Positions 1 through 64,000 of a stretch of DNA of 64,000 nt are shown piece after piece. Position numbers and translations under genes: made by a program. Location: positions 496,001-560,000 of the forward strand of contig JADANN010000351.1 of assembly GCA_018806985.1 (NCBI GenBank). The letters run 5' to 3'. The notes beneath the pieces are model-generated. The model was not told the DNA's origin, ran no database searches, and saw only the letters and a list, made by a program, of their open reading frames with translations. Position 1 is the stretch's first letter. Every line of letters begins with the position of its first letter. The stretch is from Angiostrongylus vasorum (Eukaryota > Nematoda > Chromadorea > Rhabditida > Metastrongylidae).

Positions 1-724
1 ATAATATTCCCTTTTGGAGGGTAACATTTACTTTTTCCTTTATTGCTTTCTGTTCCCTTGCTAAGTAAATCCGTGATAATAAGCGTTTATGAGGACCAAT
101 TAAATCGTAGTCATTTTGAGTTATAAATTTCGGTAATGAAGAGGTGGATTCCGGAGAAGATGCCTTTCTATTATATAGAATTTGACAGCACCATTTTATC
201 GCTTCGGTTTCCATCATACATCAAAGTTATGTAATAGCAAAGTAAATATTTTCCCATAATTTTGAATTTTGCTCAGTTCACTCGAAGTAATTGATGACAG
301 ATACATTGGTTTTCATCTCTACACTCTATAATATTTGTAAGTTAATTTGTTCTTCCCTATTGCTATTCTTTCTTTCCTCATTGCTCGCCACCACTTTTTG
401 GTTGGTTTGCAACTAGTGAAAAAGATTTTTTTTATCAGCACTGTGGAGGCAAAAATTTTATACTTAGTAAACTGGTGAGGTTCAACCCATGACGACCCGT
501 ATGGACACCATAGTACCCATACGCGTTTGGACCAACCAATAGTGTCCAGCTTCGAGTTAATGCGTTGTAGAACATTTTTTTTTACCCCCACTGTGTATAT
601 TCATTCGATAACTCATCAAAAGCAGTTTGAAATATTGTCAGTTGTCCAAGAAAATCGTTTTCTACACTTAGTGACTTACAAAAAAACCTTTTAAAAAGGT
701 TCATTGACCGGTGATTTAACCAAC

Positions 725-1105
725 AGTTAAGTGAAATAAAATCACGACGTTGCTGAGATGTTTGCAAAACTCCAAACCGCAGGTGTCCGATGTGGAACGA
801 ACGCGCAACTATCCTTTCCGGGGGCTAGCGCGTTCACCACCTCACCATGCGGGTCCTTTGTTTCGCCTTTCTCTCAGTTAGTTTTCTATCGAACAGTGCC
901 ATCAGCGATCACCCGTCGACAGGATTGATCTGGGGAGCCCACATCGGCATTGAGCCCAACTAAGCTGAGGCTGTAGTTTAAATCGTAGGTAGGGTAATAG
1001 CGCGTTCGTTCCCCACCGCAGACACTTGCGGTCCGGAGTTTTGCAAAAATTTCAGCAACGTTGTGGTTGTATTTCGCTTAATACCCTGCCGTAAAAATTG
1101 TGGTA
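725..1105. repeat. Family A MITE-like repeat with inverted ends
   Basis: The left end carries a segment reading through TTGCAAAACTCC and CCGCAGGTGTC. The right end carries its reverse complement, CGGAGTTTTGCAAA followed by GCAACGTTGTGG. The arms are about 60 bp. Between them are pieces shared with other copies, such as TTCGCCTTTCTCTCAG and CATCGGCATTGAGCCCA. Copies or parts recur near 3595, 34365, 37135, 39725, 50590, 51895, 55870 and 58945. Terminal inverted repeats with no coding capacity suggest a non-autonomous DNA transposon, though a SINE-like centre is possible. Confidence 0.7.
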
Positions 1106-3594
1106 GGCAGAAAATAAAAAGTGAGACGTAACAATTAACCATTGTTTCACTCTAATCACTATAATCATTGTATGTAATATGTAGATATAAAGAACACCGA
1201 AGTAGACTCAAAATAAATGCAGGGTACTTCCGTGTGGTGACAGCGATGTATATGCATAATGGAGCATGGTGACGCCCAGAAATACTAGCGTACTCGTCAT
1301 CCATAGCCACAGAACAATAGAGCAAAGCCACTTCTACAATTATACCATTTTTACAACCCCCCAAAGCACTCTAATCATCTAAACCAGAAAGTCCGACAGC
1401 CGAGGCTGTATGGCGCGCGTGTTCGTAATGGGTTAATTGGTACTGTCGGTGACTTATTTCGACTATTCAAACTACCTTGTCGTAATGTGAGACAGATAAT
1501 TCGAATAAGGCAGATTTCTCCAGAAGATTGAACTGTATTCTTATCTTTTATTCGAAATCTTCATCAACGACTGATTCACAATTAGATCACTCCGTAATGT
1601 TGTCATTAATGTTATTTTATGACGAAATCACATTCTAGTGAAAAAATGTCTATGTTGGAGACTCCTTTATCATTTCGAGTAATATTTATCTATGTGGTAT
1701 TTGTCTTAAGCAGTTCAGTTTTCAATTTTATAGTTAGTCACTTTATTCTACTAGTTCATTAAGTTTGACCGCATCGTTACGGAAAAGGGATCCAGAAAAC
1801 AGTTTAGGTTGCAGTCCATCAAATTTGTGATGTTTTCATTCCTCCACTATTTCTAACTACAATTTGAGCAAATATAAAACAAAGCAAAAACCAAAGTACT
1901 CACCAAATTCATCCTATCATCTCTCATTATAACGCTTCATAGAGTGTGAAAGTTGTAGCCTTGTTCATGAATTAATGTTTTTGTTCATCACACATCAGCA
2001 GAACATGTGGCTATGGGTTAACAAGTGGATGATTGCTGCATCTATGCTTCGTAGTTTTTTAAGTACATTTAAGTTGACCTGTGCCACAAAGTTTTGAGTT
2101 TCTCTTCATCTTGGTTTTTTCGCAAAAGCAAAGTTAAACTGTGCTTATGTGTACATAAACGACCTCATTTGAAATGTATATTTGCAATAGAGCAAATGAA
2201 TATCGATTTCGTGAGATATGGGCTTCTCGATGAAAACGTTTAACTTCGTTTCAGTCACCTTGCGTTAATAGTCTGTTCATCGCATTCGCAACGTAGTCCA
2301 ATTAATACTCTTCCTGTGTTTTCACTTACTGGTCAATATACATTTGGAAAGAACGGGAACACTCCATGGTGGTATGTGTACATAAGGAGAAGTTCCAAAC
2401 ATTATCTAGAAAGACTGGAGAGAAGCCTTTTATTATTCATGGTAGATCTGTTTAATTATTGCGTGCAAGGTTAAAGAAGTGCTATTTCTGTTAACTAAAT
2501 ATGTTTTCCATATAGAAACATTTCATTGTTATTATCTTTTAAAAATCTATATCCAGTTATTCCTCAAATGAGAACTGACGTGGTTATGGAACTAGTGCTT
2601 GTTGAACCAGGAACAGAAGCAGTAATGCGGTTGTGATGATGAAATGTTGTTAGGATCGAACTAGATATTTATCCACCGTTTCCCTCTAAAGTTCGAGTTT
2701 TTCCTTCGCTTTACCACATTTCGTATAGCGAAATAACTGACGACGTATTCATTCGTCGTTATTCTCTGTTAAGCCTAATCGATGTGGTACGTCATTGCTC
2801 GTTTAGTCAACTGCCGCTGAGGCGTCGTTGGCATGGATTCATGCAGAGACTGTCTCCAGTAGCAGAGTTCAAATGACCCGTTTTTTTTCATCCAATTACT
2901 TGGCGTCCCAAAAAACTGGGTAAACAATCGTTTTACCAGATTTCATCGTTTTTTACCGGACAAAACCTCAGGGCACTGAAGAATTTAACTTTCATTTAAA
3001 AAATTCACAAAATTCATTTCGATTAGTCTCTATGCATTTCTTATTGCATAATAACTCGATAACAAACGAAGACCTACATATAATATAGGAATACAATTGA
3101 GGTTACTTTGGAAATATTTCCATTTTGCCTTTGTGCTACCAAATTTTCCAAAACCAGTCTAAGTTCAATTGTTTCGATTGGACGAAGCCAGTAAAATCTT
3201 CTTCAGTTCATGCCATGTGTCAGGATTGCTTAGTAGGTATTGTTTTATCAACGAACTTCTGTTGGCACTCATACTTGTTTTTCTTCGTATTTCCTTTCAA
3301 TCTTTTTTTAAACAGTTTGATATTATGGGATTGATTCTTGTTCATCTCGCCTTCATCATTAATGTTACCTTTGATTGTAGTTTGGAAAGTGCGACAATGC
3401 TACGAAGTAGATTGCTTAGACAGTTTTAGCTGAATCATACTCATTTCCTTTCCTGAATTCCACTTTATGTATAACGCGGTTTTTTCTGGCTATTTAGGCT
3501 ATATTTTCACTATTGATCTTTGAAATGTTTCCGGTACTGACTTTGTAAAGATGAGGTTCTACATTAGTGCTGTGTTTATAAATGTTAGACGTGC

Positions 3595-4045
3595 AACCTC
3601 ACTGATCCTGAGATATTTGCAAAACTTGGACCTCGGGGCAGATTCGAACTCGCGGTTACTCTTTCCCGGAGGTTTACGTGTTACCCAGTGCATTATTTTT
3701 TTGAGATAGTAATAAGCATTAAATAATAGACATTAAGTAAAAAAAATAAAATAAATAGAAAGTTATGCATTCTGATTTCAACAACACCGTCAGCTTAACT
3801 GGATTCACTGCCAATTCGTGCTCGTCAGATCATTCCATTCACTGGTGATTGCTGATGGCACCATTACGGGTCAAAACCTGGCTGAGAGAAAGACGATGCA
3901 AGGGCCTCAGTGGTGCAGTGGTTAACACGTCAGCCGACGGAAGGGTAATCATGGATTCGAATCTGGCCTGCTGTCCAAGTTTTGCAAATATCTTAGCATT
4001 ATTGTGGCTGTATTTGGCATAATATTCGCGGGAAAGAAAATTAGT
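3595..4045. repeat. Family A repeat, tRNA-like centre
   Basis: This is a diverged family A copy. Arms with GAGATATTTGCAAAACTT and its reverse complement flank a centre holding GGTGCAGTGGTTAACACG (box A-like) and GGATTCGAATCTGG (box B-like). It may be a composite of a tRNA-like SINE inside inverted arms. Confidence 0.55.
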
Positions 4046-5030
4046 AGGGAGTAAGTAGAAAATTATATATTGACATACAACTTAATGTCTTTCAGGATCA
4101 ATTAAAATTTTGATTTATTTGCTCTAAGAAGGGTGTTCAGTGCTAGTGGCGCCTAACAAGAGACATAACTCTTCGAGGAAATTTTTATGAAAATCCGTTG
4201 GAGTATAAAACGAGAATAGAATATATATCGTATTTGCTGAGGTATTTCTATTTGCGGAACAGAGGTAATGTAACATAATTGGTTTTTTGGGCGTGCTTGT
4301 TGCAATGCATAATCGATTTCGTTGGAATGGAAGACCAAACTGCTTTAACGTTATCTTCACTCTTGATTTAGAATATATTTTTTAAGCCGTCATTCGTTTA
4401 TTTGCGAACTGAGGAAATAGAATGGCACTCATTTAACATATGACAGCGATATTTTCGCTGGTATTTCTCATATGAAGTATCTTTAAACACTCACTGGAAA
4501 AGCTACGTGATGCGTAGAATCAGCAGATTTAACACGGACCAAAAGCAACCAGGTACTTGGAAAGCGACACTGGTAAATTCAGAGGATCGATTATATTTCT
4601 TGACTGCACCAGATATCCTCAAACCTTCCACATCAACATATTTTTGACCTTCAAAGGTGCTCTTGTTGTCCGCAATAAATTGACTTCATGTCTAATTCTG
4701 CAGAATGACCGTGGTTAACTGCTGGTCTAAAGCGGTGAAAATGAAACGCCTCATAACCGTTTCAATGATATCTGTTCAGTAAACCAAGAAGTCTGTCCGA
4801 TTGTGACAGATCACAGGAACGAAAGGACATTTCATTGTTACGCGCTCTAATCATGAGATTGTTAACGGTATTTCAGCTGATAAAGGATAGCACTAGTTGT
4901 GTATTTGCTTAGATCTTTCCATTAATTAAATTGAACACTCGCCATCATCTTGATTCTTGACTCTGGAAAAAAAGGCGTTGCGTTTTAACCGTCGTAGATA
5001 ATCGTGCTGCACTTTATCTACCAATTTTAG

Positions 5031-8000
5031 GATCTTCTGTATCGTCGTATGCGATGTCTGGCCAACTATGAAGCTGCAAACAAGAATCTCGAGCGTGCAC
5101 GCGGTCGCAACAAAGACATTCCAAAGGTATATTTAATTCATAATATGAGATGTTTAAACCATCGTTTCTCCGCAGTGTTATTCTGTTTTTCCTTAGACTT
5201 ATCCGATTCATAATCTTAGTGGATAGTACGAGGAGAGAAACATATATCGTTCTACTCGTTTCACCCATTCTGACGTTAAATTCTTCAGGAACCAATATGC
5301 AGAATGAATTTGCAGCTATTTCGTCCATCTCATTTTAGAACGCGTTTACTTCGCTCTAATCAGTCCTCAGCCCAGTCTCTTCTCCGGAATAGTGAAAGTA
5401 GCGTAGTTAAATTGGCTTTCTCTTCTTGCTCTTTGTTTTCACGTCTTTGTAGGATACCAATGAGGAACTGCGATAAATTCAGATTTGGAGAACTAAAGGT
5501 CGACATCATAAGTGAGAAACTGTTCGAGCATAGTTGACTTCGTGTGTAACCCCAGTTTAATCGTATTTCACCAATATTTTCACTGCTTGACTTCGTTGTA
5601 GGGAACACCCATATTAAAGGTGCTGGCAATGGTGTACTGCTGGTTGAGCGACTATTTTAAACACTCCTCGATTTTGCTGCATCAAAATGAGGTTTATCAG
5701 GTTGTCACTTATTCCCTGTGAACATAGTGGTGATTCCTGGTAGCGGCTTATTAATACCCGAGATTTTGAGATTGGAATGAACCCCATATCACCTTAGTCC
5801 ACCGTGTAACCACTGAGCAACGTCTCCATTCGTCACTGGAGTCCAGCAGTGTCCCTTACTCGTTCGAGCGACACGATTGCTATCTATCGCACTTACAATT
5901 TTTCTTCTATTTTTGGCGAGTCTGTTTCCACGCTCATTATGTCTTGACTAAGTGTGAGGGAACTGCATTTATTCAAGGGTAGCTTGTGGAATGTGCCCAG
6001 AGATGCACGCCCTATTTTTTGGAAGCAACTCCGAAGCACTCAGCATGTCCTTTTTAACCGTTAAGGTTTTATGCATTTGGCTGATTTAATATGCACAATA
6101 TAATTAGCATACAAGCAAGCACATCCATGCATGAATGCGTAGATGTGGTCAGGTTTCTGCGGAACATATAGCTGACGCCAGTCTGCCACATTGAGACAAT
6201 TATTTTCTGATTTCACCTTGCTTCTCTGAGTTCTTGAAAACATGGACAGTTTGGTTTGCGTTTTATCAATGTTTTTTTGTTATCTGAGAAACCGATAATT
6301 GGCTTGAGGTCAATGGTTTCTTTTTTCATAGAAAACGATAATGAGTTTTTTTCGGAGAATTTTCGAGGATATCGTAGTTGTCAAGCTTCTCGTCGTTTAG
6401 GTGATTCTTAATGTTCGAAAACTTGGGAGACTGAGGCCCTGCTTACTTGTTGTACGGTCGTGAAGGAGAATAGATACCCTACTTTAAATCCTGTAGTTGC
6501 CTCTGAGTCAACTATGCAGCATGAGGTCAAACGCCATTGAAAGGTTGCTCCACAGATCTTTTCTATAGTTCTCCCTTTACATTACTGCAATCTAGTAATG
6601 CTGCTGTATTCAGCGTTTAGCCTCAACAATCCCATTCGGTTCCAGCAGCTCTTTAAAGAGCAAACTTTGTGACTGAGTTGCCTGCTGCTTTTTGTTTAGG
6701 CACAAAAAGACATGGCTATTTTTGTTCTCGTAACTAATTCAGTGCTAATTTGCACCCGCAGCTTTCCTCAATATGTTTTATCGATTCAGGTGAAAAAAGC
6801 AAATGCGTCGTTTTCTTGTTCAGCAATCGCGAGGTTGTTAAACAGCATACATTTACTTCCATAGAAAAACACAATACAATACAATAGTAGCTGACGTTTC
6901 GGCAGTATCGTCTTCTTCAGAGCCTGGAAGGGTATACTGACATACAATTTACTAGGCCAAACGCTTCAATGACACTTACAAAGAGACGAAAAACTCCATG
7001 GTAATTACATGGTCAACAGCTTCTCGAAAAAAAACTCACCGCTTTTTTTCGTTACTTCCAATGAGGAAGATTAGGACAGCTGATTATAGTCGCATATGGT
7101 TGATGACTGCACCACCCTACATCAGAAATTGACGCGAACATACGGGCTCAGGTCGCGTATGACCTCTGGGCATTCATCCCTGCTATTCATTGTAGGGTTT
7201 TTGGCATTTATCCAAAAAGCCTCAAGAAGTTTTCGCGCTGGTGTTCTAGTCTCCTGCGCAAGGATATTGACTTTTACTTCAAAATCGTCCCCGCTGTGCT
7301 TTTGCATCCTATGCGTGCCTAGTGGGGTACTTTGTCTTAGTTTTCGTTTGCCATCTAGGTGTTCTTTTATACGGATACACAAAGGCCTGCCCGTTTCGCC
7401 AATATATTCATCTCCGCAATTATTACACGAAATCAGGTATATCGTACCTGAACTCATGCAATCACCATCCCTGCCGTAAAGGGCAGATTACGCAATTTGT
7501 TGTTTCGCATAGACGGTCATACAGGCGGTTACGAACTAACTGACGACGTAGAGTAGCTGGTGGTATTTCAACTATCGCTACCGATTCCTCTAGACCTGCC
7601 CTTCTTAAGCATCGTTTAATCGCTACGCTTACTTCATCGCTAATAAAGGGCAGCATAAACGGGACTTTCTTTTGGCCAAGTGTTTCGCTTGGGCGCGTCG
7701 CTCTCCTTCTAAACTTATCTCGTGGGGTTACTATTTCGTAGCCATTGGAGATGGCTATTTGCCGAGCCAAGTCGCGCGATTCTTCCTTTAGTTCCCCTGG
7801 TTGTGCACACAGAGGTGGCTGTTCGAAACATGTTTCTCACAAGCGCCCTCTTTGTGTGTGAAGGGTGGGAAGAAAGGAAGTGAACGAGGATGTTCTTGTT
7901 ACTTGGCTTTCGGTACCACTTTGTCAGGTAACCGCTACTTGATAGGCTTATTTGGACGTTTAAAAACGGAAGCCAGTCTTTTCTCGGTTTCTCCCGGGTG

Positions 8001-9755
8001 AACTTAATGTACTCAGACTGCTCGTTCAATAATTCAAAGCATTTGTCCATCTCCTCCTGCGTAGAGAAGATGACAAAACAATCATCTACATATCTGCAGT
8101 AGAGTAGTGGCCGGAGATCGAGAGCAGGGGCTTCTATCTTAGACATGAATACAATGGCAAGGCTTGGTGCTAGTCGCTGTCCCATAGCCAACCCCCTTAT
8201 TTGCGCGAAATATTTCCCAGACCATCTGAAAATCGAGCAGTTTAGGCACTCCTTTAGGAGAGCCATTAGCTGCTGAATGGACAAGCCATGCATATTTATT
8301 CTTCCTTCATGTTTAACAAGAAGTTCGAAGATGGCTTGCATTGCGGAGTCATTCGATACGTTGGTGTACAACGCAGTAACGTCGAAGGACTCCATCACGT
8401 ACGCATTATTAGGAGACGCGTTACGTAGACGTTCTAGGAACATTTGGGTGTTTGTGAGGTGAGTTGGAATATGGTTAAGCAACTGGGTAAGTATTAGGCT
8501 TAAAAAACCAGGTTATTCTATCCGTTGGCCCGTCTACACAGCTGATGATGGGTCTAACCTTAAGTGATGACGGATTGGTTGACGCAAGATCATCAGGTGA
8601 TACCAACTTATGTGTTTTAATAAGTAAGTATAGGACGGGCGATTGCTGAACAAGGAAACGACGCATTCATATTCCAATGCCGAGGTTAATAGAAAGTCGA
8701 TCCTGGGAACTGAAAAAGCAAAGTTAGATATTCTGACCTGCAAGTTCAAGACGTGATTTGTCAGAATGGAGGCGATCTCTCCAGGCCATGTGTACTCAAG
8801 TCTGCCCGTAAATAATGTTCACCGCGCCGAGTGTTTCCATCAAACATGATCTGCCGTCACGAGGCAGATCTTTGCATCTTGTGTACCTCTCGTCGGTCGT
8901 ACAACTTGGTGACTAGGATTTTTTTGATCATCCGTTTCAACTCATTGTTATTTTCCCCCGTTTAGAGCTTGCTTTTTTATATGCTTCCTCCGGAATGTTT
9001 CAGATTATACTCTTGCATAACAAACTGGAAAAGGATTCAAACTGGTTTGAACGTCAAGAAAAACCTTGGAAATGATATAGTCAAGGGTTATCTTGTTTCG
9101 TTTCCCAATTCAATATGTGGTAGTACAGATTTGCACCTGTCTAGTCTGCCGAGTGAAAATCTCTGAGCGCTTGGGTGAATTTGGCACAGAATAAATCACA
9201 TTTCGAAACCCATATGTACTTCCGACCATGATGAGCCGCTGGTGGTATATTTACATGTGTGTGTACATATTTACACATATGTATAAACATGTATTATATA
9301 TACACATGTACATATGTATATATATACAGCTACAGTTACATTGTAGTTACATTATACTTACTTGGATGGCCTGTCTTCACTGGTTGTGCAGGCCCAAGTA
9401 TAATTTCTGTTCTCCGTAAATTTGCTGCTTTAGCCATTTTTAGTTCTCTGGAGTCCCGAGGACAACCTGGCCAATGTCTGCCCCAAGTCCTCACCACCAC
9501 AGGTAATAGTCGCCTTTGTGGATCAGAAGGAGTTTGCCACCATAAGACTAGCTTGATACCAGGACGGTGGTGGTTCCTGGCATTGTTTTACTCTTGACTA
9601 GGCTTCTTGATGGAAACCCCAGCCTCCACCTCAATTTGGGAGACCCTACCGGGGGGACGATTCCATCCGCTGCACATCGCAGCCCGATACACAGGAACAC
9701 CTCCAAACCAGGATGAGTCGGTAGACCGTTAGGACAGTTATGCTATATAGTATTG

Positions 9756-9794
<39 letters not shown>

Positions 9795-12700
9795 TATATA
9801 TATACATATACTATATATATATACACATATATGTACATATATGTGCGAACTGTGCATTAAAACATTGAATACTTTTAAGTTGACTGAGATATAGTAATAA
9901 GTTTTTTACCGACACTTTTAAAACATGAACTCATGCACAACTTTATTAATTAAAGTTGAAACCACTAGGATATACAGCTTTTTATCGTTCATAGAATTTG
10001 TATGTATTAAGGAGACATTTGAACTTGAAATTTACTTTAGGGATGGTCTAGAAGTGGTGCTCACTTGGCTAGACGTTCGATCAGGACGCTGAACTCGAGA
10101 GATTCGTAACGCGGTTGTTCAACTTTTCCAACGTTGTTTATGTATCGTGTTGTCGAACGCTGTCATGTAGAAACATTGAACGCTTTCTGTTGACAGTGCT
10201 GGATATGTACGTCGTGGTTTTGTAACATTTTACGAATTTCGCATTCCATTTCTCAGCACTGATTGTTTCGTCAACATTGAGGAAGCTGTTGGGGATCAAT
10301 TCGACTGTACTCAACTAAATAGTCACCATCACCTTTTAGTACAATTTTCTTTTGGAAAATGTTTTTGAAGGTTCGTTATGGTCCTGTCAATCTGCTGAAA
10401 ATCGTCGTTGGTTCTCGTATAAAATCCATTTTTCGTTGCAGTGTCGAGAACTGGGTCGCTTTTGTGCATAAACCAAGCGAAGAGCAGATTTATGATGACG
10501 AGATTTTTCACATTTCAATGGCTTTCAAGGGACAGACGACTGTTGAATGGTTATCGTTCGAGTTCTGCATTCTGTCGATTTATTTTTTAATCGGTCAGCT
10601 TCACGCGGTTGTCGTGAGCTAACGATGGACCTTCTTCATCATCAAGTTTCATGTCTCCGATACGAAGCTTCAAACCATCTGTTTAGTGTACATTCGGAAT
10701 CCTAAATCACACCTGTAAAATGGAATATTGCGCTTATTATTGTTCTAAATCAAGTGTCAAGAATACTTCGAAAATTAGTTATCACCTGTCGTCCCGTTGA
10801 TCGTCAACTGACTCAAGTGGGCGCTACTTGCTCAGGGCACCCGCTGAGCATCATGTTTATCTTGTAGGGTTCTTGTGAACAACTGTGACCATCGGCTTGC
10901 TGGTCTTCCTGTTGTTCGTTTGACGTTCAGAGGAATCCACTCGCTCACGGCTCTTGTCTATCGATTATCGTTCGTACGTATTACGTGTCCGCCCACTTTA
11001 TCTTCTCCATTTCGGCGTTTTATGGGCCAGAATAGTTTTATAACAATTATTCTTTAAAATAATGTTCATTAACAATGTGAACGAGTATGCATTACTAACA
11101 TCGCTCCATCACTTTTCGTTTGGTCCAAATTTGACATGCAGAATTTACTGAGGTGGTGTTTAACATTCACGGATCTCATTCTCTGTATCTTTTTTTATTT
11201 CCAGTAGTTTTCCAACCATTTATCTTTATATTGTGGTAAATAGTGTCATTGTCTTACAAGCTGTGTGGCATATTCTAGGCTGAGACTGAACAACAGGAGG
11301 CATGCAAAAAATTTGAGGATATCAGTGCATTAGCAAGGACCGAGCTGAAAGATCTTAAAAAGCGCCGTGTGCTGGCTTTTAAGAAGAATCTTGCTGATCT
11401 TGCCGATCTTGAGATTAAACATGCTAAGGTACGTAAGGCTAACAACTTCAGTATGCAAAGCATCGGTAAATCAGAATAGATTTTATACATAGTTAGTATA
11501 ATAACAAACTTTGTTTTGTGTTACTGAAGACCATACACTTTATCAAAATAGCTTTTTCGAATGTAGAATGAGATGAAAACCGGACACGATAAGCATCGCT
11601 GGGAAGTTTTCTGTTTATTCGACTAGGAAAGAATACAGACGTTATGCTGTAAACTTTCTGTTATAACATTAACTCTTATTTTATTTTCTTATTTCTACTA
11701 GCTGTACAACAGTCTATTTAATCTGACTTGGATTAGTATTGTATCTTCCAAAATTGCAGACATAGAAGGATCATTCATTGGTAGATCCCACCGATTACGC
11801 TCACTCTTCGCTTGTTTTCTTAAACATTTCTCTATTCTTAGTCCTCAGCTACGACAACTCTAAAAAATTACTTTAGGAGAAAAGGAAGAAAAGTAAATAG
11901 TGATAATTATGCCCTCATGGTTCTTATTCATTGCTAGTCACCGAAGTTATTCAAGGTCGTCCTTTTCTTCGATATTCCGAATCCGAATGTTGATGGGACC
12001 CAATCTGAATGTTATTTCAGAGATGTTAAACAAGGATTATTGAGCTAGAAATTTTTCTTCTATCTCATTTTGAACAACTCGACATCCCATGTTTTATGGA
12101 TTCCAATACGTATTGCATTCAGTTCGTTTTCTCGTATAATCATCCATGATAGTCCTCATGTTTGTGTGTTGGTTCAGCTACTACTTGACGATCTTGATCG
12201 CCTCTACGAATCTCGCTGAATGCTAGTCAGATCCAATTCCCCTCAATTCCTGAGATATCTGTATTAGGGGTTTCTCCGTTCTCGTTACAGGGAGTCGCCA
12301 CGTTTTATCAACTGAGAGGAGTTAGTAGCTCTCAGAGCAGTATGAGTACCAATCCTTGACCATGGGAGGATAGGAAGATCAGTGGGACCAAGGTAGGATT
12401 GAACCAGCATGGTGATCGTTCTAAACGGCATCACTGTTAGTGCACCACAACCAATTTTTTTCTGCAACCCTTCACAGTAAAATTTTATGGTATTTAGCGT
12501 AGTAATGAAGTGTGCAAGTTGTTGTATAGTTCTCGCATTAAATTTCTAGTAGCTCATTTAATAAAGAGCAAACTTGTTGCGAAATCTTTGTAATATGTGA
12601 TTTGACTTGGTAGTACATTTTAAACCGTAGCTAGGTTGTCGAAACATTTCTATCAGTACTTTTGTACACTGATAATATCTCTGTGAAAATGATGCATCGT

Positions 12701-13273
12701 GTTTTGATGTCTTCTCATCGGTCGGTAGTTTATCATTGGCTTGGTTGATGGTTTCAAGAAATTTTAACAGTTACTATGTGCAGTTTTGTAAAGTATTGTA
12801 TTAGAAGTGCGGAGCCGCAATCTTTCCGTTGAATGGTGGCCATATTCATTGATACATATAATGCCAGTGCATAATAATGTGGTCGCGATCAAGTTCTGTC
12901 TCTATTACGATATGAAAACTTGTTGGGCGATAATCTTTAATATAGTCGTGCGAATTCTTTCTGAGTACTATTGAGGAAATATTATTACACATTGTTACAT
13001 TGTCATCTTCTGTGACTTACCCACCTTAATTTCATAATTCATTCAAGATCTTAGGAAATGGATAAGATAAAGTAAACAAGCAAGTGGAGGTAAATATTCA
13101 ATGCGTTTACACTCACGAAGAGTGCAGTAGTGAGACGATGCTATCATTGAGACTCTTAAATTCGTGACTTAGAACATCACCCACATTTATGTATTTATAA
13201 TGGAATTCTTTGCTTTCAGGCGCAAATACAAGTTCTAAACGAGTTAGTGGCTAGGTTGAAACAACAGCCATAA
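5031..13273 (+). CDS. snx-6: Sorting nexin 6 homologue, 3' end (last three exons)
   Basis: SNX5/SNX6-type proteins are PX-BAR sorting nexins of the retromer/ESCPE system that shape endosomal tubules for retrograde cargo sorting. Only the end of the BAR domain lies in the window. Exons are 5031-5126, 11279-11428 and 13220-13273, joined in frame 0 to give 99 residues and a TAA stop. All introns are GT-AG. The first exon begins DLLYRRMRCLANYE, the second holds ACKKFEDIS and KKRRVLAFKKNLADL followed by EIKHAK, and the third ends ARLKQQP. These match the C-terminal coiled BAR segment of animal SNX6 closely and in order, with frame kept across both junctions. The 5' part lies upstream of the window. 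The first intron here (about 6.1 kb) contains a Penelope-like element and SINE debris. A likely polyadenylation signal, AATAAA, is at 13811. The downstream neighbour is gck-3. From memory the two genes are also adjacent in C. elegans, which supports orthology. Confidence 0.9.
5755..5845 (-). repeat. tRNA-like SINE fragment
   Basis: Read on the minus strand, TGCTCAGTGGTTACACGG (box A-like) is followed about 30 bases on by GGGGTTCATTCC (box B-like). The rest of the element is not clear. It could belong to family A or to another tRNA-derived family. Confidence 0.4.
6061..6240 (-). mobile_element. Possible RTE 5' leader fragment
   Basis: The stretch with TGCATGAATGCGTAGATG and surrounding bases resembles the 5' leader of the RTE copies (for example 62090-62160 on the same strand). 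The match is patchy, so this is a tentative, old fragment. Confidence 0.3.
6798..6840 (+). repeat. Inverted copy of a PLE coding segment
   Basis: AATGCGTCGTTTTCTTGTTC and the following AGCAATCGC on the plus strand repeat, in opposite orientation, the PLE coding segment at about 8635-8675. The same segment recurs at 25658-25690. Penelope elements commonly carry partial terminal repeats in mixed orientation, so this marks the element's end. Confidence 0.65.
6889..6925 (-). ncRNA. Hammerhead-ribozyme-like motif at the PLE end
   Basis: On the minus strand: AGGCT, CTGAAGA, a spacer able to form a weak hairpin, GAAAC, GTC, AGCT. The core boxes CTGANGA and GAAA are intact, and GGCT/AGCT can form stem I with a G-U wobble. 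Stem II has one A-C mismatch. An extra A follows CTGANGA, as in all copies here. Fold and activity are inferred. Confidence 0.6.
7122..7457 (-). pseudogene. GIY-YIG endonuclease domain of the Penelope-like element
   Basis: The frame begins GTIYLISCNNCGDEYIGETG and continues through RPLCIRIKEHL. This is the GIY-YIG nuclease signature in the form seen in endonuclease-bearing Penelope-like elements. Upstream cysteines (CETTNCVIC in the linker frame, then CMSSG) fit the zinc-finger-like lead-in of that domain. The domain should nick target DNA to prime reverse transcription. It is separated from the RT-linker frame by a one-base shift near 7475-7485, so this copy is non-functional as it stands. 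No separate gene is implied. Confidence 0.85.
7715..8666 (-). pseudogene. Penelope-type reverse transcriptase, frameshifted
   Basis: The translated segment contains the expected Penelope RT motifs in order: YLLIKTHKL and LKVRPIISCVDGP near the start, FDVTALYTNV, GLAMGQRLAPSLA, the catalytic RYVDDCF box, LPFLNVQI and TKWYRKPSNKN. The catalytic Asp-Asp pair is retained. A one-base insertion in a T run near 8501-8506 separates the first 190 bases (8475-8666) from the main frame (7715-8482). A second one-base insertion near 7797 throws the C-terminal end out of frame, so that the linker continues in another frame beginning around ESRDLARQIAISNG. With these breaks the protein cannot be made whole, although the copy is recent enough for every motif to be readable. 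Confidence 0.88.
9228..9350. repeat. TA/CA-rich microsatellite
   Basis: Imperfect TATACA/TACATATG repeats. Open frames here are low-complexity translations of the repeat. Confidence 0.8.
9358..9740 (-). repeat. Family S3 interspersed repeat
   Basis: An approximately 390-bp repeat with the landmarks GGATGGCCTGTCTTCACTGG, GGAGTCCCGAGGACA, GGACGGTGGTGGTTCCTGG and ACACAGGAACACCTCC. Copies or parts lie near 14430, 23300, 38890, 39905, 49165, 51478 and 53092. The strand given assumes that the sense end is the one bearing GGGGGATTCGACC in the 49165 copy. That is an inference. Confidence 0.75.
9757..9845. repeat. (TA)n microsatellite
   Basis: Uninterrupted AT dinucleotides from about 9757 to 9792, followed by imperfect TATACATA repeats. 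It follows the S3 copy directly. Confidence 0.95.
10783..11030 (-). mobile_element. RTE-like 3' end fragment
   Basis: CACCTGTCGTCCCGTTGATC and the following segment match, on the same strand, the 3' end of the RTE copy at 59967-60260. It includes the segment coding for the C-terminal Trp-Thr-Arg-Ala-Val-like motif. It is a 5'-truncated, diverged insertion inside the snx-6 intron. Confidence 0.7.
12095..12465 (-). repeat. Family S2 tRNA-derived SINE, old copy
   Basis: Read on the minus strand, GTGGTGCACTAACAGTGATG (box A-like) precedes CTGGTTCAATCCTACC (box B-like). The downstream part matches the S2 body, including the stretch corresponding to the GATTTTCATTTCATC region of other copies. It lies in the last snx-6 intron. 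Confidence 0.6.
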
Positions 13274-13810
13274 GGTTCACTTAAATACGTTCAGCTTTTC
13301 ACATGCGTTTTTTTTTCTGTATGTTCCTAACATTATGTTATGTTTTACCCTGTTTTTCTCCTTCAATTAGTTAAGCAATCCATAATTTCCGTCACATGTC
13401 ATTCCGGAAATGCTGGTGGAATCGTTAAAAACAACCGAGGGCACGGCTGTCGCAGAAGTGATTTTGCAGTCGATAACTGTTGCATATTCAAGAATGCTAA
13501 ATAAGTTCATAATGCCAAAGAAGTCGGTGCTGTATCACGTCACTGATGCCCTTAAGCTAAGTTGAAAGTCATCATTACTTTTTAAGTCATCTCATGCTGT
13601 TTGTTATTTTCCTCACTTCTCTATACACAGTCTGTTTAATTGAGATCACATTGAACTTCTATGTAGACACTACTGAAATGTAGCGTCTAGTTTTATCACT
13701 TCCTAATTCTAACCTAAATACATTCAGTTAATAATTCCTTGGTGGATTCCATACATCCCATAAGTTGCACAATTTCCTTAACTTTCCACTTGTTTTTTTT
13801 ATCAGTTATG

Positions 13811-13816
13811 AATAAA
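13811..13816 (+). terminator. Candidate snx-6 polyadenylation signal
   Basis: A canonical AATAAA about 540 bases after the snx-6 stop codon, in otherwise AT-rich sequence. Confidence 0.4.
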
Positions 13817-14191
13817 ATTTTCTACACATGCTGTTGTTTTTCTTTCAAGAATTCACGGTCCTTCCCGACTATGTACCGATTCCATGGTGTAGTGTTTTAA
13901 AAAACTCCATCCCAAAGTCCATTTTATTACTATCGACAGATGTGCTTGATTTTATGCTGATCGTGTTACCAAAGTGTTGTTGATTTGACTAATCGCAGGC
14001 ATCGCTGTCTGTTTCTGTTCGTTAATCTATCGCTCTATTTATGCTTTAAATTAAATGTGTGGTTATGATTCTATACGATTCATAGGTAGTTTGAGTTTCA
14101 GCCAATGCGGTATGTGGACCTAATCTAATCTCGTTACTATTTTCTTTGTTCCTGTTGTCGCTACGAAGATATTGGCTTGAATATTACTTGA

Positions 14192-14208
14192 CTGAAATGC
14201 ATATATAC

Positions 14209-14240
<32 letters not shown>

Positions 14241-14412
14241 ATACATATATGTACATACATATACACGTGTATATACATATATATACATATATACACGTAT
14301 ACACTTATACACATACGTACACATGTATATGTGTGTGTAGATGTATACGTATATATATATACATGTATATGTATATACATACGTATTTGCTTGTGTATTT
14401 TCTATATGTATA
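14192..14412. repeat. TA/TACATA microsatellite
   Basis: A (TA)n core followed by imperfect TACATATAC repeats on both strands. The Tyr/Ile-rich frames in it are artefacts of the repeat. Confidence 0.95.
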
Positions 14413-14429
14413 TTTATGTGTACCATATC

Positions 14430-14805
14430 TCCCAACGGTTTACTCTCTCATCTTGGCTTGGAGGTGTTCTTGGGTGTACAGGTGGCTGCGATGTACAGCG
14501 GGTTGATTCATCCCCCGGCAGGGTGTCCCAACCTAACAAGGAGTCCGGCGTTTCCATCAGGAAGCCCAGCTAAGAGTAAACCAATATCAGGATTAACCAC
14601 CGTCGTGGTATAGCAATTCTCCCTCTATTCGACAAGTGCTGCGACTGCCTGTGGTGATGACGACTTGGGGCAGACTTTGGCCATGCTGACCTCGGGATTC
14701 CAGGGAGCCACAATGGCTAAACCAGCAGATTTCCGGAAAAATGGAGATTATGCTGCGGTCGGTTCGCACAACCAGTGAGGTCGGGCCATTCAAGTATGCA
14801 GGTAA
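14430..14805 (+). repeat. Family S3 repeat
   Basis: Reverse orientation to the 9358 copy. It shows GGAGGTGTTCTTGGGTGTAC, the GGAGTCCGGCGTTTCCATC landmark and TGACCTCGGGATTCCAGG. It abuts a microsatellite on its left, as the 9358 copy does on its right. Confidence 0.75.
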
Positions 14806-14975
14806 GGTATATGAATATACTAGAAAGAAATCGACGTGTTAGTAATTGGTGCTGTAAATTTTGTTAGTAATGTAGAATTAATGGAAGTGTATTTAGAAGG
14901 ACTAATAGTTGTTCAACAATTTGCATTTTGTTGATCAGTAGACACGACGTTGATACTGTACTATTTTTTAACACT

Positions 14976-15012
14976 AGCTGACGTTTCGACGGATTTTCCC
15001 TTCATCGGAGCT
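14976..15012 (-). ncRNA. Hammerhead-like motif
   Basis: On the minus strand: AGCT, CCGATGA (one change from CTGATGA), spacer, GAAAC, GTC, AGCT. The stem I arms AGCT/AGCT are fully complementary. Stem II is poor. Confidence 0.5.
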
Positions 15013-15201
15013 TGAACAGCGAATTCAAAATCAAAGTTAAAAAAGCGTTGAATGTCGAAGTTCATAAAAAGTCGGTTTTGGGAATTTACAATTGTTCAGT
15101 TCATCTCAAACCGACCGTCATTTGACCTAGGCATTAGAAATCAATCTTCTATGGCTTCTTGGATTCTTAAGCTAACGCTAGGTTTGAAAGAACGTTTATT
15201 C

Positions 15202-15236
15202 GGCTGACGTTTCGACGCCTTCGTCTTCCTCAGAGG
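15202..15236 (-). ncRNA. Hammerhead-like motif with perfect stem II
   Basis: On the minus strand: CTGAGGA, A, GACG-AAGG-CGTC, GAAAC, GTC, AGCC. Stem II pairs at all four positions. The 5' stem I arm (CCCT) has lost complementarity to AGCC. It lies about 225 bases from the 14976 motif in the same orientation, like a tandem pair. Confidence 0.6.
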
Positions 15237-15537
15237 GAATGCTCCCAGTAGATGGTCCACAATTATTCGTCTTCCCAACGTGGCCACTTCATCGTCCTGT
15301 CGCGTCGAATCTTCTTCAGTGGAACACCGTTTGAGTGAGCTGGAGTGAAGCAACTTAACTCATCGATGCTCTTTTATATAGGACAGTTGTTGGTGATACT
15401 GGTTGGCTGTTGGTAATATTTTTTTTCAACGGACAATCCACCGTGCTTGATTCGGTATTATTAGCTAGCAATTAGCGAATCAGTATTTCTCAACTGGTCA
15501 ATTGCTTCAGCTCTAAATTTACACGTGCTCTGTTCTT

Positions 15538-15828
15538 TCATAAGGATAAGGATGAAGCTCTCGGCGTTGATCAATCCCCTGAAGGATGCGCCATGCATTC
15601 GACTTCATTAAGCATCGTTTGGAGGTGATTGAATGCAAATCTGGCTTTTACATTGCGGTGGTCTGCACGATGTAGAGCCTGTGCTGCTATCCTCGCAGAC
15701 AAGTTTGTTTCCAATTTGCTGACCCTGAAGAGATGAAAGGCCTGGTAGGCCGTGGGTGCGGGGGTCGATTCTACGTGTGTGTTGCAGGGCGCCTCCGACC
15801 GCTGCGCCACACGCTCCCTTTCTTTGAT
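15538..15828 (-). repeat. Family S1 tRNA-derived SINE
   Basis: Read on the minus strand it starts GTGTGGCGCAGCGGTCGGAG (box A-like), then GTAGAATCGACCCCCGC (box B-like). It runs through CAGGGTCAGCAAATTGG, GACTTCATTAA on the opposite strand, and ends in a tail of repeated CCTTAT units. Length is about 290 bp. Other copies are near 21177 (partial), 33240, 48165, 54737 (internally deleted), 59150, 63262 and 63600. Confidence 0.8.
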
Positions 15829-15951
15829 GGAGTCAAATAATCATTCTTGCATATCAGATGTTGCGATTTAGATAACTCTTGACTTATTCAGTAGTCATTC
15901 ATAGATGTTGTTCATTAACACATTCGCGATGATATTTTCAGTTGTTGCAGC

Positions 15952-16248
15952 ATGGGATTACACGTAGTTCTTCACAGCAATCAAAATGCATTTAATTCAG
16001 GTAACGTACTAAAAAGTGCTCCCAGAGCAAAGACGGTAGCGTGTCCATTAACTTCTGAAATCTCTCTCAAGAACAAATATCTTAATCTTGTTCTGAAAAG
16101 CTGTAACCTTGATTTTCTTGAATACTGTAGTAATCGAGGGATTGTGGTTGGTCTTCGAAAAAATCAAAATTGTGCATTTTGTGTTAGTGCATACATGCTG
16201 TGTAAACTTGTAAAAATTCGTCCTAAAGAAGAAAGAGCGATACGGTAA
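15952..16248 (+). CDS. Unrecognised 98-codon open frame
   Basis: An ATG-to-TAA frame preceded at once by a stretch with two acceptor-like sites (TTTTCAG, then TTGCAG one base before the ATG). This is the arrangement expected of a trans-spliced nematode message. The protein starts MGLHVVLHSNQNAF, contains several cysteines and ends RPKEERAIR. I recognise no domain. Nothing downstream looks like further exons apart from another small frame at 16309-16527. It could equally be chance in AT-rich DNA or a repeat remnant. Confidence 0.2.
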   Translation: MGLHVVLHSNQNAFNSGNVLKSAPRAKTVACPLTSEISLKNKYLNLVLKSCNLDFLEYCSNRGIVVGLRKNQNCAFCVSAYMLCKLVKIRPKEERAIR

Positions 16249-16867
16249 TGTATTTTAACCAATGCATATTGTCTAAATTCCCTGTTAACGGGTCCACTAA
16301 AGACATATGTGTATGATCTGAAATGTGTTAATTATTATTCTAGTAAGCATTGTGGAAACTGTGGCAAATTTTCATTTGATGGCAACTTGCATGACTCACT
16401 TTCATGGATTTTACGAAGAAGAACAATTGCCATGAAGCAGCTATCTGGTGGTTGGGCATGGTTGGGCAAAATTTTCCTCTTTCATGCTTGTTTCTGCGTT
16501 AAAGAACTTTATCTGGCAGAAATTTAACTTCAAGAGTAGGTATCGTAAAATCCATTTGATTCCCAAAGTTTTTTCAACGTTGTGAACGAAACATGGGGAA
16601 GCTATGGCTCATTTAACTTAAAAATTCTCAGATAACCATTGCTGAGTAAGCAAGTTTAATGTTCAAGGCTTAGCGCGATAGAGCAAGAAGTTTGATGAAG
16701 TATGGTCGTGCTAGATGACGAAGCGCAAACACTCCCACGATGCTTTGTAAAGGCTGCATCATGCTGTGCACCGTTTATTACATCAAAAGAGTTCACTAGA
16801 ACTCTGGTTGTTGCGCTCTTTTCGAGGGCAAGGTTACATAAATTTTCATGCGATAGCATGTGGGGTA

Positions 16868-17245
16868 CTCATTTTTTGTTTACACGACCCATACATTACG
16901 TCTGCTCTGCGGATCCCAGCACTTCTTGCATTCGATTCGTTTTCTCGCATCTGTTATCCACTAAGGTCTTCCAACTTTTTAACGTGTGCTTTCGGATGCT
17001 GCTTAAGGGACTATCCTTTAATCATGAATGTCTTTGAATGTTAGTGAAGTCGATTCCCTCTAAAGTCCTGTGGTAGCCGCGCTAGAGCGTTCCCACTTGC
17101 ACTGCAGAGAATGTTTTCCCAGACAAGTCCGGTACCAATTTTTCGATCCCGGAGGGATGAGGAGGCTTGATGAGCACGAAATAGGATCTAAGTTGCACCG
17201 TGGTCGTGATGATCGGCGTCACTACCACTGTGCTTACACGCCTCT
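16868..17245 (-). repeat. Family S2 tRNA-derived SINE
   Basis: Minus-strand sense. The 3' body contains GTGCGGATCCCAGCACTTCT-like landmarks (here CTGCGGATCCCAGCACTTC on the plus strand) and the head carries the tRNA-like part near 17200-17245. Related copies are near 12095, 33735, 35820, 38520, 39335, 40385 and 62905. Confidence 0.75.
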
Positions 17246-17249
17246 CCCT

Positions 17250-18525
17250 GGGATACCATTACTGAAAGGGAGAGTGGTTCAAGCTCAACAAGATTCGTTT
17301 CGTTGTATTACAGTCACCAGTTACAGAGGAACTAGAGATTCGTAGTTAAATTCGACTATTGCACAAGGATTTGCTTTTTGCTTCACTGGTTGGCATGTTG
17401 TGTGTAGAACATTTTTTTTATGGTTGGACAGGATTTTCTTCAGAATCAGTTGAAACCAGTGCGATTTCTTTCCACATCGTTACGTCACTACCAATCGCTG
17501 ATATTTGAGGTATAGATTTGATTCCTAAAGAATTGTATTCTTTCAAGGCTACCTATTTATATGATAACAGTCCATTAATACAGTCGAGTGACCGATGACA
17601 GTGGAAAAGGCCAGATTTACTATTGTCATTGCAGCTTTGAAAAGTGGTTTTTGAATAATTTCACATTTAGTAGTCGCAGTCGTTTTTTATTCTATACATA
17701 TATTTTTTTCTATTATATCTATAGATTTCATAGATATGCATTCCGTTTAACGTTAATATTCATCAGAAACAAAGTCGTTCCTTATGAGCATCGCATCAGA
17801 AGACCGATCTTCCCACAGGTGTTATGGAGATCGGCTAGCATTGGTTTCGCCTGGTTAATATAGTGTTACAAGAATGGTATCGTAAGAGAAACGAGGAATG
17901 GCAACCAACTTTTTATTTCAGTTCTTCCGTTTCATTACGCTCATGACGTTCCAGAGGGTGGCCTTAAAAATTTTGGTGAAATACTGTGATTTCTCGATCC
18001 ATTGCCTGTCTTCTGGCGATAGTGTTACTGTAGAATGGTAAAAATTGTAGTCCTCGAGTCACTGTCTAGCTCAAACAACAGCGATCTCTTTGTGTACTGA
18101 GCAGAGCGCTTCCAGTTTCATTATCGTGTGATGTAATCCGTCATGCTGAATCTACTCGATATAATTATTGTTTTTCTTCATGTCCAACGAAACATTCTTG
18201 CTGATTTCCACTGACCTTGATAGTTACATCCTAACAGGTAAGTGTGACAAGCTGATAGGGATGCTGAAGAATGGAAATATGTTCTTTAGGTATTTTGGCA
18301 GCGACAGATAGTGAACGAATATTTATCGACAAGGAAGAATGTCTGAATTAGAAACGATTAATTTGTAGGTGACATATATATGCTACCTGAAATACTATGT
18401 GGGCAGACGTAAACAGCTTTCGAAGAGGTGGGAGTCTAAGTGGACGACCTCCGTTAATCTTATACAAGATGCAGTAACCGTTCGTTTCATATTGATGAAA
18501 CCCTGGTGAGCGCTGCGAATACTCT
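17250..18525. other. No feature recognised
   Basis: AT-rich sequence with short open frames only. I see no domain, repeat family or RNA structure I can name. Confidence 0.5.
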
Positions 18526-18527
18526 TA

Positions 18528-19250
18528 CTAGCTTAACTGTATTTTCTGCTATTAGTTCCTTTCCGTTTTTTAAGATTATTTTTTGTTTCGATAGCTTTGC
18601 ATCTTTTTTCTTCCTCACAATTGTCTTCGGCTATGATATTTTCCCAAAGGCCAGCTAGGGATCTAGAGAAATCGACAGTGAATCTTAGATTTCTACATTG
18701 AATTTTGCTACTTTCTCCTTTTCGGTGAAAAAGAATTTTGAGCGAGAGAAACGATTGTTTAAACACAACGTGGGGAGCACTGGGACAACAACGACATCGA
18801 TTAGGCAATATCTTAGATTTGCTAAAGTGCATTCTATTTCGTTTGATACACTTTTTCTGGGAGACTCCCAAGTTTAACGCTGAGAGGAGAGTTCCAGAAA
18901 TTTCGTGTTATCTGGCCTCCAAAGATGAACTCCAAAGTCTTTCCACTCAATTCGTTCTATTTCAATACTTAGTCCCCATGTTTCAAACGTTCATTATCGA
19001 CCGTAAATCTCCGAATCATGTCGTTAGTTGTGCAAAGAACTTGATGTTTGTGGCTAACATCGTACTGGGGACAACAACTCTATCAGCTTCTCTACTATCG
19101 CATGTTCCGAGGAAAAGGTATTCACAGGTGTCCTTAGTGGAGTTCTATGAGGCCGTGTTTCATTTGCTTAATATACGTCATCAGATCCTCAATAAATTCC
19201 AATGCTAGCATCCATGTATTGTAGGTACAAATCGTTACAGTTGTCCTGCT
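18528..19250 (-). mobile_element. RTE-like fragment, endonuclease region, old copy
   Basis: The plus-strand reading GGGACAACAACGACATCGAT, the segment TTTTTCTGGGAGACTCC, and TCGCATGTTCCGAGGAA line up in the same order with the endonuclease part of the RTE copy at 61080-61760 (GGGACAACAGCGACATCGGT, CATTGGGAGACTCG, GGTCGCATGTTCCGAGGAAC). The copy is diverged and lacks an intact frame. Confidence 0.7.
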
Positions 19251-19736
19251 GGACTTAAGTATCGTATAATATCGCATGGATTTTAGCAATATCTCCATAT
19301 TCCTTTAAACATCCGATTCGCTATTGAAGGTTTTCGAGATGGTGAGAGTGAGCTCCTTTGTGCTGACCATTTTATTATTTAATACTCAGAGGTACATTAC
19401 TTGTGTAGGCATGGTATACTTATGGGTAGTTCCCCTTGCTTCTCTACTGAAGGCGTGGCATTTTTTTCACTTATTCAAACACTGCTTTAAATCGGCTGTC
19501 ATGGGCTTCGCCGTGGTCCACTTTATTGCGGCTTTTGATTCATTTGGCGTTCAAGATACAATCCTCACTTAGGCAATGGCTTCATGTATTGAATATGTCT
19601 TTATATATGCATAAGATGGACATGGACGTACTCCTGTAGGGACAGGTACTACATTATTTAAATCCACCTTTAGAGCAAGTGGATTCGTTTCCAGTACACG
19701 TTTCTCACTCTGTATTTCTGTTACTGATGTGCAACG

Positions 19737-19980
19737 TAGCATCGCCGCTGGTCCGCTGGACACACTAGGTGATGGGAGACCCACGGACTGTAGACAGTGT
19801 CTTTTACTACGTTTTAAGCTGGACTTTGTTGTGAGGTACTTTCACAATGTATGTGGTTAAGCACCGAGGTTGGCATTACAAAGCGAAAGGTTACTTCGTA
19901 AAACGTTATCGAAGACACTGTCTACAGTCCGTGGGTCTCCATCACCTAGTGTGTCCAGCGGACCAGCGGCGATGCTAAAT
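19737..19980. repeat. Inverted repeat, arms about 70 bp
   Basis: CATCGCCGCTGGTCCGCTGG and following bases (19740-19805) are repeated in reverse complement at about 19912-19977, separated by about 105 bases. The segment TTGGCATTACAAA followed by CGAAAGG occurs both in the spacer (19873) and just outside the right arm (19993). The family is unknown. Confidence 0.8.
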
Positions 19981-20099
19981 TGCGCATCAGGGTTGGCATT
20001 ACAAAACGAAAGGCTACTTCGTTTGGAAATTCCAGTCTTAACTTGTGTGTTAAGGCTACAGCTCTTGTTATTTGAATCGTATACCTCAAAGCTTCAAGG

Positions 20100-21170
20100 T
20101 TTCCGTTTTCTGCCCGTATTGTCTTAAGGAGCTCGTTTTTAGCGTCTTTTTCTCATTTCGTTTTTGAACTTATTTTGCAAACAGTGCTGTGTTTGTGCAA
20201 ATTTCTCAGCTTCATGATGGTTTTTTATTTGGGTTTTGACCAAGATTTTTTGACCAAGATGGAATGTTCACACTCTTGATGGTTTGAGTTATCATTTGAA
20301 ATACTGCAAATGCTGATTTTAGGAATGAATATCGTCGTTTTCTCTTGATGATTTATGTTGGAAATGATCGTTCTGTCATGTGATAGGGTATGATTACACA
20401 ATCGCGTCCTGCATGCTGTCAGAGACTTTATTCTCAATAGAGGTCGATTTCGATGAAATGCCGCTATGGTGTTGATATTGATATGGTGGAAGTTTTCGCT
20501 GTTACTTTGACTCGCATGAACAGTGTATAATTCCGTATTTTATTTGCCAATATGGAATGAATGGGATGATCTACTGCTCATAAATGTACTAATAAAGTAA
20601 TTTATAGTGGAAGAAAATAATATATTGATTCCAACGAATCATATGGAGTGCCCACAATGCCCATATGTGGCAAAGATACTTGTCCGCAGAGCAAATTCCT
20701 TGGTGGATATTCGTAGAGTTGGTCAATTTGCGGGAGTTCTTCGAAAACTTCGGCAGTTATCATATATTCTTTCTGTGATAAGCTGACACGAGGTTGGTGT
20801 TGATAGTCTGTACGAGTTCTACGAAAGCATAAACCAGATATCGGCAGTTTGTTGATTTGGATCATTTGGATTAAGGTGGTTGATGTTTAAAATGTCGTGA
20901 CGTGTTGTTGTATTTGTTTCCAATTTTGCAAATCTTCTAATGCACTTCATTGGTATGACCTAGAAGAGAACCTGCGAATCATTCTGTTATTCAGCGTAGA
21001 GTATACTCCAGTATAATATAGTAAAATATTCTACTATATCTTTCACTTTCGACGTTTTGTAGATGTAAGTGTCCTTGAAATTCCGAAAAGGATTCAAAGT
21101 TTGTATTCATTTTTATACATTTCTGCTAAGTGCGTATGATCCTGACCGATTGCTAGTAGTGATATTGTTT
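20100..21170. other. No feature recognised
   Basis: AT-rich intergenic DNA. The longest open frames are under 90 codons and show no recognisable motif. Confidence 0.5.
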
Positions 21171-21176
21171 AGATAA

Positions 21177-21256
21177 AAGATAAAAAGGATAAAGCTGTCG
21201 GCGTTGATCAATCCCTGAGGGATGCGCGATGCATTCGACTTCATTAAGCATCGAAC
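21177..21256 (-). repeat. Family S1 SINE, 3' end only
   Basis: AAAAAGGATAAAGCTGTCGG and the following GATCAATCCCTGAGGGATGC match the 3' end and GGATAA tail of S1. The head is missing. Confidence 0.75.
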
Positions 21257-21329
21257 TCAACATGGCAAGAAAATCTGTTTTGCATTTATATCTTGTAAAA
21301 GTTGAAAGGTCAATAAAAGTTCAATGTGC

Positions 21330-21662
21330 CTTGTTTCATTGATAATCTAACAGAAAGATGTTACGAAACATCTGTTCGGCTGACGACTCGACGTTCTTTT
21401 CTTCCTCCGAACCTGTGATTCAAATCAGTGTCCACCACAGTCTCTCTTGTTCTAGCCGATGTGGTGTCTTCGTAATCGCATGGAGTCGAATCTTCTTCTT
21501 CAAATCGTCAGTGCGACTGCGAAGATACCACGTCGGGAAGAGCAAGAGTGACTATGGACATCGACTCGAATTATCGGCTCTGAGGAAAACGAAGACGTCG
21601 AGACGTTAGCCAGGGTAAACATTTGTTAACAACCTTGTGTTAGCTTATCAATGAAACAAGAG
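21330..21662. mobile_element. Fold-back element with two hammerhead-like motifs
   Basis: The left arm contains CTTGTTTCATTGATAATCTA and a degenerate minus-strand motif at 21378-21413. The right arm holds the reverse complement (TAGCTTATCAATGAAACAAG) and a better plus-strand motif at 21576-21611. That motif reads GGCT, CTGAGGA, A, AACG-AAGA-CGTC, GAGAC, GTT, AGCC. Its GGCT/AGCC arms pair fully, but GAAA has become GAGA. The loop between the arms is about 160 bases. It is probably a non-autonomous relative of the Penelope-like element ends. Confidence 0.65.
21576..21611 (+). ncRNA. Hammerhead-like motif, GAGA core variant
   Basis: GGCT CTGAGGA A AACG-AAGA-CGTC GAGAC GTT AGCC. Stem I is complete and three of four stem II pairs form. 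The GAAA to GAGA change is expected to weaken or abolish cleavage. Confidence 0.5.
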
Positions 21663-21664
21663 TA

Positions 21665-23290
21665 CATTAATCATTTATACTGAGGTAAGATGAAAGTAGG
21701 CTTGCAATGATCTTAATAAAAGTGTTGAGTGACCAGTTTAAGAAGATTAGGAAGGGAATTATAATGAACACTTTCGAGGTATACCTTTGATGTTACCTCA
21801 CTTTTGGCTGATAAAACTCTTGGGGTATTAAATGGATTTTAGAAGGCGACAGTTCCCATTAAGCACACTTTTTCGCCTAATTAGTGTATGTTCAGAATTA
21901 TCATTCGGTGATTCTAGAGAATGTATATAAGGTCTTAACCTAATGTCTACAGTAGATTTTGTTGAAATAGGGCCTGCTTTTGTACATGTTGGTTAAAGTG
22001 TACTACGCCTTTCTGAATAGCGCGGACTTTCTCAACGCACTGCTATCATTCCTGTCGTTAGCACACCATCTCGAAAAAATTACGGGAATGTTAACTAAGG
22101 TATGCTTGTGGTAGTGGTGGTTGTAATCGTTATCAGCTGTTTTGTTTTACTCGCTGCTTGTCTGTCCACCCCCAGTTGGTTGTCGGATCATTTTCTTCAT
22201 TCATTTCACGTAAGTCGTCAGTCCTGTTCAGTTCTGAACGTGATACCATAGCGATGTGGATGAGTGCTTGTTCTCCAAGGGGTCTCATTCGAAGGATCAA
22301 CAGCGTTCGTAAACGACTTCGATTCAAGAAATGTCACACACCAGCGGCACCTAGTACTTTCATGGTGCGTGGAACTGAAAGTACCGGATAAGTTCATTTC
22401 AGTTTTCAACACTGGTTTAGTGCCATTTACAGAATTACTGAGTAACGGCAATTTAGCTATTTTGTATGCCCTGTTCTCTCATTAGTTTTCTTTATCATTC
22501 CTGAGCCGTTTGATAGTTCTGTAGGGTTTTTCTTTTTTTTGTGGTGGTGTAAAGCCAGCAAACATGGTTGTTTAACTTTTCCAGTATATTTTTTTCAAGA
22601 CAAATAAGCGAAACAGTACTAAATCTGGTTTAAGACGATTGCTGACAGATCTGAGCTGGTGCAAAAGCACCACTAGCTCTGATATGAAAGCATGGATGTT
22701 GCTATTTGCAGAATATTTCTCATGGAAAGATCGGTTTTTACTGAGGTATTGTAAGTTTGTCGAAGAATAAAATTCGTGGAGAATTTCCTTCATAACGTAT
22801 TTTTCTGCTCTTCTTACACTGCTAATCGAAGTGGCTCCAAGTGGATTTGGTCATAGCACTAATTATGCTAACCGTAGACTATGTGCATTCTAGTGCAGTT
22901 AACACATATGTTCGTGACAACGCCTAATTTTTGCGCGGCGTCTACTTTTTTAACCGTACTCGATATGATGCCATTAGGAGTCCTATCGGCCACAGTGTTC
23001 GTTTTCTTGTGATTCAGTATCGGTAACGTTGTTACAAATGTATTAACAGCGTTAACGGCAATTTTTATACTCAATACTGCATGGTTTCTCCTACATTTAA
23101 TAGTGGAGATACTGTTGCGGTGAACGTCACGTATTCCACGCCGAAGTGTCAAACGAGTTCTTTTTTTGGCGAGCCTTTATCAAATGTTTTCGTTTTTAAT
23201 TCGTTTCATGTCAGTTCTGCTTCCTTGGTGAATGTTTGTTACTTATGCAAATTTTTATTATGGTTCACTATTTATGAGCGTACTATACTT
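21665..23290. other. No gene recognised
   Basis: Intergenic DNA upstream of gck-3. Short frames near 22158-22485 overlap on both strands and show no domain. Confidence 0.5.
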
Positions 23291-23299
23291 GCTTCGATA

Positions 23300-23420
23300 T
23301 TTCGATGGCCCGTCTTCACTGGTAGTACGGGTCCCAGCATAATGTCCACTTTTAGGAGTTTTGATGGTTTAGCCAGTGTGGTTTTCTGGAGTCCTGAGAA
23401 CATCCTGGCCTAAGTATGAT
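23300..23420 (-). repeat. Family S3 fragment
   Basis: CGATGGCCCGTCTTCACTGG through GGTTTTCTGGAGTCCTGAG matches one end of S3. The remainder is missing. Confidence 0.65.
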
Positions 23421-23754
23421 TCCATGAGCGCACTATACTTTCCTTAATTGTGCATCTATTCTTACAAACATTGGAAGCGGTTTTGGAAGGATTCCTGCGT
23501 AGTAGAACTATCTCGAAGAAGTTTTAGCCGTTTTTTTAAAATATATTTCGCTGTTCTTTTTTCTTTCTTTGTTTTCTTTTCCACATATACTTTCGAGGAA
23601 AATTCCTCTGTTGTGGTAAGGTTTGCTCGTAGGTGAATACATGAGTATCGTTCTAGTGCCAAGCACATATGTTTACGCTTTTGGTTTTGCACGATTTCTG
23701 AAATGAGGCCTGAGTGTTTTATTTTGAACGGTGCATCACAATTTTTTGAACTTG

Positions 23755-23769
23755 TTTGTTTGATTGCAG
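23755..23769 (+). promoter_or_regulatory. Candidate trans-splice acceptor of gck-3
   Basis: The pyrimidine-rich TTTGTTTGATTGCAG ends exactly at the start codon. In clade V nematodes such a site next to ATG usually receives a spliced leader. A spliced 5' leader exon would look the same. Confidence 0.55.
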
Positions 23770-26700
23770 ATGGGTTCAACAGAAGGTGGTGGTGCGAGCG
23801 TCCTCACTTCCTGTGGTTCTACGAATTCTACGATGAATAGCAGCTCCGGAGAAGCACTCCACCGAAATGCACAGTCAGCACTGGTGAACCTAAATCAAGC
23901 GGCATCCACAGAAGCTGGAGCGTTCTCTATGGACCAGCAACAACCAGGAAGCGGTGGTCAGCCAACACCGGTGTGGCCTAATCGAAAGGAACACTACGTT
24001 TTGGAAGATGCTATTGGTGTAGGTGCCACAGCCACTGTTTATAAGGTTTGTGTATTACCAGTTGGTAAGTTATTTCTGCTGTTTATTATAGTGTTGATAA
24101 TAAGGTAATGGATTCAATCGAAACTTGATCACTCTGACTAGATTTAGTCCTTCATCCTTCCTTTATAAGGGAAGACTATAGCGTCCTTTATTTGTTAGTG
24201 TTGGACCACAGTTTACCCTATTATTTCTCCATTTCCCATTTCCGCATCTTTCAGGGGCACCTAAGCTGACTGTCCATGATTAGATTTGCACGTCGTTTCC
24301 CCACTTCATAAGTGGTGTGACCTTATAGTTAAATGTGTTAGATCATTTTTAAGGTTTTACTGATTCTTAAGCCTATCTAGAATAGGATTTGGACGAAGGC
24401 TAAGTTACGATCCCGATTTCGATTTGATTGGCTAGTTTTTTTTCACCTCATCACATTTCATATCGAAACTAGAGTAACATTATATGTGATGAAATTGTAC
24501 AGAATGCTATGGTTGCGAGGATTTCAATGATTAGACGGGTCTTTTAACGATAAGGGATGGATGAAGAAACTTTTCTGTTGGTCACAATATTACTGAAAAC
24601 GATGTCGCTAGAGGTCATTGAAGTACCACCTCATGTTTAGAGATTGTGGGATGATGTGGGTTCAAAAATGGACTAGTGCTTATTATGGGAGTCTTTAAAA
24701 GTTGTTCGAAAAGAAAAGAAGTGTGTGCCGTAGCTGTCGGACGGGTGAATATAGCGTTTCGTTTCGATAGCATCGATCGACCTGTTTCAAAATGCTGGTT
24801 ATTGAAATAGCGAACTTTGTTACAAAAAGTGCACCACTTTTTCGTCCACGCCTACTTCTATTTAATTCTGTTCTTCTTTAAAGGTCAAAATGGCTCATTT
24901 CTTAGGGACAGATTCTACAGGATAGAATATGCGAAAAGATCATTATGGAGATCATTCTTTAATTCTTTACCAGCATGGAATTCGGGAGCTTTTATGAGTT
25001 GGGTTATATAGAAACGGCTCTTTGGTTTATAATGACACCGTGAAAATGGGTAGCCAATTCATTAAAACACCTTTACTGATTAAATATCGCTAGCGAATTA
25101 ATTCTAGTCCTAATCCCTACTCTGTAATCCTAATCATTATTCCAAAATGTTGCTCTGTATTGTTACCACGTTTGTTATAGGCCATTTGCACACCACGTAA
25201 CGAGCGCTGTGCCATTAAGTGTATAAATTTGGAAAAATGTCAGACATCGGTGGATGAGTTAAGCCATGAGATTCAGGTTGGTATTGTAATTATTGTGTAT
25301 TTGTAATTCTTTATATTGTGAAGTGGGCAATACTATTTTCCGGAAGTAATTTAGATTAGGCGTATCGTGTAGCTGGTAATGGTCTGTGAGGTAGCTCTAG
25401 CCTTTCACATAAATCTCTACGAGTAGTTGGTGTTTGATGAGACAAACTAGTTTTTTTTATAGGCAATGTCATTATGCGCTCATCCAAATGTGGTGAGCTA
25501 CCACACATCGTTCGTTGTCGGTGAGGAACTATGGGTAGTAATGCGACTATTGAATAGTGGCTCAATGTTGGACATACTAAAAAGGAAAATAAAGGTAAAC
25601 ACATCGCTCTATAATTCCCAGGATCGACTTTCTGTTAAGCTCGGGATTGGATTATAAATTCGTCGTTTTCTTTCTCAGCAATCGCGAGGTTGTTATACAG
25701 CAGACATTTACTTCCATACAATAACCTACATACAATACAACCGTAGCTGACGACTCGTCCACCATATGCGACTCTGAGCGGCTGTTCTTCCTCGGTAGAG
25801 GACAGATGAAAAAAGCGGCTCTGCAGAAAGTGATTCTGCCGAAATGTCAGCTACGGTTGTGTTGTATGTGTATCATCGCTCTATAATTTACGCTTTTATG
25901 GGTGCTGTTTTGGTACCGTTCTAGTTGTAGATAGCATTCTTTTCAACTATGAAATAAAGTTTAAATGACTTGAAATTGATTGTCAACGAAAACGTTTTAT
26001 ATGACTGCATCATCTGATCTTTGGTTGGATGAAAATGAATGGTGAAGAGTATTGAGCTGATATCATTTGCACTAATCTGGCGTTTTTTTCTTCTATAGTC
26101 ATGTAATATGTACCATAAAGTTAGATCGGCAATTCCTCAAATTTATGTGCGGTTCAGGCAATTGGTAAAGAACAGGCTATGTATGGAGTGCTAGATGAGA
26201 CAACGATTGCTACTGTTTTACGTGAAGTACTAAAAGGCCTTGACTATTTCCATTCTAGCGGACAGATTCATCGCGACATCAAGGTAAGTCTCTGTGTTTT
26301 GCTAGCTGTGTTGAAATGCTTTAGATATTCCTACAGTGTCATGAAGATGTTCTGTTTTCTGAGCTAAATAAAAAAACTTAGATCCTATTTCTCTTATCAC
26401 TGTCTATGTTACTCATGAATAGGGATTTATGAGGTTGTTTTTGAAAAGTATTGTTTTTTTAACCATCATCAGAACGACAGAAATTACGAGATTGATTACC
26501 AGTGATTGATAATAACAAAATGCATCTCCACCGAATTAACTGGTCTGTCATGGCTTTTTTTTCTGGAGAATGTTTATTGCTTTCTAGGCGGGTAATATTC
26601 TTATTTCGGATGATGGTACTGTGCAAATAGCTGACTTTGGTGTGTCTGGTTGGCTAGCTTCTTCAGGCGGTGATCTTTCTCGTCAGGTATATTACATTTG

Positions 26701-29700
26701 TTGATTTCTATACGTTTCCTCTTTATAAGTTATGCATTTCTAACGACGAGCTGCTTTTATAACCATTCCATTAGATTATATGAGTCGAAATATCAAGTAA
26801 TTTCCAACAAACTAAGGAAATATCTTTATTCACTGCCATGGCTACATAGTCGTTTTTTTTTTTACCTTACCGTTCGCATGCGAGTCTCTATGTTCTGAAC
26901 ACGTTATCTCTTAAATTCAGTACGGAGAATCTCAAGAGGTTACTGTTGTGTCCTATTAAAGAAATCTTGTTTCTTTGCAATTTTAAGTAAACGCATTGCT
27001 TCAGATTTTAAGGGTGTTAATTTTATGAGAATTGATTAGCTTAGTTAAATCGTGTGATATGATATAATGTCTTTTTTATCATGTTATTTTTCGTCGATGA
27101 TGTTTAGAGAGGATGATAGGGTGGATTGAGAGGAGGTGTCGTGCAGAACATCTTTTTCTATCTGGCCCAACGCACTGAATGCCCGACGCCTTACTTGCTC
27201 CTCCTTAGACATCCTTAATTTATTGCATAGTAGGCCGAATTTCGAAATCGGTCCTTTGTTGTGTTACACATGTGTTTGCGTTTCAGAAGGTTCGTCACAC
27301 ATTCGTCGGCACACCTTGCTGGTGGGTTTTGACCTCGTTGATTCGGGGTTGATGGTAGGGGGTTAGGCGTGAGCGTTTTCCATCACTTTGTTCGTGTGAT
27401 GGTTGCTGTTTGCAATTTCGGCAACCTCTCATTTTATTTTCATATTTTAGCGAAGTGAGGGAAACGTTTACGTATTTGGAAATGGGAGGGGAGTAACGGG
27501 TATGGTAAGGTGGGAGCCGGGTGCGGCGCGCGTTGGGGTAGATGGGACTCGGTTTACTAGACGCACACTGTATTTGAGGTAACCTGAGCTTTTCACGCTT
27601 AGGATGGCTCCAGAAGTGATGGAACAAGTTCAAGGATACGACTTCAAAGCCGACATTTGGAGTTTGGGTATCCTGGCTATTGAACTTGCTACGGGAACCG
27701 CACCATATCATAAATTTCCGCCAATGAAGGTTGGTTAGCCAGAATATGTTCCAAAATTGTTCTTTTATATAATATATTATATTTGTGACTGCGTGTTCCA
27801 AGGTGTTGATGCTAACTCTGCAAAATGATCCACCTACTCTGGAAACGAACGCTGAACGTAAAGATCAGTATAAAGCCTATGGCAAGTCGTTTCGCGCTTT
27901 AATCAAGGACTGTCTTCAGGTTCGTTGTATACCACGATATCATATTTGACCAATATAATGTCAAGTCTGTGTCTTCAATTAGTTAATACTTTAAAAACTT
28001 CTTTTCCATTTCCAAGGTTACTTTACATTTAATTATCCAGAAGGATCCGACAAAGCGTCCAACGGCTTCGGAGCTTCTAAAATATTCGTTCTTCAAGAAA
28101 GCTAAAGATAAGAAGTATCTAGTTCACTCGCTCATAGAGAATCTTGCTGCTGTACCAGTGATTAGTCATCATAATGCGAAGAAGGTTGCTTATATTCATA
28201 GCCCTTCTAAAATTCTTTTGCATTTCATGGTTGTAGGACAATTCAATTAAATTTTTTTTCGGTGGCATCAGGAAAGTTGCGGAAGGATAAAGATGGTAAT
28301 TGGGAGTTCGAATATGATTCACCTGGTGGTAGCGAATCTAGCGAAGACGATGACTTGCACTCTGCTAAAACTCAAGTGAACTCTATGGCTAACTCTAAAA
28401 CTGAGGACGCTGGTGCTCAGGGTGAAACACTCAACCTTGTACGTTTTTCATCCTAAACTCTTTTTCATGCTGTTTACGGGTTTTTTATTGTTTAACTTCT
28501 AATCTTTGTTCACACTTATTGTTTCCTAATTAATATTCCTTGGGCTTGGCTATGAAGTAGCATTTTATAATGGGGAAGTTTTTTTTTGCAGTTTTGGGGA
28601 AATCTTTCACTTGCTTGCACAGCATAAAAGGTTGTGTTTAGCAGAATATTCCAGCGTATTTAAGAAGTTTTTTTCACTTATGTGGGAAGTGAATCAAATG
28701 GATTATAAGTGGATAAACGATTAGTTGTATGTAGCATATCATGAATCGTTGTTATAGGTATACTTGTTAAGAGTTATAGAAATGTTCGTGTCATAGGTAT
28801 TGCGTGTGAGGAATCAGCAGCGTGAATTAAATGACATCAAGTTTGATTACACACGAACTGCTGACACAGGTATATTACGCTTTCATTTTTTTCTGTTTCG
28901 CTTTTTTTTCAGATTTACTAACCCTTACCATTCTTATTGTCTTTAGCAAATCTTTTAATTATTGTAGTCTGATATAAGGAGATTAGTGTGGTTTTGCTGC
29001 GTAGGATGTATATTAGAATAGCAAATCACCGCAGGTAGAAATCCTAGTTATCGACCTTTTCTGATACTCCTGTTTCCGCTACAAATCTCCACTTTTCTTC
29101 AGAAATGAGGTAGCCCTCCCTGATCAGTGAGAAACAACACTTTTAACATGATGCTTTATAACACTGAGCACCTTACCTGGACATTTTTAGATTCTCTTGT
29201 CTTTGTGTGATAAAATTCCGTTTTAGTTTATTTTCTTCATTTGATATATCTGTTTTGTACCGTGTTGATGTTTTATAGGTCGCGACGGATGTTTTGAACT
29301 ATTCATTACATTATAGGTAACATTCACAAATTGACCCTCTCCTATGGCATTATTACAGACAGAGAAGACCAGAAGAATGCCAAACCTAGTTATGGATTCC
29401 CACTATCTAGCGAATTCCCACGTTTTCATAGGATTTGGAGCCCTTTGTTCTGTTTATAATATCAAGTACCGTATATTAAGAGGAAAATCCTATACACGTA
29501 CAGCGCCGTATTTTGTTCTTTGGAACAGTGCTATATTCGTTCCGCGGTCTATTTGATCACTTCGTTGATATTTAAGTTACTGGTATTTTAGTGGAAGGAA
29601 TCGCACATGAGTTAGTAACGGCTGAACTGATAGACTGTCACGACTTGGTTATCGTCGCTGCAAATTTGCAAAAGCTTATTGATTTCGCCGAGCAGAAAAG

Positions 29701-29963
29701 TGATAAACGATCGGTGACATTCGCACTCAACTCAGGTGTAGCTCCAAATGAAGTGAGTAATTGTGAAATACTGTCTTGAAATTGTGTTATACATAGGTGT
29801 TTAGAACGGAATTAACCCAGTGTTCCGAATATGGATTCTTGTCTTTCGACCGGATGTTTCCCCATATATTTTTGTCTACCCTATTTTTTGTCTTAAAATG
29901 TATGACGTTTTGCTTATACAGCATATTCATTATGAGGCATGAATTTATTAACGCCTCCGCGAT

Positions 29964-30042
<79 letters not shown>

Positions 30043-30700
30043 TTGAAAAAAATATTTTGTTCTTTCAAAATATCGTTTCAATTGGAAACTATTAAGATTT
30101 ACAATTGAGCATGAAGCAAGTTTTCTTATTCTGCTACGATATTTCTGTTTTCTAGATCTCTTTTTTATTCTTCGTTTTCCGTCCGCGCTTGTATTTATTT
30201 TAGCGCAGGCGACTGAATAACAAGGGTTTCATCTAGAAAAACAATGGTAACCGCGAGTTATTCGATTTATGTCTGGTGCTCGTGCATTAAAAATGTTAAG
30301 AATCTGAACCCACTTTTGCATGTTGATTTCTCCACGTTTTAGCAAAGTAGAATTCTAAATACTCGTAAAGTAGAATACCGTTTGAAAAATTATATTTGTG
30401 CTTATAGCGATAGAGCATACTTTCTTCTATAAGTCCCAGATGCACTTTCTCCTCAAGGGTTCTGGTAGTCGAAAAGCCAACATAGTCGCGATTATGTCGA
30501 ATGTTTTTCTATTTTTATGAGGCAAAAGTTGAGTTTTCCTAGCAGTCTCTTCAAATGGTGTTTGTTCTACCACTTTTTGTAGGGTTTTCTTATTTCTGGT
30601 CTGATTACTTCTTACTTTTGTATATAGTTTCCGCAATCGCTTTCAGATTCCCGACGAGCGGACGTTGACTGGTTTCGCACAGATATCGTTAATTGACTGA
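23770..30700 (+). CDS. gck-3: Ste20/GCK-VI kinase, OSR1/SPAK orthologue, complete
   Basis: OSR1/SPAK-type kinases act below WNK kinases in cell-volume and chloride control. The worm form, GCK-3, regulates a ClC chloride channel and osmotic responses. Thirteen exons: 23770-24045, 25181-25276, 25463-25594, 26158-26283, 26588-26686, 27287-27321, 27603-27729, 27803-27919, 28041-28184, 28262-28438, 28797-28869, 29592-29752, 30647-30700. They total 1617 bases, giving 538 residues and a TGA. After a low-complexity N-terminus come the Gly-rich loop GVGATATV, catalytic Lys in CAIK (about 105), IHRDIK (Asp about 208), DFG (226-228) and the activation loop [13 protein letters not shown], with Thr 248 in the WNK-target position. 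The kinase domain is followed by [11 protein letters not shown] (regulatory Ser about 387) and a conserved C-terminal domain ending IPDE then [11 protein letters not shown]. The ATG follows a TTGCAG acceptor, suggesting trans-splicing. The intron before exon 10 ends in CG rather than AG. AATAAA lies at 30924. Confidence 0.95.
25617..25873. mobile_element. PLE terminal fragment with 15-bp target duplication
   Basis: The sequence CATCGCTCTATAATT occurs at 25602-25616 and again at 25874-25888, bracketing 257 bases. The insert carries TCAGCAATCGCGAGGTTGTT and CATTTACTTCCATA, shared with the PLE end at 6815-6870, and two opposed hammerhead-like motifs (degenerate at 25744-25796, better at 25817-25852). 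The left duplication starts only 7 bases inside gck-3 intron 3. Read as a recent Penelope-type terminal insertion. Confidence 0.75.
25817..25852 (+). ncRNA. Hammerhead-like motif in gck-3 intron 3 (sense)
   Basis: GGCT, CTGCAGA, spacer, GAAAT, GTC, AGCT. Stem I can form with one G-U pair, but the invariant A of CTGANGA has become C, so activity is doubtful. Confidence 0.45.
28185..28261 (+). other. gck-3 intron 9 with GT...CG ends
   Basis: Exon 9 ends in Lys-Lys at 28184, followed by GTTGCT. The conserved continuation Val-Ala-Ser-Gly-Lys-Leu-Arg begins at 28262, preceded by TTTTTTTTCG. No AG exists at the junction. The nearby alternatives, TTGTAG at 28236 and CATCAG at 28271, give the wrong frame. 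The 77-base intron is otherwise normal, with a strong pyrimidine tract. Confidence 0.7.
29966..30038. repeat. (TA)n microsatellite in the last gck-3 intron
   Basis: About 36 uninterrupted TA units in intron 12. Confidence 0.97.
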
Positions 30701-30923
30701 ATTTCAAACTCAGCCTACACGATTTTCTTGCAAGACCTTCATTCAACGTCCTTTCCATGCTAGTATTACTCGTATATGTTCGCAGCTTCTTGACCTTGAC
30801 GTACTTCAATTTTTTGGCTTTCTCATTGGTGTTTGCATGTCACACTCGCTTTACGTTCCCTTATGCCTAAAGTCTCCTTGTCTAACGCGATCGTCTACCT
30901 ATTAGGTTATCCCTTTTCATTTA

Positions 30924-30929
30924 AATAAA
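30924..30929 (+). terminator. Candidate gck-3 polyadenylation signal
   Basis: AATAAA about 225 bases after the gck-3 stop codon. Confidence 0.55.
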
Positions 30930-30934
30930 TCATG

Positions 30935-32000
30935 GTTTAGTTCTTGCAACAAAAGTGCTCTTGTTCAAAAAATTATGTGGTTTGATACGGCTGGTCACTG
31001 CTTTGGTTTGTAGTTGTTTTCAGAGATTATGATACTTATTAAATTCATGTTATTTTTATTTACCACTGTACTCCTAAGATTTTTTTTGCGATCATACATT
31101 GATATCCACTTAGTTTCTGTATTAGCGTCTTATTGTTTCCAGATGATGGCCAGTTTTGAATGTAACTTTCTGCAGAGGATACCATAATCTATCAGTTTCC
31201 AGTAAACTGTTTAGAAACGTAAAGCTCCTTATTAATGTCACTAGGTTTGTCGTCATTCGTTAGGAGAGTAACTTATTTCAGATGGTTCGTGAAATGTAAG
31301 AAAACACCTAATAACGACGTTAGTCTGTGCTTATGTTTAACTTGATGTAATATGCATTCCTCATGTAGTTTCAGATATTTTTTAATAAATCTGTGGTGGT
31401 TAAAATTTGAAAATATCAAACAGCATTGCTTGTGCTAGCTCTAAATTCTTCAATATCATTGGTCCTCGGCAGATTCTGTCTATTTTAGGGAGTTGTGTAA
31501 TTGTGGGTTTTTATTTGCTCACTTTAGACAACAACGTATATCATCTTCTTGCATACTTTTCTTTTTTATTCTGTTCTACCAGTTTTTGGTATGATAAGTC
31601 GCTTGAGCACTTCGTTTGTGAATGGAAAGTGTGTGGTGAATGCGCTAAGTACTGACTTTATCGCCTGTTTCTCATCATCGTCGTTATCATCATCATCATC
31701 GCAAAATATCAGATATGTTGTCGTATTGTAGCACCGTTTTTGTTTCCTCTCTGTGTTATGAAATTCTCCTCTTCTGACTCCTCTCAATAAGTATTCAATA
31801 GCTGTTATTTATCTTCAATTTGGAATAGATTCTGTATATGTGTGTACGCGTGTGTTCCAAAAGAGGGTTTTTAATCAAAGATTGTGTATGTTATCTTCGT
31901 CATTGATTAAAGTTCTAATCATATCCCAGTTTTTCTATGGAATGGACTGTTACTTCATTTTTTTAAGTGATAGTCTTTGTAGGGAATAGGGTCAGGCTAA
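30935..32000. other. No gene recognised; short CAT repeat
   Basis: Intergenic AT-rich DNA. A short ATC/CAT-type repeat lies at 31672-31702. Confidence 0.5.
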
Positions 32001-32115
32001 AGGAATAATGGGCCCTACGGCCTGTGAAACAGTGGTCAAAGGTGCTGTGCAGTACACACATGATCTTGGTTCGACCACAAATCCTGTTCCAGGCAACACT
32101 TCATGTCCCCGGGGT
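32000..32115 (+). repeat. tRNA-like SINE fragment
   Basis: GAAACAGTGGTCAAAGGTGC (box A-like) and TTGGTTCGACCACAAATCC (box B-like) are spaced as in the S1 heads. The body downstream does not match S1 clearly. Confidence 0.5.
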
Positions 32116-32754
32116 CTGAAAACTGACGCTATATCAGCACGCCATCGCATCTCGTTATATAGGTCAAATGTATATGCAGTGGCGATTACGGTGCTTAATA
32201 TGCTGAGATATATATATAGCATTCTTAAGGAAGATAACCTGGACACCTTGTCCTATATCTTTTAATGACCTTTGTCTACATGTGGATTTTTGGTGCTTGG
32301 TATAGTTGTGTTATTAGTAGTATTATTGCAGTACCTCTACAACCACTATTTTAATTCCACTGAAAGGTGAAGTAATGCAAGTAGGAATAGCAAAAGCATG
32401 CGGATCTATGAAGTGTTTCAAAGTCCGTTTTTTGCTTTACCTGGTGTTCTGCAAACAGATTATGCGGTTACTTTACTGTGATGTGTGTACACTGACTACA
32501 CGCAATCGTATTCAACTCGACATTATCGATTACCCTCACAATATGGTTTCTCAGAAGATTTCCTACTAGGCGAAATTTTGCAGAGGCTCACTATATAGTG
32601 TTAAGTTCTTGATAGAATTTACATCAAAGCATCCGAAATCTATTCAAAGGTTAAGTATTAGGACTAATCGCCTCCTTTGGAAACGATGTAAGTACTATGC
32701 TGCCATTATTTCTGACGGTGTGGAAGCCCCTAAGGTAGTACGAAGTGACGAAGG

Positions 32755-33014
32755 TTGCAAAATTGTAGGAAGTACTTGACACTCGCAATGTCATATACCA
32801 ACCATGGCAAGCAACAACTACGTCTCTATGATGTTGCGTCTGCTTTATACAACCAGAATGACCAACTTTGGCTGTCCCTTGCTGACGCGGTTGCGAACCG
32901 ATTGCCTCTCACTGGCGACTGCGATGACAGACGCTCAGCCATACGCAATTACTACGTGGTGGTGGCGCGCAATGCTAGAGTTCGTGCTTGGTTATTTTGC
33001 TGCTGGAGAGCCAT
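32755..33014 (+). other. Unrecognised open frame before a (TA)n tract
   Basis: The frame encodes a non-repetitive stretch including LYDVASALYNQNDQLW and LADAVANRLPLTGDC before it enters the microsatellite. Its composition looks more coding-like than its surroundings. I see no family match, upstream start context or partner exon. It may be a mobile-element remnant. Confidence 0.2.
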
Positions 33015-33027
33015 ATATATACATATA

Positions 33028-33036
<9 letters not shown>

Positions 33037-33117
<81 letters not shown>
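33037..33117. repeat. (TA)n microsatellite
   Basis: About 40 TA units. The Tyr-Ile repeats read from it are not a protein. Confidence 0.97.
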
Positions 33118-33122
<5 letters not shown>

Positions 33123-33239
33123 CGATAGAGAAGCATCCTTTATTTAATTCCCATGACTAGCTCTCTGTTAACCTGGACAGTGAACAATAATTTGCTGTTT
33201 TCTTAATATGCGTTTAAGAGGTCATTTTTTTTATTTTAT

Positions 33240-33492
33240 GAATGGAGCCCAGTGCTCCGAGATGCCTTGTAATGCACATGGGTTCTGTCCCGCGCCCCAG
33301 GCCTTCCATCCCCTCGGGGTCGGCAAATTGCTATCAGACCTGTCCGGGAGGATAGCGGCATTGGCTCGATGCATCAGTAGGCCAACGCGAGTCACTGTAT
33401 GGGCTAGATCTGCGTTCAACTACCTCTAACGGTGCTTGATGAAGTCAAATCCATGGTGCATCCTTTAGGGTTTGATCAACGCTGAAAGCTTT
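33240..33492 (+). repeat. Family S1 SINE
   Basis: The head is diverged (CATGGGTTCTGTCCCGCGCC at the box B position). The body has GGGGTCGGCAAATTG, GTCCGGGAGGATAGCGGC and GCTTGATGAAGTCAAATCCA, ending in GTTTGATCAACGCTGAAAGC. Confidence 0.75.
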
Positions 33493-33506
33493 TTTATAGT
33501 CAAAAT

Positions 33507-33543
33507 AGCTATAATTTCGAAGGATTTCGCCTTCGTCAGACCC
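33507..33543 (-). ncRNA. Hammerhead-like motif, diverged
   Basis: On the minus strand: CTGACGA, spacer with an AAGG/CCTT pairing, GAAAT, TAT, AGCT. The two core boxes are intact. Stem I is weak. Confidence 0.4.
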
Positions 33544-33734
33544 TGGAAAGGTCAGGTTAGTTACACCCTAGTCAGCCAAATATATCTGTAACCTCGACAG
33601 AAACATGAGGAAACCCCGATTCCAATTGCACTGGGAACGAAACAGCTCCTTCACACACTCACCGCTCTCTGTGACCCTTCCGGTGAGGATTCTGCATGCA
33701 AATTGTGGTGATTAAACTATAGTTACTATGACTC

Positions 33735-34075
33735 GTTTTGTTTCACTTTTACATGACCTATCATCATATCTTCTTTGCGGATCCAAGCATTTCTTGCATT
33801 CGATTCGTTTTCTTCGCATCCAACACCCACAATGGTCTTCGAACATTCATCTTGTTGTTTCGGCTGCTGCTTGAGAATTTAATCCTTCTTATCAATGTCG
33901 TAGAATGCTGGTCGAGCCTATTCTTCTTGAGATGTTAGAGATTGCCGTGCTAAGGCGTTCCCAAGTGGACTGGAGAGGAGCGTTGGGGACGGGGGGTTGA
34001 ACTGGCGCCTTTGCTTCCTGATCGATGGGGTCGCTAACCAGATCACTATCCCCGTCCCGATCCCGATGACAATGA
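33735..34075 (-). repeat. Family S2 SINE
   Basis: Minus-strand sense. The plus strand reads GCGGATCCAAGCATTTCTTG, CAATGGTCTTCGAACATTC, and the tRNA-like head lies near 34030-34075. Confidence 0.7.
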
Positions 34076-34364
34076 TTTGTTTATTATTCCATCTCATATG
34101 TTCTGTGAAGAATTGTTTGACGAATTTATTTTTATCAAACAGTATTAGTCATGTATCGTGTTACACCACAAATCGAAGTGTACTGGCAATGTATTTATAA
34201 TCTATTATAGTCAACCGGATTTCTCTCGTCTGATGTTCCGTTCACGGAATTCCTGATTCAAATCTACAATTCGCTGTATCAGATTGGTCGTCGATATGCG
34301 CTTGGTTCTGGAAACAACTTTTTTATAATGTTAACTGTTTTTTTATTTACTGCCTACTACAATT

Positions 34365-34585
34365 TTCGCGGCAGGGTATTATGTGAAATCAACCACAATA
34401 ATGCTGAGATATTTGCAAAACTCCGAACGGCAGGTGTTTGCGCTGGAGGTCGAACACGCTGCTACCATTTTCCGGGCTATCGCGTTCACCACCACATCAT
34501 GCGCGTCCTTCGTTTCGCCTGTTTCTCAGCTCGTTTTTTTATTTACTACTGCCATCAGCAGTCACCCGTCAATGGGAACTATTTT
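34365..34585 (+). repeat. Family A repeat, partial
   Basis: ATGCTGAGATATTTGCAAAA, CGCGTTCACCACCACATCAT, CGTCCTTCGTTTCGCCTG and CAGTCACCCGTCAATGGG match the left half of family A. The right arm is missing. Confidence 0.7.
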
Positions 34586-35179
34586 ATATATTAAAAACAC
34601 CTTATATTAGTTGTATCTTTATAAATTCATCTTTCATCAAACCATAACTGGTTGACGTGATATTTCGCCGATAAGTAGTTCTTAAAGAAGGCGATAGTAC
34701 CGAAAAGTTAGCCACAATAACGATTTGGTTCCAAACTTTTATCGCTGTGAGCTTGTCAATAGAACAAAATGTTGATATATTTGTGAGTTCTCAAGCATTC
34801 CGTATGGCTGAATCCTGTAGAGTTTCGATTTACGATGATATGTGAACAACTGTTCTGCTTCGCACCATCAATTACATATTTGTTCCACTGGCTCGTACTC
34901 ACGAAGGGTGTGCGGTCACCGGCAGAATCCACGTTTGTTTGTTAATTTATGGCTCAAGCAAACTTTGCTTTCCCTTCATTCCCAAGATGACCATGGTAAG
35001 GCCTTCCTAAGTGGCCATCATGGAGGATAGTCGGCCGCACTTAGAGATCAGAGGGAGATTTGTCAATTTTCGACTATGTTGCTGCCAAGACGACAGGGTT
35101 TCTTAGTCCTGGTTTACTTCAGAGTGGGTTTCTAGGTGGATCGAACTTCTTTCTAGGTTAGGACACCCTGATAGAGAAT

Positions 35180-36796
35180 GTATCTCGTTTTTTGCATCGC
35201 TGTTCAATACCTTGGAATACCCGTACCAATAAGGCGGTAAACGTAGGAGACTCTGTTAGTTTCGAGAAATCAAGTCATTATTTGAAAAATCGATAGTCCG
35301 ATATCAATTTTATTTCAAATATTTGACTTTGGCTTACCGTTCAGTGGGAAGAAAACGGTCGATGTACTAAAATGGTTTGTAGCAGTCCGCACCATTAGAA
35401 TGGGCGTAAGGAATGTCGTCATGTGCTCTCAGGTCGGCCTTCGGATTAGATTAAATGAACAGCATCATACTCTCATGCTACGTATTTTTGTTAAGACGCT
35501 TTGTCGAAAATCCAGATTGAGTGGGTTTTGCACTCTGATTTTTATTTCTTATGTTTCGACCGTTTCGTAGAACAATACCTCTAATTCATCCAGTAAATCA
35601 ACAGTTGGATAGAACATTCCGTGGTCGACGACGTTATCAACATATTTGCATTCGGCGACGGATGCCATACGTTCATCGTACGTCATCACTAAAGGCCCGC
35701 CCGTGAATTTGATCACCAGTTCATCGCATCATGCTATAAAAGTAACTAGATAGCTAATATTGAAGTGTATAACATAAATTTTGAATTTGATGGGTAAGAA
35801 TGGTGCAGTCTGTTTTCTTTTTTTATTTTATACAACCCGTCTTCACGTCTATCGTGCGGATCCCAGCACTTCTTACTTTCGATTCGCTTCCCTCGCATCC
35901 ATTGTACACGAGGATCTTCCAACTTTTATGTGTGGCTTCCGGTGCTGCTTGACGATTTTCATTTCATCTTGAACGTCGTAGAATGATGGTCGAGCAATTT
36001 TTCCCTGGAGTCCTGAGATAGCCGGGCTGGAGCGTTCCCAGTTTGATTGCAGAGTGATTTTTTTCCCAGACAAGTCCGTTAGCAATTTCCCGACCCCGGA
36101 GGGATGAGAGGCTTGCTTGGTTTGGGTGGAATTGAACTATCACCATGTTCGTGATGGCGGACATCACTACCAATGTGCTATATGCAGTCCGTAGTAAGAC
36201 CTAAGTGCATGGTTCAGCATTAAAGTGTTTTTACTCTATTTTTTCTACTCAATGTTTTACCGTCGCCTTATCGTGACTGTTACTTGTGGATGTCGGACCT
36301 GAGGAGGTGTACAATGGGAACTTCTGCTGTGCAATGTAACTAATAATTCGACATTTCCATACGGAAGCCGAACTAACAATTAACCAGGCAGACCGATATA
36401 AGAAGCTCTCCGTAATTAATTTCTTAGTAGAGATCGTAAAAATTGAAAATATCATTTGAACACTGCGATCCGCCTCGTGTCCTTCCATGCTACAAAATCT
36501 ACTGGATAACTTTTTGTGTGCAACAAGTAATCTGCTGCTGTCGCCTTGAGTGAATGATTGTTAGTGGGTCTTTCTTTTTAGATGTTTTTTATTGAGAGTT
36601 ATGAGATGAAGGCACTCTGACTTACTTCCAGCTGTGACTTTTACATTAGGAAAAGCCTCTTTCACTTGTCGAAATTGCTTAATGTGACCATTGTGGAACA
36701 GATCGAAAGCGCCTTCAGTGAAAATGTGTATTGGGCGGTCTTTTGGTACTGTAAACAAGGAAACGGTCTCTGAGGAAATATTCTGCATACTGCTTC
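35180..36796 (-). pseudogene. Choline-phosphate cytidylyltransferase pseudogene
   Basis: The family (CCT/PCYT1) makes CDP-choline in the Kennedy pathway. Three exon-like blocks read leftwards. Block 1 (36796-36626) has RPIHIFTEGAFDLFHNGH with the nucleotidyltransferase HNGH motif, an acceptor TTGCACAG and a strong donor GTAAGT. Block 2 (35733-35579) has DELVIKFTGGPLVM and ECKYVDNVV. Block 3 (about 35450-35338) has AHDDIPYAHSNGADCYKPF and RFLPTER. These follow the catalytic domain in order and spacing. Splicing block 1 to block 2 at the evident sites puts a TGA where the family has Cys in its Gly-Val-Cys-Ser-Asp-Glu-Leu segment. Block 3 has an in-frame TAG after YKPF. A weak fourth block near 35245-35180 shows TESPTFTALLVRV. 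An S2 SINE lies in the first intron. No N-terminal or C-terminal exons were found. It is probably a decayed paralogue; a divergent working gene is less likely. Confidence 0.75.
35820..36190 (-). repeat. Family S2 SINE inside the PCYT-like intron
   Basis: Minus-strand sense, with the plus strand reading CAACCCGTCTTCACGTCTAT, GTGCGGATCCCAGCACTTC, and CCCGACCCCGGAGGGATGAG before the tRNA-like head. Well preserved over about 370 bp. Confidence 0.8.
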
Positions 36797-37134
36797 CTGT
36801 GCAATACAAAGGATAGAGAAATAAAGATATGGAATACTATTTATCCTTCTATTTATGTCTTATTGAACGAATGCCAAAGAAAGCTAGTGTATTTCAAAAA
36901 AGAGGACTGTTTTCTAGTTTATGATGGACGAGAACTCTATGGTAGGGTGTCAGCAAGTTAAGCATACAGCTAAGGCGCTAATATTCTTGTTACCAAAAAT
37001 TGTTTTCTTTTTATAAATTGTTAACGTAAATATTTTTCACCCACCATCTCCATTTCGAATTTGTGTCAAAGTGTACGGCACAAATTTTTGCGTGTTATGG
37101 GACGTCTTTCTGAAATAATTGCAATTTTAATCAC

Positions 37135-37505
37135 TGGCTATAGTGTGGAATACAAACACTACAGTACTGAGGTAGTTACAAAATTCGGACCCCATGCCGG
37201 ATTTAAACTCGCGATCACCCTTTTCCTGAGGCGCCCGAGTTACCCACTTCATCAGTGATGCAATTGCTCTGACTTTCCCTCAGCCATTTCCGTTGACGGG
37301 TGAATGCTGATGGCACTCTTTAGATAGAGAACTGGCCGAGAGAAAGGCGAAGCAACAGCGTCGGTGGTGTAGCTGGTAGCTCGTGACCCTCCAGGAAGGG
37401 GTAATCAGGGATTCGAATCTGGCCTGGGTTACAAATTTTGCAAATATCTCACCATCATAGTGGTTGTATTTCACATCATACCTGCCACGAAAAATGATAA
37501 TATGC
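37135..37505. repeat. Family A repeat with tRNA-like centre
   Basis: Inverted arms (TACAAAATTCGG on the left, ACAAATTTTGCAAATATCTC on the right) enclose GGTGTAGCTGGTAGCTCGTG (box A-like) and GGGATTCGAATCTGGCC (box B-like). Confidence 0.65.
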
Positions 37506-37849
37506 AGCAAATAAAAAAGTTTGCTAACGGTAGCTTTTTGATTGAGGGCCTACTGAGAGAAGATCAATGTGGTAAAGAATAAGTTCATTATGTCTTTGTG
37601 CAAATAAGATTGAAATTTTCCACGTGATGGCGTGCTACTTCTCTTCACATCATGCTAAGAGCAGTGTGGCCACAAATGAGAGCCAAGTATGCGGAAAGCG
37701 ACTTCAATCTCTGCTACATTGTGATTGCGATTTTGATTTGCAACCAAGATTCTAGAACATTCCCAACTTTTTTTCCAGTGATAATGAAGAAATTTAAGTG
37801 CACGGTTCTCAACTGGATATTTGAACACTTAGACGGCCTGTTTTCACGA

Positions 37850-38250
37850 GTTGTGGGGACCTCAACACACTTTCTATTCATTTCTTTGCCTCGCAGTCGT
37901 CGTCCATGACGGTGGTTTGATTCGAGCATGGTGGTGGGTGGGAGTCTCGTACTGTGATCTGTAAACAACTGCTGCTGCGAGTACAGCTGATTTTTTTACG
38001 TACGCTCAACGTGCTGGTTACCGTCACATGGACACCTGCATCCTCGTGGAGTCCACTTTACAGCTCTTTCCGCCCATTTGTCGTCTGCTCTTCTCGTTAT
38101 ATGAGCGGTACATCTGTGTTTCGCTATCGATGTGTGTTGTCCTGGATCTCAAAGATGGGACAGACTTCGAAGATCAGAGCTTCGCATTCCTGCAAGATGA
38201 TGTGTGTGCCATTTATATTTGGGTGCTTGAACGATTCCCTGTTGAGATGA
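37850..38250 (-). mobile_element. Non-LTR retroelement 3' stub
   Basis: Shares GACACCTGCA, TCGTGGAGTCCACTTTACAG and GACTTCGAAGATCAGAG with 41380-41800. Read on the minus strand the pair encodes pieces of the C-terminal tail typical of RTE/CR1-like elements (a Trp-containing segment followed by Cys/Arg-rich Gly-Arg-Pro-Pro-Lys). It is 5'-truncated. Confidence 0.55.
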
Positions 38251-38261
38251 ACAAAAATATT

Positions 38262-38300
38262 ATTATTGTTGTTGTTGTTGTTGAAAATGTTGTTGAAATT
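38262..38300. repeat. (GTT)n short tandem repeat
   Basis: Five uninterrupted GTT units with imperfect flanks. Confidence 0.8.
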
Positions 38301-38519
38301 GAACATTTCCTTTACCCTTAAAAAATATCATATGTGGTTACCATCGACATCTAGTCACCGATAATTCTGCTAGTCGTAAAATGATTCAACTGAGCATCAG
38401 CTCCATTCTTCACACTGTGGTTGTCGTGCTTGGAAATGGATAGTAGATAGGGGAACACAAGAACTGTGAAGACGTCTTTACTACAAAGTTTATTTAGTTA
38501 ACTGTGACACATATTTTAT

Positions 38520-38885
38520 TTGGGCGCAGATAATGCAGCGGTAGTCATGCCATTTATACGGGACGTTCGTGCCAAAACGAATAAGACGGTATTTCGACTG
38601 CGTACCAAGACTACCAATGCGCCAACGCCTATGGAAGTCATAAACTTGTCACCAGACTTTTCCGAGAAAAGCTCAGATCCATAAAGGTTGTCCATTGTCT
38701 ATAATGAAGATATGATGCCCTACCATGGCTGTCCAGGAGCTATAGGGAAAATCGCCTCGACCAACACTGAGCGACATTCAGAACATCAAAAATCGTCAAA
38801 GCCATCGATGATAAACGCAGAAGCTGGGACCTACGTAGATGTCGCACGGACGGAATGGAATGGATGAAGCTCCAGTATCCAAGCT
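38520..38885 (+). repeat. Family S2 SINE, strongly diverged
   Basis: GCGCAGATAATGCAGCGGTA resembles the S2 box A region. The later GAGCGACATTCAGAACATC and AAAATCGTCAAAG match the S2 body. Box B is not clear. Confidence 0.45.
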
Positions 38886-38887
38886 TA

Positions 38888-39310
38888 TTACTTACTTGGA
38901 TGGATTCTCGGATGGCCCGCATTCACTGGTTGTGAGGGCCCCAGTATAAATTCCATTTTTTCTCGGATTTTTTTTTCGGGGTTTTCATGGTTTAGCTGTT
39001 GTGCTTCTCCGGAGTCCTGAAGTGAAGTAGCCCTGGCCAAAGTCTGCCTCAGGTCGTCACCACCCAGTCGCCCCACTTATGGATCAGAGGTGATTTGCCA
39101 CCATGCGACTAGAGTGACACCAACACGGTGGTGGATCCTGGTATGGTTTACTCTTAGCTGGGTTTTCTGATGGAAGTACCAGACTCCTCACCTTCGGAAA
39201 CCATACTGGGGGGGGATGAATCCTCCCGCTTTACATCGCAGCATCGCAACCCGGCCCCCCAGGAACACCTACCGATCACGATGAGGCAGTAAACTGTTAG
39301 GAGGATCCAA
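38888..39310 (-). repeat. Family S3 repeat
   Basis: GGATGGCCCGCATTCACTGG, GGAGTCCTGAAGTGAAG, ACGGTGGTGGATCCTGGTAT and CCCCAGGAACACCTACC follow the S3 order. Confidence 0.75.
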
Positions 39311-39331
39311 ACTTATTATTACTATCATTAG

Positions 39332-39690
39332 AGGGCTGGTAGCGCAGTGTTAATGATGCTGTTCATCATGAGAACGGTGCTGGTTCGATTTTGCCTCGAA
39401 CTTATGAAGCCCCCGCATGTCCCTGAGGCCATGGAATCAGTGCCAGACCCAGACTTGTCTGAACCCAGCTTACTTCTCAAATCAGCTGGGAACTCTCTAG
39501 CACAGCTATTTTTAGGACTTGATGGAGAATAAAGTGGATTGGCATTCAGCAACATTCATAAACTAGACAACAATCTTCAAAAAGCAGCCGAACCGACACC
39601 TAAGACATTCAAAGACCTTGCTGGATGATGGAGGTGAGAAAACTGATGGAATGCAAGGAATGCTGAGATGCACAAAATAGTTTTGAAGAT
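39332..39690 (+). repeat. Family S2 SINE
   Basis: Starts GGCTGGTAGCGCAGTGTTAA, with GGTGCTGGTTCGATTTTGCC as box B, then GGCATTCAGCAACATTC in the body. Confidence 0.7.
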
Positions 39691-39724
39691 TGGTCATTTA
39701 AAAAACATTATTGTTACCAGATAG

Positions 39725-39885
39725 AAAACTAGATGAGGCACGCGAAACGAAGGACGCGCATGTTGTGAGTGGAGAACGCATTAGCCTTCGGAGAAGTTAA
39801 TAGCGGGGTTTATTTCCCATCGCAGACACCTTCGGGCCGGAGTTTTGCAAATACCTCATCATCTTTATTACCACTATTAATTATT
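39725..39885 (-). repeat. Family A repeat, partial
   Basis: CGCGAAACGAAGGACGCGCA and GCAGACACCTTCGGGCCGGA then GTTTTGCAAATACCTCA match one arm and adjacent part. Confidence 0.65.
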
Positions 39886-39904
39886 ATTGTTATCGTTAAT
39901 CCTT

Positions 39905-40235
39905 CCAAAGGTTTATCCCCAATCGAGGCTAGTGGGTATTCCTCGATGTCACGCTGCGATACAGTGGAGGGTTCATACCCGCAGCAGGACCTCCCAAGCT
40001 CAGAAGGAGTCTGGTGTTTCCATCCGGATGCCCAGCTAACAGGAAACCAATGCAGAAATCACCATCGTCCTGGTGTGAAGCTAGTCACAAGGTGACAAAT
40101 CTTCCTGTGCTTCACGAAAGCCAGCCCCTAGCTGTAGTGGTGACGACCTGAGGAAAACTTCAGCCAGGATGCCCTTGGCGCTCCTGGAAATCACAATAGC
40201 TCGACCAGCAATTCTCGGGGCTCAGTACCCGATCA
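39905..40235 (+). repeat. Family S3 repeat, diverged
   Basis: GAAGGAGTCTGGTGTTTCCA, CACCATCGTCCTGGTGTGAA and TGTAGTGGTGACGACCTGAG follow the S3 order in the 49165 orientation. Confidence 0.65.
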
Positions 40236-40384
40236 TCTGGAGGCTCTCGTCTACCACATCGGGTGGTGAGGCAACCGGGAGGCGAACAAATCGGATTGCG
40301 AAGGATGTTACTGGAAACGGACAAAATGAGCAAGCGCGTCAATAAACCTAATCAAGCATCATCGAAGGCACTACATCATACATT

Positions 40385-40760
40385 TTTTTTTATTTTATTT
40401 GATCCGTTCTCACGTCTACTGTGCGGATCCCAGCATTTCTCACATCCAACTCGTTTCTTTGTATCCATCGTCCACGAAGGTCTTCCAAGTTTTAACGTGT
40501 GGCTTCGGTTGCTGCTTGAAGATTTTCATTTCATCTTGAATGTCGTTTAATGTTGGTTGAGCAATTCTCCCTGGAGTCCTGAGTTAGCCAGGCTGGGACA
40601 TTCCCAATTGATTTCAGAGAGTGGTTTTCTCCCCAGACAAGACCGGTACTAATTTCCCGACCCCGGATGGATGAGAGGCTTGGTTGGCCCGGAGCGGAAT
40701 AGAACTAGCACTATGCTGGTGATGACGGACAACTACCACTGTGTTGTCCGCCCCACATCA
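40385..40760 (-). repeat. Family S2 SINE
   Basis: Minus-strand sense. The plus strand reads GTGCGGATCCCAGCATTTCT, GAAGGTCTTCCAAGTTTTAA and CCCGACCCCGGATGGATGAG, then the tRNA-like head. Confidence 0.78.
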
Positions 40761-41277
40761 TACAACACCGTTTACTCATATGATTTTTCTAAAATACAGG
40801 AATTAGAAAGTGTTAGGTTGCCCGGAAATCAGTTTCAAGGTCTGTGGCTTGCTTTTTGTACAGAAATTCACATAGTTACGGTCGCATTTTATACTGTTTT
40901 AAAGTAAAGAAATCGCTAAAGACTAGTTTATTTCTATTTATCTATCTATTTACTTGTTACTATGTCACTACTTTTCTTTTATGACAATTCATGTTCAGTT
41001 CATAGTAATGAAAAACGTGTGATGGAAGAGGAACAAGTTCTAGTAAATTTCTGTAGACAGTGACTGACCAGAGAACAGAAAGGAAATACCTCCAGAAGAC
41101 AAGTTTGCAACTAAACTGGGTTACGACGAATGTCTGAAGATTGGAGAATAGAATAATTCATTATGACTTCTTCAATCTCGGATAAGAAACCAAACGTTTG
41201 GAGCCGATCTATCCTTGAGCAGTGTGGTTCACGCATGCGACTCCATTTACAGCATAGCAGAGAGATAATGCACATTA

Positions 41278-41335
41278 CGATACGATACGATGAATACGAT
41301 GAATACGATGAATACGATGAATACGATGAATAGGA
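41278..41335. repeat. 9-bp tandem repeat (GATGAATAC)n
   Basis: About five units of a 9-bp motif, with a final imperfect unit. Confidence 0.9.
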
Positions 41336-41379
41336 TGACCGATGAATACGCCAAAAAACGCTCATTTGCTACATCAATA

Positions 41380-41800
41380 GGACCCCACAATTCATCGTAT
41401 ATCGTATTCATCGTGTATTCATGAACATAACTCCCATTCTTTTTCTCTCGTACAGTCGTTGTCCATGGTGGTGATCTGCTTCGAACATGGTGATGTCCGT
41501 GAAGTCCATTCCGAATTAGTGAAATCGATTCTTTCAATGAGTGCAAATGGAATACGTCAGCCATGAATACGTCCGCTCATCTTTGGGTGGTCTTCCAAGA
41601 GGACACCTGCACTCTCTTGGAGTCCATTCCAATGTCATTTTCGTCCATATGTTATCTGTTCTTCCTGTTATGTGACCAGCGATGTTCTCCTGTATGGGAT
41701 AGGTTTCGAAGATCAGAGATTCGCATTCCGGCTAGACGTTGTGAGTGCCGGCTAAATTTCAGAAGGTACTGTTCAAGTCCACGGATCTCCCTCATATGAG
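41380..41800 (-). mobile_element. Non-LTR retroelement 3' stub
   Basis: Homologous to 37850-38250. On the minus strand it gives AGMRISDLRNLSHTGEHRW, followed in other frames by pieces matching a Gly-Arg-Pro-Pro-Lys tail. Frameshifted and 5'-truncated. Confidence 0.6.
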
Positions 41801-42359
41801 GGATCTCGAGCCGGTTAGTCGCGAGGCTACGTGGCGCATCCCCAGCTGCGGATAGGGGGTTAATCGCGAACCAAAAGCAACCTTTCCTTCTCTGAGACGC
41901 AGGTGGATCCAGGGGATGCACTCGCTGTTTCTGCTGCGCCGAATTTGGCATATACTTTCTGTATTTGTTAGGCGTATTCATGCATACATGTGTGGGTGCG
42001 TTCTAGTTTATGCAGATTGTATTCTGCGAGTCAATTCGGCCAAGAGCCTGCAACCAAGTGACAGGGAAGTATATGGGAGGCGGTTAGGAGTCGCCTCCAA
42101 CAAATAAGCTCCATGTCCACTCTGGGAGAGCCTGGCAAGCTACCCGTGAGTATACCCAGCCCCCACGTTCAGAGCCCAGCAAGCTATACGTGGGTATCAA
42201 AAATGCTAAAGCACAGTAAAAAAACGGGCCTCATTCCCCTGATCCCGAAAGATCCCCCAATTTCGCAGCGTTGGGTAGGACGAATACGGAGAGGCTGCTA
42301 AAATCTCAGGGCCAATGGAAGCTGCCTGGATTTCGAAGAACTACGGTGACGATCTGTAC

Positions 42360-43110
42360 CTACAAATGCACGTACACTTGCATCCGAGTCATCGATAGAA
42401 GACTTGCTCATGCAAGCAAGAAAGGATAAAGTACAACGTCATCGGCCTGGCCGAGACGAGAAGACGCCAGCCTTTCAACTCCGCCTTTGACACCGGAGAA
42501 GAACTGTTCTTCGGAACATGCGACAGTAGAGGAGTTGGCGGCGTCGGCGTTCTCGGCAACACGAGTTTGTCCATGAACATCGATTCATTCGAGCAACTTA
42601 CAACCCGAATCGGACGTTTACGATTAAAAAGATGTGGATCAATTCCGGCTTTGACAATCTTCGTCGTTTACGCGCCGACATCAAACTATGACGAAAAAGA
42701 AGTCGAAGCATTCTATATGGACTTGGAGAAGTTCTACAGAGAAGACCACACATTCTTCAAGGTCATCATTGGAGATTTCCAACGCCAAGACTGGACCAAG
42801 AAGAACGTCTGAACAACGTCACATTGGGGCCCACGGATTAGAATGGAACGAACAGGGTGAGCGGCTCTCTGAGTTTGTCATGGCGACCAAGACAATCCCT
42901 GGTAACTCACAATTCCAGAAGCCCCACCCTAAGCGCTGGACGTGGGAGTCTCCCAATAGAGAGTACCATAACGAAATAGACCACATCATAGTAAATAGAA
43001 GGTTTTACCTAACCGATGTCGCTGTTGTCCCAAAATTCTACACGGGATCAGACCACCGTCTCCTTCGTGCAAGATTCTATTTTCTCGCGGAAAGGAGAAA
43101 ATGCCGCTAA
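42360..43110 (+). pseudogene. RTE endonuclease domain, frameshifted
   Basis: Endonuclease motifs are spread over two frames. 42567-42812 carries [17 protein letters not shown] and breaks at GDFQRQD, where the second RTE copy reads GDFNAKTG, which points to one extra C near 42780. The other frame then continues with [33 protein letters not shown] and SDHRLLRARF. The catalytic Asp and His of SDH are retained. Confidence 0.8.
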
Positions 43111-45182
43111 ATTCGAAAAACCGAAGTCCCAGAACCACCGCAAACTGGGACTTATTCAATTCATTAGTCGGCTGTTGGGAGGATGCCGTTGTCGATAACA
43201 TCGACGAAGAATACGATCGGCTCATTCGACATCTTCACGTTAGCGCTATGAAAGCTGAGAGTTCGAATGTTACCAAGAGACATTTGTCTCTAGAAACACT
43301 CGAGCTAATACGCCAGCGTGGAATCGCACGAGCTGCAGGCAACCGCGAACTAAAGTCCGAACTTGCGAAAACAGTGCAGACAGGCGATAAAAGAAGATCT
43401 TAAAGAGAGAAGAGCAGCAGTAATGGTCGAAGCTGCAGAGGCTGGGGAAAAGCATTCGCAAAGCCCATCAAAGCCCACCGAAGCTTCGCCAATTAAAGAT
43501 CAAGATGACTGCACTCCGACGCCCAGACGGAACAGTTACAGCGTCCAGAAAGGCAATGGAGAGAATTATTCACGAATACTACTCGGTTCTCTTCGATAGC
43601 CACGTCCACCTTCCGTCATATGAAATAAAGGAGGATGGATATGTTGTGCCACCGGTTCTCCCTTCCGAAATCCGACATGCCATTTCGTGGGTGAAAAATC
43701 GAACAGCACCAGGTCCAGACAGGATAAGATCAGAATACCTGAAGAACCTTGCGCCAGTTCTCGTAAGCACACTGGCTCGGCTCCTCACACGTTACCTGTC
43801 TGAAAGAAAGGTCCTTACTCAGTGGAAGACCAGCAAGACCGCGTTATTGTTCAAGAAGGGTGCTACACGATATCGGCAACTACCGCCCAATCTGCTTGCT
43901 GTCTGCCGTCTACAAACTTTTCACTCGAGTTATCCAAAACAAGACTGACAGAACATTGGACGAAGGACAGCTATGTGAGCAATCAGGGTTTCGGAAAAGG
44001 ATTTAGTACGATGGACCACATCCACACGGTAACAAGGCTCATTGAAGTATAGCGAGAGTACAAAAGACCGCTCTCTCTCACCTTTATCGATTTACAAAAG
44101 GCCTTTGATTCAGTCGAGATAGATGCAGTCTTGGAAGCCCTGGATAGTCAAGGAGTCCCTAATCAGTACACAAAAGATTCTTCGTGAGCTGTGCAAAAAA
44201 TTTCACAACCAAGGTATCACCATTCTACGACGATATCATTGACGTCAAAAGATGAGTTAGGCAAGGCGATACTATCTCGTCAAAATTATTTACCGCCACC
44301 CTCCAGAACGTCATGCGAACATTGGAATGGGATAATGTGGGAGTGAAAATCGATGGTCGGCATTTACACCATCTTCGCTTTGCTGATGACATCGTCCTTA
44401 TAACACCAAACATTAGCCAAGCGGAACGAATGCTTACCGACTTTGATAAAGCCTGTGGAAAGACTGGTCTTCAACTAAATCTCACAAAAACGATGTTCAT
44501 GAGGAACGGATTGGTTTCGCATGCCCCATTCATGCTCAATGGAACGATTATCTCCCAATGCTCCAGTTATATATATCTAGGTCGGGAAATCAATATGATG
44601 AACGATCTAGCTCCAGAGCTGAGCAGAAGGAAACGAGCGGCTTGGGGTGCTTTAAAGAGCATCGAGGATGTAGTGAAGAGAACAAGGAACACCCGACTCC
44701 TTGCCCACCTTTTCGACTGAACGGTACTTCTTGCACTAACGTATGCGTCAGAAAGTTGGTCGCTGCGTAAGCAGGATGAAAGATCATCGTTATTGAACGC
44801 GCAGTCGAAAGGGCGATGCTAGGAGTATCCCGTTTCACACAAGTAAGGGATGGGATCTGAAGCTCCAACCTGCGTCAACGATCAAAAAATCAAAGATGCC
44901 GTTCTGTACGGCAGACAATCGGAGATAAGGTGGGCCGAACACGTAATGCATATGCGAACAACCGATGGACAAGAGCCGTTAGTGACTGGATTCCTCGGGA
45001 TGTCAAACGTACTGCAGGAAGACCACCGACCCGATGGTCAGAGTTCCTCACAAAGAGCCTTGAAGAAAGATATGATGCTCGACGAGTCCCTAGAGCAAGC
45101 AGAACCCACTGGGCTACTCTTGCACGCGACAGGGGAAAAATGGAAGACTTACTGGCGCCCGCTCGAGTCACTGGACGATTAA
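43110..45182 (+). pseudogene. RTE reverse transcriptase region, frameshifted
   Basis: A linker (KRHLSLETLELIRQRGIARA, 43250-43375) shifts frame near 43383, where an extra A lies in GCGAAAACAG. The RT fingers follow at 43505-43948 (RHAISWVKNRTAPGPDRI), then the AFDSVE block near 44103 in another frame. The palm with FADDIVLITPN is at 44313-44720. The C-terminal domain (WTRAVSDWIPRDVKRTAGRP) is at 44930-45182. At least four frame changes prevent translation of one protein. Confidence 0.82.
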
Positions 45183-45239
45183 CGGGACTGCAGGTGATAC
45201 AGGTGACTGGTGACTGTTCAAGCGCTCCGTGGATGGTGC

Positions 45240-48065
45240 TCAGTATTCCTGACGTGCTTTGAGTATCAATCCACGTCTCTGCAGCATATGACAGCGCTGA
45301 AAGGGCTTTTGTATAGAAAATGAGATTTGGGACGCGTTAATTTTTCGGTGGCTTCTTTGAGTGGCCCTAGTGCGGCCCACGCTGCTCTGAAGCCTTCTTC
45401 TCAATAATTCCTCCTTCATGTTCTTCTCAACGTTTATTGGACGTTCGAGTTTCATGTGCGAGATGGTTTCTGTAATCAGAGAACCATCCAGTTCAATTTC
45501 TTCGTCTTCACACCATGATTTTTTCATTAACTGGGTCTTGTTCCGATTGATGCAAAGTCCGATGTGTTTTCCCCGCTTCTTTGAGCTCATTGATCATCGT
45601 CTCTGCTGCGTCGGGACTTCTTGAAAAATATGACGATATTTTCAGCAAAGTGGTGGTTTAATGGGAGTTTTGCATCAATATATATCCCTTCTCGTCCAAA
45701 TCAATTGACTTTATTATCTACTGCAGTGCAGCAGCAAACAACACTGCTGATCTTATCGAATCCCTTTTTCATGATCATGGTGAGTAGTCGATGAAAAACC
45801 TTTATATGTGTGCTGCAGTTCCGATGACAGTCCACTAATGTTTGCATATAGGACTAGTCTACTCCTTGGTCGACTAGTGCGGATAGAATTGCATTGGTTT
45901 CGACGCTGTCAAACGCTTTTTCGTAGTCGATAAAGGTTAGGACAAGGAGCAGATGGTACTCTTGATAGAGTTCTCTGACCCCGGACACGGTTTGTATGTG
46001 GTCCTTACAACAGAATATCTGTCGGAATCCTGCTTGGTCAACTGATTGTGCCTCATCCAGTGTCCTTGAAATACGACAGGGTAATCTATGTGAGGAGCTT
46101 ATGGATTCACTCAAAAAGTATATTGAACGGTATTTACGAAAATCTCCTCGGTCATACTTCCTGGGAAAGGTGATCCTGCGCGACGTTCTCCATCATCTAG
46201 GGTTTTTCTCTTTCTGAAGGTAAGATATAATGTTGATGCGAGGAGTACCTGTAATTTGTGGCTATCATCTCCATTGAAATCAGCTGTGATATTATTGGGT
46301 CCTCGAGGTGTGTCCCGTTCATAGTTTCTATGGTTGTTGCGGCGTTGAGCTCCCAACTTTATATGAATACTAAGTCGTTGTGAATATTTGTGCTTCTAGC
46401 TACCACGCGGGACTTTTTCCGTAACTGTCGTGAACAACCTCGAGTTTGGGTTGTAACAGTTCATAGCAATAACAACGGTACAATAATAATATCTGATATG
46501 TGACGATATGTAGTTAGGTGGGTATATACGAGCGAGATTGAAATGAGAACAGGTGATACAATTGAAGGAGCGGACACTGGAGTTGGAGCACTGAGGAACT
46601 GAGGGAAGGATGAACACTGGACGGACGCTACGAACCCCTGAAGACGAATCCCATGGGCTGCCTGTATCACTTTTGGTTTGGGTGGGGCTTTGCCAGAGGG
46701 AACTAAAGACAGCACCTAGAGAGAGGTTCTAAAGGTTTTTTTTCTACTTGCACAATCTGATAGAGCTACATGTGAAAGGGAGCAGCTGCTCGTTCGGAAG
46801 CTTCTTTAGGACGGCAGATGCTCGAAAGTACATTCAGCTGAGTGCTGTTGATTTTGAGGCCGAGCTGTCGGACAAAGAAGAGCAGTTTATCGAAAGAAGT
46901 TATAGATTCCCTTTCCAGCCACCTGGGAGGCAACTGCATGAGATAGTGGCTAAGAGGCAATTAAGAGAAGATGCGAAGATAGATTTAAGATAGTTACAGG
47001 TGCACAATAAACACACACCAATATTGAAAATAGGAATAAGGTCACCGGAAACAGTATTCGAAATGTTTTACATAGAGAACGTTCCTATGTTGGTGAAGAA
47101 TGTTCTCTATAATGGTAACTCGGACTTCAGAGGGATCCTGATCGGTTTTTCATCAGTGACAATTTCGCGGTCCGAGACGGATACTGTGGAGCGGGAAGGG
47201 ATTGGTCAAGATCTTTTCCGTTATCAGTTCCATATCATTGTGGAATGCAGTGAAAGTCCAATCGTCCTTCATCAAGGCAAACAGCGGAACATTGTAGTCA
47301 AAAAAGATCCTGACGGCACTTCTTCAGACTAGGTCGTTTATGAGCTGCTTCCAACAAGTTTTTCTGATTATGCCGAAGTAAATCCTCCTCCAAAGATCTT
47401 CTACAGTTGGCATTTATTATCAGTCGTGATAGGCGTGTTGCAATAGGGATCAAGCTTTGGTTTCCTTCTCTTTTAGAGCAATTCCTTAGTGGTAATGGAG
47501 ATGAGGTCCGAACTTCTCTTTTGAGGAACTGGAGCGAGTTCGACACAAGTTTTGTCTTACCACGAGCAGAATGTTTTTTCTCGGTCAGGTCTTCGTTTAC
47601 GTGCCGGTTACATGAGGAGAGGATTCTACTGAAGACATCCTCGTCATAAAAGACTTGTTTCGATTTTTTTGAACGATGACAGCTGTTTTCCAGTTTATGG
47701 CTGAATCGAATATTCGCACGGACAAGACGGTGACTACATGCAGTACGGAATCCAGGTAGCACTTAAATATCAAGGTGGCACCATTTTCTGTTCGTGAGAA
47801 TATGTTCGATCTTCGCATGAGTTGTGTCGTCAGGAGACTCCTGTGTCCACAGGAGATCCTCTCTCTTCTCGAAAAATAAATTACCATGAAAGAGACGTGC
47901 TGCAGACAGCAGTCTACAAGACGATTTGCATTCTCGTTTTGCTTGCCGTTTTCGAATCTTCCTATAGTCTATCCATTTTCGTCCTCCCTCCTAATCTAGC
48001 ATTGAAGTTTCCAACAACGAATATACAGAAGGCTTTTCTGGTGCAGATTACTTCTCCCTAAGTTT
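45240..48065 (-). mobile_element. Older RTE-like copy, different subfamily
   Basis: Read leftwards: a trace of an endonuclease (GNFNARLG-like near 47990 and the segment before HRLVRANIRFSHKLE at about 47730), a linker, RT pieces (GPNNITADFNGDD near 46270; DQAGFRQIFCCKDHIQTVSG and FIDYEKAFDSVE at 45854-46114), and a C-terminal piece with GLCINRNKTQLM and GRTRATQRSHRKI (45240-45590). It is a sequence class distinct from the 41800 copy, with many stops. It seems to be interrupted at about 46380-47030 by unrelated DNA. Confidence 0.72.
46748..46993 (+). other. Unrecognised 81-codon open frame inside the old RTE copy
   Basis: The frame, opened by a TTG codon rather than ATG, reads ARKYIQLSAVDFEAELSDKE and EEQFIERSYRFPFQPPGRQL, ending AKRQLREDAKIDLR. 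It is rich in charged residues and not low-complexity, unlike its surroundings. It lies in the segment that interrupts the RTE copy. No family is recognised. It may be an exon fragment carried by a mobile element, or chance. Confidence 0.25.
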
Positions 48066-48164
48066 ACCACAAGTTAAAATTTGTGTATTCGAAGCCGAAT
48101 GTCCAGTAATCTGTATTAGTTCCTGTAGAGCCTAATAGTTAATTCGAACAAAAAAGGAACGAAG

Positions 48165-48435
48165 ACTTCCACTTTGACCAATTCTGTGAGGGATGCACCA
48201 TGCATTTGACTTCATAAAGCATCGTTAGAGATGATAATGTGCATGTCTATCCTATACAATGACTTTCTGCAGCTTATCGATACGTATAATCAGTGCTGCT
48301 ATCATCGCAGAAAGTGCTAGTACCAATATGCCAACCCCGGAGCGATGGAATCCTTGGTTAATCTTGTGGCGTAGGATCGAACCAACGACGGCGTTTGTTC
48401 CAGGGCACCCTAAGCACTGCAGTACATGCGCCTCT
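48165..48435 (-). repeat. Family S1 SINE
   Basis: The plus strand reads GGGATGCACCATGCATTTGA, TAAAGCATCGTTAGAGATGA, GTGCTGCTATCATCGCAGA and GGCACCCTAAGCACTGCAG. This is an S1 body and head in minus sense, diverged. Confidence 0.7.
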
Positions 48436-48699
48436 TTTCTCCTTTTTGTGAATTCAAATACATCTGAAGAATCTATAAGACATTCAACTTTTTTGAGGCT
48501 CTGCCTTATACAGGAGGCGCTATCATGGAAGGTATAATTTTAACACCGAAGGATTATCAACACGTTAAGGATCCAAACCCGATCAGCCATCACAGTACTA
48601 CGCGATACGTATCCTCATTAGCAGATACGCGGTTGATTATAAGCTAAAAGCATTCTTGTACTTAAGACAAGACCTAAGGTATAAATGGAAGTGTTTAAT

Positions 48700-48960
48700 A
48701 AGCCCATCAGACTGTGGGACATCTTTCTGCTTCCTTGGACTCGCACTGCAAATTATACGCTGTAGGTGAGTTCGGCCAGATTCCAGCAACCTGGTAGCTG
48801 TGAAATACGTGGGAGTGGTTTCAAGTCATCTCCAATATATAAATTCGCTTTGAGAGAGTACGTCAAGCTACTCTCGAACCATTCCAAATCGAGTACAGAC
48901 CTACAGACTACCTGTGAGTATACCTAGCCAAAAATGGTAAAAAAAACAATGGGCGAAATA
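48700..48960 (+). mobile_element. RTE 5' leader fragment
   Basis: GAGTTCGGCCAGATTCCAGC and CTGTGAGTATACCTAGCC line up with 42018-42160 of the RTE leader (GTCAATTCGGCCAAG and CCCGTGAGTATACCCAGCC). Diverged. Confidence 0.65.
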
Positions 48961-49164
48961 TGATCTCTGTAGAACGTCTATCCAGAACGTAGGAAATATC
49001 CTCGTCATCATGATCTTTACCTTGAACAACTAACCATTTGAATCAATTATCTATAGTCAAAAAATATATGGAGAATGACAAGGATTGGCAATAAATTTTT
49101 TATGGATGTTCTTCTAAGCCTAAGCAGAAGAACAGCATTTATGATGATTATAAACAGTATTTAT

Positions 49165-49545
49165 AATAATACCTTCGGAGGGTTTACCGCCTCGTGGTGG
49201 CTGGGAGATGTTCCTGGGTGTCGAACAGCGATGTAGGGGGATTCGACCTCTCGGTAGGGTCTCCAAGCCGAGAAGGAGTCCGGCGTTTCCATCCGGAAGC
49301 CTAGAAAAGAGTGAACCAATACCAGGATCCACCACCGTCCTGGTATCAAAGTCGCATGGCGGCAAATCTCCCTCTGATCCACAAGGGCTGCGACTGCCCG
49401 TGGTGGTGAAAACCTGGGGCAGACTTTGGCCAGGCTGACCCTCAGGATTCCAAGAAATCACAATGGCTTAACTAGTAAGTCTCCGAAAAGAGGTGATTAT
49501 GCTGGGGCTTGCACAACCAGTGAGGACGGGCTGTTCAAGTATCAA
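49165..49545 (+). repeat. Family S3 repeat
   Basis: TTTACCGCCTCGTGGTGGCT, GGGGGATTCGACCTCTCGG (box B-like), GGAGTCCGGCGTTTCCATC and CACCGTCCTGGTATCAAAG. One of the best-preserved S3 copies. Confidence 0.78.
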
Positions 49546-49554
49546 GTAGCAAGT

Positions 49555-49800
49555 ATTTATATCCATACAATAACACACATGCAACAATCTTAGCTGACGT
49601 TTCGGCAGTATCGGCTTCTTTAAGGCCTGGAAGGGTATAGTGATATGCAGTCTACTATGTCAAGCTCTTCAATAACACATACAGAAATATGAGAATCTAA
49701 ATGGCAACCACGTGGTCAACAGCTTCTCGAAAAAACCCTGCCGTTTCTACGTGCCTTCCACTGAGGGAGAGCCGCTGATCAGAGTCGTATGTGGTTGACG
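49555..49800 (-). mobile_element. Penelope-like element, 3' end stub
   Basis: Matches 6870-7110 of the PLE: CATACAATAACACA, TAGCTGACGTTTCGGCAGTA, GGCCTGGAAGGGTATA, GTGGTCAACAGCTTCTCGAA and GTCGTATGTGGTTGACGA. It contains a hammerhead-like motif at 49592-49627 and stops before the coding region. Confidence 0.8.
49592..49627 (-). ncRNA. Hammerhead-like motif, degenerate core
   Basis: GAAAC, GTC and AGCT are intact on the minus strand, but CTGANGA has become TTAAAGA. Probably inactive. Confidence 0.4.
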
Positions 49801-50589
49801 AATAATAATAGCTGTAACGGTAACTTGCGGTGGAATGGTTACGTTGAAGAGGTCTTATATGCAAAACCAAACCCGCTAAGTTTTGTAATCCAACAATGTC
49901 TCTTTGAAATATTAATTATTATGAACAATATCAATGATGGATATATCATTCCCATCGGATCATTTCATTTATTTTGGTTCAGTGAAATGAGATTTGTATA
50001 TCTATTGTCTATAGACCTAACAAATTGGTTCTGGGTGATTAAAGAAACAATAGCTGATCCTGAAATCTAGACATCTTCTACGGTGAAGATCTAGAGGCGC
50101 AACCTTCGTACCTTCCACGAAGTTTTCATCGGTGGATTCAGCTTCTAAACTGGTGGTCATCAGAAAAACAACTGAAGCAATTAATGTCAGACATACGAAT
50201 AAAAGAATATTAAGAGTAAGGAGCTCCTTGAGTTCATCATGATGATCGAAAGCATTCATGGTAGGTAATTCAAAATTTCAGAAACCTCTTCCTCTGCCGA
50301 CGTAGAGCTTAGGAGTTTTCTGATAAGCAGAACCATATTTACCGTCACTAAATAACCTCATTTAATTAACGTCCATATCGCCTCAAAGTACTACATAGGC
50401 AAGGATCATCGCTACCTCAGGTCCAGCATTTTGCTTTCCCTACATTGAACTGCTTCAAGGCCACTCACTTCATTCAGACATGTCAGAGATGTCAAAAGTA
50501 ATGCCATACCATGTGATACGAAAGGCCTTGTTCTTGTTTAAACAATTTTGAGGTTAGAATGTTTTAACTTCTATTTTCTGCCTATTCTT

Positions 50590-50725
50590 TCGTCACGGCA
50601 GGATACGACATGAAATACAACCATGGGAATACTCAGATTCCCCCCTGACTGCTTCGAAACCCAACAGAGACTCCGAGTTTTGCATATTTCTGAGCATTCC
50701 TGCAATTTGAAGTTCCTATTGTCGA
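50590..50725. repeat. Family A repeat, fragment
   Basis: GGATACGACATGAAATACAA and CTCCGAGTTTTGCATATTTC then TGAGCATTCCTGC recall the two ends of family A, with most of the middle lost. Confidence 0.45.
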
Positions 50726-50829
50726 AAGATGGCTATTTACTAATTGAATTGTAAAGAAAATCCGTTGAGATGTCGCTTTTGACTATTATCAATCGAGTGG
50801 AATCTTAGTTTCACTTGTTATTTGCTCCG

Positions 50830-51125
50830 ATACTGCTTTGTATGTGCTGCAGCTAGGTGGTCGATGCTGGGCGTATCTCGGATCAAGCAACTATGAGGGA
50901 TCTGAAGTCCCAGAGTGAACTGACGATCAGAGAAGCTGCCGCATAGGGTGATGACGTCCAAAATCGGGCATGGCGAAGAAGAGTGTATCCTAACGACGAA
51001 TGGTAAGCAAAGTCCGTTAGCTATGTTCCACTGGCATGGATGACCATCGACTCGATGGTCCCGTATCTTCACAAAAGTGCTGGACGAAGAATGTGATGCA
51101 CTGACGTTGCTACACCACATGAATG
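50830..51125 (+). mobile_element. RTE-like 3' fragment, old
   Basis: CTGGGCGTATCTCGGATCAA and GAGGGATCTGAAGTCCCAGA align with the 44820-44880 part of the RTE 3' region. It continues with the region around GGCATGG and CAAAGTCCGTTAG. Confidence 0.6.
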
Positions 51126-51299
51126 ATAATGAAAGCTAGAAAGGATTCAGAAAAGTGGCTGAGAGAAATGCAGGTGAAAACGGCATCCGCTTCTAAAGTT
51201 TAGCTAAGCATTTTAAGACTAATGATTTCTTAAGATGTTGAGTACCATGACACACTCTGAGAAGCTTATATATCTTTTTTCTCGAGGATTCGGATAATC

Positions 51300-51335
51300 G
51301 GCTCTGAGGAAGACGAAGACTTCGAAACGCCAGCT
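51300..51335 (+). ncRNA. Hammerhead-like motif, intact core
   Basis: GGCT CTGAGGA A GACG-AAGA-CTTC GAAAC GCC AGCT. Both core boxes are intact, stem I forms with one G-U pair, and three of four stem II pairs form. The cleavage triplet is GCC instead of GTC, which is expected to reduce activity. GAATAAACC follows, as in other copies. Confidence 0.55.
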
Positions 51336-51477
51336 GAATAAACCTTTTTATCAGCCTTTTGTTAGCAGCTTAATAATCCAGAGGGTGCTCTGGACTTAGT
51401 TTCAGCTATCGATAAAGGTCGCAAAAAAAGTTGATCTGCTATTTATGCTGCATCTAAAGATACCTACTTGATACTTG

Positions 51478-51862
51478 AACGGCTCGTCCTCACTGATTGT
51501 CCAGGCTCCAGCATAAGCTCCACTTTTCGGAGATTTGCTGGTTAGCCATTGTGGTTTCCTGGAATCCGGAAGTCAGCCTGGTCAAAGTCTGCGCCAGGTC
51601 TTCACCACCACAGACAGTCCCAGCCCTTGTGGACATAGGGAGATTTGCCGCCATGCGACTTTGATGCCAGGACGGTGGCGGATCCTGGTATTGGTTTACT
51701 CTTAGCTAGGCTTCTTGATGGGAACGCCGAACTCCTCAGCCAGGGGAAGCCCTGCCAGGGGGCGAATCCCCTAGTTGTAAATCGCAAAATCGCAGCCCGA
51801 CACCCAGGAACACCTTCCAGCCACGATGAGGCGGCAAACAGTTGGGAGGCATCTGAAGATTA
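51478..51862 (-). repeat. Family S3 repeat
   Basis: GGCTCGTCCTCACTGATTG, GGACGGTGGCGGATCCTGG, GACACCCAGGAACACCTTCC. Same orientation as 9358. Confidence 0.78.
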
Positions 51863-51894
51863 ATACTTTAAAATGTTAACTTCTTACTTGCTGC

Positions 51895-52045
51895 CTATTA
51901 TTATTTTTTCAATGTAGGGTATGATGTGAAACAGAACCACTATGAAGCTAAGATATTTGCAAAGGTTCGATTCCAGGCAAGATCGAACTCACGATTAGCG
52001 TTCCGGATGGCTCACATGTTACCCACTGCACCCACATGCATAGGA
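51895..52045 (+). repeat. Family A repeat, left end
   Basis: GTAGGGTATGATGTGAAACA, AAGCTAAGATATTTGCAAAG and the following segment match the left arm of family A. Confidence 0.6.
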
Positions 52046-52049
52046 TGTG

Positions 52050-53085
52050 ACATATACTTGTGCGAAATGTTCACTAGTTACCCAGTTTTCGAACTCGAAT
52101 TACATGAGTTCAATTCCTTCCTAGTCCTGAGACAACTAATACAACTTGATAAGAATCCGACCTTAGCACTGCTCCTCCACAAAACTGTTGAAAATTTGGC
52201 TATTCAACGGCCAGTATTATTGTAGCTTGCAGTATCGTAGCATTTTTTTCGCTTTGCGCTATTCTTAACTGGTTCAAGAGAAATATGACAAGCTCTTCAT
52301 GTAGGACAAATTGTATTAACTTCGTAATAAATACGTAACTGTGTTAAACAGTATAAGTCAACTTGTGTCTTTCATTAACAGTTCATTACGTTTTAATTCC
52401 TTGTCAGAGGAAAACAGTTCTGATTTCTGGGAATGATTGTTACTTCATTACTGGTTATAGAGCTCTGATGATTTTTTAACTCTGATTAGGTCAATTTCCA
52501 TGCCACTTATCGATTAGCATTATTGATCGGTGCGAGTGTGTTTAGTTCAAGACGACACGTGTTCGACCTTGAATTTCCTCAGTACTGCGGTTATTGAGAC
52601 TTCGAGTGGTTTCTGAATATCGTTAGAAAACGGCTTCTTCTCTTCCTTTAGTCACTTCATCAGTCATCGTTCTTTCACCTCTTCGTTCTGGGAAATGGAA
52701 TTCCTTCCATTTCCCAATATGAAGAGCTCTCTTTGGTTCTTATTTGCCCTCTGTATTTGTTATTCTTCTTTCCACACGTACCTCTTAAATTAGGAAGTTC
52801 CACAGTTTGCACTATATGGTGCGTTATCGTTTATAGTCATATCACGTTGAGATGCTGAATTCTGAATTTTCTGATGTTGGATCTTTGCTGTCTTCTGTAA
52901 CATTCGAATGCGAATCGATAATTGGCTGGTAGAAGAATCCTTAGAGGTTCAAACTCCTAATCCAAGGCTAAGAGACTTTGAGCATCTTGCGTAAGACCTT
53001 TAGCGGGCAGTCTTACCTCGAACGGGCAATATTCTGCCGAGGTGAAGATTAGGAGCGTACAATAAACGTTCTTATACTTGATTCT
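52050..53085. other. No gene recognised
   Basis: AT-rich DNA. A small imperfect palindrome at about 52948-53050 begins ACTCCTAATCC and ends GATTAGGAG. No other structure was seen. Confidence 0.5.
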
Positions 53086-53091
53086 TACTTG

Positions 53092-53480
53092 ATACTTGAA
53101 TGTCCCGTCCTCACTGATTGTGCGGACCACAGCATAGTCTCCACTTTTCTAAAATTTACTGTTTAAGCCACTGTGGTTCCTTGGAATCCCGAGGTCAGCT
53201 TGGTCAAAGTCTGCCTCAAATCTTCACCACCACAGGCAGCCGCAGCCACTGTGGATGAGAGGGAGATTTGCCACCATCCAACTTTTTATACCAAGACGGT
53301 GGTGGATCCTGGTATTGGTTTACTCCTAGCTAAGCTTCCTAATGGAAACGCCGGACTCGTTCTCAGCTTGGGAAACCCTGCCAGGGGATGAATCCCCCGC
53401 TGTACATCGCAGTCCGACCCCAGGAACACCTCGCAGCCACGATGAGGCAGTAAACCGTTTGGAGGAAACGTTGTTATAAA
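53092..53480 (-). repeat. Family S3 repeat
   Basis: GTCCCGTCCTCACTGATTGT, ACGGTGGTGGATCCTGGTAT, and CCCAGGAACACCTCGC. It lies about 420 bases upstream of the TTC17-like start codon. Confidence 0.78.
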
Positions 53481-53887
53481 TAAAAAGTCTGAAGAAATCA
53501 ATGTGGTAAAGGATAAACACTGGAAGGTCGTGGCGTTAGTAAGTCGTGTTGGGATTTGCCAGAAGGTTTGTCCCCCCATTTACTTAAGGATGGAGATGTT
53601 TACCTGAACGGTGTAGTTTCAGGATAGCATCCGATGATGAAGTCAGCATTCCATTATTTGATTGTGGTATGGGCTCCATTTTGCTGGAAATTTGAACGAT
53701 TTCGATGAGTTTAGACAGATAAAATCACACCATAGGCCTTATTTTGATACGTTTTGGTTCCCAAACCGTTGAAATCGTAGTTTTACAGAGAGTTTCTGTT
53801 CTTTTCCTGGAGTGGCTTAGGCCTTTTGCATAAGAACTCGTCACTGAATATCTTCCATCGATACTTGAACGGAGAATTTGTACATTA

Positions 53888-53898
53888 TTTTTCTCCAG
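53888..53898 (+). promoter_or_regulatory. Candidate trans-splice acceptor of the TTC17-like gene
   Basis: TTTTTCTCCAG ends at the start codon, the same arrangement as in gck-3. A 5' leader exon cannot be excluded. Confidence 0.5.
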
Positions 53899-56800
53899 AT
53901 GCAAAGGACAGTGGTAGTATTCAAAGCGATTTTGACAATATTCCTGGTTGTGAATAATGCTTCCTGCGAATACTATTGGAAAATCAGTGATGATGGAAAG
54001 GTGATCGAGGCAGTCGTAAGTATTCTGCTCGTTTTTTTCTTCACGAGCTAGGGGCATTTTGTAGGGCTCAACCGGACTACATTGCAGACATCCTTATATT
54101 TTCACAGTTTGCTTTCAGCCTGAGTCGCCATACGTGCTCGCTTATCCAGGTTCACTAGTGGATTTCCTTCGGCAAGTAGAAAGTGTTAAGAAGTTTGGTA
54201 AAACATATGTCGAACTTGCGAATGCACTTGTGAGTGTTTAACACTTGTAGTTGTAGAAGAAGTACCTACTTTCATCTTTGTGTTACTTGTAATGCTCAGC
54301 CTAGTTCGGCTGATGAAGTAAATGAACAAAGTCCCAGGAAGAATTTTTTTTTGGGTCTTCAGAAATCAATAAGTGAACGAGAGGCACGGGATGATCCAGA
54401 ACTCGAGCAACGGCTTCGCAAAGAAAGCGAGCATTGTACAATGGGTGGTTTAGTCAGTCTTGATCGGGAAAATTTCAAGACCTCATATTCAGCCGAGATT
54501 TGTCCGGATTTCCATAAACATTATGAAAAGTTAGTTTTTCGAGTGATAGTTTGAAATGTACATATTTTTGTTCTATTTCTATACGTTAATCCTCATCGTA
54601 GGAATTCTGAATTGATTTCAGATATATCGAATCTATCAAGGAATATGTGAATAAGGCACCGGAAGACGAGAAGCTGCTGCCACACTGCCGACAATGGCAT
54701 CAGGAGGGACAACTACGTGGACTATCGAAAGGGCGCGTAAAGCATGGTGGTTAGAGGCGTCCTGCAATACATATGGGATCGATCCCGTACCTAGAGCTTT
54801 ATCCTTTATCCTTTTATTATTCTGCGCTTTCTCATTGGTTGACAAGAATGCTTGCTAGATGCTAAAGTTTCACTGTTATCTGGCTGATGTCTGATTACAT
54901 TAGCATATACCCTCTCCGAGGATGTCGTTACAAAGCGCAGTCTTTCCTTTGTAAAGTCCAGTTTCTTTTCCATTCATAGGTGATAATTAAATGATATCAA
55001 AGGTGTACTAAATTTTTTCTGGCACATGGTTAGCTAGTACTCCAGAGTCTACTCTGAGTATTTCTAGAAATTTCTAAGGTTCATCGTTGAATTTAAAATT
55101 CGGGCATTGTGGTAGATTTGGACAAAGTTCAGTCGCTATCAATTCACAGATTCTTATCATCAGTTTGTTTATATTTGAGTGGGAATACAGTGGGGGATTC
55201 CAGACAGCGAACGATCAGAGGTTAGTAGTTCGGATTCCTGATTCGGATTATGCAGAAATACTTGGAGGTTACTTTCCGAATGTGAAGAAGATGGTTTCCG
55301 CAAGATCTCCCAGTTACGGAGCAATTCTTGCAAAGCTGTTGTCACAGCGTTCTCAGGTCCGTATATATTTCCCTTGTATATGCGTATTTTTATCGTCTTT
55401 GCGTTTTATTTAGGTTCTTTTCTTTAATTCTACTATCCTTTTTGTACGGCGTTATCCCATTATTTTTCAAATTAAGAAAAATTTTGGGAATTAGGTAAGG
55501 TAATTAAATTTGTATTAAAATTGAAAATTCGAGTCCAAATTTAGCATATTGGAGCACATCCATATCTCCATCTCGCTGCTGCTGCTTACTGGAGGCAAAT
55601 CGGTGATTTGGGTGAAGCACTTGGTTGTTATAAAACAGCAATGTTTTACGTGTAAATTTTTTTTTCGACTATTTTGCTTTTGAACAAAGTATAACTTCTA
55701 CGTAGACCTATATTTCACACAGCGTCTGCATTGAATTTTTCCTGATCTCTTATTTTGTTTGAAAGGACGACTTTCTATAGTCGTTACTTTCATTATGTGT
55801 ATTGTGAGTCATCTATGTCTCATTACTTCACATGAGAATAGGGTTTCTGTTGACGATTAAATAATTCGTTTCGCCTGTCTCTCGGCTAGTTCTATCGATC
55901 AGTGCCGTCAGCAATCACCCGTCAACGGGATTGATCTAGGGAGCCCACATCGGCATTGAACCCAGTTAAGCTGAGGCTGTAGTTGAATTCACAATGTTTA
56001 CTTTTTGTTTTCTGCCTTCTATAATTTTTATGGCAGGGTATTAAGTTAAATACAGGCACAAGATTGCTGAGATATTTGCAAAACTCCGGACCGCAGGTGT
56101 CTGCGTAGAGGGAACGAACGCGCTATTGTCCTTTCCGGGGAGTAACGCGTTCACCACCACACCATGTGGGTCCTTCGTTTCGCCTGCAGTCCGGAGTTTT
56201 GCAGATATCTCTGCAAAATTGTGGTTGTATTTCGCTTTATTCGGCTAACGTTTCGACGTTTTCCTCTTCATCAGAGCTGATGATCCGAGTCGATGGTCAC
56301 GGCTCTGATGAAGACGAAGAGGTCGAAACGTTATGCGAATAAAAGTGCTTTATCACCTCGTATGAGCTCAACAATTTAAACACATATCGGCCTAGTATCA
56401 AAGAATTATCGCAACTTGAATAATAATTGGTGACTTTTTCGGCAACCCTTCCACGTAATGGTGGCGCATGAACTAGTACTCGGATTGGAGCCATATATGC
56501 CTACAATACGTACTGGTTTCCTGATCCCCATAGCTTCACTGAACTATTTTAACATTGATAATTTTTCAGCAGATGTAGTAAAAGTTTCTTGTGAGTCTCT
56601 TTCCTACATATTTTGAGATATTCTGGCTCACTTCGCTATTCAGTGGTGGTTGTACACTACATCTGTCCTTTCATCATTTTTATTCTATTCTGTTGCCATT
56701 TAAGAGAAGAAGCAGCAGTAAATGGTGATGAGAGTGCACACATCAGCCTTGACGCGATCAGTATTGCTGCAGCCACGTTGTTCACTAAAGCTGACCAACC

Positions 56801-58761
56801 AGAGTCATCGATTGCTATTTTGGAGCAGTCATTTACGCTTGACGATCCAAGTGCTCATCCACCATGCGTGTTCCTAAAGGCACAGGCTGCACTGGCGGAT
56901 GCAACATATCTGAAGTTAAGTGCTTCACGAACGAATGGAGAGCTAGTGGAGAAAGTAGCAGATTTTACTCGTTTTGCTACTCACTTCTCAGAACCATTCA
57001 TTAAAAATCTGCTAGTTGTACCAAATGATCCCAACTATGTATCCGAGTTGTTGGAACTCCACGAAATGTTGTTACGAAAGTTGGGTGCGATGAGCTGTCA
57101 GATTGATCTGTTCATAGAACTCGCGAAGCAGAAGGAAAATTTGGATCATTTGGTTTCTGAAAAGTTGCGCTTCAATGATATTTATGGCGACCAGATTAAA
57201 GTAGCCGATGAGATACGAGAGCGGATGATTGACGAAGATGTTCGGTATTCTCTTAATTTAGCTTATGAAGAAGCGAAATACGGTTACAATCCTTATAGAA
57301 TATGTCGAACGACAAATGTGAAGAGATTTCCACGCTCTAGTAATCCCGGAAGTGTGATACTTACCTATCATTGCGAATTAACAGATCCGGTAGCCTACAA
57401 AGAGACAATGATGCCACTGAGAAGAGCAACGGCGAAAAATAGACCCTTGTTGAACGACACGATATGGCATGTCGCCGAAGTGTTCACGGAAGAAAAAGTT
57501 TTCAAGAAAAAGCTACAGTCGTCGAGCTCAAAAGCACCACTGATTCCACAAATGCAAGAGAAGTACCCACTCGATAGTGAGGTATACTCTACTGTGCGGG
57601 ATCGATTTTGGCGTCGTACTGATTGGCCAAGCAGCGTCGATTGCCAAACGATCATATCGCGGACGGATATATTCAAACAGCGCTGGTTTCCTCAGGTGTT
57701 CATCAGCCCCGAGAACAAAGGATTCTTAGTAACTGAATATTTGACTCGAGGAATCGGTTTAGAGTCACATGAAGATCATCCTTTGCCGTGGAAGGAACCA
57801 TACTGTAAGGAGGTGAATATGTTCGGGGACGAACTTAGTCTCTTTACTGGGCTGCTTATTACTATCAATACTGGGCCAGCAAGTGAATATTCCGAGTCGC
57901 GGTTGAAATCAGTGCTAGTACGGCTCGCCGGGCGAATTATGGAAGACATTGAAGTCGCCCAAAGAATTCGATCTATGATGGATATTAATAGCGGTCCAAG
58001 ATGGTTGGCGTTGAATTTGGCTGCTTTATACTGGCGAGTTAAAGGTAATCCGAAGCAAGCATCGTTTTGTTTAATTGAAGCAGTTCTTCTGCAGGTACTT
58101 TTATCTTCCTGCAACAGATTTTTCGGAACGCTACAATATATCGGACAGTACTATATTCCTAATTTAAGCCAGATTACGCTGATATCGCGTTTGTACAACT
58201 AGCGCAACTGATCCTCAAAGTGACCGGTCAGAAGGAAGAGTCGGCTAAACTTTTATTGATGGCCAGCACGGTCGACCCAGATGAAGTAACGTTTTCAAAT
58301 TTATTGTGGTTCAGAACCTTTTTGAAGTTCTTTTCCGTAACTACGAGAAGTTCGATTTTGAAAAGGGAATTTTAAGAAGTGAATCTTTTACGGTTTTTTT
58401 TTCCACATCACACGTTCATACGGTGAAGATATTGCTTCATTGTTCAGCCGGCAACCTACTGGCTACGTGCTCGGCTGGCGTTGTTATCTAATGATGTTGA
58501 TGAAGCGTTAAAGTACTTGAAGCTGTCGTTAGATAAAGATCCGTTCAACGACATAGTTGCTGAGGATCTGTTAAAGGTTGCTTGTAGTGGGAAGGTTAGT
58601 TTTCAAGTCGGAGTATTTAAACGATGGAATGTCTGGGAAATTTCAGGAGTAACCCGTATACATTGGCGCAAATTTGTTGTATATAAATGTACGTATGTAT
58701 ATACGTATGTGTATGTTTATATATACAACACATAGTGTACAGTATGTATATGTGCATATAA

Positions 58762-58799
<38 letters not shown>

Positions 58800-58921
58800 G
58801 CAAATTGTCCTAGTGTTTTTACCCAGCTTTGTTTTATTTTTAGTCGTCAAAACCAACAATTTCATCGCAGTTTCCTACCGTATGCTGTTCTCCTGTGGTT
58901 CAAAATGCCGTCTGCTTCAAG
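53899..58921 (+). CDS. TTC17-like tetratricopeptide repeat protein (3' end open)
   Basis: Vertebrate TTC17 is a large TPR protein linked to actin organisation and ciliogenesis. Modelled exons: 53899-54015, 54119-54229, 54300-54529, 54622-54736, 55204-55356, 55545-55651, 56570-56590, 56705-58094, 58169-58285, 58448-58594 and 58844-58921, in frame for about 862 codons. The ATG follows a TTTTTCTCCAG acceptor. Residues 1-23 look like a signal peptide (ILTIFLVVNNASC), then YYWKISDDGKV, the TTC17 N-terminal signature. TPR-like helices include HIGAHPYLHLAAAYWRQIGD and, near the end, ATYWLRARLALLSNDVDEAL. SPENKGFLVTEYLTRGIGLE and HPLPWKEPYC match the region between the two TPR blocks. The junction of exons 4 and 5 is uncertain, because a SINE starts there. 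Exon 7 is only 21 bases. Exon 11 is less certain, and a possible next exon is at 59617. The family is longer, so the gene probably continues beyond the window. The symbol is left blank because the worm name is not certain to me. Confidence 0.88.
54733..54828 (+). repeat. Family S1 SINE, internally deleted, at an exon edge
   Basis: GGTGGTTAGAGGCGTCCTGC (box A region) and ATGGGATCGATCCCGTACC (box B region) pass straight into AGAGCTTTATCCTTTATCC, the S1 tail. The body of about 170 bases is missing. The head overlaps the predicted 5' splice site of TTC17 exon 4. Confidence 0.75.
55870..56232. repeat. Family A repeat in TTC17 intron 6
   Basis: TTCGCCTGTCTCTCGGCTAG, CATCGGCATTGAACCCAG, GAGATATTTGCAAAACTCCG and the closing GTCCGGAGTTTTGCAGATA with GTGGTTGTATTTCGC. 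It appears to be two partial copies joined. Confidence 0.7.
56243..56278 (-). ncRNA. Hammerhead-like motif, intact core
   Basis: On the minus strand: AGCT CTGATGA A GAGG-AAAA-CGTC GAAAC GTT AGCC. Both core boxes are canonical. Stem I pairs with one G-U, and stem II has three of four pairs. Confidence 0.6.
56301..56336 (+). ncRNA. Hammerhead-like motif, canonical core, sense in TTC17 intron
   Basis: GGCT CTGATGA A GACG-AAGA-GGTC GAAAC GTT ATGC. The core is the textbook CTGATGA/GAAAC. Stem II has three of four pairs, and stem I is partly mismatched. Confidence 0.6.
58763..58796. repeat. (TA)n microsatellite
   Basis: About 17 TA units, preceded by imperfect TATG/TATA repeats from 58684. Confidence 0.95.
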
Positions 58922-58944
58922 GTTTGTGTCTGAAGCTCATATTT

Positions 58945-59130
58945 ATGCATACAACCACAACGATGCTGAGACGTTTGCAAAATTTCGGACCGCAAGTGTG
59001 TATAGCGAGGACGAACACGTTTTTACTCTTTCCGGAGAATAACGCGTTCACCACAACACCATGTGGGTCTTTCGTTTCGCCTGTCTCTCAGATAGTTCTA
59101 TCAATCAGTTCTATTTGTGCATATATAAGC
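58945..59130 (+). repeat. Family A repeat, partial
   Basis: ATGCTGAGACGTTTGCAAAA, ATAACGCGTTCACCACAACA and TTCGTTTCGCCTGTCTCTCA match the left half of family A. Confidence 0.7.
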
Positions 59131-59149
59131 GTTTTATTTCATATGACCC

Positions 59150-59432
59150 GGCATGGACGCGTGTTGCGCAGTGGTTAGAGGCGCACTGCTGTACACAAGG
59201 GATCGATCCCGGGCCCCAGGTTCACAAAGCCTTCCATCCCTCAGGGGTCGGCAAATTGGTACCAGACTTGTCTAGGGGAATAGCAGCACTGGCTCGATAT
59301 ATCATTAAGCTTTCACGAGTCATTGCATAGACCAGATATATATCCAATCACTCTCTAACGATACTTGATGAAGTCGAATGCATGGTGCACCGTCAGAGAT
59401 TTGTCAACTCCGAGGGCTTTATTCTTTTACCA
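59150..59432 (+). repeat. Family S1 SINE, well preserved
   Basis: GTGTTGCGCAGTGGTTAGAG (box A), AAGGGATCGATCCCGGGCC (box B), GGGGTCGGCAAATTGGTACC and GATGAAGTCGAATGCATGG. It can serve as the reference copy for S1. Confidence 0.85.
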
Positions 59433-59616
59433 CTTATGACCCTGCACTGCATATTGTGCAGATTCCGGCACATATTTGAATTGACTTGTTGTCTCAAATC
59501 GATAAAATCTGTGTGTGATTTGGGCTGCCACTAAGGACGTTGTTTTCTTCATGAATGTTGCTGTTTGAGCTCATTATCTTTGGTATTATGGGATAGCTCT
59601 GCCAAATCATTTCCAG

Positions 59617-59674
59617 GTTTTTCCATATGAAGCAGTGAAATTTTGTGGATCGGAGAGAGATTGGTACCTAACAG
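59617..59674 (+). CDS. Possible further TTC17-like exon
   Basis: TTTCCAG precedes a 58-base open stretch reading VFPYEAVKFCGSERDWYLT and a GTGTAG donor. Its frame-0 start fits the frame-0 end of the preceding exon. However, its right half resembles repeat sequence, so the call is weak. Confidence 0.3.
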
Positions 59675-59689
59675 GTGTAGTACCAATTT

Positions 59690-59825
59690 ATCGATCCGTG
59701 AAAGATGGGATGCTTAGCCCTGCGCTGGCGTGGAACAATGAGCGTGCATTCGGCGGCACGGCGAGTTTAAACACAGTGCTTGCCGCACTATATAAAGGAT
59801 AAAAAATAAAGGATAAAAGATAACC
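59690..59825. repeat. SINE-like remnant with GGATAA tail
   Basis: ACCAATTTATCGATCCGTGA resembles SINE body sequence, and AAAGGATAAAAAATAAAGGA resembles the S1 tail. Too degraded to assign. Confidence 0.4.
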
Positions 59826-59827
59826 AC

Positions 59828-59858
<31 letters not shown>

Positions 59859-59917
59859 TATATAATGTATATACGTGAATAACACATGTGTATATGTACA
59901 TATATCTACGCATAGGC

Positions 59918-59918
<1 letters not shown>

Positions 59919-59965
<47 letters not shown>
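59919..59965. repeat. (TA)n microsatellite at the RTE 3' end
   Basis: About 23 TA units directly abutting the 3' end of the minus-strand RTE copy. RTE-type elements often end in short tandem repeats, so the tract may have grown from the element's tail. Confidence 0.9.
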
Positions 59966-59966
<1 letters not shown>

Positions 59967-59968
<2 letters not shown>

Positions 59969-62335
59969 CTCTATCACCTGTAGTCCCGTTGATCGTCGAG
60001 TGACTCGAGCGGGCGCCAGTAAATCTTCCAATTTTCCCTGTCGCGTGCAAGAGTAGCCCAGTTGGTTCTGCTCGCTCTAGGACTCGTCGAGCATCATACC
60101 TTTCTTCTAGGCTCTTCGTGAAGAACTCTGACCATCGGGTCGGGGTCTTCATGCACTACGCTTGACATCCCTATGAATCCAATCACTAACGGCTCTCGTC
60201 CATCGGTTGTCTTTCATACGCATTACGTGTCCGGCCCACCTTATCTTCCATTTAGGCGTACAGAACGGCATCTTTGATTTTTTGATCGTTCACGCAGGTC
60301 GGAGCTTCGGATCCCATCCCTCACTTGTGTGAAACCAGATACTCCTAGCATCGTCCTTGCATTCAGACAGGTAACGTGTGAAGAGCCGAGCCAGTGTGTT
60401 TACGAGTACTGGCGGAAGATTTTTCAGGTGTTCTGGTCTCATCCTCTCTGGACCTGGTGCTGTTCGATTTTTCAGCGACGAAATGGCATGTCGGATTTCG
60501 AAGGGAGAACCGGTGGTACAACATATCCATCCTCCTTTATTGCATATGACGGAGGCTGGACATGGCTGTCGAAGAGTAGTATTCGTGAATGATTTTCTCG
60601 ATTGCCTTTCTAGACGCTGTAACTGTTCGTATGGGCGCCGGAGTGCAATCATCTTGGTCTTGTAATTGGCAAAGCTTCGGTGGGCTTTGCGAATGCTTGT
60701 TCTAGCCTCTGCAGCTTCGATCGTTACTGCTGCTGTTCTGATTTTTAAGATCTTCTTTTATCGCCTGTCTGCATTGTTTTGCATATCCGGACGTTAGTTC
60801 GCGGTTGCCTGCAGGTCGTGCTATTCCAAGCTGGAGTATCGGCTCGAGTGTTTCTGGAGACAGACGTCTCTTGGTGACTTTCAAACTCTCAGCTTTCATA
60901 GCGCTAGCGTGAAGGTGTTGAATGAGCTAGTCGTATTCTTCGTCGATGTTATCGACAACGGAATCAATGAATTGAATGAGCCCAAGTTTGCGGTGGTTCT
61001 GGGATCTCGGTTTTTGAATTTAGCAGTTTTTCTCCTTTCAACGAGAAATAGAATTTTGCACATGGAGACGGTGGTCTTGTCCTATGTTGAATTTTGGGAC
61101 AACAGCGACATCGGTTAGGCAAAACCTTCTATTTACTATGATGTTGTCTATTTCGTTATGGTGCTATCCATTGGGAGACTCGAACGTCCAGCGTTGAGGG
61201 TGGAGCTTCTGGAATTGCGAGTTACCATGGGTGGTCTTGGTCGCCATGATAAACTCAGCCGCTCACCCTGTCCGTTCCATTCTAATCCATGAGTCTCAAT
61301 GTGACGTTCTTCAGACGTTATTCTTGGTCCAGTCTTGGCGTTGAAATCTCCAATGATGACCTTGAAGAATGTATGGTCTTCTCTGCAGAACTTCTCCAAG
61401 TGCCTATAGAACGCTTCGACTTCCTCTTCATCATAGTTTGATGTCGGCGCGTAAACGACGAAGATTGTCAAAGCCGGAATTGATCCACATCTTTTAAACC
61501 GTAAACGTCCGATTCGGATTGTAAGTTGTTCGAATGAATGATGCTCATGGACAAACTCGTGTTGACGAGAACGCCGACCCCGCCAACTCCTCTATGGTCG
61601 CATGTTCCGAGGAACAGTTCTTCTCCGGTGTCATAGACGGAGTTGAAAGGCTGGCGTCTTCTCGTCTCGGCCAGGCCGATGACGTTGTACTTTATCCTTC
61701 TTGCTTGCATGAGCAACTCTTCTATCGAGGACTCGGATCCAAGTGTACGTGCATTGTAGGTACAGATCGTCACCGTAGTTCTTCGAAATCCAGGCAGCTT
61801 CCATTGGCCCTGAGATTTTAGCAGCCCATCCGTATTCGTCTTACCCAACGCTGCGAAACTGGGGGGCTCTTTCGGGGTCAGGGGAATGAGGCCCGTTTTT
61901 TTTTACTGTGTTTAACATTTTGATACTCACTATAGCTTGCTGGGCTCTGAACGTAGGGGCTGGGTATACTCACGGGTAGCTTGCCAGGCTCTCCAAAAGT
62001 GGATATGGAGCTTATTTGTTGGAGGCGACTCCTAACTGCCTCCCATATACTTCCCTGTCACTTGGTTGCAGGCTTTTGGCCGAATTGACTCGCAGAATAC
62101 AATCTGCATAAACTAGAACGCACCCACACACGTATGCATGAATACGCCTAGCAAATACAGAAAGTATATGCCAAATTCGGCGCAGCAGAAACAGGGAGTC
62201 CATCCCCTGGATCCACCTGCTTCTGAGGAAAGCATAGGTCGCTTTTGGTCCGCGATTAACCCCTAACGTTACTTGGGACGCGCCACGTAGCCTCGCGACT
62301 AGCCGGCTCGAGGTCCCTCATGTGAAGGAGATCCA
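59967..62335 (-). mobile_element. RTE-like retrotransposon, internally deleted
   Basis: Same family as 41800-45225. The leader starts at about 62335 (ending CTCATGTGAAGGAGATC on the plus strand), the endonuclease spans about 61850-61150, and the linker and first RT part span about 60900-60370. The sequence then jumps from TRYLSEC to DDARSIWFHTSEGW. Comparison with the other copy places the missing piece at about 43815-44810, about 1 kb, including the FADD catalytic box. The endonuclease motifs are better kept here ([21 protein letters not shown]). The element cannot make an active RT. Confidence 0.88.
61148..61848 (-). pseudogene. RTE endonuclease, two overlapping frames
   Basis: The first frame (61848-61468) starts near the leader and includes TICTYNARTLGSESSIEELL, NVIGLAETRRRQPFNSVYD and GVGGVGVLVNTSLSM. 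The second (61471-61148) carries [32 protein letters not shown] and GLEWNGQGERLS. The junction near 61500 looks like a frame change. The family's endonuclease nicks target DNA for priming. Here it is disconnected from a working RT. Confidence 0.8.
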
Positions 62336-62468
62336 TGGTATATATGTATATGCCTATATATTTATTTATATGATCTTATAAATTGATCATAAGGTGATGT
62401 GAGGTTGGTATAGGTCTTCGTTGTCGTTGTTGTTGTTGTTGTCGTTGCTGTTGGTGTTGTTTGTCGAT

Positions 62469-62504
62469 GGCTGACGTTTCGGCGATTTCGTCTTCCTCGG
62501 AGCC
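62469..62504 (-). ncRNA. Hammerhead-like motif
   Basis: On the minus strand: GGCT CCGAGGA A GACG-AAAT-CGCC GAAAC GTC AGCC. Stem I GGCT/AGCC is complete. The core has one change (T4 to C) and stem II has three of four pairs. Confidence 0.6.
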
Positions 62505-62615
62505 GTGCTGTTATGAGTGAGATGTATGGACGAACGGGCGAGTATTATCATCAAGACCGAAAAAAACCTTTCCTTTCACTGCTGGATTACAAGTGGGTCC
62601 CACTTGTAACATCAC

Positions 62616-62651
62616 GGCTATGAGGAAGGCGAAATCGCCGAAACGTCAGCC
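62616..62651 (+). ncRNA. Hammerhead-like motif with complete stems I and II
   Basis: GGCT ATGAGGA A GGCG-AAAT-CGCC GAAAC GTC AGCC. Stem I and stem II are both fully paired and the GTC triplet is intact. The only core change is C3 to A in CTGANGA. Compared with the 15202 copy, stem II keeps pairing although two bases differ. Confidence 0.62.
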
Positions 62652-62904
62652 ATCGACCAACAACACCGACAGCAACGACAACAACAACAATAACGACAAC
62701 GACAACGAAGACCTATACCACCCTCGCATCAGCTTGGCAAGATCAGTTTATAAGATCATATTAATAAATACATCAACCATCTATGCCGAGTTTTATAGAA
62801 AGTTGGTCTTTTGAGTTATGCCCATATAAGTGCATATACATATTTGTAGATATATATATGTGTATATGTACATATATATATATATTAACATACATGTGTA
62901 TAGG

Positions 62905-63260
62905 GGTGGACAGCGCAGTGGTATTGATGTCGGTCATCACGAGTACGGTGCTAGTTCGATTCCGCTTTGGGCTCACCAGGCCTGTCATCCCTCCGGGATC
63001 GGGAGATCGTGCCGGACTTACCGGGAAAAAAAGATCATTCTCTGCAATCCAGCTCCAGCGCGGCTATCTCAGGGCTTCAGGTGAAATCGACTCGACCAGC
63101 ATTCTACAACATTCAGAATGAAATGAAAAAATCCCTTTAGCAGCTGCCAAAGCCATACATAAAAGTTGGAAGACCTTTGTGGATAGTGGATGCGAGGAAA
63201 AGAATCGAATGTGAGAAGTGCTGGGATCCGCACAGTAAACGTGAAAACGGGTCATAAAGC
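62905..63260 (+). repeat. Family S2 SINE, reference copy
   Basis: GTGGACAGCGCAGTGGTATT (box A), GGTGCTAGTTCGATTCCGC (near-perfect box B), CATCCCTCCGGGATCGGGAG and TGCTGGGATCCGCACAGTAA near the 3' end. The spacing of the boxes fits a Pol III tRNA-type promoter. Confidence 0.82.
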
Positions 63261-63261
63261 T

Positions 63262-63545
63262 CTAAAGGATAGAGCTCTCGGCGTTGATCTATCCCTGAGG
63301 GATGCGGCATGCATTCGACTTCATTAACTATCGTTTGGAGGTGACTGAATGCATATCTAACCTTTACAATGACTCGCGGTAGCCTACCGATGCATCGAGC
63401 CGGTGCTGCTATCCTCCCAGACAAGTCTGGTACCAATTTGCGGATCGCAGAGTAATGGAAGGCTTGGTGGGCCATGGGCGCGAAGATCGATTCCACGTGT
63501 GTGACGCTGGGCGCCTCGGATCACTGCGCCACACGCACCTCCTAG
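63262..63545 (-). repeat. Family S1 SINE
   Basis: The plus strand begins AAAGGATAGAGCTCTCGGCG (tail and 3' end) and finishes CACTGCGCCACACGC (reverse of box A). It abuts the S2 copy tail to tail. Confidence 0.8.
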
Positions 63546-63599
63546 GACGGATCATATGAAATAAAATAATAGGAATAAAAATATATATGCATGTACGGG

Positions 63600-63858
63600 T
63601 ACGTGTGGCGCAATGGTCGGTGGCGCCATGCGAAACACATGGGATCGCTCCCAGCGCCCGAGGCTCACCGAGCTCTTCGTTCCTACTGGGTTGGTAAATT
63701 GGTAGATAGCAGCACTGGCTCGATGCATCGGTAGGCTACCGCGAGTCATTGTAAAGGCCAGATATATATCCATTCACCTCTAATGATGCTTAATGAAGTC
63801 GAATGCATGGCAAATCCCTAAGGGATTGGTCATCACCGAGAGCTTTCTCCATTATATA
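63600..63858 (+). repeat. Family S1 SINE
   Basis: ACGTGTGGCGCAATGGTCGG (box A), CATGGGATCGCTCCCAGCGC (box B region), GGTTGGTAAATTGGTAGATA and GATGCTTAATGAAGTCGAAT. Confidence 0.8.
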
Positions 63859-63881
63859 TATATGTATACACCACAAGTCGA

Positions 63882-63885
<4 letters not shown>

Positions 63886-63931
<46 letters not shown>

Positions 63932-63935
63932 ATTT

Positions 63936-63968
<33 letters not shown>
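63886..63968. repeat. (TA)n microsatellite
   Basis: Two TA tracts separated by TTTAAA-type bases at the window's end. Confidence 0.95.
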
Positions 63969-63969
<1 letters not shown>

Positions 63970-64000
63970 CCTATACCCACATATATATGTGCATGTACAT

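Follow-up and report, generated by a model that had tools for sequence, protein, structure and literature searches.

The analysed window comprises 64,000 nucleotides of the Angiostrongylus vasorum genome (C351:496001-560000; 280 Mb in 468 contigs). It carries a 5'-truncated copy of a Penelope-like element (PLE), in which the open reading frame at 7715-8512 on the minus strand encodes a PLE reverse transcriptase (RT; RVT_1, E = 2e-10). Among the best 120 of 230 protein matches, the relatives belong to strongylid nematodes where they are named, many of them combining an RT with a GIY-YIG endonuclease, and Angiostrongylus fragments match part of the query with 67-91% identity. A GIY-YIG endonuclease is also found behind the RT in the genomic locus L037 (PF01541, residues 356-442 of the ORF), where its score of 22.6 bits equals the cut-off. 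The 3' noncoding end of the window PLE bears a short motif resembling the hammerhead ribozyme, and related motifs are scattered over the window (Table 1).

Table 1. Hammerhead-like motifs and PLE pieces in the window (positions within the window).
Feature	Position	Strand	Remarks
5'-truncated PLE copy	6802..8639	-	reverse transcriptase 7802-8506, endonuclease region 7125-7475, motif and tail 6802-6932
Hammerhead-like motif, PLE family A, PLE 3' noncoding end	6881..6932	-	core intact; A-C mismatch in stem II
Inverted short PLE tail piece, opposite end of the 6802..8639 insertion	8639..8712	+	ends at offset +165; direct end at +120
Motif, 5-base loop	14968..15020	-	U4 to C; stem II broken
Motif, family B	15194..15245	-	B-type copy match 15098-15465; core and stem II intact; stem I broken at pairs 3-4
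Motif, family B	21370..21421	-	three core changes; divergent partner of 21568-21619
Motif, family B	21568..21619	+	A14 to G
Family A tail piece (site 25744)	25615..25757	-	starts at offset 20 inside the motif; only the GAAACGTC half
Motif, family A-like	25809..25860	+	A6 to C
Motif, 5-base loop	33499..33551	-	U16.1 to A
Weak extra site	34669..34721	+	covariance model only, E = 4e-4
Motif, family A-like	49584..49635	-	C3 and G5 changed
Motif, family B	51292..51343	+	stem I full; U16.1 to C
Motif, family B	56235..56286	-	core intact; one stem II mismatch; divergent partner of 56293-56344
Motif, family B	56293..56344	+	core intact; stems I and II damaged
Motif, family C	62461..62512	-	U4 to C; divergent partner of 62608-62659
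Motif, family C	62608..62659	+	stem II GGCG/CGCC full; C3 to A

The scattered motifs are a genuine family. The 31-base pattern CTGANGAAGRCGNNNNYGYCGAAACGTYAGC with up to three mismatches matches nine times in the window and never in 100 dinucleotide-preserving shuffles, and a much looser regular expression gave 55 matches in the 249 kb searched as against eight in the reversed sequence. Throughout the 280 Mb genome, the core pattern of family B was found at 6,412 places with up to three mismatches, a form with a five-base loop at 1,976 places, and the core with a four-base loop (A or G with T or C at the second pair of stem II) at 2,210 places, each pattern having no match when read backward; the three patterns differ and partly overlap, so that these numbers do not add up to a census. 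Viral contigs contained no match to the motif pattern. The first-pass annotation had listed about fourteen window sites sharing one order of elements, which is the case for 13 of them. The remaining one, 25744(-), is only half a motif, as the PLE homology there starts 20 bases into it, near the GAA box. This site was also missed by a covariance model of the family. The other 13 window sites were among the 38 sequences used to build that model, which therefore matches them by construction; it detected one additional weak site.

Based on their sequence, the motifs fall into several families, for which the letters A, B and C were coined in the present analysis. Family A, which belongs to the PLE with genes, reads CAGGCT CTGAAGA A GGCG ATAC TGCC GAAACGTC AGCTAC. 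Family B reads TCGGCT CTGATGA A GACG AAGA CGTC GAAACGTT AGCCGA, and family C reads GGCT CTGAGGA A GGCG AAAT CGCC GAAACGTC AGCC. A fourth family has a five-base loop (GGCG AAATC CGCC), so loop II differs by one base in length between families. All 12 core positions, namely the CUGANGA and GAA boxes with A15.1, U16.1 and H17, are intact in L046 (family A) and L002 (family B), among others.

Within the window, preservation is much poorer. The two boxes had been described as invariant, which is too strong here, as at least one core residue is lost at nine of the 13 sites examined, for instance C3 at 62616 and U16.1 at 51300. Every core residue is kept only at 6889, 15202, 56243 and 56301, all four of which have stem defects; all four pairs of stem II are present only at 15202 and 62616. 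At none of the 13 sites are the core, stem II and the four inner stem I pairs kept together. Of the four constructs previously named for a cleavage assay, 51300 and 62616 each lack one core residue. The window copies look broken and appear to be decayed relics of dead insertions, which would make them the wrong constructs for such an assay.

The association with PLEs becomes evident at the genome scale. In the loci extracted with the window RT (the best 30 of 144 scored genome matches), the motif lies downstream of the RT on the same strand in 29 of 30, the exception being L054. In five of the 30 (L037, L041, L045, L046 and L048, with L037 and L045 overlapping in one array), motifs stand on both sides of the RT at a spacing of 3,031-3,035 bp, an arrangement of tandem or partial-tandem units with pLTRs as is characteristic of PLEs. 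The motif, on the same strand as the RT, thus lies in noncoding DNA at the junction of two PLE units, behind the end of the first and ahead of the first ORF of the second; in L037, 203 bases separate the ORF stop from the second motif downstream. Additionally, a second PLE with an RT of 79% identity (C18:232620-233402(+)) is flanked by motifs of the five-base-loop form at C18:230812(+) and C18:234191(+).

Families A and B share a further feature, a conserved stem-loop within about 85 bases after the motif. Its pattern AACCTCG-N41/42-CGAGGTT gave 54 strand matches, corresponding to 27 places, and none in the reversed control. The tail stem-loops of the two families differ in the loop. The 3' ends of family A insertions sit in and beyond this structure and fall into two clusters separated by about 48 bases. 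With the C of CTGA as reference, the 44 ends lie at +109 to +129 (22), at +143 and +146 (two) and at +162 to +171 (20), the window PLE being entered twice among them (window and L029). All ten loci with both ends preserved have one short and one long end, as in PLEs that carry an optional insertion tail of some tens of bases. Many family A insertions consist of a direct piece with an inverted piece at the other end, and motifs therefore occur as outward-facing pairs. In the window, such pairs are 21378/21576, 56243/56301 and 62469/62616, together with 25744/25817, where one partner is the half motif. One form occurs at 1,299 places, and in the first 100 of these all 11 neighbours within 5 kb are divergent; for the five-base-loop form (first 100 of 1,976), four are divergent, three tandem and two convergent. 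The predicted cleavage site, at offset 28, coincides with none of 57 family A 5' boundaries, some of which were counted twice, and the nearest lie at 20 and 48. Cleavage, if it takes place, would therefore leave no visible footprint in the insertions.

Family B is very abundant. Most of its copies extend no further than about 290 bases upstream and 150 bases downstream of the motif, and no PLE gene was found beside it in the loci examined. An autonomous partner was not found either, the search with the upstream part having returned 40 scored matches, without sequences. These short copies, their very high number and the missing neighbour gene would suit a retrozyme, that is, short tandem units spread as circular RNA through hammerhead cleavage, and published animal retrozymes are likewise short repeats with type I hammerheads in high copy number (PMC7229834). 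However, as described there, those are arranged in tandem and mostly possess a genuine helix III, whereas family B is dispersed and its helix III is loopless. Only one partial tandem junction was present in the 31 copies studied (L028), and there the first piece begins some 10 bases beyond the cleavage site rather than at it. A retrozyme origin of the up to about 6,400 places is thus unlikely. Most likely, family B either travels as a non-autonomous passenger or represents another PLE's truncated end.

Base pairing offers a further line of evidence, of unequal strength along the motif. The second pair of stem II (10.2:11.2) is A-T in 715 genomic copies and G-C in 1,299, while the mixed states A-C and G-T account for 93 and about 103, the last figure being obtained by subtraction from 2,210 and all four being raw counts that include shared descent. 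The pairing-preserving change from GACG/CGTC at 15202 to GGCG/CGCC at 62616, which had been pointed out from the window, is hence borne out across the genome. In 38 aligned copies, 80.5% of the cells pair as against 76.4% after shuffling, and the covariation score is 0.244 as against 0.193, neither value being reached in 500 shuffles; partner strands slid out of register pair in at most 40.5%. Pairs with two-sided change are no more frequent than in shuffles of the same copies (4 versus 4.5, with 420 of 500 as high), clear double change occurring mainly in a single pair of stem II and the outermost pair of stem I, and RNAalifold predicted no pairs for the 38 copies. Compensatory change is accordingly clear in the second pair of stem II and weak elsewhere, in counts that include shared descent. 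When 12 single copies were folded, the best fold of L046 (family A) consisted of exactly stem I and stem II, both family B copies formed the two stems with four extra pairs, and the other nine deviated more.

A search with the Rfam hammerhead models, which had been proposed as a check, gave no match in the window at the gathering threshold or at E up to 10, and none in L001-L008, L037 and L046 at E up to 10. The RF00163 match of a classical type I hammerhead is thus absent from the window and the loci tested, and in place of a stable looped helix III the motif has one with no loop. This outcome is expected from a loopless helix III; a chance resemblance would also yield no match. Copies of this sort can readily escape notice, as Rfam showed no hammerhead in these sequences even at E up to 10.

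Such a chance resemblance would be at work if the motif were a mere signal in DNA or RNA, for protein binding or for the start of reverse transcription, with no catalytic role. The motif does adjoin the stem-loop where insertions end, its cleavage site is unmarked by any boundary, and the evidence from folding alone is weak. Nevertheless, conservation falls on the letters of the hammerhead core (CTGANGA, N being free, GAA, A15.1, U16.1 and C or T at H17), which helices I and II surround, and hammerhead cleavage has been measured at the pLTR/ORF junction of another PLE (PMC11167929). A non-catalytic signal is therefore quite improbable. The weakest reading, a protein-coding one with a conserved acidic tail (GSDEDEDVETLAE and similar), draws on the frame of the GAA codon, which reads ET(S/L/P)A at nine of the 14 window sites (with an acidic stretch before eight of these nine) and in some family B copies runs to a stop just past the motif, but it is very hard to credit and was rejected on its frame breaks and the noncoding position: going upstream, 13 of the 14 sites (56301 excepted) meet a stop within about 35 codons and no long frame joins the motif, the family A motif stands beyond the endonuclease stop by the 203 bases noted for L037, a loop of four bases in some families and five in 1,976 copies shifts the frame between two conserved boxes, and the change from GACG/CGTC to GGCG/CGCC replaces both of the encoded residues, D by G and V by A.

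Taken together, the motif is very probably a type I hammerhead of minimal form that belongs to PLEs; its palindromic stem III lacks a loop, and it would cleave as two copies. The minimal-stem-III PLE hammerhead proposed from the window alone thus gains the support of the genome-wide linkage to PLEs, in 29 of 30 loci and as tandem units in five of 30.

The base between CTGANGA and stem II deserves separate consideration. It had been regarded as a constant extra A and as a deviation from the classic fold. It is nearly fixed, with A in 2,210 copies, yet another base occurs in 98 and none in five; the deviation is present, though with a known parallel. The plus-strand hammerhead of chrysanthemum chlorotic mottle viroid contains the same inserted A10, which, as reported in PMC3705267, moderately lowers the rate of a trans-cleaving form. 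The following course of events can be envisaged. Given the loopless helix III, a single copy would not suffice for cleavage and two would be required. In the RNA of tandem units, two copies may pair via the palindrome ACGU into a shared helix III, and cleavage after GUC or GUU would cut the transcript to unit lengths. The nearly fixed A10 may make the ribozyme moderate rather than fast, and slow cleavage would allow element RNA to survive for translation and copying. More tentatively, these motifs may represent a separate hammerhead lineage, possible though not favoured, with A10 in its core and slow two-copy cleavage, perhaps with the PLE protein, whose motif and stem-loop were captured as a cis module by the gene-less family B for copying by the PLE enzyme.

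Dimer-acting hammerheads of PLEs are already published and, by its features, the present family is one more member of this known kind. PLE sequences are described as carrying minimal type I hammerheads, usually without helix III and mostly dispersed, which may self-cleave as dimers (PMC6155905, PMC7761336, PMC6466107); minimal variants go back to Cervera and de la Pena 2014 and to Lunse, Weinberg and Breaker 2017, as cited in PMC7761336 and PMC6466107. The present motif resembles them in its core boxes, stems I and II, loopless helix III, pLTR location, dispersal and expected dimer cleavage, and differs in the nearly fixed A between A9 and stem II, so far as the published variants are known by description. 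No title among the literature matches listed concerns hammerheads in nematode PLEs, a scope outside which two primary PLE-hammerhead papers fall, leaving absence unproven; the word stem 'nematod' is absent from PMC7229834, PMC6155905, PMC11167929, PMC7761336, PMC10085705 and PMC6466107. Concerning A10, the viroid hammerhead likewise has an unpaired A between A9 and G10.1; according to PMC3705267 it possesses loop-loop contacts, and no shared descent is claimed.

The closest comparison is provided by PAc, a Poseidon element of Anolis (PMC11167929). According to that account, PAc is likewise a GIY-YIG PLE with tandem units, a hammerhead at the pLTR/ORF junction and two end positions around a stem-loop. 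Its ORF begins at stem II, whereas the first long frame of L046 has its first ATG about 100 bases past the predicted cleavage site. PAc cleavage has been measured and occurs only with protein added; for the present motif, cleavage is predicted from the sequence. The PAc hammerhead is reported as dispensable for insertion in vitro, which fits the lack of boundaries at the cleavage site here; this lack would equally fit no cleavage at all. Reviews call the role of the hammerhead in PLEs unknown (PMC7761336), and with thousands of copies, several subfamilies, a near-fixed core insertion and clean insertion ends, the family presents a natural mutational record on that role.

Two of the motif subfamilies, family A (a PLE with genes) and family B (abundant, with no recognised gene in the copies studied), have in common a conserved stem-loop, AACCTCG-N41/42-CGAGGTT, at which insertions end; it is a candidate start signal for reverse transcription. 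By coordinate arithmetic, copies of a dispersed repeat start on the downstream side of three motifs, 74 bases from 49592(-), 155 from 51300(+), and 202 from 14976(-); the repeat is perhaps a favoured neighbour or target of motif-bearing insertions.

Features of the window and of two loci from the same genome
Feature	Position	Strand	Remark
Dispersed repeat	9359-9837, 14336-14806, 38907-39305, 49158-49549, 51459-51849, 53084-53464		~390 bases
Non-LTR retrotransposon-like copy	41779-45206	+	reverse transcriptase-like ORFs
Non-LTR retrotransposon-like copy	59965-62338	-	reverse transcriptase-like ORFs
Stem-loop	L046:141-195		family A, downstream of motif
Stem-loop	L028:3783-3838		family B, downstream of motif

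The window also contains an open frame of 535 aa at 56595-58202 (+), for which a Pfam search with E values of up to 1 gave no match; it probably represents one or more exons of a host gene, which may be TTC17-like. A possible diverged snoRNA lies at 32761-32890 (-), where the model of the H/ACA snoRNA ceN80 of Caenorhabditis scores 47 bits (E 3e-6), below its gathering threshold of 80. The remaining pair of copies, 89-90% identical over aligned parts, reads as a non-LTR retrotransposon, presumably RTE-like.
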